Shown here piece by piece: positions 1 through 64,000 of a stretch of DNA of 64,000 nt. The first letter of the stretch is position 1. The number at the start of each line of letters is the position of its first letter. This DNA is from Branchiostoma floridae (taxonomy: Eukaryota; Chordata; Leptocardii; Amphioxiformes; Branchiostomatidae): assembly GCF_000003815.2 (NCBI RefSeq), contig NC_049993.1:17699139-17763138 (forward strand), in the 5' to 3' direction. The translations under genes and the position numbers were made by a program. The notes under the pieces are model-generated. The model was given only the letters and a program-made list of their open reading frames with translations. It was not told the origin of the DNA and did no database searches.

Positions 1-2
1 TA

Positions 3-575
3 CAACACGTAAAGGAAATTCTAGACAATACTGGTTACTCTTACCTATGGAACTCTATGAATTCACAGCTAGACAATAAGCATATATGTACATCGTTAAG
101 AAAAAGGTTAGAAGATATATATATCCAGACATTTTCTCATAGACTGTCCACAGATAATGGTAAGTTAAGATTTTTCAAGAAACTAAAGAAGGGATACTCA
201 ATGGAAACTTATTTAACGTTACTAGATAAATTCGAGGTCAGATCGGCAATGTGCAAACTTAGAATTAGCGCCCACCCCCTTGAAATTGAGAGAGGGCGGT
301 ACAAAAAGCTACCTGTGGGCGAAAGAACCTGTAACCATTGTATGGCAAAACCGGTGGAAGACGAAATACATTTTATTTCTAACTGCCTCTCTAACGATCA
401 GGAAAGAAAGGAGTTATTTGAAGAGGCATGCAAATTCCACAAAAATTTCCAAACGCTTACCGACGAAAACAAAACTATAACGCTGTTAACGTCACATAAC
501 CCACGCATCATAGAAAAAGTGGGACACTTCGTCTTCCACTGCTTCCAGAAAAGAAGTCAAACCCTAAATACGTAG
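3..575 (+). mobile_element. 3' end of a non-LTR retrotransposon ORF (partial)
   Basis: An open frame enters from the window edge and ends at a TAG/TAA-rich tail. The reading before the first Met (VKEILDNTGYSYLWNS) continues the same protein, so the 5' part lies outside the window. Near the end there is a Cys-His cluster of the form C-x2-C-x8-H-x4-C (RTCNHC...EDEIHFISNC). This is typical of the region after the reverse transcriptase domain in LINE-type elements. About 200 bases of AT-rich tail follow. A decayed relative with the same EDEFHFV-x-KC-P pattern occurs near 54600-54760. It is likely a dead 5'-truncated or edge-cut copy. The clade is not resolved. Confidence 0.7.
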
Positions 576-779
576 ATTGTAGCTCTCAGCAGTCCATACC
601 ATTGATAGAATAGTCACTCGTTTACACTTGTCACCATTGTTATCTATACCAAAGTATTTCATTTTATACATGTTTATTATATTCTCTGTATGTTTCATGT
701 TGCAATTAGCCCTCGGGCAAGAACTTGCAAATAAACTTCTTATTATTATTGTTTTATTTGACCTTTGGGGTCTATACGC
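576..779 (+). mobile_element. AT-rich 3' tail of the retrotransposon
   Basis: Untranslated, T-rich sequence follows the stop of the element and contains a TTATTATTATTG run and an AATAAAC. It ends where homology to the LRAT promoter block begins (about 780). The tail boundary is inferred; no target-site duplication is recognised. Confidence 0.4.
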
Positions 780-948
780 AGGTGCCAACTTTTGTGTCCC
801 CGGAAAGCCCCCGGCGAGGAAGTGAAGGCATAAAGAAGGAAGTGAAACTTAACGCAACAGAAAGGGGAACAGTTGACGCGAGGGTAACATATTTGTCAGT
901 TTTAACAAATCGACGAGAAAATGTCGTTCTCAAATACACAGATAAGTA
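780..948 (+). promoter_or_regulatory. Solo copy of an LRAT-gene promoter with a truncated start
   Basis: This block matches the region just upstream of the second LRAT gene (4628-4800) almost base for base in several stretches: the GCAGGYGCCAACT opening, GGAAGTGAAACTTA, GGTAACAGTTGAC and finally ATGTCGTTCTC. That last piece is the translation start of gene 2 (MSFS). Here the reading runs only a few codons (MSFSNTQISN) to a stop, with no LRAT exon after it. Two GGAAGTGAA sites lie at 818 and 838. The simplest reading is a promoter plus start-codon remnant left by tandem duplication of the cluster. Confidence 0.6.
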
Positions 949-1077
949 ATATTATGCAGTATGCACGATTACAATGCCAACTTTTCATTCTCTTTCATAC
1001 GGTAAAGGAAAGAGGTACTGCACAGTCAGTAAACGACATTTTATAACACCTAGCAGTTATTCACAAAACAGGCGGAA

Positions 1078-1380
1078 AAATAAAGTTGTTGATGTACATT
1101 TCCAAGTGAAAGTGGTATCGTCTGGAAAGCACCGCAATGACTCAACCGGCAATGCTGGGAGGGTGAAACCAATTAAGAGTTGTAAGAAATGATGTATAGG
1201 AACCACACGGATACAAAGGGGCACTTTGTCACTACAGGCAGCAATTTCATAGCTTAAAAAGAAATGCAGTTTGAACAAAAATCGAGTTCGCCTGGAATAA
1301 TCTAATGTGCACAACAATGTAGAACTTTTCAGTGGAGCGAGTGGTATCGTCTGGAAATACCCGCGATGACTCAAAACTAC
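1078..1380 (+). promoter_or_regulatory. Upstream block of LRAT gene 1 with two GTATCGTCTGGAAA boxes
   Basis: The box GTATCGTCTGGAAA occurs at about 1115 and 1345, each followed by an A/C-rich stretch and GATGACTCA or AATGACTCA (AP-1-like TGACTCA). Near-identical versions lie upstream of the other LRAT genes (about 4188, 9589 and 12414). The 1078-1150 stretch is paralogous to 12375-12445. The factor that binds is unknown. Confidence 0.5.
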
Positions 1381-1487
1381 CACCCGGAACTATAGACCTA
1401 TATTCTACAACAGCTTTATATTCGCAAAACTTCAGGTTTGGCTTCGTAATTTTCGTGCACTGTTCGTGATACGCGTGTGGGTCAATA

Positions 1488-2843
1488 ATGTCTCTTTGCT
1501 CTAAAAAGTCCATGGCCACATGCTCGAGAGATCGAGATAAGATGGATCCTTCTGACGTCCGACGCAACAATGAAGACGCCGTGGCCGAGTGCGAGAAGGG
1601 AGACCTCATAGAGTTTCCTAGGAAGAAATTCGGGGGCTCAGTATCTCACTGGGCAGCGTACGTGGGTCGTGGCAGGGTCATCCATTTTACAGGCGAAAAC
1701 AAAATGTCGGCAAAGGTAACTGAGAACTGCAATCCTGTTCGTTCGGGGAAATCAACGATCGATAGACGTTATATACGTTCAGTTGAATGATAGGGTTCGC
1801 AGCTGCGTCGGCACAGTTTAATTAGAATAGAGGAGTTTTTAATAGACAAACCAACTTTGCAGAAGTACACAACCTTTCCTGATGATTTTTTAAAACTTTA
1901 AATTTCCTTTTTTAGATCCAGGAGGACCGGTTCTGGGACGTTGTCGGAGACAGCGTGGCCATTATCAACAACTACCTGGACGGTGAGAAAGACGTGCCGC
2001 CAAGGGAGAAAATCGTGGAGAACGCTCGGTCTAAACTTGGAACAACGGGGTACGACGCGGCAAGGAACAACTGCGAGCACTTCGCCACCTGGTGCCGCTA
2101 CGGGGTGAAATGGAGTCAGCAGGTATGTTAACGAGTGTTGGGCTAATCTAGCTATGCGTAAATGTCGTCTGGAAAGTCCTCGAAAAGCTATCACAGTGGT
2201 ACCGTTTGTATGCGTGTTTTGTGGTCAGCAATAACTCAAAAACTTCTGAATAGGTTTTATTTGGTATTTGGGTAGGCCTTGGCAATACGAAGTTCATGGT
2301 CCATTTGGGGGGGGGGGGGGGGGCTTTCCTTGGTACTGCAACAGCACTGGATATTTCTGTATATTCTGTCCTGGACATGCAAGGGTTTTATTTTTTGGAG
2401 ACAGATAGCTTTTTGTATCAGGATTTTGGCCCCTAGCAGCTTGTTCCTGAAGGGGAGGGGCGTTTTTGTTGTCATGTATAATATTGTTGTTTTTGTTGTA
2501 TATGATATCTATGACATGTGGAACATGAACAGATACCAACTATGCAATAAAGGGCTAATTTTCATAATCGATGTGAAATTGCCATGATTCATCTCAATAG
2601 TATTTTGATGTAATTTTATACTTGTAACAAGTGTAAGTTAGTATGTTGTACATAGCCATGCATTCATTATATAAATGTGAGACTTATTTGCATAATCAAA
2701 ATATTTCATGGAGGTATGAGGTCTCAGAATTCAAATCTCTTTTTTTGCAGGTGATAGACTTCTGGGTGACAATTGCTCCTGGCGTTAAACCTCTGCTTGG
2801 AATTGCAGGCAATAATAATCAGAAAAAACGTTCAGAAGACTAG
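1488..2843 (+). CDS. LRAT-domain protein 1 (LRAT/PLAAT-like acyltransferase), 3 exons
   Basis: Exons 1488-1715, 1916-2122 and 2751-2843 all join in phase 0 with GT-AG introns, giving about 175 residues. Exon 1 carries GDLIEFPR and SHWAAYVGRGRVIHF, with the two histidines of the family (His54 and His66, 12 apart). Exon 2 carries [13 protein letters not shown] with the nucleophilic cysteine (Cys129). This Cys-His-His fold (NlpC/P60-related) transfers or hydrolyses acyl chains of phospholipids, or esterifies retinol in LRAT itself. The CRYG ending resembles LRAT more than the PLAAT NELRYG form. Exon 3 gives a short, only moderately hydrophobic tail ending in KKRSED, so membrane anchoring is uncertain. 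The start at 1488 was chosen because the N-terminus (SDVRRNNE) aligns with gene 2; an internal Met at 1542 is possible. The substrate cannot be told from sequence. Confidence 0.85.
2307..2324. repeat. Poly-G run
   Basis: A run of about 17 G lies in intron 2 of LRAT gene 1. It is a potential G-quadruplex on the plus strand and a site where length is often misassembled. Confidence 0.7.
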
Positions 2844-4627
2844 TTACAGGTCTAGTGTGTGGAACATTTCGTAATTGTGCGTTTGATGACATGTAAAGAA
2901 ACATGATCTCGGTTTTATATGTCAATCAGACAATAGATATTTTCTGGGACAAGTGCCTCTCTAATCGTGTTTCTGTTTGAGGCTTTTTTATAAGTTGCCT
3001 TTTCAGACTAATACCAGTTTACCATTATAAATACAAATGGTTGTAATGATCTTGATTGTGCAAACGTAACAATATACGTCTACACGTAGAATATCTCATC
3101 CCAGTATCCTTGCAACAATTCGGGCTCTTGAACTAGTTACTAAGTAAACTGTAATATCCAACGCAAAAATTGGACTCACCCTTCTATGTACACAGACGAA
3201 CTTTCAAGTCAACCAATAATTTTGATTGGACCAGTATCCAACTGGACCTCGCCAAATTGCACAGAAAATTCGTGGTGATGTGTTACGTCGAAGGGTGGGT
3301 ATAACGGTTATATAATTTAGATCCTGATACAGACACAGAAAGTTGTGCCAAGTTTCCCTTGCGGTCACACTAACGGGCAAATGGAGCCCAGATGATACGT
3401 GTGGGTCATTGGAAATCACAGTGTTGCCACTGAATCAAATACCATTGTACAATGATTAAGATGTATTGCAGTGCCAAACGGATGTTCACTTATGATAATC
3501 GGCGCGACATAGGTACGATTGTTTGCAAGTGCCTGTTTAGGGCCCGTGCCATTGAAATGCTCTTTACGAGAACTAATCAAGAATGCTGTTTATATAGTAA
3601 GTGACAGTATGACAACAACGAATGAAGCGTAAATGGTTCAGCAAGATCCAAATAAACGGTTGTCAAGGCTACCACTGAGTGATACTGAGTGTGTTTGACT
3701 TACGTCATTATACCCCTGTCACATTATCCACGATCTTCGGGCGTATCGATGGAAGATCGGCCATACAGTATTTAAGATCGACAGGGTGTTGGGCGTATTT
3801 TCCACCTGAAAACCGTCCCTGTCACATATAAGCCATACTTTGTACCTTGTACAATTGTTGTGCAATTAAGTTATTATCATAAGCAAGGCTCGCGCGATTG
3901 CCGCAGAATCATCGTCCGATCGATTTTCGCCAAATGTGGGGTAGTAGGGGTTCGCCAGGGGCAATAGTTGTCGCCTCCGGGACGTTTGGAACAATTCACA
4001 TGGACACTGACATTTACGTAATGACATGTACTACCAGTGATGTACAACTTAAAGATCGAAGTAAAGAAAACACTATGGGATGAAGTTAGACTTGAATAAT
4101 CTAATGACTAGCAGTATGAAGCTTTTGTTCTGGGCTACACAAAATGAAAACAAAGCAATAAAACGACAAGTGTGTATTTTCGAAAATGGTATCATCTGGA
4201 AACCACCTCAACACTGGATAGGGGAACTACATTGATCCATAATGTCCAAATAAAACATGCAATCCTACATGTCCTATGGGAAATTATGTAGTCAAACAAT
4301 ACAAACGTACCGTGAAAGCTAGCCCGTTCCATCAAATATCAGCAAGCGCATTTTCAAGAAAGTATATACAACTAATCTGCAAATTACCCCCTAATAAGAG
4401 CCCTTGGATTGATCCTGTTGGCTCAAAACAGCCACCTGGCGACGATTCCATCATCTCATGGGGGGTGGAGAAAACCCAAGATAGAGAAAGTTCATTTTTA
4501 CAAATAATTCAACAAGTGTAAAGAGAAACCCCACCAAGGAGGTTATATATAACCTTATTGACCCCACCATGGAAGGGTTTTTCATTGGTTTGAAGCCTTG
4601 ATTTTCATTTGATCGTGGGGTCTTGGC
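2844..4627. other. Intergenic, no gene seen
   Basis: No ORF here shows protein-like composition. A short TTGTACCTTGTACAATTGTT near 3841 resembles the 3' tail of the retroelement remnant at 54990-55030, suggesting a solo retro tail. A GTATCATCTGGAAA box, part of the promoter set of the LRAT cluster, lies at about 4189. Confidence 0.5.
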
Positions 4628-4787
4628 GCAGGCGCCAACTATTACTGTGTCCGTCAAAAGCCGGAAGTGAAACTTAGGCAAAAGAACGGGAAGTGAAACT
4701 TAGAGAAACAGAAAAGGTAACAGTTGACAAGGGCGTAAAACTTTGACATAAATATATATATATAAGTTTTAAGAGATCGAAGAAAAG
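4628..4787 (+). promoter_or_regulatory. Promoter of LRAT gene 2 with twin ETS-IRF-type sites
   Basis: Two copies of GGAAGTGAAACT lie at 4663-4674 and 4689-4700, 26 bases apart. Each fits the GGAA-NN-GAAA composite of an ETS factor beside an IRF, and also resembles an interferon-stimulated response element half. A TATA-like run (AAATATATATATATAAG) lies at about 4750-4767, just before the start codon. The whole block is duplicated at 780-948 and partly at 8340-8400. A role in immune induction is inference from motif form only. Confidence 0.5.
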
Positions 4788-6969
4788 ATGTCGTTCTCAT
4801 TTAACTTTTTAAGAACCCCCTGGATGAGTTCTGAAGACGTCCGCCGAAACAACGAAGGCGTCCTGTCCAGCTGCAAGCAGGGAGACCTGTTAGAGTTTCC
4901 CAGGGGTAAGTTCTTCTCCCACTGGGGAGTGTATGCGGGCGATGGCAAAGTCATCCACCGCACAGGAGACTACGGCGGCGGCAGCGGCTTCCTGGGGTAT
5001 CCGCTGAGCTCACTGTTCCCTTCTGGTGTGCAGGTCGGGAAGGCAAAGGTAAGTCGTTTACCTGACATGGTGGATTCTTGACCATATACTGGGATACCGA
5101 TATCCCTATATAGCTCAACAAGCCGCTCTTTGTTTAGGGTGGGGCTGTACCTGTCTTTCGGAAGGGGCGTAAAAAAGGACTAGCAATCCTTTCCTTTATA
5201 AATATACCCTGCTACTTATACTGAGCTGAAACAGAAAAGAAACGTGATGCCCTATCTACCACTAGGAACTCTCTCTCTCTCACACACACACACACATACA
5301 CACAAATACACACATACACACGCACGCATACACACACAAACACACGCATACACACACATGTACACACACACATCGTCTGAACAACCCTAGTATGGATTCG
5401 ACGTAGCGCACNNNNNNNNNNNNNNNNNNNNNNNNNNNNNNNNNNNNNNNNNNNNNNNNNNNNNNNNNNNNNNNNNNNNNNNNNNNNNNNNNNNNNNNNN
5501 NNNNNNNNNNNNNNNNNNNNNNNNNNNNNNNNNNNNNNNNNNNNNNNNNNNNNNNNNNNNNNNNNNNNNNNNNNNNNNNNNNNNNNNNNNNNNNNNNNNN
5601 NNNNNNNNNNNNNNNNNNNNNNNNNNNNNNNNNNNNNNNNNNNNNNNNNNNNNNNNNNNNNNNNNNNNNNNNNNNNNNNNNNNNNNNNNNNNNNNNNNNN
5701 NNNNNNNNNNNNNNNNNNNNNNNNNNNNNNNNNNNNNNNNNNNNNNNNNNNNNNNNNNNNNNNNNNNNNNNNNNNNNNNNNNNNNNNNNNNNNNNNNNNN
5801 NNNNNNNNNNNNNNNNNNNNNNNNNNNNNNNNNNNNNNNNNNNNNNNNNNNNNNNNNNNNNNNNNNNNNNNNNNNNNNNNNNNNNNNNNNNNNNNNNNNN
5901 NNNNNNNNNNNNNNNNNNNNNNNNNNNNNNNNNNNNNNNNNNNNNNNNNNNNNNNNNNNNNNNNNNNNNNNNNNNNNNNNNNNNNNNNNNNNNNNNNNNN
6001 NNNNNNNNNNNNNNNNNNNNNNNNNNNNNNNNNNNNNNNNNNNNNNNNNNNNNNNNNNNNNNNNNNNCAAAGACAAGGACATGGCCGTGCCGTCCGGGGA
6101 CGAGGTCGTGGAGAGGGCTCGGTCCCGTCTGGGGGAGACCGGCTACAACGTGCTGTGGAACAACTGCGAACACTTCGCCACAGGCTGCCGCTATGGGAAG
6201 GAACAGAGCCAACAGGTACCCACCCACATATATTGTCAAGACATGGTGATGGCATATTCAAGTCATTAACTTATTTTCATGCCGCCACCAACATTAAAAC
6301 AGTACATTAGCTGGTACATGAGTACATAAATACCATCCTCCTAACGCCCGGTCCCCAACGGCATTAGCCTATGGGGCCCTGCTATCTCATGCCCTATCAG
6401 TGGTTATTATGATTGTTGCCACAAACCAGCTGTCAACCAATCAGAGAATAGGCTTTACTTGGGCTTTTTGTTGTCGCAAGCTGCCTCGCAAAGGCCGCTG
6501 GGAAGCTTTCAGCCTATCATGTTACGTATTACATGGCCCTATCCTCCTACGCCCGATCCCCAACGGCTGACTGCCCATACAAGGGCAAGCTCATTAATAT
6601 TTATAAGTAGGGCGGTCCCTAACTGGTCTGAGTACACAAGGTAGCAGAGGTAAACACAAGGCGTTTTGAAACGACTGTGGTCCATCTGCGTAGGAGAATG
6701 ATAAATACAAGCTACAAAGAACACTGACCATTTGCAAACCATTGAAGGCGTTTAAGTTGTGTTTATGTATCGTTAAATGTATGCCTTATTCAGAAATTCT
6801 TGTCAATATCGTTCTATTTGTACTACCTCTACAGGCGATCGTGGCCGGGTCCGTCAGCACGGGTCTCACGGCGGCAGGCTGGCTGACCGGCACACTGTCC
6901 ATCTTCAGCCTCGGTCTCGGAGCGCTGTTCGCTCTGCCCGTGTTCCAGAGCAAGAAATCGTCCAAATAG
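4788..6969 (+). CDS. LRAT-domain protein 2, 3 exons, exon 2 partly in an assembly gap
   Basis: Exon 1 is 4788-5048 and encodes [17 protein letters not shown] and FSHWGVYAGDGKVIH (His45 and His57). A glycine-rich loop (GGGSGFLGYP) before the donor is longer than in its neighbours. Exon 2 is cut by the N run; the visible part (6068-6215) encodes EVVERARSRLGETGYN and [13 protein letters not shown] with the catalytic Cys. The usual W before CRYG is G here. Exon 3 is 6835-6969 and gives a strongly hydrophobic alanine/glycine/leucine tail (about 35 residues) ending in KKSSK, consistent with a C-terminal membrane anchor as in LRAT and PLAAT enzymes. All visible junctions are phase 0. Start chosen because ATGTCGTTCTC follows the TATA-containing promoter block and matches the solo copy at 780-948. 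Confidence 0.8.
5271..5365. repeat. (CT)n and (CA)n microsatellite
   Basis: A short CT run passes into an imperfect CA array with T and G interruptions, directly before the assembly gap. It probably caused the gap. Long minus-strand reading frames across it are artefacts of the repeat and the N run. Confidence 0.9.
5412..6067. other. Assembly gap (656 N)
   Basis: Unsequenced bases. By comparison with the three paralogues, the gap hides the acceptor and the first part of exon 2 of LRAT gene 2 (the W-F-W-D-V-V to NYLD region). Confidence 0.99.
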
Positions 6970-8339
6970 ACTTGCCGCACATTTGTGCCTCTTTCTTGCC
7001 CTCCTAAATATTAGTAGTGACTTGAGGTACAGGAATGAAAATAAACAGGAGAAACGTGCCCATTACCTATATACCATCTTATCTATAGTTTTCACGGCTC
7101 CCATACGCCCGGCTTATGCTACGGTCACATGTGCACGTGTGATTTTAACTGAGAGTTTTAAGATTATCCAGAGTCCCGACCGTACCCACAAAGTAGCCCG
7201 GTAGACACAGAGTGTCCAATGGAGCTTCGAAGGGGTCCCGTAAACTACCCAAAGAGAAACCTTTTTCCAAAGTTGGACCATAGCATTACCAACCTGGGGT
7301 GTGGGGGCCGTGAAAAAATTACCTGGTTTTGCAACCAGGCTACATACCCATATCTTTTTGTCTCATCTTGCCTGAATGTTTGTAGAGACAATAATTTGCA
7401 TGTTTTAGACAGTTTTAGCTGGCTTTGTAAACAATGTTGTGACGTGGTGAGGTATAAGCGACTGATGCACAACAGGACTTGTTATACCAAACACTCACGA
7501 TTTGGGTCTGTGTCTTCTAATAGGTCCTTGCATGGTCAGAAATTGTCCTGATTTACTCGAAATTTTCTATCATCTATGTATAGATGCACTGCATGTATAG
7601 AACAGTGAAATGAGATCATCTTCATCTTCTACACTGAACAGCCCTTACCGATAATAGTTTTGTGGTCTATTATTGTTCTTATAGCTGTCAAGTCAATTTC
7701 TTTAATGACTATTGATCTCGCAAAACCTTGATAAATAGAGGTATTACCCCTGTATGGCTAGTCTTATCTCTGGTAAAACCAATATAACGGGCTATGACTT
7801 TACCTGTGTATCAAATATATGTCATGTAGATTTATGTACATGTACCATTGGACATTGATTATTTGTATTGCTACGACTTCCGTACAGCAATAACTACACC
7901 AAAAAAGGTACTTAAGTTTAGCTCACCCAAACGTTCACGGGTGACTGCTCAACAAAGTTTGTTCTGCAAGTGAAAAGGCGTCACTAAACAAAGAAATTAC
8001 TGGCAGCTTCATCCTTTATGTTGGCTGAATTAGCTTGAAAAATTACCATCCGTAAATTACCACAATGTGACGCAAGCCGTCAACAGGTGTAATTGTAGGG
8101 TGACTTTCAGAATGGGGTTGCTCTGTTATGGTAGGCTACCTTTTCTAATCCAAAGTAATTCCAAATACTTCGACTGACATGACTTAGTACAAAGCAACGG
8201 TATTGAACTTTGCCCTGGACAAAAAGCAGACAGCAGCAAATTTTGTGTACATTGGCAATGCCCCCGGGTGAAAATGGACCTGTCCGTGGAAATCCCCACG
8301 ATGACTTCATGGTACCCGATATATAACTCGTCACAACAC
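6970..8339. other. Intergenic, no gene recognised
   Basis: Open frames here (for example at 7219-7551) have no recognisable domain and no splice or homology support. No LRAT fragment is seen between genes 2 and 3 in this part. Confidence 0.4.
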
Positions 8340-8420
8340 TCGAAACAAGTGGAAAGCCCCTGTTACGGAAGTGAAGCGTAGGCAGAAATTCGGGAGGGGG
8401 GTAGTCACACGAGGTGCAAT
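8340..8420 (+). promoter_or_regulatory. Degenerate LRAT promoter copy
   Basis: GTGGAAAGCCCC, then GGAAGTGAAG (8367-8376) and GTAGGCAGAAATTCGGG, parallel the order of elements at 790-850 and 4650-4690. It lies about 1.4 kb upstream of LRAT gene 3, separated from it by the satellite array. It may be a decayed or displaced promoter module. Confidence 0.4.
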
Positions 8421-8639
8421 TTTCATGGTTGAAAACAGCAACGCGAAAACAATTTCAACAAGACTATAGGTTGGTTAGGTTGTCACAATAAAAAGGTGGC
8501 CTCTACTTCTAATATTTCCAAGTGTATGTATGGCTTTCATATTTTTGTATCTCTTCGATTGTCTTGTACAAACCTCTGTAGCCATACATCTTATATATTA
8601 CAGACTATGTCATTAAGCGCAGTTGTATTTATCTTTACG

Positions 8640-9170
8640 AGGTTGGAGATCCTTAAAAGGTTGGGGTTTTCTTAGGCGTGGAAGTTACCTAAGGATCTAA
8701 AGTCATTTAAAGAATTGGGATTCCTTAAGTAGTTAGGGACACTAATGGAGTTAGTTATCCTTAATTAATTGGGGATCCTATGTTTGTTTGTTTTTGAGGA
8801 TTAAATATCCTTGCTTTTAGTAGTTAGGGAGTTTCGATCCTTTTAAAAGAAGTTAGTTATCCTGAAAGAGTTAGGGACAATCAAGGAGTAAGGAATCCTT
8901 AAAACGTTGTAACGTCTTTAACACTTGGCGATCCTTCAGGAGTTAGGAATCTTTTAGGAGTTAGTGATCCTCACGGGGCGTGGGATCCTTAAGAAGTTAG
9001 GGATCCTTGAGGATAATGATTTGGGGACCCTTGAGAAGTTAGGGATCCTAACTAAGGAGGGCAGGACTTGGGGATCCTTAACCATAAGGATTTATAGATC
9101 CCTACGTATTTAAGAATCCTTAAAAATTTAGGCATATTTTAAGACTAGGTATCCTTAAGGATTCGCGGGT
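8640..9170. repeat. Degenerate GGATCC/TTAAGG satellite, copy 1
   Basis: About 20-25 imperfect units of roughly 20-25 bases of the form AGTTAGGGATCCTTAAGG, with insertions and drift. The entry sequence (GATTGTCTTGT...AGCCAT...TATCTTTACGAGGTTGG) and the array recur at 15236-15735, so the two arrays are one repeat family placed on both sides of LRAT genes 3 and 4. Confidence 0.75.
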
Positions 9171-9308
9171 TTCATCAATTGATTGGCGAAACTCGGAAGA
9201 AAAATTCTGAGTTCTGATTGGCTAATTTCGGAAGAAACCGGAAACGGGAGCAAAAACAAAACGTTTTCTTTCGGAAACGTAATAAGTTGCGAAGTTATGC
9301 TGCATGTG

Positions 9309-9420
9309 GCGCAGTTCAATATCAGCGCTGGTCCAAGGGTCAATATGACGTAATGTTTGGTCAACGAGCTGCACCGACACTAGGGACTTGGTCATAACAG
9401 GTGTTATTTTCATGGTTTAG
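9309..9420 (+). promoter_or_regulatory. Conserved upstream block of LRAT gene 3
   Basis: The stretch GCGCAGTTCAATAT...GGTCCAAGGGTCAATATGA...TAATGTTTG...GACTTGGTCATAACA...ATTTTCATGGTTT is paralogous to 12193-12308, ahead of gene 4. The strongest blocks are AGTTCAATAT and GGTCCAAGGGTCAATATGA. GGTCCAAGGGTCA has the form of a nuclear-receptor direct repeat (two AGGTCA-like half sites). That reading is inference. Confidence 0.45.
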
Positions 9421-9832
9421 AATGAAAAGATAACTTGAGTAAGAAGAGAGCTCGTTTAAAGAAGTCTACACGACAGCTGTATGAAACTTTCACGCGGGCT
9501 AAAAAAAAAGACATTGCAAAAAAAGTTGCATCTTGAAGAGTATTTTGGAGTATATAAAAAAATATTTTCGCTTAATGGTGCCATGATGGTATCGTCTGGA
9601 AAGTACCGCCCCAAACACCAGACCGGATGGAATACTTTGATACTTGGTCAGTTGTTGTGCAGAGACACACTGCTGCGCTGGTCTTTCTTGCAATAATAAG
9701 CAGTACGACGTGAGAACGTTACCATTCTGTAACAGCTTTGGACCCACAAACGTAAACCTTTGACTTCTTGGGGCACAGTACCTCACCTCACCGGTCCCTT
9801 GGGGTACGTACGCTTGACGAAATCGAGGAGAA

Positions 9833-11775
9833 ATGGCTTTCTTTAAGGCTTTGTTTGGCTCTGCAGAAAAACGCCGCCGTTATAATGAATCAGTCTTGGC
9901 CGGGTGTCAAGAGGGAGACCTGTTAAAGTTTTAAAGACTTGGTTACTCTCACTGGGCAGTGTATGTGGGCAATGAGATGGTCATCCACCGTACAGAGGAC
10001 AACGGTAAGGTAAAGGTAAGACATCCGTTTTCTCATGTTGCCCCTGAGCCTTTAAGTTTAATATACGTCTTATGTCAGGGTAAATGTAGTTTTAAAACTA
10101 CATTAAAAAATCTTAAAAACATCAAAGTCTTCCTGCACAAGGAGATGATTGTATCATATGGTAGAGAAAAACGTCGGATTTTCATTTTGATTATGACGTT
10201 TGTTCGGTCAGCATAGATATGCGCCTGTAGTTGTACTTTGTCACTTGTACTCTAACTTTTACATGTTGGCCATTTTCCGGTGTCCTTGATAAGGGGAATG
10301 CCCATGGGTAACGTACGTATGTTCCGCGAATGGGTATTTCATCTTGTGTTGTAAAGTAGTTTGCATTTTTTTAAATTACGGAAACTAATATCTATCAAAA
10401 AATAACACTACCATGTCGACTTTAGAGCTCTTTTACGAGAGTGGAGTCAATAAGGCTTTTTTGCTGATGTATCAACAAGCGACACAGCCTTTCCTTTTTG
10501 AGGTACAGAAAGCAATTTTGGTACATGGTGGGCTGACTGATTGTTGAAACTCTCGCTGATGCACCAAGAATATCGTTAACATAAAACATTACCCTTGTTT
10601 TTTTCAGGTTCGAGAAGACTGGTTCTGGGATGTTGTTGAAGACAACCTGGTCAGAATCAGCGACAACATAGTCTTCGACACAGTCCCGGGTCCGCTGCCA
10701 AGAGAGGAGATCGTGGAGAGGGCGCGGTCTAAGCTGGGAGAGGGAGACTACAGCACACTGTTTGAAAACTGCGAGCATTTTGCCTACTGGTGCAGGTACA
10801 ACGTGGTATTCAGCAGACAGGTAAATGGTCAAGGGTTAATGACCCACCTAGCCATTCTTTGGTGTGTATGGTTTCATAAGGCCTTATCATTTGCTATAAC
10901 CACCGAATAAATCCACCGATTGAACGAAGCGTTATTATCATACAGCCTATAACCCGGCGTATGATTGAGGTATACAGATTCTTGTATGACGTATAGATCC
11001 TTTGATACTACACTTGTAAATTCATTTGTCGAATTTCTGAGACATGCATATGAAAATTTACATTTGTCCTTTTGATACATAAGGCGATTACAGCATGATT
11101 ACATTTTGAAACCAAAATTTCCACAGAAAATATTTGTAACATTGCAATCTTGGCATGTCAAATCTTTTCAAAATCTTCTCTATTGTTCTGTATTGATGAT
11201 AATCATATTTCTTCCTGATGGTACGTATTTTTCTTTTTGATCAATGTTCTGTAAACTCTCCTTCTGTTTGGATGCAGTGCCAGATCGATTGAACATTTCT
11301 ATAAATTCATTGAATACCCCGCTCGCCGCTATTTTAAGTGTTGCGGCGTCATAATCAACATGAAATGGGGCCTTCTGATTGGTTGATGTCGTCTGGTTAT
11401 ATGATAATCCTAAAACAAACAAAGTGCACACAAAACTTTGATATCCACTGAATTGTCACTACCGCGGCCGACAACTTCTAGGTGAGCTGCGCGACACCTC
11501 TGCGTGGTCAGCGTTTTCAAAAGCTTTTCTCATGTTACCAGTCTGACAAATTTTGAACTACCATGTGTGGAATGTACCTTCATCGTATGTGTTACTCGTC
11601 TAGAAGACCTTCACCAACGGTTTTCCTAACTTTACAGGCGTTAACGGCCGCGGGAGCCAGCGCTGGTCTCATCGCGGCAGGCGCGGTGACCGGCAATCCA
11701 GTTGTGGCCGGCCTTGGTGTCGGTGTCGGTGCGGTGACGGTGCTGTCTTCCTCGGGCTCCAAGAAGTCACTATAG
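9833..11775 (+). pseudogene. LRAT-domain protein 3, in-frame stop in exon 1
   Basis: Exons 9833-10015, 10608-10820 and 11638-11775 join in phase 0 like the paralogues. Codon 34 (9932-9934) is TAA where the relatives have the Pro of EFPR (GDLLKF-stop-RLGYSHW). The frame is otherwise intact on both sides: histidines 40 and 52 (SHWAVYVGNEMVIH), then W-F-W-D-V-V, EIVERARSKLGEGDYS and ENCEHFAYWCRYN with the Cys, then a hydrophobic alanine/glycine/valine tail ending GSKKSL. All splice sites are good and the coding sequence is otherwise undecayed. So the stop is recent, polymorphic or a sequence error. Downstream reinitiation would lose the first strand of the fold. Confidence 0.7.
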
Positions 11776-12192
11776 GCTTGCCCCACGTATTTTTGCTGTC
11801 ATGCACAGCTTTCAGATTCATTGTGCCAAATCATGAAAAATCAACATGTATATTCTATAGATATGTGTACGTAGTGTATTTGTAGGAGGAGGAAGAGGAA
11901 GTAAATTTGTATACACTCGTACTCTTACCTCTCAAAGCACACCAAGTTGATAGTTTTAACCTTCCAAATGCGCGATATAAATTGCAAACTCGTGCCTAAA
12001 GAATCGAAGTGGCACATTTAAACATGGAGGAACAAAAGAATCTGACATCATTTTAGAACCTGGAAACTTTAATTAATAGGTGCCGATCAAGAGGACAGTA
12101 AAGGGCCTGACGGAGAGGCGAAATATTCACTTTTGATGTTTTCTGAACAAGAATCATAATAAACGAGTTTAATTGTGAAGTTCCACAGACTG

Positions 12193-12445
12193 TGACGCAG
12201 TTCAATATTAAGAGCGGTCCAAGGGTCAATATGATGCAATGTTTGCTGAATGGGCCGAACCATCATTGGATGGGGGATCTTAGTAATAACAAGTATCATT
12301 TTCATGGTATAAAGATAACTTGAACAAGAACAGAGTTAGGTTGCATTTATCTTCTAGAAGCCAGCATTTTCCTTACAAAACAAATTGTTGGTGTACATTT
12401 CGCAATGAAAGTGGCATCGTCTGGAAAGCACCGCTATGACTCAGC
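12193..12445 (+). promoter_or_regulatory. Conserved upstream blocks of LRAT gene 4
   Basis: Two paralogous modules sit here in order. The AGTTCAATAT...GGTCCAAGGGTCAATATGA block is shared with gene 3 (9309-9420). The block with ATGAAAGTGGCATCGTCTGG at about 12405 is shared with gene 1 (1078-1150). Gene 4 thus combines modules from two different paralogue promoters. Confidence 0.45.
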
Positions 12446-13543
12446 CCAGACAATACACCCGGATTAGTGTAAGCTGACAGAGTTACGATTCAGTAGCAGC
12501 TAATGACATCATGATTGCGTGCAAACTATATATTCTCTACAGACAATGTAACTTACATTAAGTTTAAAGAGCAAACATAACGCTGTTTTACGTGCGTTTT
12601 AAATCTCATTTAAAATACTACACAATTGTGTGGATTGGAAAAAAGAGGTGCTTACACATGATTGTATGTCACCTTTTTATCTTTTGAAGTAAATAACTTA
12701 CAGAAAAGTTGGCGCAGTGAATATTAACACAGAGAAGCAGTCCTGGTGTTTTTGTTCTAGTTAGACTGTTTAAAGGGCGTAGGTTCATGCCAAAGGTAAA
12801 TGTTGACTGAAGAATGAACGGGCACCCATGACGCGGCCGATGACCTATCGACAACTGTGCTTGTAGGTATGAAACAAATCAAAGTTGTGAAATGGGGGAG
12901 GGGGCGGCAGTTACCGGCAACATGTTATAGTTCAAAGTAATGATTACGCTTTAAAATCTAGTGTTTTACTTAAGTCTCATCCTTCATGGTACAGCAGAGA
13001 TGAAAATGTCAATAGATGATAAACAAAACAGCAGTAATTAAAACGCCACAGTAAATGATAGACAAAACCACAAACGGAAGTGCCACCTTCTGACTTAAAG
13101 TCTTACCGTCTGGAAGTACCAGCATTGCCATAGCTCCGCCTTCCAAACAATAAACACTGCTGAGGCCACTAAAGGGCAGTGAAACCCTAAACACTAAGAA
13201 TTAACCAATGGAAGAATTATTTGTTGACTAAACCAAATGAACATCAGGGTGCACTTGGTACGTAACGGGCTGCATTTTTATTAGTATAAAGACAAGGAAA
13301 ATTCGTGAATTTCTCAGTAACTTTATATTGGGCTAAAATTAAGTTTCGTCCAGACTAAAAGACAGACACAACAACAAAATCTACAACATTCTAGAAAACT
13401 TGGTGTCGTCCGATCACCTTTAGATGACTCAACAGTCAACAATCCAAAGTTCAGGTGCTACTTTGGAAAAAAAACATCTATGAGTGAGCCGGGAAAAAGA
13501 GAGAACGTTCGTCACTATACTGCAACAGAACTAGGGCTTTGCT
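12446..13543. other. Non-coding DNA upstream of LRAT gene 4
   Basis: No gene is seen. Weak echoes of the TCGTCTGGAAAG box occur near 13105 and 13405 (with GATGACTCA after the latter). A stretch at 13009-13194 is open on the minus strand but has no recognisable domain. Confidence 0.35.
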
Positions 13544-14526
13544 GTGTCATATAATGTTATACGTTTTTGGGACGAAATGTTTCGTTCTAAACGCCGTAAT
13601 CGTCGTTATAATATAGGCGTCTTAGCCGAGTGTAAAGAGGGAGACCTGTTGGAGTTTCCGAGGAAAGGCTACTCCCACTGGGCCGTGTATGAAGGCGATG
13701 GGATGGTCATCCATCTGGCGCCAGCCAACGGCGTCAACAGTGGTAACTCACTGTCCTTTTCAAAGACCAAGAAGGCATTGGTAAGAACTTCAAAACATCA
13801 TTAGTATAGCTATGGTATCATACACGAATTACATGTAAATACGTCGTTAGATGTTTTACTGAGTCCGCATTATTGTAGATTTGCCCGCTTCGTTGAACCT
13901 TCGGTTACAATTTGATAAATGGGGCGTTGTCTCGGATTTTCTTATGTAGAATCAAGTTAGTTCATGCTTTTTAAAAAGCTTTAAAAATATCGGTATTCTT
14001 AATACGCGTCACCCCAGCATGACAATGTGTTTTGTTCTTTATCAGGTCAAGAAAGACTGGTTTTGGGATGTTGTCAAAAAAAGTCGAGTGAGAATCAACA
14101 ACTACCTGGACATGTCCAGAGATATGTACACGTTTCCTGGGGAGGAGGTTGTGCGGAGGGCGCAGTCCCGACTGGGGAAGATCGGCTACAACGTTTTCCG
14201 GAACAACTGCGAGCACTTCGCCACATGGTGTCGCTACGGGGAGGAAATCAGCGAGCAGGTAAACTGACTATTTACTGGTCTTTGGTCTGTGTAATTGACA
14301 CGCACTCGGTAAGTACAAAGTACAACAATCTATAACGTAACTCTAGGGCGACTTTACTAACGTTGTTGTAAAATTTGTACTTTTTCAGGCGGAGGACCAC
14401 AAGGTGTTGGCGACCACAGCTTCCGTCGTGTCTCATACAAAACGCGGTTTGAGACGGTTAGTTTGGGAGATTGCCACCAACCCCATTGGCGTTTTAAAAA
14501 ATGGCCCCACACCCATTTGGCATTAG
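13544..14526 (+). CDS. LRAT-domain protein 4, 3 exons
   Basis: Exons end at 13780 and then run 14046-14258 and 14389-14526, all phase 0. The Met at 13577 ([12 protein letters not shown]) lines up with the N-terminus of gene 3 and is the likelier start; the Met at 13544 adds 11 residues. From 13577 the protein is about 184 residues, with [21 protein letters not shown], histidines 34 and 46, [30 protein letters not shown], and [13 protein letters not shown] with Cys123. The third exon used here encodes a polar, basic tail ([17 protein letters not shown]) with no clear membrane segment, unlike genes 2 and 3. Either this paralogue has lost its anchor, or a hydrophobic last exon was not recognised. 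The catalytic residues are all present, so an active acyltransferase is expected. Confidence 0.8.
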
Positions 14527-15340
14527 CAGTTTAGCTAATAACAATTAAGAGCTAAACCAATTCACCAAAAGAACAATCAGTCCGACAAAGCGTTGGTGGA
14601 TTAACACGTCGTGTATATGACGGAAGCATGGTACCCGAGATCCGCTACCCAAATCGCAAATAAAAGGATATTCAAGCTTCTTCTTCTTCTTTTCTACTGC
14701 TCAGCCCCCTTGGCGGGGATTAATAGCAGTGCGCATTCTTTGTTAGTTACAGGTGATAGTGCCTTAAAACATAGGGAAAATAAAGGCAAAAACACAAAAG
14801 CTTGATCATGTTTGTCTAATATTCTTTTCCGCTACATTCATATTTCATTATGTTGAACCAATTTGCACGTGGTTGTCATTTTCTCTTTCTGGGGTTAAGA
14901 AATATAGACCGACAAAAACGCTCGAAGTGTAATATCAAATTTTGTAGCTCTGGAGTTTTGACTAGAAATTCGTACGGCTCTTCTAGCTGTTGCACCTTGT
15001 CGAGGAACTTAACAATGTTCAGGACGGCTCACTGTATGCTTCAAAGCATTTACAGTCTCTCAAGACTTTTGTCCCTCGCCTACACCCCAGACGAAAGAAA
15101 ATCCAACTTTCAGCTGAAGTACAAAGAAGTAATGTGTCATCACTTATATAACAAGAAAAACAAAGTATTCACAATAACAGCGGTACGGTCTCTTCTTCCA
15201 TTACCTTCAAGTGAATGTATCGATTTGACCTTTTCGGTATCCTTTTCGATTGTCTTGTGCATATTTTTAAGTCTAAACATGTAAATGAAGGAAAATATGT
15301 ACAAAAACAATTCGTAGCCATGTATCTAGCCATGTATCTG
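14527..15340. other. Intergenic, no gene recognised
   Basis: Contains a (TTC)n run near 14680-14695 and a reading frame at 14850-15284 without domain features. From about 15230 the sequence is the entry part of the second satellite copy. Confidence 0.35.
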
Positions 15341-15344
15341 GTCC

Positions 15345-15735
15345 TTAAGCAGTTGTGTATATCTTTACTAGGTTGGGGAACCTTAATAAGTCGGGGTTCC
15401 CTAAGGAGCTCAAGTTCCAAAAAGACTTGAAATCCCTTAAAGAATTGGGATTCCTTAAGGAGTGGCGGCTGCTTATGGATTTGTAGATTCTCCAGGAGTT
15501 GGATATCTTTATAGGAGTTAAGGTTCCCTGAGGTATTTAAGGAGTTAGGGATTACAGTTTTGGGTCCTTACGGGGTTACAAACCCTTACGGAGTTAGAGA
15601 TAAGTCGAGCTATGGATTTTTGAGGATGGGGATTCCTTGCCTTTAAGAGTGCCTAACCATAACGATCTATGGATCCCTACGTATTTAAGAATCCTTGAAG
15701 ATTTAGGCATCCTTTACGACTATGGATTTTTAAGG
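15345..15735. repeat. Degenerate GGATCC/TTAAGG satellite, copy 2
   Basis: Same family as 8640-9170: units such as AGTTAGGGATTCCTTAAGG, including the shared piece CCATAACGATCTATGGATCC and TATTTAAGAATCCTT. Its right end overlaps the stop codon of the DUF202 gene on the other strand. Confidence 0.75.
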
Positions 15736-15955
15736 ATTCGCGGTTGTTGCCATCCCCTGCTGCTCCCCGTCCGGGAAGGTGACGCGCACAAAGGCTCCGT
15801 AGATGATGTTACAGGACAGCTCCACGGCGGAGGCAGCTACGATCAGCAACACTAGGGCGCCCGTCCACCACAGGCTGCGTCTGTGTGAAGAAAATAGGTG
15901 TGAGGATGGGTATAATTATTCACGTATAGCCGAGAGAGGAAGGGACAGAGAGAGA

Positions 15956-16007
<52 letters not shown>

Positions 16008-16260
16008 AAGGACAGCTCCATGGCGGAGGTAGCCACGATCAGCAGAACTAGCGCGCCCGTCCACCACAGGCTGCGTCTGGGGGGAGAGAACACACACTTG
16101 AGGATGGGAGAGACACAGACAGACAGACAGACAGACAGAATTACAGACAGACAGGACAGTTCCACGGCAGAGGCAGCCACTATCAGCAACACTAGGGCAC
16201 CGGTCCACCACAGGCTGCGTCTGTGGGGAGAGTCAACACACACTCGAGGACAGGAGACGC

Positions 16261-16301
<41 letters not shown>

Positions 16302-19300
16302 GGACTGCTCCACGACAGAGGCAGCCACGATCAGCAAAACTAGGGCGCCCGTCCACCACAGACTCCGTCTGGGGGGAGAAAATACACGCGTGAGGATGGG
16401 AGAGACACAGACAGACAGACAGGACAGCTCCACGGCAGAGGCAGCCACGATCAGCAAAACTAGGGCGCCCGTCCACCACAGGCTGCGTCTGTGGGGAGAA
16501 AACACACGAGTGAGGATGGGAGAGACACAGACAGACAGACACAGAGAGAATGAGAGAGAGAGAAAAAGAGAGAGAGAGTGTGTTTGTGTGTGAGAGAGAG
16601 AGAGAGTGAGAGGGGGAGAAAGAGAGAGGATGGATTAACACTGACAAGCTAAGACTGAGGAAACTGCTGTTTATAATTAGACGTAGACCGTCTATATTNN
16701 NNNNNNNNNNNNNNNNNNNNNNNNNNNNNNNNNNNNNNNNNNNNNNNNNNNNNNNNNNNNNNNNNNNNNNNNNNNNNNNNNNNNNNNNNNNNNNNNNNCA
16801 AAACCTGTTGGATAGCGGCCTGTCCGATCCTTTCTGCAGCCTGTGGAGCCGGAGGTAGAACTCGTACCTGCAGCGAATACAGACCAAATCTCCGTTCAAT
16901 ACTACCAACATAATAATAATGTGTGCGCTGGCCAAAAGTCTATCCGTTCTGTTTAATCTTGCTCTTCTTGATATACGTTTATTGCATGCACTTTCCCAGC
17001 CGCTGATTACATGTAAATAGATATGAAGACACTTATTTATAGATAAATGACTTTATTGCGCAACAATAATTAATAATTATTGTTCAAGGTACAAAGCATG
17101 CCATCTACTAATGCATAATTACAGTTCATGATTTTAAAACAGCCATTGGCTTATCAATCGGAGCATTGGCTACATATCAGTCGAACAAATAACTAGCTGA
17201 GTAGAGAAACCTTACCAAGACCAGACGATATGAAGCACCCCAACCGGCACCAGCACCCACCCCACGATGTTCGGTCCGTATTGGTTAAACGTCATCAACG
17301 CCGTGCCGATTCCCACCAATAGCAACCCTGGATAGAAACATGTGGGGTGTCACGTGAGTATGACGTAACTCAGCGTCTGCCATATTGGTGGTTTAAAATA
17401 AAACACGTATTGATTGGAGTCCTCCATCATGCATTTTGAAAAAAATGTTAACCTTTAGCACACTGAAGTGGCTGTTTGGTTACCGATTTTCTATTGGTTA
17501 CAGGCTAAGGCAGCATGGAAAAGGTTAAATTGTGCTCTTACCCAATGTATTTGCATATTTTAAGTACTTGCGTTATTGTTTTGAGGAGGCGGCTTCTTGT
17601 ACGCATTTTTCTTCAGCCTCAAAGAAATGATAGATACGTGAAGACGTGTTAGAACTCATCATGTGAGAAATGATCTAAATACTTAATTAATGTGTATCAG
17701 GTTACAGACTTTCCTCTCAGAATCCGTATTCAACCCGAATTTTTAGCTCGGCGTGGAAGGAATGTTGAAATAATGCTAGATAAAACTGGCAAAGTTGGAG
17801 ACCGTACCTTGGTTCATGAAGGCGGCCAGTGTTCTCTCCATAGCAGACAGGATAGAGGGGTCCGCAGGGTACTCTTCTGTGAACGACTCAAACTTGGGCT
17901 CGCCTGAAAGACATTAGGTCAGGCGCTTACCTTATACAAGTGGCCACAACGTGTCTTAGCCAACTTAATCACGCTCCTAGCGGCCTCCCCGAAAGTTACA
18001 GGCCCTAAAGGAGGAATGGTCATGAACCCCAGCCAGCGAGAGACTGTTTTGTGAACACAGACTAGCCGTGTCTTATATCCGTGAATAGTTTATCGGATTG
18101 GCAAATCACTATAGTAGCAGAGTTATTTACAGACAATCAAAGAGTTTATGCCAAGATGAAGTTTCGGTAGTCGTTTGTCACATTCATCAGGTCAACACTT
18201 ACAGGTTCTCGGTCACGTTTGGGACCGCATTATTAACACTGAAAGAGCGACACCTAGCTGCAGTTCCAAGTAGAACCATTGGAAGGCGACAGACGGTCAC
18301 CGAAACGTTGGTAGGTTACCACACCGTTAAACCAAGGAGGTTTTGTTAAACCAAAGGAATTTTTAAAATTATGATACAGTGTAAAGGACATGTAGATAAG
18401 TCGTCGTCTTTTCCGTTTACTGATATCAAAGCCATATCATACACATGCGAACGATTTTATTGTTGTTGTCGTTTTGCCAACAGAACAAATATACATCAAA
18501 CATGTAGTTCCCAGATGATGGCTTACCTTTTTCAATCCTGTCGGGATCGGCAAACGCCTGGAATCTGTCCTCAGTTGCCTTTCTGGTGGCTACCCTGTTG
18601 TTCCCAGACATACTAGTTACGGTTATGTCGTCTCCGTCTGACATGGTGAATCCGCCATTCACCTGGCCTGGTAGGGGAGAACCTACAAGCAACACAACCG
18701 GCTTTTTATTGTTTGTCCTATGTACATCTTTGTACGATGTATTTCAAAATCTATATTTCTGTGTTTCTGATATGTCTAACAATATGTTGCAGACATGGAG
18801 GGCCAACACACAGTCAAACTTAGCCAGCTTATTTTTTATTTGATTCCATATGAAGCATAGCAACATTTATTTTCGTAGTCAACTGTGCTATAAACTGGGA
18901 CTGAAAAAATTTAGGGACCCGGCTATGCCCCAAAATAGCCCGATAGCCACTGGGCATCCCATGGGGCCATGTAGATACCACATCTAAAAGGGTAAAAAAA
19001 TAAGCCAGCAAACCATCCGCGACCAAATTATTACTCAGGACGCGGGGCAAGTCAAATAAAGGTCACTATTGCGTAACTTAACCTCTGTTTGTCCAGAGAG
19101 TTGTTAAAAGGTCATACATCCTTTGACTTGGCGATGCTTTTGAACTTTGTTCCGGCGTGTGATTTAGGTAGAAGGGTGATAAATCTACATACATTGTTCA
19201 AACCTACTCTTCCTGAAAACATATACCCACGCACACTGTGGCATGGTTTGTTACCACCCTAATTATGCACAATGGTACTTCAATGATCACAAACAGAACC

Positions 19301-20348
19301 ATAAATATATTTGAAAAAATATGTAGAATAACGCTTGATTTGGTTTTTGTAACTCCCATCCTTATTTAAAGCACCAGGAAAGCAAAATCTTAAGTTCGAA
19401 GTCTTGAATAGCTTGATTTGATTTTTGAGTACCATCGATCAGGCATACAAAATCTGAAAGTCAAAGTTTTGTATCTGGAAAAGTTTTAATGTTTATACTC
19501 ATTTCGCGTCATCTGGGAAGAGCCTTAACTTAATTCCTATACTCCACCCGAAAACTATCTACTTGATACGGGGGGGGGGAGTCACAAGGCGGAGCAAGTG
19601 GACTAGTAGTACTGTGGACCTGTTGTATTATGTAAGTTCCGAGAACTGCAGCCGGCCAGGGTAGTTGACTGCACTTCGCACTTGCAAACAGTTCGTCTAG
19701 TTACTAAAGTATTCCATTTTTTTAAATGTGTCTTTCCTTTGCCTGTGTGCTAAATTTGATCAGTGTGCAAAAAGAATGAGGGAAAGTGACAATGGGGGCA
19801 AGTGAACTGTGGACTTGTGATTGTAAGTTCCGAGAACTGGCCAAGGTAGTTGACTTCGCGAATAGTGCAAACAAGCGTCTATTACTAGAGTATTTTTGTC
19901 TCAAGAAGAAAAACTGAACCTTGGTCTGTGTGCTAAATTTCAACACATTCTATAACAAATGAGGTTGATTCAAAGGGCGGGGAAAGTGGGCTGTGGACTT
20001 GTGAATGTAAGTTCCGAGAACTGACAACGGTAGGCGGAATTCGCGCGAAGTGCGCACAGTCGTCTAGGTAATATTAGAGTATTTCAGTCTCAAGAAAATA
20101 TCTGCATTTACCTTTGTGTCCAACGTCAAATCATCTCGCTATGATAGGAATAGCACTTAATCTTGTATTGGACCAAAGTCAACCACTGACTGGTACTATT
20201 GTTTTCGGGTTACACCGACAAACTTGACCCCCTTCTTACCATGCACGACCAGCAAACTGTTTTAAACACAGTATTACCTTAATGACCGTTAACTACCAGC
20301 AGGTAACGTTAACTTACCCATGTTGAAGGAAGGTCCGGGTCTGTCCAT
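15730..20348 (-). CDS. DUF202-family (YidH-like) membrane protein, partly in gap
   Basis: Minus-strand exons are 20318-20348 (MDRPGPSFNM), 18527-18682, 17808-17903, 17216-17327, one running from 16867 into the N gap, and a last exon 15730-15880. Visible junctions 1-4 and the 4/5 join keep frame with GT-AG introns. The core reads ERTLAAFMNQ, then two membrane segments (GLLLVGIGTALMTF and NIVGWVLVPVGVLHIVWSW, about residues 94-132) and YEFYLRLHRLQKG. The arrangement of an ERT-x-LA start followed by paired hydrophobic segments is that of DUF202 proteins. The last exon gives a third membrane segment (LWWTGALVLLIVAASAVELSC). The N-terminal 90 residues are polar, likely cytosolic. Function of the family is unknown. 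The C-terminus (GMATTANP) ends inside satellite sequence, so the true end may differ. The gap hides the exon 5 to last exon junction. Confidence 0.6.
15880..16510 (-). repeat. Array of four acceptor-side partial copies of the last DUF202 exon
   Basis: Four copies of the acceptor (CTCCCCCCAG or similar) plus the first ~65 bases of the last exon (RSLWWTGALVLLIVAASAVE) lie at about 16012-16085, 16155-16229, 16302-16375 and 16422-16495. They are separated by (ACAG)n and (GA)n tracts. In transcription order they precede the full exon at 15880. Each copy breaks off after the codons for AVELSC or VVEQSC into the CTGT repeat. They are probably not used as exons. Confidence 0.85.
15945..15995. repeat. 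(GA)n microsatellite with ACAG tail
   Basis: A GAGA run passes into ACAGACAG. Similar tracts at 16110-16155, 16260-16302, 16405-16422 and 16525-16635 separate the exon copies. Confidence 0.9.
16699..16798. other. Assembly gap (100 N)
   Basis: A round 100-N spacer, so real length is unknown. It hides the donor of DUF202 exon 5 and possibly more exon copies. Confidence 0.99.
19560..20110. repeat. Three tandem ~200-base repeats in intron 1 of the DUF202 gene
   Basis: Each unit contains AAGTGGACT or similar, CTGTGGACTTGTGA, TGTAAGTTCCGAGAACTG, a GTAGTTGAC or related stretch, and TAGAGTATTT...TCTCAAGAA. Units begin near 19570, 19780 and 19975. Divergence between units is roughly 15-25 percent by eye. 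No ORF is shared, so this is non-coding tandem duplication. Confidence 0.7.
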
Positions 20349-20989
20349 TCTCGGTAATGTTAACGTTGATCCACGAACAGCACAACACTGACAAGACAAA
20401 CAAGTCTTGTTGTTAGTAACAAATTTGACATCGATTAGAGTTAGATATAGTTTAAAAAGACACAACGGAGAACATGTTGACGGAAATAGTCATGCTTACA
20501 GTAAACACATCTTCAGAAACTTTCAATTTCATTCTGTGTTTCAGACCAGCTGTATATATGCATGTATACAGTCCGTAAGTATAGACTGACTGCCGGTAGT
20601 ATACGTATACATTTCGTACAACACATCCGCGACATTCCTACAGTTACTCCAATTTTCTGTCGTGGGCCCGTTGTTTGAAATATATGAAAAGGCTTTAGGT
20701 TAGAAGTAATAATAATGTATATATGGTGAAAGATTGGCTATTGTCCCGACATACTTGTCAAAGCCCCACGGGAGCCTGTCCATTTTCTTCGGTAAAGGAT
20801 AAGGAAATATGATTGCTACTAGAAGCAAGGACGTCAAAAAAGAACCTCCTTGCTAGAAGTAATTTTTATACTCATTCCGTCGTTGAGTTTACTAATGACA
20901 TATATCAATTTTAACGTCCCCCTTTCACGCTATTTCAATGCTTGTTCTAAAACACTTATATTACCTGAAAACTTTTAACAGCTTGAAGG

Positions 20990-22110
20990 CCCGCTTTAAT
21001 GTACCGCGCGTAGGGCTGGCCGAGCTTTTGAATATATGACGTACATGTTTCCTTATTGTGGCAGTAACAAGAAAAACGCACAGGTTTGGACCGTGCCATT
21101 ATTCGCCCAGGGATGAAAAAAAGGCTGTGTACAGCAGAATATCCAAATACACAAGTGGCCAGATTTCAACTGAGGTCGATTTTTTGCCGCCACATGTTAC
21201 GCATTCATTCCGAACATTAGTTTTTAAGTCCAGGCACATTGGTCGAATACGCCTTGTTAAAAAAACTTCGTGCAGGAGGTTAGGTACCCTCTGATATCGA
21301 CAGGGTTAGCTGTTCTTCTCGCCACAATATCATTTTCATGGATTTTGTAACTCAGTATCCTTTTCATGGATCTTGTTATTTTGGTATGTGGGGAGTTATT
21401 GAGGTTAAATAACTGATAATTTTGGGCCTTCGAGCAGTTATTTCTTCGTCGGACGACCATTTCTTTACGAACTTGGTTGAACTCTTAAAAGGGTAAAGCG
21501 GTCATCCTCAATTAAGGTCAAGTTGCAATTATTTCCAAGATTCAGTAAAAAAAAAACATCGCAAAACTTACCTTAACGTTTTATGCCCCTCAACCCGAGA
21601 TAAATCTGCCGTGATAAGACCAGCCGAGCTTTTGTAAAGGAATAAAATATGGGTATTCGTTTCCTTGTTATGTCAAGTAGTGTATGTTTGCCCAGGCTTG
21701 TAACGATTGCGCTGTTCAAATATTGCCTTCGAAACGATCACGGTGTTTATAACACAAGTGCTACACTCGTGATGTTTTCAAGCAGAGTATAGAACAATAT
21801 TTGTTGGTTCTTCAGTTGAGTTACACTTACAAGTTGCAATCTTTTCCATAATTTGGACAAAATGACATCGCAAAACCTATCTTCACGTGTTATGCCCCGA
21901 AAGTCCCAAATAAATCTATCGGAGGTATGGCCAGCCAAGCTTTTGTAAAGGAATAAATATGAGTATACGTTTCATTGTTGTCTCAAGTAGTGTGTGTTTG
22001 CTCAGGCTTGTAAGGATTGCACTGTTCAAATATTGCCTTCGAAACGATCACCGTGTTTATAGCATAAGTGCTACACTCGTGATGTTTTCACAGAGTAGAA
22101 ACCACTGTTT
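20990..22110. repeat. Tandemly duplicated ~300-base non-coding unit
   Basis: Stretches at 21570-21790 and 21865-22100 align closely: CAGCCRAGCTTTTGTAAAGG, TCAAGTAGTGT, CAGGCTTGTAA, CAAATATTGCCTTCGAAACG and CTACACTCGTGATGTTTTC. A more decayed third unit with GGCTGGCCGAGCTTTTG lies at 21010-21060. No coding signal is shared. Confidence 0.7.
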
Positions 22111-23099
22111 CTTGGTTATCGCAAGGATTTTTGTTATTGGTTAATTTTGTTGGTTTGGGTGAAAAAATTCAATGTGCAGCAAGATTTTGTTTGTGACGGC
22201 AACTTACTTTAACACCCCCATTTCACTAGGGTGATGACCTCGCTACGGTCAAGCAATTTGGTGCTCAATAAATTTCATTGATAGAAAAGCGAACCTTTTC
22301 ACGATTTTTGTGTTTCGTTGTATTAATTATGGAGTGAAGGTCTACACAAATCCAGTTCACTGCAGAGCAATCCCCGTCTACCGGAATGGGGCCTTACCAA
22401 TGCACAAATTCACAGCATCTATCCCCCATGTTACACGATGGAAAACAAGACCAAAGCATGGCATAAGTGGCATCAGCACATGCACGCACACACACGCGCG
22501 CGCACACACAATCGATGGTCGTAGGACAAGATTTTGGCCAGTAGTTCCACCATACATTGCAATGATTGAGATGTTTGTTAACCCCAACCTATACAGTGTT
22601 TCTTTTTCAATCTTTTAATCACAAAAAATCTATTCCCACGTGCTTACGTTACTGTACTGTCAGGCAATAATAGGCCTGTTTACAAAAGAACTTTGGAATC
22701 GAGATGACTTCACAGTATCATATAGATGAATGTGTAATTCTTAAGTCTTTACTTTGACTTGTTTGAGATTAAAATTGTGCATCAATATTTACAGATCTAC
22801 ATTATATATACAACATATAATGCAGGCAGACTGTACATTTTGTACTTGGGGATTTTTGGACTCTTTACCACCATCTCTCTATAGTATCATAGTCTGCTTG
22901 AGAGAATTCGGGGAATGGCAAAGTACACAAGTAGTAGTCCACTCTGTTGCTGCAGAGGTCTAACATCACACTAACATTATTAGGGTACATTGACATTTAA
23001 TAGGGAAAACAAATGCTTTTGAACCAAGGTTGACAATGTGGCCAGGTTGGGTTGCTGTAGCTGTCTTACTTTTTTCTACTTACTTACATTCATTTTTTG

Positions 23100-23433
23100 G
23101 ATTAGGTGCACTGGTGCAACCAGCTCACAAAATTGGGTGCACCAAAAAAGTTTTGAGTGTACCACTTGAATTTAAGTAGAATGTCAGAAAACCCTAATAA
23201 CAAAACTTAGTTACAAGCTTTCAAATTCTTAAACAACTACCATGACAGCCATTTTTATTATCCTTCTAACACTTAGATGTCAAGAATATGATGTATACTA
23301 GTATACTTGATATCTTTTCATACACAAACCTAATAAAATATTTGGGTGCACCTTGTGCATCCATTGAAAAAACTTGGGTGCACAGTTCCAATTATGGGTG
23401 TACCTGCACCCAGTATTTCGAGCCCTGCATGTA
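23100..23433. repeat. GTGCACC-rich dispersed repeat
   Basis: Repeated GGTGCACC words and an end ATTTCGAGCCCTGCA that matches the terminal motif of the elements at 29480-29636 and 44464-44764 (CAGGGCTCGAAAT). Probably a member of the same non-autonomous transposon group. Confidence 0.45.
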
Positions 23434-24133
23434 CATTGTTCAACTGTGCCAGTTATCTGTGATTTTCAAGGGCAGCTGATTGAGACAACCATGCTCAGTG
23501 CTGTATAAAACCAGATAAATGAGAATGACTGTTTGTGTAAGACTTATAGTAGTTACACTATGGTAGTGCATGTTGGTGGGTGAGCACACTGGTGACCACC
23601 CACATGGGTGAGCTTCGAATCTCTCACCTGCCAACCTGGTCACATATTTGGGGGAGCCTTGTCAATAAAAAAAAGTCTGCTCTGACAAGCTCTGCCCAAA
23701 TCCCCCCTCCCCCCACAAAAAAACTTTGGACATTGCACACAAAGTCAAAGGCCTTTCCATGTACCTCCAGACACTGGATATGAAGCACATATATGTGATC
23801 ATCCTTCATTGGCCCTTCAGAAGGTGATCAAGGAGGATGCTGGTTTACCGGAGGATGGGCTTTGTTCTGACAGGGACTTGTGACAAAACTTGCGTCACCT
23901 CACAGAAGATGAACTGAATTTATGCAGCAAAAATCTTACAGCACGCAACAAGGAAACTTGCCTTGTATGTTTGAGAGGAATGAAGAAGAGAAAAAAAACA
24001 ATACTGCACACATGTTCTGTGGTGGCTATGTCATTGGTCATCGTCGATGCCGACGGACGAACAAGAATATTTCAGGAAACTTGCTGCCCTGTGTTTTATA
24101 AGGAGTTGAAAGTCCAGACATGTTCTATGGTTG

Positions 24134-26738
24134 CTATGACAGTGTCCAGTCTTCCTGTGGTTTTAGGTAAGTGTGATTGTCCATGTAGATGTGAGACAGA
24201 CCAGGTCCATAGTAGTTGATGACATACTTGGAGCCATCAGAAGGACCTACAACCTAATGGATCAGAAACAATCTGTTAATATCAGACATGTCCTTGAAAC
24301 ATAGTCCACTATATCATTAAAAATATATGATACACACTGAGGTTATTACACTGAAACATGCACTTACATATACACAATCCAATGTTTAATTTTGTTCATG
24401 ACCACATCACCTAACCTAGCCAAAAAGCAGTTACTCAAGCCACTGGATATGATTTTGGAAACTGTCAGATTGTTTTTCATCAGTAACACCGGAGAGTTTT
24501 TATATCCTATCCTAATTTCCAAACCTCATGTAAAATTGACAAGCAAGCATGTAGTAAGATCTACACTGCCTCAAATACATTACTGTAACAATAAATATCA
24601 AGCAAAAAAGTGAAGGGATGAATAGATATATGAATGAATTAAGACATTCCCATACATTGAAGAGACTTACCTGTGTAGCTATCAGTATGATGTCCACTAG
24701 TTGACCCAAGAACATGAACCCCAAAGTGCACAACTTTAACAACCCTGGGAATATAACAATATATTTATTCACTTATTATGGGTGAAAATATGTGCAGAAA
24801 TAGATGATGTTTTACCCATGCTAAGATCAAAACAGTCTTCAGAATCAGAGTAATGTATTTTTCAGATATGTCTTGCAAATACATATTCTATGTTATTTCC
24901 TGCCAGTGAGTAAGTATAGTCGGCATTTTTTTGAGCCTTAAAACAAAGATGATGCATGTGTCAAGCAAGTTTAATTTGTATGTTGATTGGATACCATAAC
25001 ACATTAGTACCCTAGTATACAATGTACATGTAAGAATCACATTATCAATACTAAATGCTCCTAAATACTTCTGCGATAGATTCAAGCAATTTTCGTTGGT
25101 TATTGAGATTTTAAGAAAAAAACCTACTAGTATGTCTGCCTTTAAGTCTTACCTATTGCCGGATATCCCAGGTAAAACCTGTCCACTCCCAACATGCCCA
25201 GGAATATTGATGTCAACAGTGCAATATCATAGTGGTACCCATTCCTGTACAAAAGGATAAAGTGTACATTTTACATCACATTCTTAATACAGCTTTAGCT
25301 TACTGGAATGCTAATCTTCCAGTAGTTGTGGCAAATGGGGCAGATGAAAAGTATACGCACGTGTTCAATGAAGCAGTGCTTTTCAAGATCTCAAGTATAC
25401 ATGTATTCTGCCCAGTAGACTGTGGCATACTAGTAACATTTTACACATGCCAAGGACTGCAACCATTTCAAGTACATATAAACGCTCTGTCTTCGGCTCT
25501 TATCGTCTCGGGAGACGGTCAACAGCTCAGTTTGGGCCTCAGTCACTTACTGGTTACCGTAAAACGCTATATAAAACACTATATAAATGCTACAGTTGAG
25601 ATTAAAGCTCTTCAGAGCCATTCAAATGATATTTGGTCTAATATACTTTTTTGTAACTGTGCAATTTTATTTTGCACTACTGAAACCCACATCACTTAAA
25701 CATCAAGTAGCAAAGTACCAACAGTATCAAGTAGAGGTAGAAAACTGCTGGTTACTATAACGTGTGTATCTATATGATATCTACTGTAATATCAAGTACA
25801 CTGTACTGGTATGTTGAGAGTCAGTGTGACATACGTATATCTACATGGTACATCCTTCTTCAGGTCTCCTGTACAGTTGATGCCTGGAGCTGCCGAACAC
25901 CACACTGGAATGGAAAGGATCATCAAGATTTGAGTGTTAAGATGTTTGACAAGTCTATAGCTGAAGCATTCCCATTGTTCCTTTTTACCTTGTGTTGTTT
26001 GTTTTCATCTATAGTAAACCAAACAATGATTTATGCCATACCTGGGCCGTGATAACATTTGATACAGGTGTTCCGAACCAGTTGATAATTTTCCGTATCA
26101 CACAAGCTTCTAAGTTGTATCACACACACAGGCTTCCATCGATTTTGCTGGTTATGAGCAAAAAGTAGTTGGCTCACCCAATAACAAAGAATCCAACCCC
26201 GAGCTACCAATGTTTAGGGGTATTGAACAGCACAACACAATAATAGACATGACAGTAGTTTTACCTGTGACCAGTCCCTCCTTTCTGCAGCCCAGGGCTG
26301 ACTGTGTGTCTGTGTCTATAGCAGGCTGGGGACAGTGGTACGTGCCACAGTCAAGGAAAGATCATTATGGCATGATTAATGACACAATTCACCGTTGATG
26401 TTGAGAGCTATGTTGGGAATGTCTTGTTGTTGATCGAGTTAGTATGTCCCTTCAAGCATCAAATGCCTGATCCAGTTTTCAGTACATGTAACGTGTTCTT
26501 ACACTAAGTTACAGTTAAAATAAACTTTGATCTGACTGTCTATGTCATCTCTCATTGCATTTACTTAGTCACAGTTAGTGCAAAATTCATGACAGTAGAA
26601 AGGATATTGTCCTGTTTTAAGATCTTCACACTTCACAGCTTCTTCCACATCTTGTGCAGACACTCTAAAGTGGCAGAAAGTGACAAAAACAACAAGAAAT
26701 TGGAGAAAGTTCCGATTTTTCCTCCACCAGGCCGCCAT
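24134..26738 (-). CDS. TM2D1: TM2 domain-containing protein 1
   Basis: Six minus-strand exons: 26608-26738, 26265-26341, 25835-25904, 25153-25244, 24671-24744 and 24134-24253. All phases join, giving 187 residues (human TM2D1 is about 200). A signal peptide (FLQFLVVFVTFCHFRVSA) opens the protein. The lumenal part has KCEDLKTGQYHCPQPAI, and paired cysteines continue in CSAAPGINCTGD and DVPCRYT. The TM2 domain follows: a first membrane segment, the D-R-F-Y-L-G-Y turn (GVDRFYLGYPAIG), and a second segment (LLKLCTLGFMFLGQLVDIIL). The tail VVGPSDGSKYVINYYGPGL is the TM2D1 signature and separates it from TM2D2 and TM2D3. The family acts in the endomembrane system; fly orthologues influence Notch signalling and the human protein binds amyloid-beta. 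Intron 1 is not GT-AG (see separate entry). A GTAG-rich ORF on the plus strand over exon 3 is a shadow. Confidence 0.92.
26342..26607 (-). other. AT-AC U12-type intron of TM2D1
   Basis: Read on the minus strand, the intron starts ATATCCTTTC, a match to the U12 donor ATATCCTT. It ends with TTTCCTTGAC, a match to the U12 branch site TCCTTRAC, nine bases before a terminal CAC. Splicing AT to AC joins GGACA to G-TAC, giving K-T-G-Q-Y-H-C, the expected conserved TM2D1 reading. No GT-AG choice here keeps that frame open: an in-frame TGA lies four codons before the conserved Cys. Confidence 0.85.
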
Positions 26739-28256
26739 CTTGGATGTGGACTAGTCCATTCCGACTAACAAGGGGGTAAGTAGAGCTCACATCCTGGCCC
26801 GCAGGGAACGGAAATAATAAAGACTGGGCGCCGCCAAATCCTTTAGAGGAGTTTGATTCTCAAACCGTGACAGGAAGAAGCGCCAAAAGACAATCTACCC
26901 TGGCCGGAAATTTCAGGAATGTTGAAGGTGATTCTACTGCCAAATATTTACATCACGTGACCTCACCTTATCCGGGTAGAGCGTCGGGTGCATTGATACA
27001 AACAACCAGAAGTTCTGTAAAAATATCGCCCCTTCTTTGGTAATGCAACAATAAAAAAGCCTTGTAAACCACAAATAAACTGTATTTGGTACTATTGTGC
27101 AATATCGTTCATAATAGTTTACTATTATTATCTGCAAACAGTTTATAACGTAGGTTTTGTAAGGTACTATTTTCTGTGTTGGCGGTAGTCAGGTCATGGG
27201 GAGGGGTGGAGTTTGTGTCATGGCTGCCCTCTGACCAAAGGAGCAGCAAACTGAGCAAAAATCATCAAATTCGGACCTTTAAAAAGACTCATTTCAAACG
27301 TAAGTAGTATTTTCTGCATTATCAAGTGTTGAATACCCACATGGATGTATAAATTTAGTACAATCATGTTTTAGAAATCCAGTTTTGGGCCAGAAACCTC
27401 CTAATTTGATGGAATTTGCACCGTAGCGTAACGCTGCTGCTATGGTACCGTGCTTGACGAATCTAAAATGTTATTAGTTTCGAACGATTGATTTAGAATA
27501 TCGGTGTCAAGGTCACTTTCCACACTTCTCCCCATTCTGTGGTGCATTTCCTTGTACTTATTTTTGCATCATAATCGGTCAAAATACACCATATGGTTTT
27601 AGCTATTTAAAATTCGTACCGTTCGTACCGTTACCGTTTTTAAAGGGGTGGGGTGGGGGGTCAAATCGATACAACCCATGACTTGTCTTTAGTCTTGTGG
27701 TTAGCTTCCTATTGGTTTTTTTGTTGTTCAAACATCCTCTTAGAGCTGTCTACAACCCTGTTCTTATCCAAGTGGCATGCTCCAAGTGTGTTTTGGGTAC
27801 AGATACTAGGGGAATGTGCCAGCATTTTACTTCCTTCTGCAAATCTACATTACCAAATTGATAAATATTCAGTAGAGAACATGCCACAGTTGCAAAAAAA
27901 TTGTCTAAATTTCGCAGCAGCAAAAAAATAGAGTGTTTGCAGTGTTTTTTGAGTTTGTGGCAGCCCCATAATACTGTGTAGTCACATATATAATTTGCTG
28001 TACAGAAATGTTCACGGTGGTTTTGACTTCGCTATGAGTATGACTATGAAGCGGCCTCCACAAAAACTGTGAACATAAAACCTCTGCATTTACAGTATTT
28101 TTTGTGTTATCTGATTACTAGTTGCCATCTCGCATCTCTCTCAACCCTATCCATAGAGGGCAGTGCCTATTCATATGTATGTGTGTTGAAACTTTATTGT
28201 GCTCAGTCACTGACTCACTGACGTTAACCATGTTGTATCATGTGTCTGTTTTACAG
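26739..28256. promoter_or_regulatory. Divergent promoter region between TM2D1 and the PDZ scaffold
   Basis: The two genes point away from each other. A likely non-coding first exon of the scaffold ends at 27299 (TTCAAAC before GTAAGTAG) and the coding exon begins at 28257. No TATA box stands out. A GGTGGGGTGGGGGG tract lies at 27647-27660 and a partial hairpin-MITE fragment (TGTTCACGGTGG to TGCATTTACAG) at 28008-28098. Transcription starts cannot be placed from sequence. Confidence 0.4.
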
Positions 28257-31200
28257 TGAAAACTTGTGTTGAAGTTGAACTTGTACCTGGCAAAGGAGTC
28301 CAAACAGGACTGCAAACAAGAGAGGCATCATGCCAGTGGGACAACAAGGTAGTGTACTGTTTTAACTGTCTGTAAGTGTAAGGTCACGTGTATTTAAACT
28401 GTTAAGGGTTCTCACCAAGATTGTTTCACAGCGTAGGGGGCATCTAAATTTTGCTGTGAAACAATCTTGGTGAGAACCCTTACCTATGTAATTCTACAGT
28501 AGGTCACTGGTTGAAACACAACATTCATTTTGTAGGGGCCCAAGTCACAGCGTAGCGACCCCCTACGCTCAAATATGCTGGCGAGAACCATGTCGTTTAT
28601 TGTAAAGTGATTGGTCAATTGAACCTGGTGAAGGGAGACAAATAAAACTTTTGTTTTAATTTAAATGCTACAGTGTGATCTACAAGCAGATACTAGGAAG
28701 CAGAATTTGACGTTTTCCTACCGTAGTTACGCCTTTCTGTTACAATCAGGGAGGTAGTTTATAACAGAAAATTATGGGCAGCCAGGAAAACATAAGAAGT
28801 CTGCTTACTAGCATCTGCTTGTAGAAAGACTGATCGTAAGAACTTAGAAGGCTGTAGTATTAACAGCCAAAATTTCTGTACATGTAGTATAGCTATTTAC
28901 TGTATACAACATGTGGCTGTTATTGTCAGTCCATTTGTCTAATATAATAATGCTGGGCTAGAGGTATTTGGCTGTGATACCCTTGTTTTCTATATAGCAA
29001 GTATGCTCTGAAAATTATAGACTTTTCACTATGTATTTATTATGATAATAATTTAACCATATGTTTGGGGTATTTTCATTATCTTCTGACTGATGAACAC
29101 TTAATTGTGGGTACATAGGTACCAGCTGATATGGTCTCAATCTTATGCTTCTAGACGTGGGTGATAGGCTACTAGTACAATAATCCCCATGCTTACATGC
29201 ATATTCAGGTTTGTTTTGTTGGAGTCATTCTTTGGATCTGCAATACTGGAATGACCTGAATTCAGATGCCATTGTTTACTTTCCTGCCCATTTCCACATA
29301 CCTGATGTGTATGTGAGATCAAAATCTTGTAGAGAATGGTTTCTTTGTTTGCATACAGTCAGCATAGGCCATACAGATTCAATTTGTTGGCTGTAGACGT
29401 AGGTTGAGAAAAAATGATGTGAAACAGGAAAACCATGAAAGTTCTGGAGTCCTTGAGGAGAAAGCCACTACTACTGGTACAGGGCTCGAAATACCACCTG
29501 CATATGCAGATTAGTGCAGGTAATATTGGATGATCCATACGTCCTTAATTCTGAGTGGTGCAGGTAAAATTTGTCTGGTGCAGGTAATTTTTAATGTTAC
29601 AGTGCAGGTATGCAGAAAAAAGTATTTCGAACCCTGTGGTAGTACAACTGTTACCTTTTTTTGGGCAATCATCAATCATGAATATTTTTGATGAAGCAAG
29701 CTTACCTCCCACCTCTAAGTTGTCACTTGAATACAGTATGAAAACTATAATATATCATTCTTGGAACCAAAAAGTCAATATGGTGTGGCCTATAATTACT
29801 TTCCAAAAGCAAATTTGTTATCAAAGACATACAAGACTGCCCATGTACCAACCTAAAGCCAAAACACAAATTGTGTTAACACACAGTATGCGCATTGTTC
29901 ACTCAAACATGCATAAATGCAATTCTTGCACTCTCTATCAACAAGAAGTGGAAGTCTTGCTCCTGCCCAAAATACTGTAAATGCATTTTAAGTTTGCGGG
30001 GATTTAATTTCGCGGTAGCAGGAAAAATGACTTTTCGCGGTGGTTTTGATTTCGCGGTAACACCATCGACTGCAGTCTAATACCATTATATTCGCGGTGG
30101 TTTTAAGTTCGCGGTGAAGTGGTCACCGCGAAAACCGCGAACATTAATCCACCGCGAACATTTCTGCATTTACAGTATGCAGCCGGCATGTTATGGAAAT
30201 ACAGGACCAACAGACCATGGCATTCCCAACATCATAGAGTGATCGGCTAGACCATTTTCTTTCCAAGTGTGAAAACATACCAACGATGCCTGTATCTGTG
30301 TTGTGAGTGCGTGGCATCATGTATTAACACGCGGTCTGACAATGTTGAATAAAATGTTACATAATGTATAAATCAACAGGATAAGGATTTCCTAGCCTGG
30401 ATGCCAGACCCCCATCTCAATGGTACACATGCATAGTCAAATTTTTCTGCCTAAGAATTTCTCACTGCACATTCTGACATATTTCAAGAACTTAATTTTT
30501 CAATGGGCAGATTTTTGACTCAAATTAAAGTTGATTTAAACCCATTCCCCAATTTCTCATTATAAATCCCATTTCCACTTTAGCTCACTGAAGAGCTGTT
30601 CTTCTAAGATGGTTGTGACAGGGAAGACATTTATATTGTACTGGGGAAATTTCCCTAGTTCTTTCAGACTACTACAGTTTGAACAGTAGACCACGGCTTA
30701 ACTTCTTGTCGTAAGGACTGCAGCCCATTCTGGTATAGCGTGCTTGTCGGGTGAGCGACACAGCTGGAATCAAACTCCCGCCTTCTAGTTTTACATGTAC
30801 TTGTAGTTCCTGAGGCAGGGTCGATGATCACTGGCCTATGCATGGTATCCAGGCTAGAGCTGCTAGTAGAAGCGTGATTTAGAAGTTAGAGCTGAATACA
30901 AGCGTGAAGCTGCATTCTTCTCATGTGAGAAAACATACCATAGATGGCTGTGTCTGTGTGGGGAGTGGGGAAGTATTAGCACTACGGATGTTTATTGTAG
31001 GGGAGGTCAGAAAGGTCACAGACAGCACACGTATGTCATATATTTCCCATTTATAGACGTGACAAGCCAAGGGGCTGTGCACTACAGTCAAAGGCACATG
31101 GACAGTTGTGCTTTCTCTCCAAGCAGAGAGAGACATGTGGATAGTTGTACCAGTCTTTCTCTCTAAGCAGAGGTTCAGCTACGACTGTTTTCTTACATGT

Positions 31201-34200
31201 TTTTGACCAGTTCGGCTGGCAGGTATGAAGAAAATGAGACAAAACAGAAAGCCAGACAATATTAAAAAAAAACGTTCTTTGGGCACAATTCATCAAATTG
31301 TGGGCTTGTCCCAAAACTGCTCAAGATTGCATGTTTGCAAATTCAAAATCTGACATGCAAAATGGATTGGGTACCTGTATTCATGTATCTGTAAGCAACT
31401 GAACATGAAAGGCTATCCCTGATAGTTTAAGCCTCTAATGCAGTGTAGTTTTTCAGACTGGCCCAGTGCCTGTAGACCACACTTTGTGATATGACCTTAA
31501 AATCCTTTGAGATGCTGCTGTCTGGACACATACCCAAAACTTCTAAAGAAGTGATATAAGTGATATGCTCCTGTGTGAACCAATTTGAAAGATACTTCAT
31601 TTTCACCATTTGTATTTGCAATGACAGAGGGTGTCAAATACTACAAGTATGATATATTGTTGTGATTCCTTTGTTGTGAAGTAGCAAAACAACTATTGTT
31701 TTGATCATCACTCATTCACAAGTTTTTGCAGACAATGCTGACTGGAAAAGTGATGCCACTTGGCACAAAAATCTGTGTATTGTCATTAATTTTAGCAAAA
31801 CTAACAAAGAAAATTGGAAAGAAACACAATAAATTTCAAAAGTAGTATAGTGGAGCTGGCTAGGAGTATAGTGGAGGGCCTCCATTATTCTATCCTCTGG
31901 GGAGGACCCTGAAAAGAGATCTAGTTGTAGAACAGTGTGTAACCTACATGTATACTAAACAGGCCAAACCCATGCATCTGCTACCAGATGAAAAGTTGGT
32001 TGCCATACTTGGCACTGAGTGGCCCAGGATTAGTGTACTGTTACAGTCTCACTTATGTCCCAGCAGGCAACTGATAAACCATATCTGCCACATCTGATAA
32101 AGTTGGCAAGAGAAAGGTTTGGCAGGGTGACAAGGGCTCCATGATTTATCCACAGTTATGTTCAGGCTTTGAAATACACATACTTAACTTGCAATTTACA
32201 CATAATTTTCGAGATATGCACGTGAAAATATTCTGAACTTGCAATCTTGCATGTTGAAAATTCCTGGCCGTAAAAAATACTCTCAGGAATTAGACACCCT
32301 ACTCTTAGACAGAACGACATATGGATGTCTGTCTTTTTCCTTCCTTGTTTTTGCCGGTAACTTCCTCCTGTAGCTTCACTAGATGTAATCATAATTCGCC
32401 GATTCAAGCTAGCAATCCTCGTCATGATCGCCGCCTAGTCTTATTTTGCATGAAAATTTTTAAAATTGCGCGTAAAAGTTTTGCCAACTTGCAATTTTGC
32501 ATGTAGCAAAAAAAAAGGATTTCGATACCTGATGTTGCTATTCTTAGATTTGTGGATGGAGGTTAGACATCCTGATACTTCTTAGATTGATTTGACAAAG
32601 AGGAAGTTCTATAATTTCTTCTTATCTGTTATCAAAGGACTGTCTTTATACAAATGTTACAATGACATACATCAGTAATTATAACAATTTGAATATACAT
32701 GTATGTAGTAGTACTAGTAGTAGTAGTACATGTAGTACAGTAGAAGCCAGTTAATTGCACAACGGATTAACGCACACTTCTGTTAACTGCACGGATTCCC
32801 AAAATCCCAAACCAGTGTGGTCTAGCTAGATAATTTCGCATTATTGCACCAGTCGGATAATTGCACAAAATTCACTGGCAAATAGACCGTGCAATTAAGC
32901 GGCCTCTACCATATAGTCTAAGACTATAACCATTTCCTTTGTACGTGTAACTGTAAGTACTAATTTTGCAGCTTGTACTGTTAAGTACAAAGGTAGTGTG
33001 TTACTTTGACTTTGAGCTGCTTTACCCAATTATCTGGTATGCAATACAAACAAATAAACAAACAAACAAACAAGCAAACAACTATTCTCTCCCGCAGAAG
33101 CGGAGCATGCTGTTGACGTACTGCAGAAGATGCAGGAACAGCTGCGTGCTGGCGGGGACAGCAGTGTTGACCTTGCCTCCATCATCCACATGCTGGACAG
33201 CCCGCTGTTCCGACAGATCCTCAACATTCAGGCTTCTGTTAAACAGCTCAAAAAACAGGTAAATAAACAAACAAACAAACATACAGGCCTCCGTCAAACA
33301 GCTCAAGAAACAGGTAAACAAACAGGTAAACAAACAAACAAACATATATTCATCTGTCAAACGGCTAAAAAAACAGGTAGGAACAAGGACAAAAGGTCTA
33401 GAGTCATGAAAAAGTTGTGCTGTAGCTACAGTTACACATTAGAGGGCCAAAAGATATATTTCTTCACCTATCCACCTAACGTCCTTACAATACACCCTTG
33501 GGTTCTTAAGTTATGCTAACCACAAATATTCGTCATCACACATAGACAGAGAGACAGATGGACACATGCCAAAAACAATACTTCTATTTTTCATGAAGAT
33601 AACAAGTTTACCAACAAACTAGTAGTTGCAGTTTCATGGAATACTGTTCGGAGTGTTGAAACTTAAATCACTTTCTTAACATTGCCAAAAAGGTAGGAGC
33701 TCTTGTTGAAAATTACTATGCAATATTGAATGACATTTTTATAGCAAGTTGCTAGGGAGCACAATCTTTCTTTCAAATTTTGCATGTCGAGCTGTCAGAA
33801 GTGGAGAGAAGTAAAAGTAAGATGCCACATTCCATGACCAACATTCGGTGTGTATAAGTTCTATGACAGCTCCTTGACAGCTTTAAAAGTAAAACATCCC
33901 TGTTCCGTGTGTTCCTCTCCCCCAGGTAGAGAACTCCCCTCCGTCTGCTGTACAAGACTTTGAGTTCTCCCCGACCGGTCACCTGGTGATGGCCCCCAAG
34001 GGTAAGGCCAGCAACGGCACTACGGTGGTCGAAGTCAACGGACAGCCAGGTACGTACATCTTGTATTTCATCATCAAACTTAAGGTTGACCCTCCTTCTT
34101 GGTAAACAGATTTGCCTTGTAATACAGATATCTCTTATAAAAGTTTTCATAAGTTTTGGCGGGGATATTCTGATTTCTCTTGCACACCAAGTTTCAAGAA

Positions 34201-37200
34201 GATATAGCAAATTACCATATGATATCTAGTAGACCATTCAAATGAGTCTCTTTAGTATGGCTCGGCCGGAAATCGAACTCACAACCTACTGAATGGAAGG
34301 CAAACACTGTCGGCCATTGCACTTCAGCTGGTGAAACGAGTATATCAGTAACTACATTTTTCCTCTGTCCCTCTGTCCAGCCAAGTCTTTAGTATGGCTT
34401 GTCTGGGGATCAAACTCATGACCTACCGAATGGAAGGCAAACGTTCTACTTCTTGGCCATTACACTGGTTAAACGAGTGTATCAGTAACTACATTTTTCC
34501 TGTGTACTTCTGTCCAGCGGAGGCAGTGGCTGTCCATGGAGCCCCCTCCCTTATGTCAGCTGCACCCCAGATGGGAGAGGAGGACTTCCAGAGGGCCATA
34601 CAGGTGAGAAATTAATTACTTCAGGTACAAGAAGGTGAGATGCAAGGCAATAACAATAGCAAGGCCTGAGTAATGGTCTCTCCAGAGAGCCATGCAGGTA
34701 CCTCAAGTACTGTAAATGCATTTAAGTTAGCAGGGATTTAATTTCGCGGTAGCGGGAAAAGGGACTTTTCGCGGTGGATTTAATTTTGCGGTAACATCAT
34801 AGACTGCAGCCTAATACCATAATAGAAAAATGTTCGCGGTGGATTTAAGTTCGCGGTGAAGTGGTCACCGCGAAAACCGCGAACATTAATCCACCGCGAA
34901 CATTTCTGCATTTACAGTATTTGTTTATTGGTTTGAAATTCACCACACGTGGATGCGATGAGAGAAGACTGTAAACACCTTTGCTGACTCTCACCCCAGC
35001 AAAGTACAATAGATTGAAGTTCAATAAAAGAAACAAAAGGCCATCTGCAATATACTAAAAAAAACAATGACATAGTAATTTCAAGGAAACATATGGTCAG
35101 CAAACTACCATGCTCTTGGTGCCCAACAAGAGGCACACGTACAGAGGTTGTCAGGTATAGTTAAAGAATGATCTTTAAACCAGTTAGCAACAGATTTGAC
35201 AAGCAGATCTTGTATCAGGTACCGCAGGGTGAGAAACTAGGTACCATCTAACAACAGCAAGGCCTAGTAATGGTCTCAATGGTCTGAAATTCTTGAACCA
35301 TAAAATTGTGGAAAATCTGAATCTCATAAATTCTTGTTGTTTATTTTGTTCCTTTTCTCATATAGTCTTATTGTTGCTAAGATCCATAACATAGATAGAG
35401 GAAGTAAATGTCAGAAATATAATAATGAGTGTTGAAATTTGCAAAGAGCACAAGTTATTCTCTTTTCCAATAAAATTAGGAAGCATCTTTTCTCTTCTTG
35501 TACTCTGATAGCACTGTGAAGAAAGGCAAGGACAGTAATTTACTACTTTGTGGGGAGCAAATTTATGCTCTCAAAAATTCTTGTCAGATTTCATTTCAAC
35601 CTGTCTCTAGTTCTCAAAGAAGTTCATGAATAATAGATAACAGCTTTGTAATGGAACTCCCTAGTGGAGACTGTGATTCCGTATGGAAGTACCATCTCTT
35701 TTAGTGTTAGCACTTTAAATAATATGGACTTGATATGTAATAATCGTTATGAAATATCGTTAGTTTGATTGTATATGATATTGATGGATAAGGCAGGCAT
35801 AGGATGAAATAAATGATTAATGATCGGTTTGGAGGAGGGAATAAGGAGTATCCAGGCCAGGAGAAAATTGTAGGGAAGATATGATTAAATATTGATGATA
35901 ATCGTTGTATCATATTCACATTTTGACGAGCTGGTATTCACACGAATGTTGCGGCAAGGGCAGTGAGATTATATAAGGATCTTCTAAAGATGGGTAAAAG
36001 GGTTCGTTCATGCAAAGATAGGCTGAAGTTCACCTTGTGTTTGGTGAAGACCTTAGACAAGGTAGGTTTAGTTATGTTTGAGAGATAGTTTTTAACAGCC
36101 ATGTTGGTGATAGATTTATAACGATGCATGCATGTGTTTTTGGCCTTTTCAAATATTGTTTTGATTTTGAGATTTTTCTTCCTTGCAATAGGCAGTTCTA
36201 TAGAGGTTTACAAAAATGATAAAGACTTTCGTTCATCTTCCTACAATTTTTACAAAACAATTTTTGAAATGGATGTACAACGATGACCCAGTTAAAGAAT
36301 TCAAATAGGTCAACAGTGTCCCCATTAGTTTATGATCTAACCTTCCTGAGCCTATTCCTAAGATATGCTAGCCTTGGTTCTCTCATTCTCTCAAAGTAAA
36401 TGTGTATTAACTGGCTGTTTACAATATTTATTTTATTTATTGGTTTGATTGTTCAGCACACACAGCCAGGGCTGCCCAACTAGCCTGTGGTTATTACAAC
36501 AGGCTAGCTTTGCTGTCAAAGACAATGACAATACAGATAGAATTTGACATGGACAGCATAATACAACATATGCATCAAGGTCCAAATTTTATTCATGTTG
36601 ATCCTTTGCTATAGCTTTATCTTTTGAATAGAAATTAAATTGCCATTGCCTTAGCTGTTCACAATCTATTTTTCAGTTAAGCTGCACATATAGAAATCAC
36701 AACTTGAAAGTTCATCTGTGTTGGTAGAAGTCATTCTGGAACGAGCTGAAGTGTAATTTTCCAACTAAAGAATTGTTCATTCCTCATCAAGGACTGCAGC
36801 TGATTAATTGAAAAGTTAGAAAAGTCCAATTTTTGTGTTGGAAAGTACAGTTCAACTTGTTCCAGAATGTAGAAATCACATTTCTGATACATTTTTGTCT
36901 TTGTACCACCAGGCAGCAGCTCAGGGCAGAGAAGTGGAGAACATCAAGCTGTATAAGCCTGAGACTGGAGGTCTGGGCTTCAGTGTGGTGGGACTGAGGA
37001 GTGAGAACAGGGGAGAGCTGGGCATCTTTGTACAGGACATCCAGCCTGGAGGGGTGGCGGACAGGTACGTTTGTTTGCTTGCTTGTTTGTTTGTTTGTTT
37101 GTTTGTTTATGGTTTAAGTCAGGGCTTCAGTGTGGTGGGACTGAGGAGTGAGAACAGGGGAGAGCTGGGCATCTTTGTACAGGACATCCAGCCTGGAGGG

Positions 37201-40200
37201 GTGGCAGACAGGTACGTTTGTTTGTTTGTTTGTTTGTTTGTTTGTTTGTTTGTTTGTTTGTTTGTTTGTGGTGAAAGTCTGGGCTTCAGTGTGGTGGGGC
37301 TGAGGAGTGAGAACAGGGGAGAGCTGGGCATCTTTGTACAGGACATCCAACCTGGAGGGGTGGCGGACAGGTGTGTTTGTTTGTTTGTTTGTGGTGAAAG
37401 TCTGGGCTTCAGTGTGGTGGGGCTGAGGAGTGAGAACAGGGGAGAGCTGGGCATCTTTGTACAGGACATCCAACCTGGAGGGGTGGCAGACAGGTACGTT
37501 TGTTTGTTTGTTTGTTTGTTTGTTTGTTTGTGGTGAAAGTCAGGGCTTCAGTGTGGTGGGACTGAGGCGTGAGAACAGGGGAGAGCTGGGCATCTTTGTA
37601 CAGGACATCCAGCCTGGAGGGGTAGCAGACAGGTACGTTTGTTTGTTTGTTTGTTTGTTTGTTTGTTTGTTTGTTTATGGTGAGAGTCAGGGCTTCAGTG
37701 TGGTGGGACTGAGGAGTGAGAACAGGGGAGAGCTGGGCATCTTTGTACAGGACATCCAACCTGGAGGGGTGGCAGACAGGTACGTTTGTTTGTTTGTTTG
37801 TTTGTTTGTGGTGAGAGTCAGGGCTTCAGTGTAGTGGGACTGAGGCGTGAGAACAGGGGAGAGCTGGGCATCTTTGTACAGGACATCCAACCTGGAGGGG
37901 TGGCGGACAGGTGTGTGTGTTTGTTTGTTTGTTTGTTTGTTTGTTTGTTTATGGTGAGAGTCAGGGCTTCAGTGTGGTGGGACTGAGGAGTGAGAACAGG
38001 GGAGAGCTGGGCATCTTTGTACAGGACATCCAACCTGGAGGGGTGGCGGACAGGTGTGTGTGTTTGTTTGTTTGTTTGTTTGTGGTGAAAGCCTGGGCTT
38101 CAGTGTGGTGGGGTTATGCAGTGAGAACAGGGGAGAACCTTACAATAACGTGCCCTAGACACGGGATAACAAACCACTGCCCTTTCAACCTCAGAAAAAT
38201 ATGGGAATACCTTTACCTTTAATGTATGGACAAAAGAATATAATGTATATCTTCTCATTCATCTCCCAGGGATGGTCAACTGAAGGAGAGTGACCAGGTC
38301 ACTGTCACTATCCGGTTTAGCGTACGTTGTTCTCTGTCTTGCAAGGGTTGGATGTTGCAGGATGTCATTTAGGATCTCCAGCTGCTTCTTGCTAATATTG
38401 AGAGCTAGCCCTGGTGACAATATCATACTCCATGTGTATTGTCTTGTCTCTCAGGGATGCCCAACTATGAGAGTGACCAACTCCTGACTAATACAGGAAG
38501 CTAGCCCTGCTGACAACATTATACTCTATGTTTCTTGTCTTGTCCCGTAGGGATGGTCGACTGAAGGAAAGTGACCAGATCCTGGCCATTGACCATCAGC
38601 TGCTGGATGCCAGCATCTCCCACCAGGAGGCCATCTCCATACTGCAGAAGGCACATGGCATCGTTGAGCTTGTCGTGGCGCGCGGCGGTATTCCCGAACC
38701 GGACGCCTCCGACAGCAGGGGGCCTTCCAACCTGTCCGAACTCGCTGAGAAGGTAAGATCATCAAAATCCTGAAGCTATTGGTGATTGAATCTTTGAGCT
38801 TCTTTTCTAGCAAACTTACAAAACTAGCCTATAATATGGTGCCAAAAAGCAGTTACTCAAGCAACTGGATATAATTTTAGATACAGTCAGTCAGGCTTTC
38901 CAACATGTTCATACTCACTGAGAAGGTTTGTTTGATTACTTTGAACCTTAATTTATTCATTAAAGCTCAAATCATCCATGAGGGAGGTAGGGATCAGATA
39001 AAATATAAGTTACAGAGATGCAGATTACCTTTAAGCTTTGCTACCTGCAAAATTGCCAAATTAGCCGTAAATTGGATTCGTGTATTTAGACTGAGATGTG
39101 TTTTTGCTAAATATTCAACATCTTTGTGACCATTTACAGTGTGGGTCTTCCTTTTGCTTTAATGTTGCAAGGTGTCTAATAGATAAATCACATTTGTTTT
39201 ACCTGAAATAACAATAATCCATGTGTTTTTCCAGTGATTCAGCAATGACAATGTTTTTTTCTTTTCAAATTTTGCAATTTTCTGCTTGACATTGAAATGT
39301 GTTTACTGTGATTTGCAGAGTCCCAGCGCTTCACTCCCCCCAGAAATGGCAGATGCAGTAAGTTGAACCAATCACAGTTACAATCAATCAGCATGCTCAT
39401 ACAGCAGTTGATCATTTCAGTGATTACTGCTAATCATCCTTTGCAGCAACTTGAAATATTCCTTTCTTGATATGAAATACTGTAAATGCATTAAAGTTCG
39501 CGGGGATTTAATTTCGCGGTTGCGGGAAAATGGACTTTTCGCGGTGGATTTAATTTCGCTGTAGCGCCATGAACTGTAATCTCTTACTGTTATGGAAAAA
39601 TGTTCGCGGTGGTTTTAAATTCGCGGGGAAGCGGCCGCCGCGAAAACCGCGAACATTAATCCACCGCGAAAGTTTCTGCATTTACAGTATCCTTGCATGC
39701 ACCTACCCACTTGGTTAGCACTATCATAATGGTAGAACTGTTCATCATTGTCAGTTTATTCACTCTCAAGTCAAATAAGTCAAGTCGACTTAACTTAGTA
39801 GTTTCCTTACTTCAAGTTGTCTTTCACTTCTGTAGTCAGACTCTATTATTCTCCTCTTTTAGGTACTTATTGTTTATAAGGCCACACCAATGAAGTTGTC
39901 TGGTCCTTAGAAATTTTGTGGTTGCAGAAACCAAAACTAGAAATTTAGAGTAAAAAATTTAGCAAGATGATACAATGAAAACAGAAAGTTGAGAGGAAAA
40001 CTCTACCCTGACTATATTCACTCCCCAAACGTGTGAGCACTGACTCGTTTTCTTATCTTCTTTTCTGCATTACTTCATAAGTCTGAGAAGCAACAGATTG
40101 GTGTGGTTAAATACGTGACTGCATGATGCAAACTTTTAAACTTGTTCCTGATGTGTGCCCCCAGCTCGGTGTGACACGGTGGTCATGTGATATGTCAGGC

Positions 40201-43200
40201 TCAGTTGGAAACACCTTGTGACTTAGTGTAAATGCAGAAATGTTCGCGGTGGATTAATGTTCGCGGTTTTCCCAGTGACCGCTTCACCGCGAACTTAAAA
40301 CCACTGCGAACATTTTTCTATCATGGTATTAGACTGCAGTCTATGGTGTTACCGCGAAATTAAAACCACCGCGAAAAGCCCTTTTCCCCGCTACCGTGAA
40401 ATTAAATCCCCGCGAACTTAAATGCATTTACAGTACTCCCTACATCACTTCTTTCCCTGCCTTAGGTAGCTAGGCTATTTTGCACATTTTTCCTGGATGT
40501 CTGTATGATTTCCTCCGGTGTTGTTCTCTCAGCTCGGAGTGACACAGTGGTCATGTGATGTGTCAGACTCAGTTGGAAACACCCTGTGACTTATTCCCTA
40601 CATTACTTCTTTCCCTGTTGTATGTAGCTAGTAATCTCCAAGCAGATCCTACAGTAGTATACATGTACCTGTAAGATGGTATCAAAAGCTGGCAGAGGAC
40701 TGAAGCCGGCTTAGGAGTGTGTTTCGCTACCGGGGAACATGGCAAATGGACACCTTTTGGCTGACTACACTCCTTGGCCAGTTTGGTACTATTTTATGCC
40801 ATTGTAGGATCTGCTTGGAGATTAGTGACTTACTCCCTACATCACTTCTTTCCCTAGTAGCTAGGCTATTTTGCACATTTTTCCTGGATGTCTGTATAAT
40901 TTCCTCCCGTGTTGTTCCCCAGCTCGGTGTGACACAGTGGTCATGTGATGTGTCACGCTTAGTTGGAAACACCTTGTGACTTATAATCTCCGTCCAAGCA
41001 GATCCTACGGTAGCATAAGATAGTATCAAAAGCTGGCAGAGGAGTGAAGCCGGCCTAGGAGTGTGTTTGGCTACATGGCAAATGGACACCTTTTGGCTAC
41101 CTACACTCCTTGGCCAGTTTGGTACTATTTTATGCCATTGTAGGATCTGCTTGGAGATTAGTGACTTACTCCCTACATCACTTCTTTCCCTAGTAGCTAG
41201 GCTATTTTGCACATTTTTCCTGGATGTCTGTATAATTTCTTCCCGTGTTGTTCCCCCAGCTCGGTGTGACACAGTGGTCGCACGTGGAGATGATCGAGCT
41301 TGTGAACGACGGCCGAGGTCTCGGCTTCGGGATTATCGGCGGGCAGACGAGGGGCATCGAGGTCAAAACCATTGTACCTCAAGGGGTGGCAGACAGGGTG
41401 AGTAGATCAATCACTAACTTTATATGTACTAAACTAAACACTAAGCCAACGAATGCCTTTATTGAAATGTCCAACGGTTCTCTTAGAATGGCTCTGGAAA
41501 AAAGTTGAAATATATACCTGTTCTGAGAGTGACTTTTACGTGTTATTGTCATAGTTTTTGGTGGCATGTAACCCTGTTGACCTGACATTTATGCCGCAGA
41601 AAATTTTTGTGGTTCTGTTTCAAGATTCTGTGAAAGGTAGTGCATAGTCTCTGGCATACATGACACAAATCTTGGTCCTCAGCATCTTACCGCAGGGATT
41701 TGTTTATTTACAAGATATCCTTTAGATTTATGATTAGTTTCCAGGCTATCACTTGCACATTCTCTTCTATCAAGTAATGATGATTTTTTTTATTTATATT
41801 TTTATTCACAAATAACATTACAACACATAAACAAAAGGTGGACCATCCAAACCATATAAATCATATATACAAAGGAAAAGTAACTGTTATGTAAAACATA
41901 AATCCAACAGAAACTAAATTTCCCCACTTCCCATGGTGCTTTGCCATCTTCCCTCTCCTGTTAGCAATTTGACCTTCAACCTTTTCGAAGAAATTAACAT
42001 AATTTATAAATGATTTGAAGTTAACTTTTTTAGATTCTCTGCATTTGTAAATGTACATCATACTACATGACCTTTTTTTTTACCTTTCTTTTCCCAGGAT
42101 GGCCGGTTGAAGCCAGCCGACCACATCCTGCAGATCGGAGACACTCCACTGAAGGGGATGGGGAGTGAGCAGGTCGCTAATGTGCTACGGCAGTCAGGCA
42201 GTCATGTCAGACTTCTCATAGCGCGTGGCAAGCTCAACAACACACAGGCCGCACCTGCAGCTACAAGTGTTAAACAGGCAGAAGAGGTTTGTTTGTTTGT
42301 TTGTTTGTTTGTTGATTGCTGTGTATGAGGAGTGAGTTTTATGGTCAGGCTGCCATGTTAGGTTACTGATCGCACGCGGGAAGCTCAACAACACACAGGC
42401 CACACCTGCAGCAACAAGTGCTAAACAGGCAGAGGAGGTTTGTTTGTTTGTTTGTTTGTTGATTATTGTACTGTATAAGGAGTGAGTTTTATAGTCAGGC
42501 TGCCATGTTAGGCTACTGATTGCTCGTGGCAAACTCAACAACACCCAGGCTGCACTTGCAGCTACAAGTGCTAAACAGGCAGAAGAGGTTTATTTGTTTG
42601 TTTATTTGATTATTGTGTATGAGGAGTGAGTTTTATAGTCAGGCTGCCATGTTAGGCTACTGAACGCTCGCGGGAAGCTAAACAACACACAGGCCACACC
42701 TGAAGCTACAAGTGCTAAACAGGCAAAGTAGGTTTGTTGATAAGAACTGTGTATGAAGAGCAAGTTATCAAGCAATATGAATTAGGCAGCCATGTGAAGT
42801 TTCTCACAACTAATGGCAAGTTTAGAAGTTCTCAAAACCTTGAAGCAATACCTAAAGCAGTGTGCGACTTAACCAGTGTAAACCTGCTGGACAAAGCTGC
42901 TTGGAAGCTGGTGTGACTAGACTAGCCAACTGTTGCCCACCCATGTCAGGGACACAAGCAGCAGTATAATAGAAAAAAAACGGGCTTCTTAACTACATAC
43001 CACTACAGTTTTGTTTGTAACTACAGCTGTGTGTTTCTTTGTATGTTGTTGATTGGATGTAGTGCTAAGACTTAGTGCAGAGATAGAACAATTTCTAGCT
43101 AATCATAATGTATATGAAGTACTGTAATTCACTTTATCTTCACGGTACCAAACTTTCACGGTCTGAGAAAATTGAACTTGTTCTCGGAACTAAATGTTCA

Positions 43201-46200
43201 CTGTCGAGGCAAGTGTGCATGAAAAAAGTCTGTGAATTATTTTTTATCGGTAATGATAAGTTCACGTTACAGTCGTCACCGTGAAAACCGTGAACATAAC
43301 AGTACATTGAAAAAATCAGGAATTACAGTATATGATGATCTTATTCTTCCATTTGCCTCGCAAAGGTGGAGAGCGCACCGAGTGCAGAGATAGAACAGTT
43401 TGAAGCAGAACTCACGAAGGACAGCCAGGGACTGGGCATCACCATAGCTGGATATGTGGGTGAGAAGTCCTCGGGTAAGGCAATAGTTACAATTCTTTTC
43501 ATAATTATATATCTTTTCATGATACAGTCAAACCTGTCTATAGCAGCCACTCAAGGGACTTGAGAAATAAGGCCACTATAGACAGGTGGCCACTATAGAG
43601 AAAATGTTGATCAATTGACCATGAGCAAGCTACACATGATTTCAGTTCCCACCAATCTTTCTCACCAAGTAACATTGTCTCGATCGGTACATTCACCGAC
43701 AAAGACTTGCACTTTAATGCTCAAGGCATGCATACCTTCTGCTACCGCCAAAATGACCCTGTCAGGAACTCCAAATCCTCGCAAAGTACAATTTCAAACT
43801 CGGTGCAGGGTGACATAATGCTGCAGTATGGTTGCACCAGGCAGTGTTTCTGTATCAACGGGACCGGAAATCGTGTGGCCGTGGCCACGTTGGACAGGTG
43901 GTTGCTAAGCCTATTTCTTAATCATTACGAATCCAAGGGACCGACAAAAAGTGGCCACTATGGCCAGTTGGCTGCTATGCAAAGGTGGCCGCTAATACAG
44001 GTTTGACTGTATCGATAACTGGTTTTATTCAGAACATATAAGAGCTGAATTACATGTTATGTACAATAGGTAAAGGGTTAAAAGACAAGTCTTACAAGTC
44101 TAGCATACCTGAAGGGTTAAACCACAGACTGATCCATTTAAAGATTACAATCCAAGCTAAAATGTATGTATTGACAAAACATCTTCCCCCCGCAGAAGAA
44201 CTGTCGGGAATCTTTGTGAAGAGCATCGCGCCGGGAAGTGCAGCAGACAGGGACGGCAGGATAAGGGTTAATGACCAGATCGTGGAGGTGAGCTGTTCAA
44301 TTTCTCCTGTACAATAGATTCAACAGACATGTATTATGAATACAGTAATTGTTTACAGCATCTGTCCTTGTCATTATTCTTAATGAAGAAATCAATGAAT
44401 CCTTACAACTATATACAGTCTGCAACATGGAGTTACAAAATATTTACTCCAACTATTGCTTAACTGGGCTCAAAATACCACCTTAGGTTAGTTAGTGCAG
44501 GTAAAATTGGAGCTGTGCAGGTATTTCTGATGTCTACCTGCACCTAACCTGCACTGGTCCATGTACTTGGTTTTATACATAAAATGTCCAATGATGTTGG
44601 TGTATGTGGTTTGTTATTAGCTGCGTGTTACCATCTATAAAATATAAAAGAAAAAAAAAATGGCAAAGGTTCCTGAACAATTTTAGTATGATCCATACTT
44701 GCTGAGTGGTGCAGGTAAAATTTGTCTGGTTTAGGTATTATTTTCAATGTTATTTCAAGCCCTGCATTTCTTGTTTCCTTGTCAGGTTGATGGTCGTAGC
44801 CTCCAGGGTTTCTCTAACCAGCAGGCTGTAGAAGCCATCCATTCATTCATTTATTCACACATTCTATCAGTCACATCCTCACTAATTCATCTCTTGTTTG
44901 TTGTCCTTGTCAGGTTGATGCCCGGAGCCTGCAGGGATTCTCTAACCAGGCAGTAGCGGCTCTATTTACTCATCTATCTATCCATTCTCTCACTCACTCA
45001 TTCACTCTTTGTTTCCTTGTAAGGTTGATGGTCGCAGCCTGAAAGGCTTCTCTAACCATTCATTCACTTACTAGTAAACTCATTCTCTCAGTCACTCGTT
45101 CTTTTCTTGTTTGTTTTTTCTTACGAGGTTGATGGATGAAATCTGCAGGGTTTGTCTAACCACCAGACAGTGCACATATTTATTCACCAATCTATCTATC
45201 CATCCTTTCTCTCTCACTCATTCCTTCTTTGTTTATTTGCTGTCCAGGTTGATGGCCGTAGCATGCAGTCCTTGGAAGCCATACATCAATTCATCTGTCC
45301 ATTCATTCACACATTCTCTCAGTCCCTCTCTTGCTCATTCATTCCTTGTTTGTTCTCTTCTCAGGTTGATGGCTGTAGTCTGCAGGCCTTGGAAGCCAAA
45401 CATCAATCCATCTGTCCATTAATTCACACATTCTCTCTGTCCCTCTCTTGCTCACTCATTCCTTTGTTGTTTGTTTCCTTGTCAGGTTGATGGCCGTAGC
45501 CTGCAGGGTTTCTCTAACCAGCAGGCAGTGGAAGCCATCTATCCATTCATTCATTCAATCACTCATTTATTCTCTCAGTCACTCACTCGTTCACTCATGT
45601 CTTGTTTGCTGCCCAGGTTGATGGCCGTAGCCTGCAGGGTTTCTCTAACCAGCAGGCAGTGGAAGTCCTACGCAGCACAGGGCAGGTGGTTCAGCTCAAG
45701 CTGGCTCGCTACAAGGACGGGCCCAAGTTCCTACAGCCTTCAGAACGGGGTAGGTTTAGTTGAATGGTTTCTCCTGTCGATTTGACAGATGAGGAGGCAG
45801 ACAGGCTTTTTGCCTGTTTGCCTGACCTGCACATGACTTTTTATGGGGAAGGAGGGGTGTGCAATTCCTTCTCCACCCTCTCGTCTACTGGAGCACTAAG
45901 TCTCACAGGGGCATCTGTATGCAACGTGTGAGGCGGCTCCAGCAGATGCAGCTTTGTTGTTCAGAGTATCCGTCTCCTAGTAGGTATTCCAACGCTACCG
46001 CGAAAACGTTCCACCGCACGGCGATCGGTACATTTCTTACCATCTTCCCACACCCGCGGCACAAAAACTATCCGTTCCTAGAGGCAAAGTTACCCATGAA
46101 AATAAAGCATATAAGTTTCTCTTTCTTGTGATATGTTTGTTTAGTTTGTAAAATGTTCAAGACGCCAGAAATTTGCCGGTGAAAACGGCGCGCCGTGAGC

Positions 46201-49200
46201 GGAACGCCCGGCGTTGCGCGGGACGGGCCCAACACTTCCGCCTGCACACGACCTCTAACCTTGTGTTTAGAGCGCTTGCGCATCGCTGTGTTAGACAGCA
46301 GCAGAATGAAAGTAGTATCATTGCAAAGAGCAGATTAAGGGCTTTAAAATGATACCGGTGACAGTTGTAAACTTTTATTTTTTGCCGGTAAAAATTCCAC
46401 CTGAAGGGATTGATCGATCTTTAATTGTAAAAATCTCCGCAAAAAATTTATTTTTGCCGGTTGTCACCCCTGTCCAAATGACGACAAAAAAATAGGCTAC
46501 GTTTTGATGTAATCGGCATGTCTATTGCATGCACGCCGGCGGATCGCGGAGCTTGTTTTCCTGGCGAGGTCGGCCCGAGCGCGCCGTGTTTGGCCGGCCG
46601 CGCGATCCTGACGCGCCGAAGTTCGGCCGCGCGCCTCTTAAAAATTGAAGTTATGTGACTGAAGCGGCACAAACAGATCCTTTTCGACGCTATGGAGCAG
46701 GAATTTCCAGGTAAAATACTTTGATGCATTTTTAGTGTCTGTAGATTGTAGGTTTGTTTTGGGATGGGGGGCTTTTGTGTCCTCAAGGAAGAAAATGTTT
46801 TCTTTTTTTGTTTAAATTTTTTTGGTCTGTCTATAGACAATGCCAGCAATGCAAAATCATGTCTTTATCCATGTTTTTAAGTCATGAGAGAATGTTGCAG
46901 GTTTAGATTTATTAATCATTTTATTTATTTATTTCTTGTTATGTGAAATTGGCCTTGTGAATCATAAATTTTCTTGCCTTGTTCCAAGTTCAAAATACCA
47001 TGGTGTATTTTTTTTACTTGTTGAACTTGAGGCAACCGTGGCCCCCGGTTAGGGGTCAGCCGGGGAACCTATGCCCAAATTTTTCAAAATAAATAATTAA
47101 TGGCATTTTCAATATCCTCGATATTATTTGTGTGAATCATTTCTTGCCTTGTTCCAAGTCCAAAATACCACAGTGTATTTTTTTTACTTGTTGAACTTGA
47201 GGCAACCGTGGCCCCCGGTTAGGGGTCAGCCGGGGAACCTATGCCCAATTTTTTCAAAACAAATAATTAATGGCATTTTCAATACCCTCATTTGTGTGAA
47301 TCATTTCTTGCCTTGTTCCAAGTCCAAAATACCATGGTGTATTTTTTTACTTGTTGAACTTGAGGCAACCGTGGCCCCCGGTTAGGGGTCAGCCGGGGAA
47401 CCTATGCCCAATTTTTTTTTCAAAATAAGAAATCAATAGCATTTTCAATGTCATTGTTATTATTTGTCAAATCATTTCTTACCTCGTTCCGAGTCCAAAA
47501 TACCAAGTGTATTTTTTCACTTGTGTGGCCACCTGTTAGGGTCAGCCGGGGAAGCTATGCCCAATTAAAAAAGATACTTATGGCATTTTCATTGTGAAGT
47601 AAGCTCGTTACAACCAGATTGCTCAAGTGCTCTTTGTGCCATGTGGCATTTTGTTTGACTTTGTACGTCTGGATAGTTAAGTAAAGATCATAAATCTGCA
47701 GTACTTACCTGCAATATTATATTCTTGTCTCTACAGTTTGGTAATGGCGACCTCCAAGACTTGGTACCCAGGTTCAGTCGTAGAAGATGGTGTAGAAGCA
47801 CTGACACTCACTGACTTACCTTCTTCCATCCGGTTTTGGGAATTTATCTAATCTTAATCTATTTTAACTTCAAATCTTCTTGATGTATTATAAAGAATTC
47901 AGTTACATGCATGTGTCAGTCTGATTCTTTCTTTATAACCACTTTATTACGTCTTAAAAAAGAACTGTATAACTACAAATCACCATAGTGATGGTGTCGG
48001 GTACTTGAGTAGGACATCTTCGCCGCAGATAGATGACCATCATCATTCATCACCATGGTAGACACAATAATAAAACTAAAAGTTTTTAATTGTTTATTAG
48101 GAGGAATATTCTATCTAATCCGGGATGTGGCTGATAAAAGACCAGCAGAGAAAAAACTTGAAGAATGTAGGTTGTAGTACCAATAAGTAGAGCGAGATAC
48201 ACATGTATTGGATGGTGTAGGACAAATGTAAAGTTGACAAGTTAACTAGTTGTGCAGCCAGTTTAACTAAATAAAAGTGTTAAGTTTGTTAAGAAAGCAC
48301 AGAACAGTTAGTGCCACAGGAAATGATAAGTAGGCCTTTTTTTGTGTGCAAAACTTTGTGTACTTTGCATGATACAGGTGATAATTACTGATTATAAGAA
48401 TTATCGGGAAATACATCCAAGAAATCTATGTAACGTTACATTTACAGAAAATAGCCTGTGACCTTGAAAAATGTTTACCTTGTCATGATAAATTCAGTGT
48501 TTACATTGTCTATCTATCATTATTTTATCTCTTCTTATAGTACTAACATCTGTCATGTATTGTGCAAGTGTGAACTTATGCTAATGATGCAGTGTAACAT
48601 TGTGCCTCATCAGATAATGCGAGATGTTCATGCAATCTTACCTTTGACCTTGACCAAGTTGACCTTCTTATTAAAGAAGTTACCATTGTTGACATTCTGT
48701 GGATGTGACATTCTTTGGTAATAGAAAATAACATAATGCTATACATTGTAAAAGTATATTAAGTATGGTACTCGGTCTTAAGTACAGTGCACCGTATAGT
48801 ATACTCACCAGCAAAATACCATAGAACGCAACCAAAAATGTGTGTGTATATACCCAAATTTACTCATTTTCTTATGAAGTACAGATAACATGACTGTTAT
48901 TGTGTAAAAGAACACCAGTTAGTGCTGTTTTATGTGAAATATTGGAAGACATGGTCATTCCTGTCAAGAGATACAGGTGTGTAAACTTTGGAGGAATTTT
49001 CCTTCCCCAGGGGTCAAAGGTCACGCTGCCACCTGAGTAATTTGTTGCAAAATGCATACTTTGACCCTGTGTAAAAACATAATAAAAAGATATTAATGTC
49101 TGGAATCCTGTAGAATATTTCTATGTAGTGCATATTACAAGTAAATAAGATAAAATAAGCTTTTCAGTCTTCACTTACCTTTTTATCACCCCTTAAAAAA

Positions 49201-52200
49201 GCCATTTTGTTAATTTTCGTAATTTATCGCGCGGCCGGCCATTCCAGAGGGTAGATTTTGGAAACTTCAAGGAGCCATATCTCAGCAACCGCTTGAGATA
49301 TTTGCTTCATTTAAAAAGCCTTTTACTTCTTTTTATTAGCTCTTTCAGAAACAGTAAAAACTAACATTGTATTGTGTTTTTGAAATTTTGGTTGGAATAC
49401 CTACTCCTAGGAGAACTTCTCCTAGGAGGATGTAAGGGGTTCCTCCTACCCCTGATCGCGCAACTCGTGTGCCATGCCGGGTGCGTCATGCCTGAACATG
49501 CCCCTAAGGCCTGTCTCGGCCACATAGCCCCATCGTTGAATAAAGAGACTCTTTTTACACAACCACTGTTTTATACAAACCGACGTTTCGGTGACCGTCT
49601 GTCACCTTCTTCAGGGCAATTCTGACTGGTTCACATTGTACTGCAGGACAGATGTCGCTGCTCACAGTTCAGATGCGGTCACAAGGCGTGAAGTATTTAC
49701 ATATGTACAGACAGATGCGACATATTTATGCAAATTATTTACAATGCGGTCCTAAACACAAAAGACGTCCATAACAGTAGTCAATGAACGGTGAAAGGTT
49801 TTGTTGTTTGTTTGGTGACTATTTCGGCATAGCAGACTGGTTAACTTACGCCAAACAATAGTTATTCAAGCAACTGGATATGGTTTTGAACAATATGTCT
49901 CAAACAAACACACCAAAAAAGCATTGTGACCTTAGAACCATGGTTAAAATTTACTGGGTAGTCTTACCAAAACCATATCCAGTTGCTTGAGTAACTATTG
50001 TTCGGTGTATTGTGTTACATGGATGTCTAACCTACATCGACGTGACTGGTTAGCTTGTTTGTTTTGTGACAATTTCAGCATAGCAAATTGGTTAACTTGT
50101 TTGATTTTTTTGTGTGACTATTATAGTGTAGTGATTACCACTCTCATTCCTTTTTGAATGTGCCTGTATTCTGTCAAAAAACAGGAAACAGCACCGGCAT
50201 TGTATTGACAATTTGGCTTCACAAATTTGTAGCTACTGTATGATCATTGAATTGTAACCATTACAGTAGGTGTTTGCAAGCTATTTTGCCAATTTTGATT
50301 TGGAAAACTAAGTTTGAAGTCATAATGAACAGATCTTCCTCAGTATCAGAGAGGAAATGTATTGGAAGCTAGCTGAAACATCTCACTGTTCTCAAAATCT
50401 ATGCAGCTTCTTGAGTACCTGTATCTTAAGCTAGGGGCACAACCCACTGTACGTGCAAAAACGTGGGCAATCTTTTGGGATCGGTAAGTGGTAAGTACCG
50501 CCTCTGGACGCAAACTCGTAGGGAACTTGTAGGGAACGGATTTTGGAGCACGCAGACACGCCGTCGCCTCTCAATTAAAAATGTACGGACAAATTGCACG
50601 TACGGCGGGTTGTGCCCTTAGCTTTAATATCTTTCCACTAATACTGTAATAATTATTCCTGATTTTTTCAATGTACTGTTGTGTTCACGGTTTTCACGGT
50701 GACGACTGTAACATAAACTTATAATTACTGATAACAAATAATTCGCAGCCTTTTTTTTATGTGCACTTGCCTCGACAGTGAACATTTAGTTATGAGAACA
50801 AGTTAAATTTTCTCAGACCGTGAAAGTTTGGTACCGAGAAGACAAAGTGAATTACAGTAGATTGAAATTTTCTTAAACTTCTCATCCTTTCATTTCTCCA
50901 GGCTCCACCCCTTCACCGTCGGCCTCTCCAGCCATCACCCCCTCCCCCGCGCCTGACCTGTCGGAGACCCCCTCCCTGGAGCAGGCCCCCCCTCCCTACC
51001 CCTACCTTGGGGAGGAGATGCCCTCCCCCATCCCCCGGGACGAGTCCCCTGCCCTGGGGTACCCGAAGGAGGGCCAGGTCAACCTGGAGGACATTCAGCT
51101 CTTCACCGATGCTAGTTATGGTATGTAGAGCTTAATTATTGGATCACCCAGTCAGTACTTACTCGAATAAGTTGTTCACTTTCAATTTTTTTTCAAGCGC
51201 AGAAATATGTCACGAGTGTTTGCAATATTTAGAAGCATCACTGGAGTGAAGTATTGTTTTTACAATTTTAGCTTGTATTTGTGTCTGTCTTTCTGCCATT
51301 GTTTGTGTGTACAATGTTGTTATTTCTATGATGTACATTGTAAAGGTAAAATTTTCTGCTGACTTTCTTGTCATTCAAATCTTCATGTTGGATCTAAAAA
51401 AGACCTCTGGTTTTATACACTGTAATGTACATTATTAGATGAGCTTTGGTGAAATTGTTGGATCCAGATTGACATACAAAAATCAAGAACATATGAAGTT
51501 TCCTGTAATTTTTCTATGGTTGGCATGCTGTGTGCATTGATTTTGGCAACAAAGTCTTGATTGTTGATATTCAGACCGCTTTCTTGGCATGAGGTCAATT
51601 TCTAGATATTCCGGCAGACATATCTTAAAACAGGCCCTGCAAGCCTTCCCGTCACAATCGTCCTTTCTCCTCTCTGTAAATATACAGTTTGGCTCTTTAG
51701 GTTACCAAGGGAACCATTTTTGAATGACAATGACCTTGGGCTGTCATGTGACAAACTGCTTCCGTATTTGCCTATCAAACTGTTGAAGTTGAAAGAGAGT
51801 TACTGTTACTGAGTGTTGCATTTTGTTTCGTTTTCAACGTTGGGTATCTGGAGAAAAATTGGTAAGATTGTGTCTCATTACTTTGACTAATTTTTGTATA
51901 TGTTTTTCATGTAAACACATGTAGACCTTGTGCCTTTGGCAGAGAGAGGTATCAAGCAGTACTGTCTCTGCATTAGTAAATTCAATTAAAAAAAGATTTT
52001 GAAAAAAAAAAGGTCAAATCTATTGCTAATTTTGCTGCCTGATCGGTGGAAGAGTTGGACATCCTTATGTCCTCTGAAACTTATTATAGGGAAACTAGAG
52101 AAATTTAGTCAGGGAAGGAGAGTAAGTTTAAATGAAAGGCTGTACTGGAAGATAAACTTTGTTAATACCCCATCTCTATTGTACATGTACATGTATAAGG

Positions 52201-55200
52201 AAGAAGAACGTTGATTATGATTGATTGATTTCACCTGTACATCACATATAGACCTCACACCCAAGGCTGACGAAGGCATCAAGCAGTACTGGCAGGACCA
52301 GGCAGGAGAAGACATGGAGATCGTTGTGGCACACATCTCCAAGTTCCTATCTCTGACAGTAATACAGATGACTGTTTCCGTAATATTACTGTCAGTTAAA
52401 ATCTTTTCCCACCACATGTAGACCTCACACCAGAGGCTGAAGAAGGCATCAAGCAGTACTGGCAGGACCAAGCAGGAGAAGACATGGAGATCGTTGTGGC
52501 GCACATCTCCAAGTTCCTATCTCTGTGATACATATGACTATTTCTGTTAAATAACTGCCAGTTAAACTGATTTTACTCCACTTCTTCACATGTACAGCGT
52601 AGACACCAGAGGCAGAGGAAGAAATTAAACTGTCTTTATCATGAATTGTTTCAAAGAACTTGGTAACCAATTGTGCAAGATGAAAATCAAAGTTTGAAGT
52701 CCTAAAATTACTTTTCTCACCACAAGCAGACCTCACACCAGAGGCTGAAGAAGGCATCAAGCAGTACTGGCAGGACCAGGCAGGAGAAGACATGGAGATC
52801 GTTGTAGCGCACATCTCCAAGTTCCTATCTCTGACTGTAATACAGATGACTGTTTCCGTAATATTACTGTCAGTTAAAATACTTTTACAATACATGTAGA
52901 CCTCACACCAGAGGCTGAAGAAGGCATCAAGCAGTACTGGCAGGACCAGGCAGGAGAAGACATGGAGATCGTTGTAGCGCACATCTCCAAGTTACTATCT
53001 CTGACTGTAATACAGATGACTGTTTCTGTAATATTGCTGTCAGTTAAAATCTTTTCCCACCACATATAGACCTCACACCAGAGGCTGAAGAAGGCATCAA
53101 GCAGTACTGGCAGGACCAGGCAGGGGAAGACATGGAGATCGTTGTAGCGCACATCTCCAAGTTCCTATCTCTATAATATTAATGATAAATCTTTATGATT
53201 TTATAACATCTATACACATGCAGACCTCACACCAGAAGCTGAAGAAGGCATCAAGCAGTACTGGCAGGACCAGGCAGGAGAAGACATGGAGATTGTTGTG
53301 GCACACATCTCCAAGTTCCTCTCTCTGTAATATTAATGATAAATCTTTATGATTTTATATCATCTATACAAATGTAGACCTCACACCAGAAGCTGAAGAA
53401 GGCATCAAACAGTACTGGCAGGACCAGGCAGGGGAAGACATGGAGATCGTTGTGGCGCACATCTCCAAGTTCCGTGAGGGCGGAGGCCTGGGTATCAGTC
53501 TGGAGGGTACCGTGGATGTGGAGGATGGACAAGAGGTCCGTCCGCATCATTACATCAGGTCCATCCTGCCTGATGGACCAGTAGGAGTGGATGGGAAACT
53601 GAAGGGTGGAGATGAACTGTTAGAGGTGAGGTTTCTTTAACCCTTAGAACTTAGAACTTAAGTAGTCATTTTGCTACCAATTCTCTATTGGTTACTGAGT
53701 TATGTACATGTAGCATGGAGAAGGTTTATCCAGTGTAATAAAACACCTAAGGCTTCCAAGGAGATATCCATTAGAAGTCAAATCTGGTCTTCTGCATTCC
53801 TTTACTTGAGTTGACAGAGAAAGTATCACTGTTGGTGATCCTCTCAAAAAATCTCTGCTCAGCTATAACGATCCCCAAGCAATAGGGAGCAAAGGGAGCA
53901 ACATCTGCTGGACAAGGACTCACTTCACTTTTGGCAAATTACTGTGCTCAAGCCCCAACCCCAGTCGGATTCGAACTTCTTGAATGTTCCATTTGAGCAC
54001 TAACAATTTGCCACCTTCCCCACAGGTAAATGGTCACCAGTTGCTTGGTCTGGACCACAGAGAAGTGGTCGGCATCCTGAAGGACCTCCCGACTAACGTG
54101 CGCATCGTCTGCGGGCGCCGACCGGAGCCCGTAGAGCGCCCGCCGGACATCCCCACCATCCGCCCTCTGGATGTGGAGGAGTTGAACAGCAAGAGGATGT
54201 CTTTCACAGGGTCTCCTGATGTGGGGATGATGGCTCGGGCCAGATCTGAGGGGTCCATTCCTCCAGCTGTGGAGTCTGGTACGATTGCTTGACTTTTTGG
54301 CGTAACGTTGAAGTCTAGAACTTGCAATTTAGCCCCACCTATATTGGGTATTGTAAGCTCCTCACAATTCAGGTCCCTGCTGCAAAGAGAGAGTAGTCAG
54401 CCCACTCAATACAAAATGAAAATAACAACAGTTACTGAAATCCGTTGTTAGTTTGTTGGTTGGTTGGTTGGTAGAATATCATCTATAGAAATTTAATCTT
54501 TCATTTTGCCAAGCATTTTGTTCAAGATAGTCTTGAGAAGGTCTTCATAGCATGGGATCAAAGATTTTAAAAATTACCTACCAGAATTACATATGTATGA
54601 GAGGTACCAAGATTTCCACAAGCTAGGTCATACTTAACACACCAGCCACTCAGAGACTATGTCCTACAGGTCATGAAAATATCGAAGATGAATTCCACTT
54701 TGTTATGAAATGTCCTACCTACAACAAAGAGAGAGAAACATTGTTTAAGAATGTTAGAACCAAAACACACTCTCTTACTGGTACACAGATATCTTCCATA
54801 CACTGCTAACATGTTCATCTCATATATCCGTCTACGTAGGTCAGTTTCTTTATACTGTATTCCAAATGCGAGACCAGATCACTCATACACAACTGTACTA
54901 TTATTGATAAAATTTTGTTGTTCTGTATGTAGCCCTGTATGTAGTACATGTACTATTGCCTGTATAGCTACTAGTTGTTGTTGGTTGCCATACATTGTAC
55001 CTTGTGCGATCGTTGAGCAATAAATAAAATTCATTCATACTTATCGTGCCAGGTTTATGTACAGCACTGGTGTTACACAACATATAAAAACACACACAAT
55101 TTTGTTACCACAGAATCCCCCTCCCTGGACAAGAGCAAGTCCCGTTCGCTGGAGCCCCTGAGTCAGCTGGCCATGTGGAGTCCTGACATACAGACTATAG

Positions 55201-55296
55201 AACTGCCTAAGGGGGAGAAGGGACTGGGATTCAGCATTCTGGACTACCAGGTAAGACAGCCATACATGAACATGTCTGTGTGTGCTTGTGTGTATG

Positions 55297-55328
<32 letters not shown>

Positions 55329-58300
55329 AGTGAGATAGCCATGTGGAGTCCTGACATACAGACTATAGAACTGCCCAAGGGGGAGAAGGGACTGGGTTTC
55401 AGCATTCTGGATTACCAGGTTTGTGTTTGTGCTTGTGTTTGTGCTTGTGTGTACGTACATGTATGTATGTGAGTGTGAGCTGGCCATGTGGAGTCCTGAC
55501 ATACAGACTATAGAACTGCCCAAAGGGGAGAAGGGACTGGGATTCAGCATTCTGGATTACCAGGTTGGTATTCTGTCTTCTTGTCTGTTGCAAATGAAAC
55601 ATCTTTGCAACAATAAGTGAAAATGAATGAAATTAATTTTATTGTATAGTCATGTCCTGAAGAGCCAAATACAATGTTGAGAAAATAACTGCAGCAATTT
55701 CCGTGTCCCTCTTACAAACAAAAACCACAGCAAAAGTAACTAGATTTATGGTTTCTTCTTCCCCAGGAATCGAATCCACGATTTCTCAATCTCGAGTCTG
55801 CTAGTCTAACCACCGGGCTGTTTGGCCCCACATCTTAGTGTGCCTAAATCTATAATAACTTTTTCCCCAGGAGGCCAGGACCCATTAAGCCCAAACCAGA
55901 TGGTGATAGTGAGCCGAAGCCTTGCACCTAATCCCCCCAAATGAATTTCAAGCCCTAAACTCAGTCACAATAATCTGTACGTAGTCCACAGGAGCATATT
56001 AAAGATTGATGTACAATAAAAGTTTTTTGTTCATTAATATCCCCAGGACCCATTAAGTGTAACAAGATGAACGCCTGATGCCTGGTGATCGACTCATGTC
56101 CATAAACAACGTCAATTAGTACTAGTGTTAGCCTGATTAAATCTTGCTTATAGCAGTCCCCCAGCATCCCTCTGGCATCGAGGGGCCAGTTACAGCCCTG
56201 TACAGCAGAGTTTGTGTTACACAGACAAGTCTAGTGTTACTTGTTTTGGTTTAAGTTATCTTCTAATATATCCTATTGAATCATTCCCTAGTAGGGGGGG
56301 ACATTAATACAAACTTTTTGAAATACGCATTTTAAAATATGGAGATGATCTATATAAACACAGAAATCACAAAATTTAGGCAATTGTAAAACTCTAACCC
56401 CCCTGTACATACCCCCTGAAGTTTGGATAGCCCCCTCGCCATGTACTTGTGTGACGTTGCTAAGATCTGCAAGCACTGACTACATTACTTCAGTTCTTTT
56501 TGCACATTTTGTGTGATTAAATGATACATTACACTCCAAGATACTTTTCTGTCAGGTTTTGGCTTAATAATCTTGGTTGCCATGGCAACAGGGCAGCAAG
56601 TCTTGGGGCGAATTTCCATTATTTGGCCCAAAACAGAGAAGTCACGGTAGGGCAGTGATTTGACAATTGCTGAGAATAATAAAGAGTACCCAAATAAACT
56701 ACAAGTGTATTAAGCTTCACAAGAATAGTGGTAAAATTTTCGGAAACTAGATGCCAAGGAATTGGGCAACTTCAAAAGGAATCATTGTTTCAAGGTTTCA
56801 TGTGTCGTGAAGTAAGGACAGAAAAGCAACAGTTGACTTATTCCCAAGCTCTCCCCCTGTACATATACATACTATATCTCTCATTGTAAGCAAGATGCCT
56901 GCGATACTGAATTTCAACAATGTTTTATTGGTACATGTATTTATAACAGAATCAAAAGAACCATAGTCAAATTTACACTCATTGTAGGTGGTGTCAATGG
57001 CGTGTTCAAGTACAATTCTAGGTTGATCGCAGATAGGTGTTGCAGATGGATTTTTTGTGGTTATCGGTAGTAACAGTGCTCTGGTATCCTGCATCCTTTA
57101 TTTATTTATTTATCTATTCACATATATTTTGAGAGTATGAGACAGAAAGCACTAATTGCTTACATCAAGCCTTCTACTCAAGAAACATACGCATAAAACA
57201 AGAATACTAAACCACATACATACATAAGTACAGAATGGATAACAGAAAAGTAAATTTAGACAAGACAAAGTTGGTGCTGCATCAATTAGGAGAACCTGCT
57301 TGTGCAATGGATATAAGTATTGACAAAATAAAAAATACTACAGTTTTGTAGATGTGAAAGAGATGTTGATCCTAATAATAGTAAAGAACATAAAGTAGTG
57401 TCGTTGAGGTGATTTAGGTCTACTATTATATTGGAGACAGCCGCTAACAAAGAACTTCTTTGGCTGGTATAGAGTGTGCAGTGTAGGAGATAATGTCCTT
57501 TCCTGCCTTCTCTACTGTACTGTCTAAATAATACAGGTTCTTTTTTCTTTTTCTTTTACCCTTGTAACTTCATATTGGTAATTGTGGTTGCCACTTGGAC
57601 AAAGACACTACAGACTTCTTCGTCTTTCCTTGTCTGTTAAAACCTCTCCTTAGAGATAAACCCGAAGGCTGTATCCTTTACCTGCAGCAACTGGATGCTC
57701 TAAATATCCAGTTGCACATTTGAAAATGCATTTTGGTTGGCGCAACGTAATTCTAAATCCAAGTAACGCAGTGCGCAACCTGAATTTTTTCAGTTGGAAC
57801 ACCACTTTCCACCCACCTACATGCATAAGTATTTATTTCTTGATAGGATAAAACATAAGTTACATGTAGCTACAGGGGTGCCTAATAGGGGTGGGTAACG
57901 GTACAGAAAATCCAGGTCCTGTTCAGGTCCAGAGGATCAGGTCCGGACCTGAACCTGGACCTGATTCAGTATGTGAAAACTTGTGATATTCAAAACAATG
58001 GTCCATTTCGCTACAAGGAAATCTGCTTTGCAGGGTATTTGACTACCAATGGCATTTTAAAATCCTATAAGGCTAACTGCCTCTGTGCGATTGACTGTAA
58101 AAATTGGTAAAAATGACTACAGACTATACTATACTATACTATTATTAAACACTAGTTCACTCTTGTTATTTTAGTCGACGTACAGGTAAGCCTCAAAACG
58201 TGTGAATGCCTGATCATATAATCTATATTCTTTCCAATAGCTCCAACATCCTGTCCACCAAATTTTTTTCAAGTCCGGTTTTCCGGACCGATCCACTACG

Positions 58301-61300
58301 AAAAACCTGTTTTATACCGGCACACCGTCCCAGTACCTACCCTTAGTTACAGTACATGATTTCAAAATTTGTAGAGTAATCACAAAGAAGAGAATCTAAG
58401 TCATAGAATTCTATGTGACCATATGTTTCTATGATAGTGTAGCCCGTTTCGTCCAATTTTTAGTATGGACCAGTCCATTTTTCCATGGGGGTGACTTTGG
58501 AATAGTCCATATTTACATGGGAAATACATTTGGAGGTTTAGATATCCACAATGATCTCTCCTGAAGTCAAATATTGTGCCAAGGATGCCAAAGTACAATT
58601 TCTAAGGCATTAAGCGTGTTTGGTAGTATAGCGTTATACTAGCTCAGTACATAAAAACTTCAGGGGGCATGTACAGGGGGGTTAGCAATTAAAAATTTAC
58701 AAAATTTTTACATTTTCATATTCAGATGGACCGTCTCCATATTTCTAGGTGCGTATTTCATCAAAAACTGCATTTTTGCAAAATAGTGTCCCCCCCTATC
58801 CCTAGGACCCGTTAAGCCCAAACCAGATGGTGATAGTGATCCGAAGCCTTGTCCACGACAGTGTGATGCAACAAGATGGCCGCCTCGTGCCTGGACTCAT
58901 GTCCGTAAACAACGCCAATTAGTACTAGTGTTGGCCTGATTAAATCTTGCTCATAGCAGTCCCCCAGCATCCCACTGGCATGTTACTGCCCTGGACAGCA
59001 GAGTTTGTGTTGTATCTTCTAATATATCCCGTTGAATCATTCCCCAGGACCCGTTGAGCCCAAACCAGATGGTGATAGTGATCCGAAGCCTTGTCCACGG
59101 CGGCGTGGCGCAACAAGATGAGCGCCTCGTGCCTGGACTCATGTCCGTAAACAACGCCAATTCAATCTCGAGCACGCTAACCTGGAAACGGCCGTGCAGG
59201 CGCTGAAGGGAGCTCCGCCCGGCATTGTGCGCATCGGCGTGTCCAAACCACTGCCGGTTCCTGAGTCATTCCAGGACGAAGAACCGGTAAGTCAAGTTGT
59301 CATTTCTATTCTTAACACCATTGAACAAGCCTTAGAGTTAGAAACGGCCGTGCAGGCGCTGAAGGTATCTCCGCCCGGCATCGTGCGCATCGGCGTGTCC
59401 AAACCGCTGCCGGTTCCTGAGTCATTCCAGGATGAAGAACCGGTGAGAAAAGATGTCATTTCCATTTTTACCATCATTTAACAAGCCTCAGGGTCCTTCA
59501 GCAAAGCACCTCACACATTGGGATACTGATATACAGTGAGAAACAGACAGAAAGTTGAAACCCCAAGTTAGTGCGTATCAGGGTGTCCAAACTACTGCCG
59601 GTTCTTGAGTCATTCCAGGACGAAGAACCGGTGAGAAAAATTGTCATTTTTATTTTTAGCATCATTTAACAAGCCTCAGGGTTCTTCAGCAAAGCAACTC
59701 ATGCAACACGTGCAGTGAGAAACAAACAGAAAGTTGAAACCCCAACTTAGTGCGTATCAGTGTGTCCAAACCACTGCCTGTTCCAGAGTCTTCAGGATGA
59801 AGAGCAGGCAAACTCTTACTTCGGTTTGTATTTATTTGTTGTTTGTTTGAGTCGTTATTTATTCATGCTCACGACATCATTACTCAATACACTAGTACAC
59901 ATTGTCAAGCTTTTGCATGTACATACATGTATGTCAGTGACGTCGGCAACATTTTATCATTGTCATCTGCCCCCTTATTTTATGGTGTAATTCCATGGTA
60001 TCATTGTACATAAGACATGGGCTCCTGCCTCACAGTGCTTACATGTACATGGTGTTTATGGTGCGTGATGATACAGTACAATCAAACCTGTACAAGTGAC
60101 TACCTCTACAAAAAAGCACCTGGCCAGTATGACCACCCTGCGGCCCTCGTGACCGTTTATCAGCATACACTAGAACTCATTGGTCCCCTGAGCACAGGTA
60201 AACTCACTTCATAGAACCTATGAAAATTTGGTCACTTGCCATTGACTATGCCCCCCACTGTCAACGGACAGGAACAGACTACCATGTCCAGACTCTCACT
60301 CTCGGATCTGTCTCAGCTTGTCTCTAAATGGTACGCTTGTGCAGTTTTCACCAGTATCTTTATGAGAAATTAACCAACAATTTTACATCAATCACCACTG
60401 CGTACCATTTTGAAATCTTAATTTACATTGTTGTCATTTGCACAAGAGCAAATTCTCACAGGAGTATTTCTGTGCTGGGTGGTCTTCTTGGGCAGGTTTG
60501 ACTGTATTTCCACACATTTATTCATCTCTTCATTCGTTCCCTCCCTCCCTCCCCAGTCCTTCTCACGACCACCCCCCGTGGTCCCCCCTCCCGAGCCCCG
60601 CTCCACACCCCCCCAGTCACCCATCATGGAGGAGACCTCCTCCTTCGCATCTATCACCATGGCGACCGCTACCATAGCGACGGTGACGGAGGATGAGAGC
60701 GACATGATGGAGGCTAAGGAGCTTCAGGTGTCGCAGGTGGAACAGGTAAACAAACAAACAAACAAACAGGTGTGGCGACACAGCAGATGGTTTCACTTTG
60801 ACATAAAATCCTTACTAATCCTTGTCATTGTTGGGTGTCCATTCCATATTGTCATGTCATACTCAAGTGCGAGTAAGCTCCAGCAACTATGTTGATAGAA
60901 TATGGATGTAAACCAAGAGTGGAAAAAGCAAAATGGGTGAGAGCTTTCCAAGATTTTTAAAATTGGATCATGACAAGTCATTTACATGTAGCACAGGAAC
61001 ATAGAAAAAGTTTTTTTCCAGTTTTACAAGCAGAATCATTGATTTGATGTTTGTAACATGAAAATTTCAAAAATTCAATTTTTTTCCTGTACTACTAGTG
61101 TTAGCCTGATTAAATCTCGCTTATAGCCCGTCCAACATCCAACCAGCCTTGAGGGGCCAGTTAACGCCATAGACAGCAGAGTTTGTGTTACATAGACAAG
61201 TCTAGTGTTACTTTATTGTTTTGTCAATGAAATATCATTACCCAAGATACATGTACATGTACAGAGTAAATTTCATGCTTTCTGCTCCACACAGGTCCAA

Positions 61301-64000
61301 GCCCCAGGAGTGGAGGTCCGTCGCAGGCCCCCCACCCCACCTCCCAAACCAACCCTGCGGAAGGTGGAGGTGGTAGTGAAGGAGGCTGCCCCGCCCCCTG
61401 TACCCATCGAACCTCCACCCGTCATCATCAGGGAGAAGGTAAGCAGTGCTTGTAACATATACTAAAAATGACTGAATTAAAGACCCAAACTTTTCTTCCT
61501 ACATTGAGGGAAATGGACTTGCCAAAGTGCTGACTGTCACTACAATTTAAAGCTCAATTTGTAGACTGTTACCAGAGGGTTTGTGTGGCCTATGTAACTG
61601 TAGTGTTTGGCCAAGAAACCGTAGAGTAGGTCCTGGGCTTCTGTCATGCTACCAATCTTGTGTCCATGGGAAAGGTATTTCAAACAACTTTCCTCACTCC
61701 ACCCAGGTGTGAAAATAGGTACCTGACTTTGGTTGGGGAGGTAAAAGGCAGTGGGAAGAGAGGGATGGTCTCCCAATACCATGCCCTAGACACAGTGGAT
61801 AACAACCCACTGTCCCTATAGCCTCAAAAAGGCTGAGGAACTTTGTTAACCTCAAAGTTTGCTATTGCTTGAAGTCTTAATGATTCTCATTTTTACTGAG
61901 AATGTCTTTTAAGACTCCATGGGGCCATTTACCTACAGCGTTGGAAGAAATATATTTTAGTCTTTCCATAAAGCTTTCAGTTACATGACTTTGTTGGCCA
62001 CGATGCTTCTGTCCTGTCTTGTTTCTGTGCTTTGTGGTGTGCATGCTGTCAGTCTGTGTTTGCATTGGTGTGCTTGACAAACTTGGTGACCAAAAACCAT
62101 TTACAAGGTGGAAAGTTTGCTTTGTTTGCAGCCTACTATAGAAGATCATGATGGTTTTACTTTGTGTCTGCCTTAGGCTTTTTTGTCATTGTTTTATGGC
62201 ATGACTGAGCTATGGATATTAGCCATTATGAAGAGCAGTGGTTTGTCAATGTGCCAGTGACATTGTCACCAGAACATCTTGATAGCAAAAATGCTACTGC
62301 AAGAAATATTGTCCTCCCCATACGAGCGATCGCTGTTGTTATTTATATCCGGGGTATTGGACGGTTGTTGCCTACCAGGACGTCAGTAGATTGGATCAAA
62401 AATTGATATTCAAATTAGCGGCTCAAATTACTGGTTAATATGTAAATCAATATTTTGCCAAACACCTGCTTTTTGCCTACCACTGCGTCACCGTGACATC
62501 ATCGCAATCGCTCGTACGCAGAGCCCATATCCCTGGTGTTTTTTGCTCTGTGTTGGTTATTACAGAAAAGTGCAAAGCTTACAGAGCCAGTTCCTGCATT
62601 GGCACAGTGGAATAAGATTGTGTGAAATATATATGTACTCGTAAATTGTCATAGATGTTTGACACTTAATGTCGTAGAAGTCTGTTACAAAAATATTTTA
62701 GAGAGCTGAAATTAAAAATTTGAGTTAATCAAGCTAGATTTGAACAATGCATGCAAAGAAAATTTGAGGGAGGCATTGCAAATGTCCAAGGCTCCACTGA
62801 AAGAAAAGCATGCAAATGGCTTTGGCTATTGGTTCAATTCAGGGTTGTAGCTAGCACTTGTCCTTTTTTTGCAGCTGGGGACGAAAAAAAATTCTGTCCA
62901 CTGTGAGCAAAATTTAACCCTTAAAATACAGGAAATAGCGTTTCGGAGGGTCTAGATTTTAAAATTTTCCTTGCGAGCATGCCCCCAGATCTCCCTAGGA
63001 ATGCTGTGCCAAAGCCATTAAAAATTGAGGGGATAGAAAATGATGTCGGGCTGGCTACAACGCTGGTTCAATTAGAAAACAGGGTAGAGACATATGTGTT
63101 AGAAAGACTTGTCCTCTGACTACTCAGTTGCTCGGAACGAACCATCGGCCCCAGCGGGGGTCCTACGTGATCCTGAAGCGCTGCGAGATCGGAACCCAGA
63201 CCAACATAGAGGTCACCCCTATGGGAGCACGAGAAAGCTCCCTCAAGGTCAGTCCTGAAGGTCGTGCAGTCAAAGTTGTCAAGGTCGAATGGAGGTGTCC
63301 ATGTGCATTTCATTCCGTGCCTGTTTTGTGCCCCATCGCATCTTTCATCATGCACATGTTTTGATACAACGTTCATACAAGTACATTCAAGACACTTACA
63401 CGCTACCTCCAATATTTGAATGTATCACGGTCCAGTTTTTGCTTACTGAAAAGCTTACCTTGCACCGGTTGTGACGTCAAAGGATAGTATGTACAAGACA
63501 TACAGGTTCAATTTCCTGTGCTTCGTTTGACTGCTAAAAGGCAGTGATCAGGGTACTGCAATTCTTTACAGTAGCAAGGCATTAGTTGACCAAGCAACAA
63601 CCTCCAGGATGTAGGAGCAAGGACAATAGCCAGGGTCATATAGCATACCTTACACAAAACAACAAAATACAAATGTCATCAATAGTATCATGTATCATGG
63701 TCCAGTGTCCATCTCTTCTATGGTATGTCTACTTTTCACGTTATTTTGTTATTTGTCATGGTCAATTCATCAGACTGGTTGGTTTTGGTTTTGGTCTGTT
63801 TATTTGGTTTATGAGCATGGTGAATGAATGGATGGATAAATGATGGGCTAGTAAGATAAAAAATATTTATTTTCATTTCTAAAAGCACCTTATGTGTGGT
63901 TAGAGACTTTGTAGCTTACATTTAAGATTTCATACTTTTGCTCTATTAGTTCCTCTCCACAGTTTGCTGCAGAATTCTGACAAACTCTTTATCAAATTGA
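28257..64000 (+). CDS. Multi-PDZ polarity scaffold, MPDZ/PATJ family (5' part, continues past window)
   Basis: Start ATG at 28330 (MPVGQQ). Coding exons: 28330-28348, 33098-33258, 33926-34049, 34518-34603, 36913-37064, 38551-38752, 39319-39357, 41260-41397, 42098-42286, 43366-43474, 44196-44287, 45617-45749, 50902-51120, 53378-53625, 54026-54278, 55114-55250, 59048-59286, 60557-60745, 61295-61438 and 63128-63247. Exon phases agree at every junction up to the frameshifted exon at 59048. Domains: L27 (about residues 10-60), PDZ1 (140-240), PDZ2 (270-360), PDZ3 (380-475), PDZ4 (570-665), PDZ5 (745-), with acidic or proline-rich linkers. Vertebrates have two such genes (MPDZ, PATJ); a cephalochordate would have one ancestral copy. 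The family docks at tight or apical junctions, its L27 binding PALS1-type partners. Introns are filled with boundary duplications. Residue numbers are approximate. Confidence 0.85.
28404..28481. repeat. Perfect hairpin, 29-base arms
   Basis: AAGGGTTCTCACCAAGATTG and TTTCACAGC form an arm that is exactly reverse-complemented after a 20-base loop. A looser GGCGAGAACC echo at 28580 suggests a larger element. Confidence 0.9.
28679..28825. mobile_element. MITE with 26-base inverted ends
   Basis: Left TCTACAAGCAGATACTAGGA and AGCAGA; right complement with two mismatches. No coding. Confidence 0.8.
29480..29636. mobile_element. CAGGGCTCGAAAT-type MITE
   Basis: Ends CAGGGCTCGAAATAC and GTATTTCGAACCCTG; interior GTGCAGGTAA words. 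Relatives at 23100-23433 and 44464-44764. Confidence 0.75.
29973..30177. mobile_element. TTCGCGG-type MITE (TA target), copy 1
   Basis: Ends TACTGTAAATGCA and TGCATTTACAGTA; interior TTCGCGGTGG and ACCGCGAAAACCGCGAAC. The TA at each end suggests Tc1/mariner mobilisation. Confidence 0.85.
32736..32912. mobile_element. TTAATTGCAC-type MITE
   Basis: Left GTAGAAGCCAGTTAATTGCAC-like end and right GTGCAATTAAGCGGCCTCTAC; interior GATAATTGCACAA. A wide-spread style of pogo-derived element. No coding. Confidence 0.6.
33098..33258 (+). CDS. L27 domain exon of the PDZ scaffold
   Basis: Encodes [20 protein letters not shown], then [20 protein letters not shown] and [10 protein letters not shown]. Two amphipathic helices and the SPLFRQIL core match the N-terminal L27 of MPDZ and PATJ, which pairs with the L27 of the MAGUK protein PALS1. 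It is preceded by an (AAAC)n tract and followed by donor-side copies. Confidence 0.85.
33259..33376 (+). repeat. Donor-side copies of the L27 exon end
   Basis: Two more copies of the exon end ([10 protein letters not shown], and a decayed HLSNG-like version) plus the donor CAG/GTA lie at about 33283-33332 and 33345-33377, separated by (AAAC)n. They follow the full exon. Confidence 0.8.
34708..34919. mobile_element. TTCGCGG-type MITE, copy 2
   Basis: Same family and orientation as 29973-30177, about 105 bases after the donor of the exon ending at 34603. Confidence 0.85.
34920..36912. other. Intron before PDZ1, no gene recognised
   Basis: AT-rich. The minus strand at 35938-36300 has open pieces ([20 protein letters not shown]) that could be a worn retroelement; no domain can be named. 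Confidence 0.35.
36913..37064 (+). CDS. PDZ1, first exon
   Basis: [20 protein letters not shown] leads into the carboxylate loop [20 protein letters not shown] and [16 protein letters not shown] is the peptide-binding loop. The insert [11 protein letters not shown] is characteristic of MPDZ/PATJ PDZ1. It ends in phase 2 and joins [13 protein letters not shown] at 38551. Confidence 0.85.
37065..38140 (+). repeat. Donor-side array of PDZ1 exon: seven copies plus one truncated
   Basis: Partial copies start at GGGCTTCAGTG (the GFSVV codons) and run to the exon end and donor at 37211, 37370, 37493, 37632, 37779, 37910 and 38053. A last copy breaks off near 38140. (TTTG)n tracts join them. Base differences between copies are almost all at third codon positions (GGA/GGG, CAG/CAA, GCG/GCA, GTG/GTA), with one replacement (Ser to Arg in copies 4 and 6). 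The antisense Q-T-N-K reading frames across this array are by-products of the tetranucleotide. Confidence 0.95.
38245..38500 (+). repeat. Acceptor-side copies of the second PDZ1 exon
   Basis: CAGGGATGGTCAACTGAAGG with AGAGTGACCAG at about 38269, and a decayed CAGGGATGCCCAACTATGAG at 38453, copy the acceptor and start (DGRLKESDQ) of the exon at 38551. Flanking intron words (GCTAGCCCTG, CTTGTCT) are also repeated. Confidence 0.7.
38551..38752 (+). CDS. PDZ1, second exon
   Basis: [36 protein letters not shown] and IVELVVARG complete the PDZ1 fold: helix alpha-B begins at SHQEA, with the conserved His for class I ligands. A serine-rich linker ([17 protein letters not shown]) follows. Confidence 0.85.
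39319..39357 (+). CDS. 13-codon micro-exon
   Basis: [13 protein letters not shown] between TTTGCAG and GTAAGT. Both flanking junctions are phase 0, so it can be skipped without shifting frame. It encodes linker between PDZ1 and PDZ2. Confidence 0.65.
39478..39689. mobile_element. TTCGCGG-type MITE, copy 3
   Basis: Same orientation; lies 120 bases after the micro-exon. Confidence 0.85.
40224..40435. mobile_element. TTCGCGG-type MITE, copy 4, inverted
   Basis: Opposite orientation to copy 3, 535 bases away, so the pair can fold into a long stem in the pre-mRNA. Confidence 0.85.
40632..40824. mobile_element. MITE with 20-base inverted ends, copy 1
   Basis: Ends AATCTCCAAGCAGATCCTAC and its exact reverse complement. 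The inside holds GTGTTTCGCTACC...GGCAAATGGACACCTTTTGG. No coding. A second copy lies at 40983-41160 because the host unit was duplicated. Confidence 0.8.
40983..41160. mobile_element. MITE with 20-base inverted ends, copy 2
   Basis: Same element with a two-base insertion in the left end (CTCCGTCCAAGC) and an internal deletion. It duplicated together with the PDZ2 exon-boundary unit, so it dates before that duplication. Confidence 0.8.
41260..41397 (+). CDS. PDZ2, first exon
   Basis: [40 protein letters not shown] and [16 protein letters not shown] is the binding loop of MPDZ/PATJ PDZ2. Phase 0 on both sides. Confidence 0.85.
41760..42061 (-). mobile_element. Possible antisense retroelement 3' end
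   Basis: On the minus strand a short frame ([21 protein letters not shown]) is followed by an A-rich AATAAAAATATAAATAAA end. Similar antisense AT tails occur near 57095-57190. The match to non-LTR C-termini is weak. Confidence 0.35.
42098..42286 (+). CDS. PDZ2, second exon
   Basis: [42 protein letters not shown] and linker [17 protein letters not shown]. Donor is the weak GTTTGT, made by the start of a (TTTG)n tract. Confidence 0.8.
42287..42760 (+). repeat. Donor-side copies of the second PDZ2 exon
   Basis: Three copies of the exon end ([12 protein letters not shown]...KQAEE) with following GTTTG tracts lie at about 42358-42439, 42514-42590 and 42658-42732. A more distant echo is at 42770-42850. 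All follow the full exon. Intron words such as GGAGTGAGTTTTATAGTCAG are repeated too. Confidence 0.85.
43120..43330. mobile_element. Tc1/mariner-type MITE, TTCACGG family
   Basis: Ends TACTGTAATTC and GAATTACAGTA, consistent with a TA target duplication. The interior has ATCTTCACGGTACC and CCGTGAAAACCGTGAACA. It ends 35 bases before the PDZ3 exon. Confidence 0.7.
43366..43474 (+). CDS. PDZ3, first exon
   Basis: [20 protein letters not shown], then [25 protein letters not shown] is the PDZ3 binding loop. Ends in phase 1. Confidence 0.85.
43523..44011. mobile_element. pogo/Tigger-like non-autonomous DNA transposon
   Basis: Ends TACAGTCAAACCTGT and its exact reverse complement; the interior has repeated GTGGCCACTATAG words. 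A relative lies at 60076-60506. No transposase reading. Confidence 0.7.
44196..44287 (+). CDS. PDZ3, second exon
   Basis: [20 protein letters not shown] and [11 protein letters not shown], the middle strands of PDZ3. Confidence 0.85.
44464..44764. mobile_element. CAGGGCTCGAAAT-type MITE, decayed
   Basis: Ends CTGGGCTCAAAATACC and TATTTCAAGCCCTG, with internal GTGCAGGTA words. Same family as 29480-29636. It ends about 20 bases before the first acceptor of the PDZ3 array. Confidence 0.6.
44786..45616 (+). repeat. Acceptor-side array of third PDZ3 exon, seven partial copies
   Basis: Copies of CAG plus [17 protein letters not shown] start at about 44786, 44914, 45024, 45127, 45248, 45365 and 45486. 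Each breaks off into (CATT)n or (CACT)n tracts. Copies range from nearly exact (45486) to worn (45127). The full exon follows at 45617. Confidence 0.95.
45617..45749 (+). CDS. PDZ3, third exon
   Basis: [20 protein letters not shown] and [17 protein letters not shown] complete PDZ3. The repeat copies end with AVEA/AVEAI, so only this exon continues into the last strand. Confidence 0.9.
46140..46680. other. CpG-dense block inside the intron
   Basis: Rich in CGCGCC, GGCCGGCC and GCGCGC words, in contrast to AT-rich flanks. A short ATG-GAG-CAG-GAA-TTT-CCA-G followed by GTAAAA lies just after it (46692). An acceptor-like TCTCTACAG is at 47737. It could be an internal promoter or a piece of a transposon; a similar GCGCGGCCGGCC occurs at 49230. 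Confidence 0.35.
46956..47595. repeat. ~170-base tandem satellite, four units
   Basis: Units begin near 46956, 47128, 47292 and 47464. Shared words: TCTTGCCTTGTTCCAAGTCC, ACTTGTTGAACTTGAGGCAA, CCGGTTAGGGGTCAGCCGGG and AACCTATGCCCAA. The first three are nearly identical, the last is truncated and worn. Confidence 0.92.
49851..50005. mobile_element. Hairpin MITE
   Basis: Ends CCAAACAATAGTTATTCAAG and CAACTGGATATGG, with the reverse complement at the right. Solo arms of the same family occur at 24418-24455 and 38838-38880. Confidence 0.7.
50427..50625. mobile_element. MITE with ~35-base inverted ends
   Basis: Left GCTAGGGGCACAACCCACTG and TACGTGCAA, right the near-exact complement (GGGTTGTGCCCTTAGC). 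No coding. Confidence 0.75.
50642..50859. mobile_element. Tc1/mariner-type MITE, TTCACGG family, inverted
   Basis: Reverse-orientation relative of 43120-43330, ends TACTGTAAT and ATTACAGTA. It stops 42 bases before the next coding exon. Confidence 0.7.
50902..51120 (+). CDS. Proline-rich linker exon between PDZ3 and PDZ4
   Basis: Encodes [20 protein letters not shown], then [19 protein letters not shown] and [18 protein letters not shown] is a WW-domain-binding type motif. GC-rich, unlike its intron surroundings. Confidence 0.8.
51920..53377 (+). repeat. Acceptor-side array of PDZ4 exon, about eight partial copies
   Basis: Acceptor (ACATGTAG or similar) plus [20 protein letters not shown] and [11 protein letters not shown] recur with starts near 52252, 52424, 52731, 52901, 53072 and 53224. 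Two decayed copies lie at 51924 and 52603. Each diverges after HISKF into CTATCTCTG and an intron piece with ACTGTCAGTTAAA. The full exon is at 53378. Confidence 0.95.
53378..53625 (+). CDS. PDZ4, first exon
   Basis: [31 protein letters not shown], then [34 protein letters not shown] and [18 protein letters not shown] is the binding loop. Phase 2 to 0. Confidence 0.9.
54026..54278 (+). CDS. PDZ4, second exon and linker
   Basis: [20 protein letters not shown] and [15 protein letters not shown] finish PDZ4. The linker [20 protein letters not shown] is Ser/Arg-rich (RMSFTGSP is a possible kinase site). Confidence 0.85.
54600..55040 (+). mobile_element. Decayed non-LTR retrotransposon 3' end
   Basis: Fragments [20 protein letters not shown] and TLFKNVRTK resemble the C-terminal zinc motif of the element at the window start, with frame breaks. 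The tail ends CAATAAATAAAATTCATTC, a typical simple-repeat 3' end. Confidence 0.6.
55114..55250 (+). CDS. PDZ5, first exon
   Basis: [20 protein letters not shown], then [20 protein letters not shown] and [16 protein letters not shown] is the PDZ5 binding loop. Confidence 0.85.
55251..55568 (+). repeat. Donor-side copies of the PDZ5 first exon
   Basis: Two copies of [20 protein letters not shown]...LDYQ plus GT lie at about 55337-55420 and 55481-55563, joined by (TG)n and GTGTTTGTGCTT tracts. They follow the full exon. Differences are silent. Confidence 0.92.
55868..56110 (+). repeat. Broken acceptor-side copies of PDZ5 second exon
   Basis: CAG-GA...GACCCATTAAGCCCAAACC and AGATGGTGATAGTGAGCCG at 55868, and another at 56046 that jumps from GACCCATTAAGTG to GAACGCCTGATGCCTGGTGA. 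The latter keeps GGTGATCGACTC (GDRL), which the full exon has lost. Confidence 0.75.
56290..56430. repeat. Inverted-pair repeat, left arm
   Basis: Carries ACATTAATACAAACTTTTTG, AATATGGAGATG and CCCCCCTGTACATACCCCCT. The reverse complement with drift is at 58650-58795 (CTTCAGGGGGCATGTACAGG). Between them lie 2.2 kb of intron. Confidence 0.6.
57887..58344. mobile_element. GGGTACC-type dispersed repeat
   Basis: Left GGGGTGGGTAACGGTAC, right GTCCCAGTACCTACCC, with repeated CAGGTCC/GGACCTG words inside. Terminal inverted but imperfect. No coding. Confidence 0.5.
58650..58800. repeat. Inverted-pair repeat, right arm
   Basis: Partner of 56290-56430 in opposite orientation. It abuts the acceptor-like CCCTAG before the next partial PDZ5 exon copy. 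Confidence 0.6.
58805..58925 (+). repeat. Acceptor-side copy of PDZ5 second exon
   Basis: [38 protein letters not shown] then TAG. It matches the full exon to the AATT where it departs into TAGTACTAGTGTTGGCC. It keeps DGR, which the full exon changed to DER, but shows the same six-base loss (G-L-M for G-D-R-L-M). Confidence 0.8.
59048..59286 (+). CDS. PDZ5, second exon, frameshifted in this sequence
   Basis: Starts [20 protein letters not shown], then [18 protein letters not shown]. After AAT the frame is lost: an extra TCAAT-like insertion near 59160 shifts it. The expected [18 protein letters not shown] then follows in another frame, ending [21 protein letters not shown] before GTAAGT. Compared with the copy at 56046, six bases (G-D-R to G) are also missing. 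An exon of 240 bases would restore the phase 0-0 fit with its neighbours. So this is either a real lesion, a polymorphism or an assembly mix of exon copies. Confidence 0.75.
59287..59815 (+). repeat. Donor-side copies of PDZ5 second exon
   Basis: [34 protein letters not shown] plus GTGAGA at about 59341-59442. A shorter copy ([20 protein letters not shown]) is at 59570-59632 and a worn one at 59750-59808. All follow the full exon. Confidence 0.9.
60076..60506. mobile_element. pogo/Tigger-like element, relative of 43523-44011
   Basis: Ends TACAATCAAACCTGTAC and GGGCAGGTTTGACTGTA. It stops 50 bases before a coding exon. Confidence 0.6.
60557..60745 (+). CDS. Proline/Thr-rich linker exon after PDZ5
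   Basis: [20 protein letters not shown], then [20 protein letters not shown] and [18 protein letters not shown]. Phase 0 on both sides. A basic/proline part is followed by an acidic one. (AAAC)n starts right after the donor. Confidence 0.8.
61295..61438 (+). CDS. Second proline-rich linker exon
   Basis: [39 protein letters not shown] and [20 protein letters not shown] is an SH3-ligand-like stretch. Phase 0 on both sides. Confidence 0.8.
62840..63065. mobile_element. Intact hAT-type MITE with 8-base target duplication
   Basis: Ends CAGGGTTGTAGCTAGC and GCTGGCTACAACGCTG, flanked on both sides by GTTCAATT (62832-62839 and 63066-63073). An 8-base duplication and CAGGG ends are hAT hallmarks. 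The insertion sits about 55 bases from the next acceptor. Confidence 0.85.
63128..63247 (+). CDS. Last visible scaffold exon
   Basis: [40 protein letters not shown], acceptor GACTACTCAG and donor GTCAGT, 40 codons in phase 0. No PDZ loop; likely linker before PDZ6, which would lie beyond the window. A weaker internal acceptor (GGCCCCAG, 63153) is possible. Confidence 0.55.

Follow-up and report, generated by a model that had tools for sequence, protein, structure and literature searches.

Amphioxus genes are known to carry mirages, minisatellites with a unit that spans one exon-intron boundary, for which Canestro et al. 2002 is reportedly cited. Introns are said to have been created by internal tandem duplication across AG/GT, in work attributed to Rogers and to Gao and Lynch in 2009 and cited in PMC3087553, and tandem cassette or mutually exclusive exons of the Dscam type are tandem exon-like copies under coding-like constraint. 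Mirages have been reported in Adh3 and the globins BflGb6 and BflGb9 (PMC3087553) and in troponin C and PGBD5 (PMC3902484), and the available parts of these accounts describe minisatellite-like units across one boundary, at 5' or 3' edges and many with AG/GT, that measure 10–72 bp in Adh3 and 150–160 bp in the globins (PMC3087553). Unequal or intra-strand crossing-over is proposed there, concerted evolution within clusters is noted, and normal splicing is reported to be undisturbed in Adh3 and the globins (PMC3087553).

The arrays described here, in one gene of Branchiostoma floridae, are an extreme case of these known mirages. Their units lie across one boundary, AG/GT is kept in most units, and unit lengths are similar to those published. 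In the available parts of the published accounts, two globin genes have one array each and PGBD5 has two repeat sets, whereas 19 edges of a single gene bear spare copies here; coding-like spare exon parts go unmentioned in those parts and are present at this locus. Intron creation by internal duplication shares the tandem-duplicated splice signals, and the locus, judged on its genomic sequence, gives no sign of a new intron. Unlike Dscam-type exons the copies here are partial, at most 38 of 105 forming an in-frame mini-exon, and none amounts to an entire exon flanked by its two splice sites.

Duplicated exon edges in the window

The window is the whole stretch of 64,000 nucleotides. Partial tandem copies at ten exon edges, with 35 spare splice sites and a GT or AG at all 35, were identified by comparing the sequence with itself and by a fuzzy search that used the terminal 24 bases of exons, at the 3' or the 5' end, and allowed at most 6 mismatches. 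All ten places listed by a first-pass annotation, whose text counted nine, were confirmed. All features are on the forward strand.

Five arrays are on the donor side. The exon of the L27 domain (e1, 33098–33258, working donor at 33259) is followed by two spare donors, at +55 and +118, in an array at 33223–33376 with a unit that contains (AAAC)n. The PDZ1a exon (e4, 36913–37064) has seven spare donors (36971–38136) with 94 exon bases per unit, and the PDZ2b exon (e7, 42098–42286) has three (42192–42738) with 94–95; both arrays contain (GTTT)n. Two spare donors each are found at PDZ5a (e14, exon 55114–55250, array 55159–55572) and at PDZ5b (e15, exon 59048–59286, array 59185–59811), where they lie at +156 and +344, with a degenerate copy near +523. 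A weak additional donor copy with 5 mismatches, located 3' of the PDZ1b exon (e5), raises the total of spare sites to 36.

On the acceptor side, PDZ1b (exon 38551–38752) has one spare acceptor, at 38270, in a copy at 38270–38584, and a second, more diverged repeat (77%) at 38392–38486. Three spare acceptors precede PDZ2a (e6, exon 41260–41397, array 40154–41279), seven precede PDZ3c (e10, exon 45617–45749) in a strongly diverged array at 44765–45665, and six precede PDZ4a (e12, exon 53378–53625, array 52215–53473), with 94–96 exon bases per unit and a spacing that suggests one more undetected unit. The copies before PDZ5b (55875–59162) are non-contiguous: the first-pass annotation had treated 55868–58925 as one array, and we placed the spare acceptors near 55879 and 58806, separated by other DNA. 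Its statement that a full exon stays intact in every case likewise fails at PDZ5b, in which all frames are interrupted; by inspection, the break lies near 59163, where the exon part of the acceptor copy ends. An array at 46956–47591 with a unit of about 170 bp is confined to an intron and serves as a contrast case, and another intron array (34249–34518, two copies of a 137-bp unit) reaches the e3 acceptor and copies at most one exon base.

The proposal that microsatellites at the boundaries drive the duplications is partly supported. Microsatellites occur within 60 bases of 7 of 10 duplicated donors and of 2 of 27 non-duplicated ones (p 0.0003), and within the same distance of 0 of 9 duplicated acceptors; donor-side arrays are linked with microsatellites and acceptor-side arrays are not.

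The whole gene

Its sequence identifies the affected gene as a predicted PATJ/MUPP1-like scaffold-protein gene. The L27_2 match in e1 was barely above the cut-off, and PATJ L27 chains were also matched. Exons e1–e14, when joined, give a single open frame of 747 aa, which supports the splice edges used for them. The gene extends about 54 kb beyond the window, where nine further edges have spare copies, including the edge with the maximum number (24, at e31). Joined exons e27–e39 give no single open frame and at least 10 stops in every frame, indicating that the exon list for the last third of the gene is incomplete or has misplaced edges, and counts in that third rest on exons taken singly; an uncertain coding segment near 85.4 kb (e26) was excluded from the exon list.

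Over the whole gene GT is retained in 74 of 76 spare donors and AG in 30 of 30 spare acceptors, and 114 of 300 cells at intron positions −12 to −3 of the spare acceptors are unlike the working edge. Offsets between copies are mostly about 50–170 bp, some larger. None of the 38 exons has a whole-exon copy, in agreement with the first-pass annotation, and its view that repeated duplication of edges is unusual was borne out by the following counts. Self-blast over 33–118 kb gave 26 arrays (the small e1 array is excluded), of which 18 lie on splice edges, compared to 2.8–3.7 expected under independent random placement and a maximum of 13 in 200,000 draws; the uncurated count was 19, from which a 1-base touch at e3 and a stop-codon array were removed, and to which e35, merged with e34, was added. 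A circular-shift null (17 of 26 versus 4.4, p 0.002) was dropped because moving all arrays jointly inflates the spread. Edge duplication affects 4 of 119 exons sampled from other genes versus 17 of 38 here, the raw count of 18 having included e34, a cross-match to the e35 array (Fisher p 7e-10, computed with 18 exons and not the corrected 17).

Coding-like pattern of the spare copies

The exon parts of the spares showed 116 silent and 99 changing differences where 159.7 changing were expected, in copies detected through their similarity to the working edge, so that decayed ones are missed and decay is underrated. The silent bias holds under a null of transitions only (142.7 changing expected) and of C/G transitions only (129.8). 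It was strongest for changes common to all copies, with an omega of 0.13. Changes confined to one copy showed it less strongly where arrays have diverged less (0.29; 35 silent and 26 changing, 43.7 changing expected) and hardly at all in e10 and e36, the two arrays that have diverged most (0.79, near neutral), a split that was made post hoc. No silent bias was found at e22 (3 silent, 9 changing). Of ten edge arrays at other loci, the four clearest by eye gave 23 silent and 23 changing differences against an expectation of 33.2 changing (p 0.001). Related copies do not supply independent changes, and binomial p values are therefore too small. These results suggest that the exon parts of the spares are not decaying freely. 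A literature search, with subscription papers mostly outside its reach, found no report of coding-like constraint in mirage copies, and the pattern is apparently a new observation.

Origin and maintenance of the arrays

We propose, with a probability of about 0.6, that the arrays are mirages that were later kept coding-like by exchange with the working edge and by selection acting there. Each array began with a short local duplication across an exon edge, as the anatomy shows, and at donors the adjoining slippage-prone microsatellites probably helped. Most spares would be expected to go unused in splicing, since no edge other than the one closest to the intact exon can complete it; such tolerance is reported for other amphioxus genes. 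Units would then trade sequence with the working edge through gene conversion and unequal crossover, and harmful changes would be removed by selection upon reaching the working position, so that the spares would keep coding-like exon parts and intact GT/AG.

Traces of recent exchange are seen in multi-unit blocks that are repeated 966 bp apart at e31 and, over 540 bp at 99.8% identity, 730 bp apart at e35. Population simulations of conversion of exon parts among units, with selection at one unit, gave omegas of 0.09, 0.31 and 0.60 for shared, subset and single-copy changes at one rate, and of 0.01, 0.06 and 0.24 at another; with rates and exon-limited tracts of our own choice, the two runs roughly bracket the observed omegas, the observed value for shared changes being slightly above both. 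Whole-unit conversion with the working unit as sole donor gave 0.02, 0.03 and 0.15. Early simulations that counted pairs with the working unit did not separate the models, and their omegas were not used. Conversion from spliced cDNA was set aside, since GT/AG, absent from cDNA, are also retained. For a 2.4-kb piece of the locus, the 40 candidates scored out of 1746 included no second full match.

A further step, to which we would give slightly less than even odds, is that the working edge may be one member of a pool, with exchange so frequent that selection on it keeps the whole array coding-like, the spares being a reservoir that renews working splice edges. In the globins, according to the available part of that account, units at cluster boundaries are excluded from homogenisation, which does not argue for easy exchange with an edge unit (PMC3087553).

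That the spares are used in some messages, as alternative donors, acceptors or mini-exons, and are selected as coding sequence, is unlikely. It would explain the silent bias, the retained GT/AG and the fact that 17 of 19 arrays have no indels in their exon-derived sequence. Given some AG or GT close to the seam, an open in-frame mini-exon is possible for 38 of 105 copies, including all 11 at e35, all 7 at e4 and all 5 at e24, in a liberal search window without a chance control. However, changes that create stops are present in 6 of 19 arrays, and an open in-frame extension is available at only 10 of 105 spare sites (these sets omit the weak e5 donor, which the 76 donors include), making extended exons mostly impossible. 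The copies at e20 (5), e12 (6) and e31 (24) fit neither use, and e20 (15 silent, 2 changing) and e12 (8 silent, 3 changing) are among the most silent-biased arrays, though none of their 11 spares is usable in frame as an extension or a mini-exon.

Slightly less probable still is plain neutral tandem duplication, in which the copies are inert and apparent constraint comes solely from the history of the working exon and from the copy-finding method. The geometry requires nothing further, single-copy changes at e10 and e36 are near neutral, and arrays sampled in other genes meet coding edges at the chance rate (see below), but where arrays have diverged less the silent bias extends to changes found in one copy. 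For single-copy changes, simulated inert copies without conversion gave an omega of at least 0.81 and crossover alone one of at least 0.86, a silent bias too weak to match. An assembly artefact that collapsed or inflated repeats or fused haplotypes, suggested by the frame break in PDZ5b where an array ends and by one globin mirage misassembled in the draft of that time (PMC3087553), is very improbable given the many substitutions between copies, the 19 edges involved, and the trace data, RT-PCR or resequencing that back comparable amphioxus loci in the available parts of PMC3087553 and PMC3902484.

In several arrays the exon-like DNA has no possible in-frame translation, and its bias towards silent changes would be the mark left by conversion between working exon edges and their spares. 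The pattern also cautions that an exon-like copy may have a dN/dS below 1 without being used. The gene also offers 19 parallel natural experiments in exon-edge duplication and in the choice of splicing among near-identical sites.

Edge arrays at other loci

The first-pass annotation had proposed a scan of other genes for edge duplications, and a small sample gave the chance rate: 7 of 27 arrays straddled a coding edge in 20 kinesin stretches (5.5 expected), and 3 of 8 did so in 20 two-kilobase stretches (2.2 expected). By the criterion that the first-pass annotation had set for itself, edge duplication as a genome-wide rule is not supported by this sample, and the present gene is an outlier. 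In the kinesin sample two hits that were the spare copies themselves were dropped, leaving 75 of 77, and hits across several exons were retained; at coding-score cut-offs of 8, 10 and 12, the counts were 8, 7 and 7 of 27, compared to 6.2, 5.5 and 4.5 expected. By eye, a few more of the sampled arrays (L019, L022 and L039) reach coding segments too weak to pass the cut-off.

Gene model and splice-edge copies

Profile searches matched the gene product to PDZ domains and, barely above the cut-off, to an N-terminal L27_2 domain. The L27 matches structurally solved PATJ chains, the best matches of the third PDZ are discs-large and MUPP1/InaD-like chains, and from these sequence matches we call the gene PATJ/MUPP1-like. 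Further PDZ matches and coding segments continue on the same strand to ~117.8 kb (window-extended coordinates, in which the numbering runs on past the window's end), where a coding segment terminates with a stop codon; 60 kb downstream of the window was added to the analysis. From reading frame and splice signals we placed 38 exons, 18 of them inside the window. Exons e1–e14 join into a single open frame of 747 aa, and e16–e18 and e19–e25 each join open; no open joining was obtained for e27–e39, and the model is therefore incomplete over those exons.

The tandem partial copies ("spares") that the first-pass annotation had claimed are present at all 10 exon edges that it listed in the window, with 35 spare sites and one weak extra, each carrying GT or AG. 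Nine further edges downstream have spare donors (e20, 5; e22, 18; e31, 24; e32, 1; e35, 11) or spare acceptors (e23, 1; e24, 5; e32, 2; e36, 3), and GT/AG is retained at 104 of 106 spare sites overall. No whole-exon copy was found, as had been claimed. Two other details required correction: the supposed single acceptor-side array at 55868–58925 is really two separate copies, and the full exon does not stay intact in every case, since PDZ5b (e15, 59048–59286) has no open frame. Its break lies near 59163, at the end of the acceptor copy's exon part, and may represent a real allele, an exchange scar or an assembly error. The e31 array (window-extended 92986–95714, stretches L003–L004) contains multi-unit repeats with unit patterns recurring 966 bp apart, and in the e35 array (window-extended 103690–105865, stretches L004–L005) 540 bp are repeated 730 bp apart at 99.8% identity.

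Enrichment at splice edges

Self-blast of 33–118 kb gave 26 arrays, of which 18 by reading of the list, or 19 by script, lie on splice edges. Random placement of intervals matched to these arrays in unit or array length, after removal of those wholly within or covering an exon, predicts 2.8–3.7 (maximum 13 in 200,000 draws). This bears out the suggestion that repeated edge duplication is unusual, with the reservation that the window was chosen for its striking look. A tandem array located at the final coding exon (window-extended 117710–118145, stretch L006) duplicates the reading-frame end and following DNA, with no splice edge.

A genome scan had been proposed as a check; in sampled stretches, other genes were at chance and the excess was found in this gene. 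Around kinesin exons (20 stretches, 10 kb each), 7 of the 27 arrays cross a coding edge where 5.5 would be expected; around exons encoding chaperonin, tRNA-synthetase or myosin (20 stretches, 2 kb each), 3 of 8 do, against an expected 2.2. Partial copies occur at 17 of 38 exons in this gene (18 listed, one being a cross-match) versus 4 of 119 in the comparison genes, a contrast that is imperfectly matched because the latter exons were defined by domain matches only. With this per-exon test shifted inward by 15 bases, the list for the PATJ/MUPP1-like gene holds 15 of its 38 exons, one of them for the stop-codon array. Off-edge arrays have a similar density in this gene (8 of 26, in 85 kb) and the kinesin stretches (20 of 27, in 200 kb). 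Taken together, the array counts, the per-exon comparison and the off-edge density indicate that edge arrays in the other genes sampled occur at about the chance rate, and that the PATJ/MUPP1-like gene is an outlier.

Such structures have a precedent in amphioxus. Passages of the papers on globins (PMC3087553) and PGBD5 (PMC3902484) use the name mirages and point to two more examples, Adh3 and troponin C. The globin passages (PMC3087553) describe one gene with 6 versus 3 units on two haplotypes, splicing that is apparently undisturbed, and concerted evolution inside clusters that does not extend to cluster-boundary units, and suggest unequal or intra-strand crossing-over. The arrays described here belong to the same kind, and given these reports the PATJ/MUPP1-like gene is therefore a new, extreme case of a known structure.

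Codon pattern of the spare exon parts

If the spares were inert, their exon and intron parts should decay equally. Exon parts had the lower mean differences in 18 of 19 arrays, and no indel in 17 of 19, but this low divergence may partly reflect ungapped exon-similarity detection and misaligned simple repeats in introns, and we therefore relied on the codon pattern. Silent changes made up 116 of the 215 distinct ones (55 expected), and the bias persisted under transitions-only and C/G-transition-only nulls. It was strongest in changes common to all copies (13 silent, 5 changing). Single-copy changes over all arrays were clearly biased as well (49 silent, 58 changing; 77.8 changing expected), with a stronger bias in the less diverged arrays (35 silent, 26 changing) and none in the two most diverged, e10 and e36 (14 silent, 32 changing), where subset changes remained biased (9 silent, 11 changing; 15.0 changing expected). 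The e22 array showed no silent bias (3 silent, 9 changing). Pairwise omega ranged from 0 to 0.68 across arrays (e23 undefined), and 4 of the 10 edge arrays at other loci, picked by eye as the clearest, pointed in the same direction (23 silent, 23 changing; 33.2 changing expected).

It is possible that in some arrays (e4, e24, e35) the spares are used as mini-exons, in-frame use of this kind being feasible for 38 of 105 spares in a liberal search, and as an extended exon for 10 of 105; however, e20 and e12, among the most silent-biased arrays, permit neither. We also simulated arrays in a population, at chosen rates, with selection solely on the unit at the exon. Unequal crossover alone never brought single-copy omega below 0.86. 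When any unit could convert the exon part of any other, the shared, subset and single-copy omegas were 0.09, 0.31 and 0.60, or 0.01, 0.06 and 0.24, depending on rate, and these two runs roughly bracket the values observed in the less diverged arrays (0.13, 0.24 and 0.29). Because the conversion simulations fit and crossover alone does not, we infer that spare and working edges exchange sequence frequently. The repeated multi-unit blocks in e31 and e35 show that exchange is recent.

Microsatellites and other repeats

The proposal that boundary microsatellites promote the duplications gained support at donors but not at acceptors. Of 10 duplicated donors, 7 have a microsatellite within the first 60 intron bases, (GTTT)n in 5 cases, whereas 2 of the 27 remaining donors have one (p 0.0003); among acceptors the counts were 0 of 9 duplicated versus 2 of 29 others. 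A role for slippage-prone sequence is thereby supported for donor-side arrays alone. A kinesin stretch (L023:7870–8513) has the same arrangement: (GT)n follows the donor, and a coding-like exon is followed by 12 spares of its 3' end with (GT)n between them.

Upstream of the gene, an array at 15811–16622 coincides in part with a coding-like segment on the minus strand that is hydrophobic and resembles a signal peptide. This array is possibly an edge array of a neighbouring gene. For a dispersed repeat of ~400 bp at 54635–55038, the matches listed, for which 40 of 1746 candidates were scored, include 39 other copies at 84–91% identity, and an element of ~217 bp occurs three times (29970–30178, 34705–34920 and 39475–39690) at 86–89% identity.
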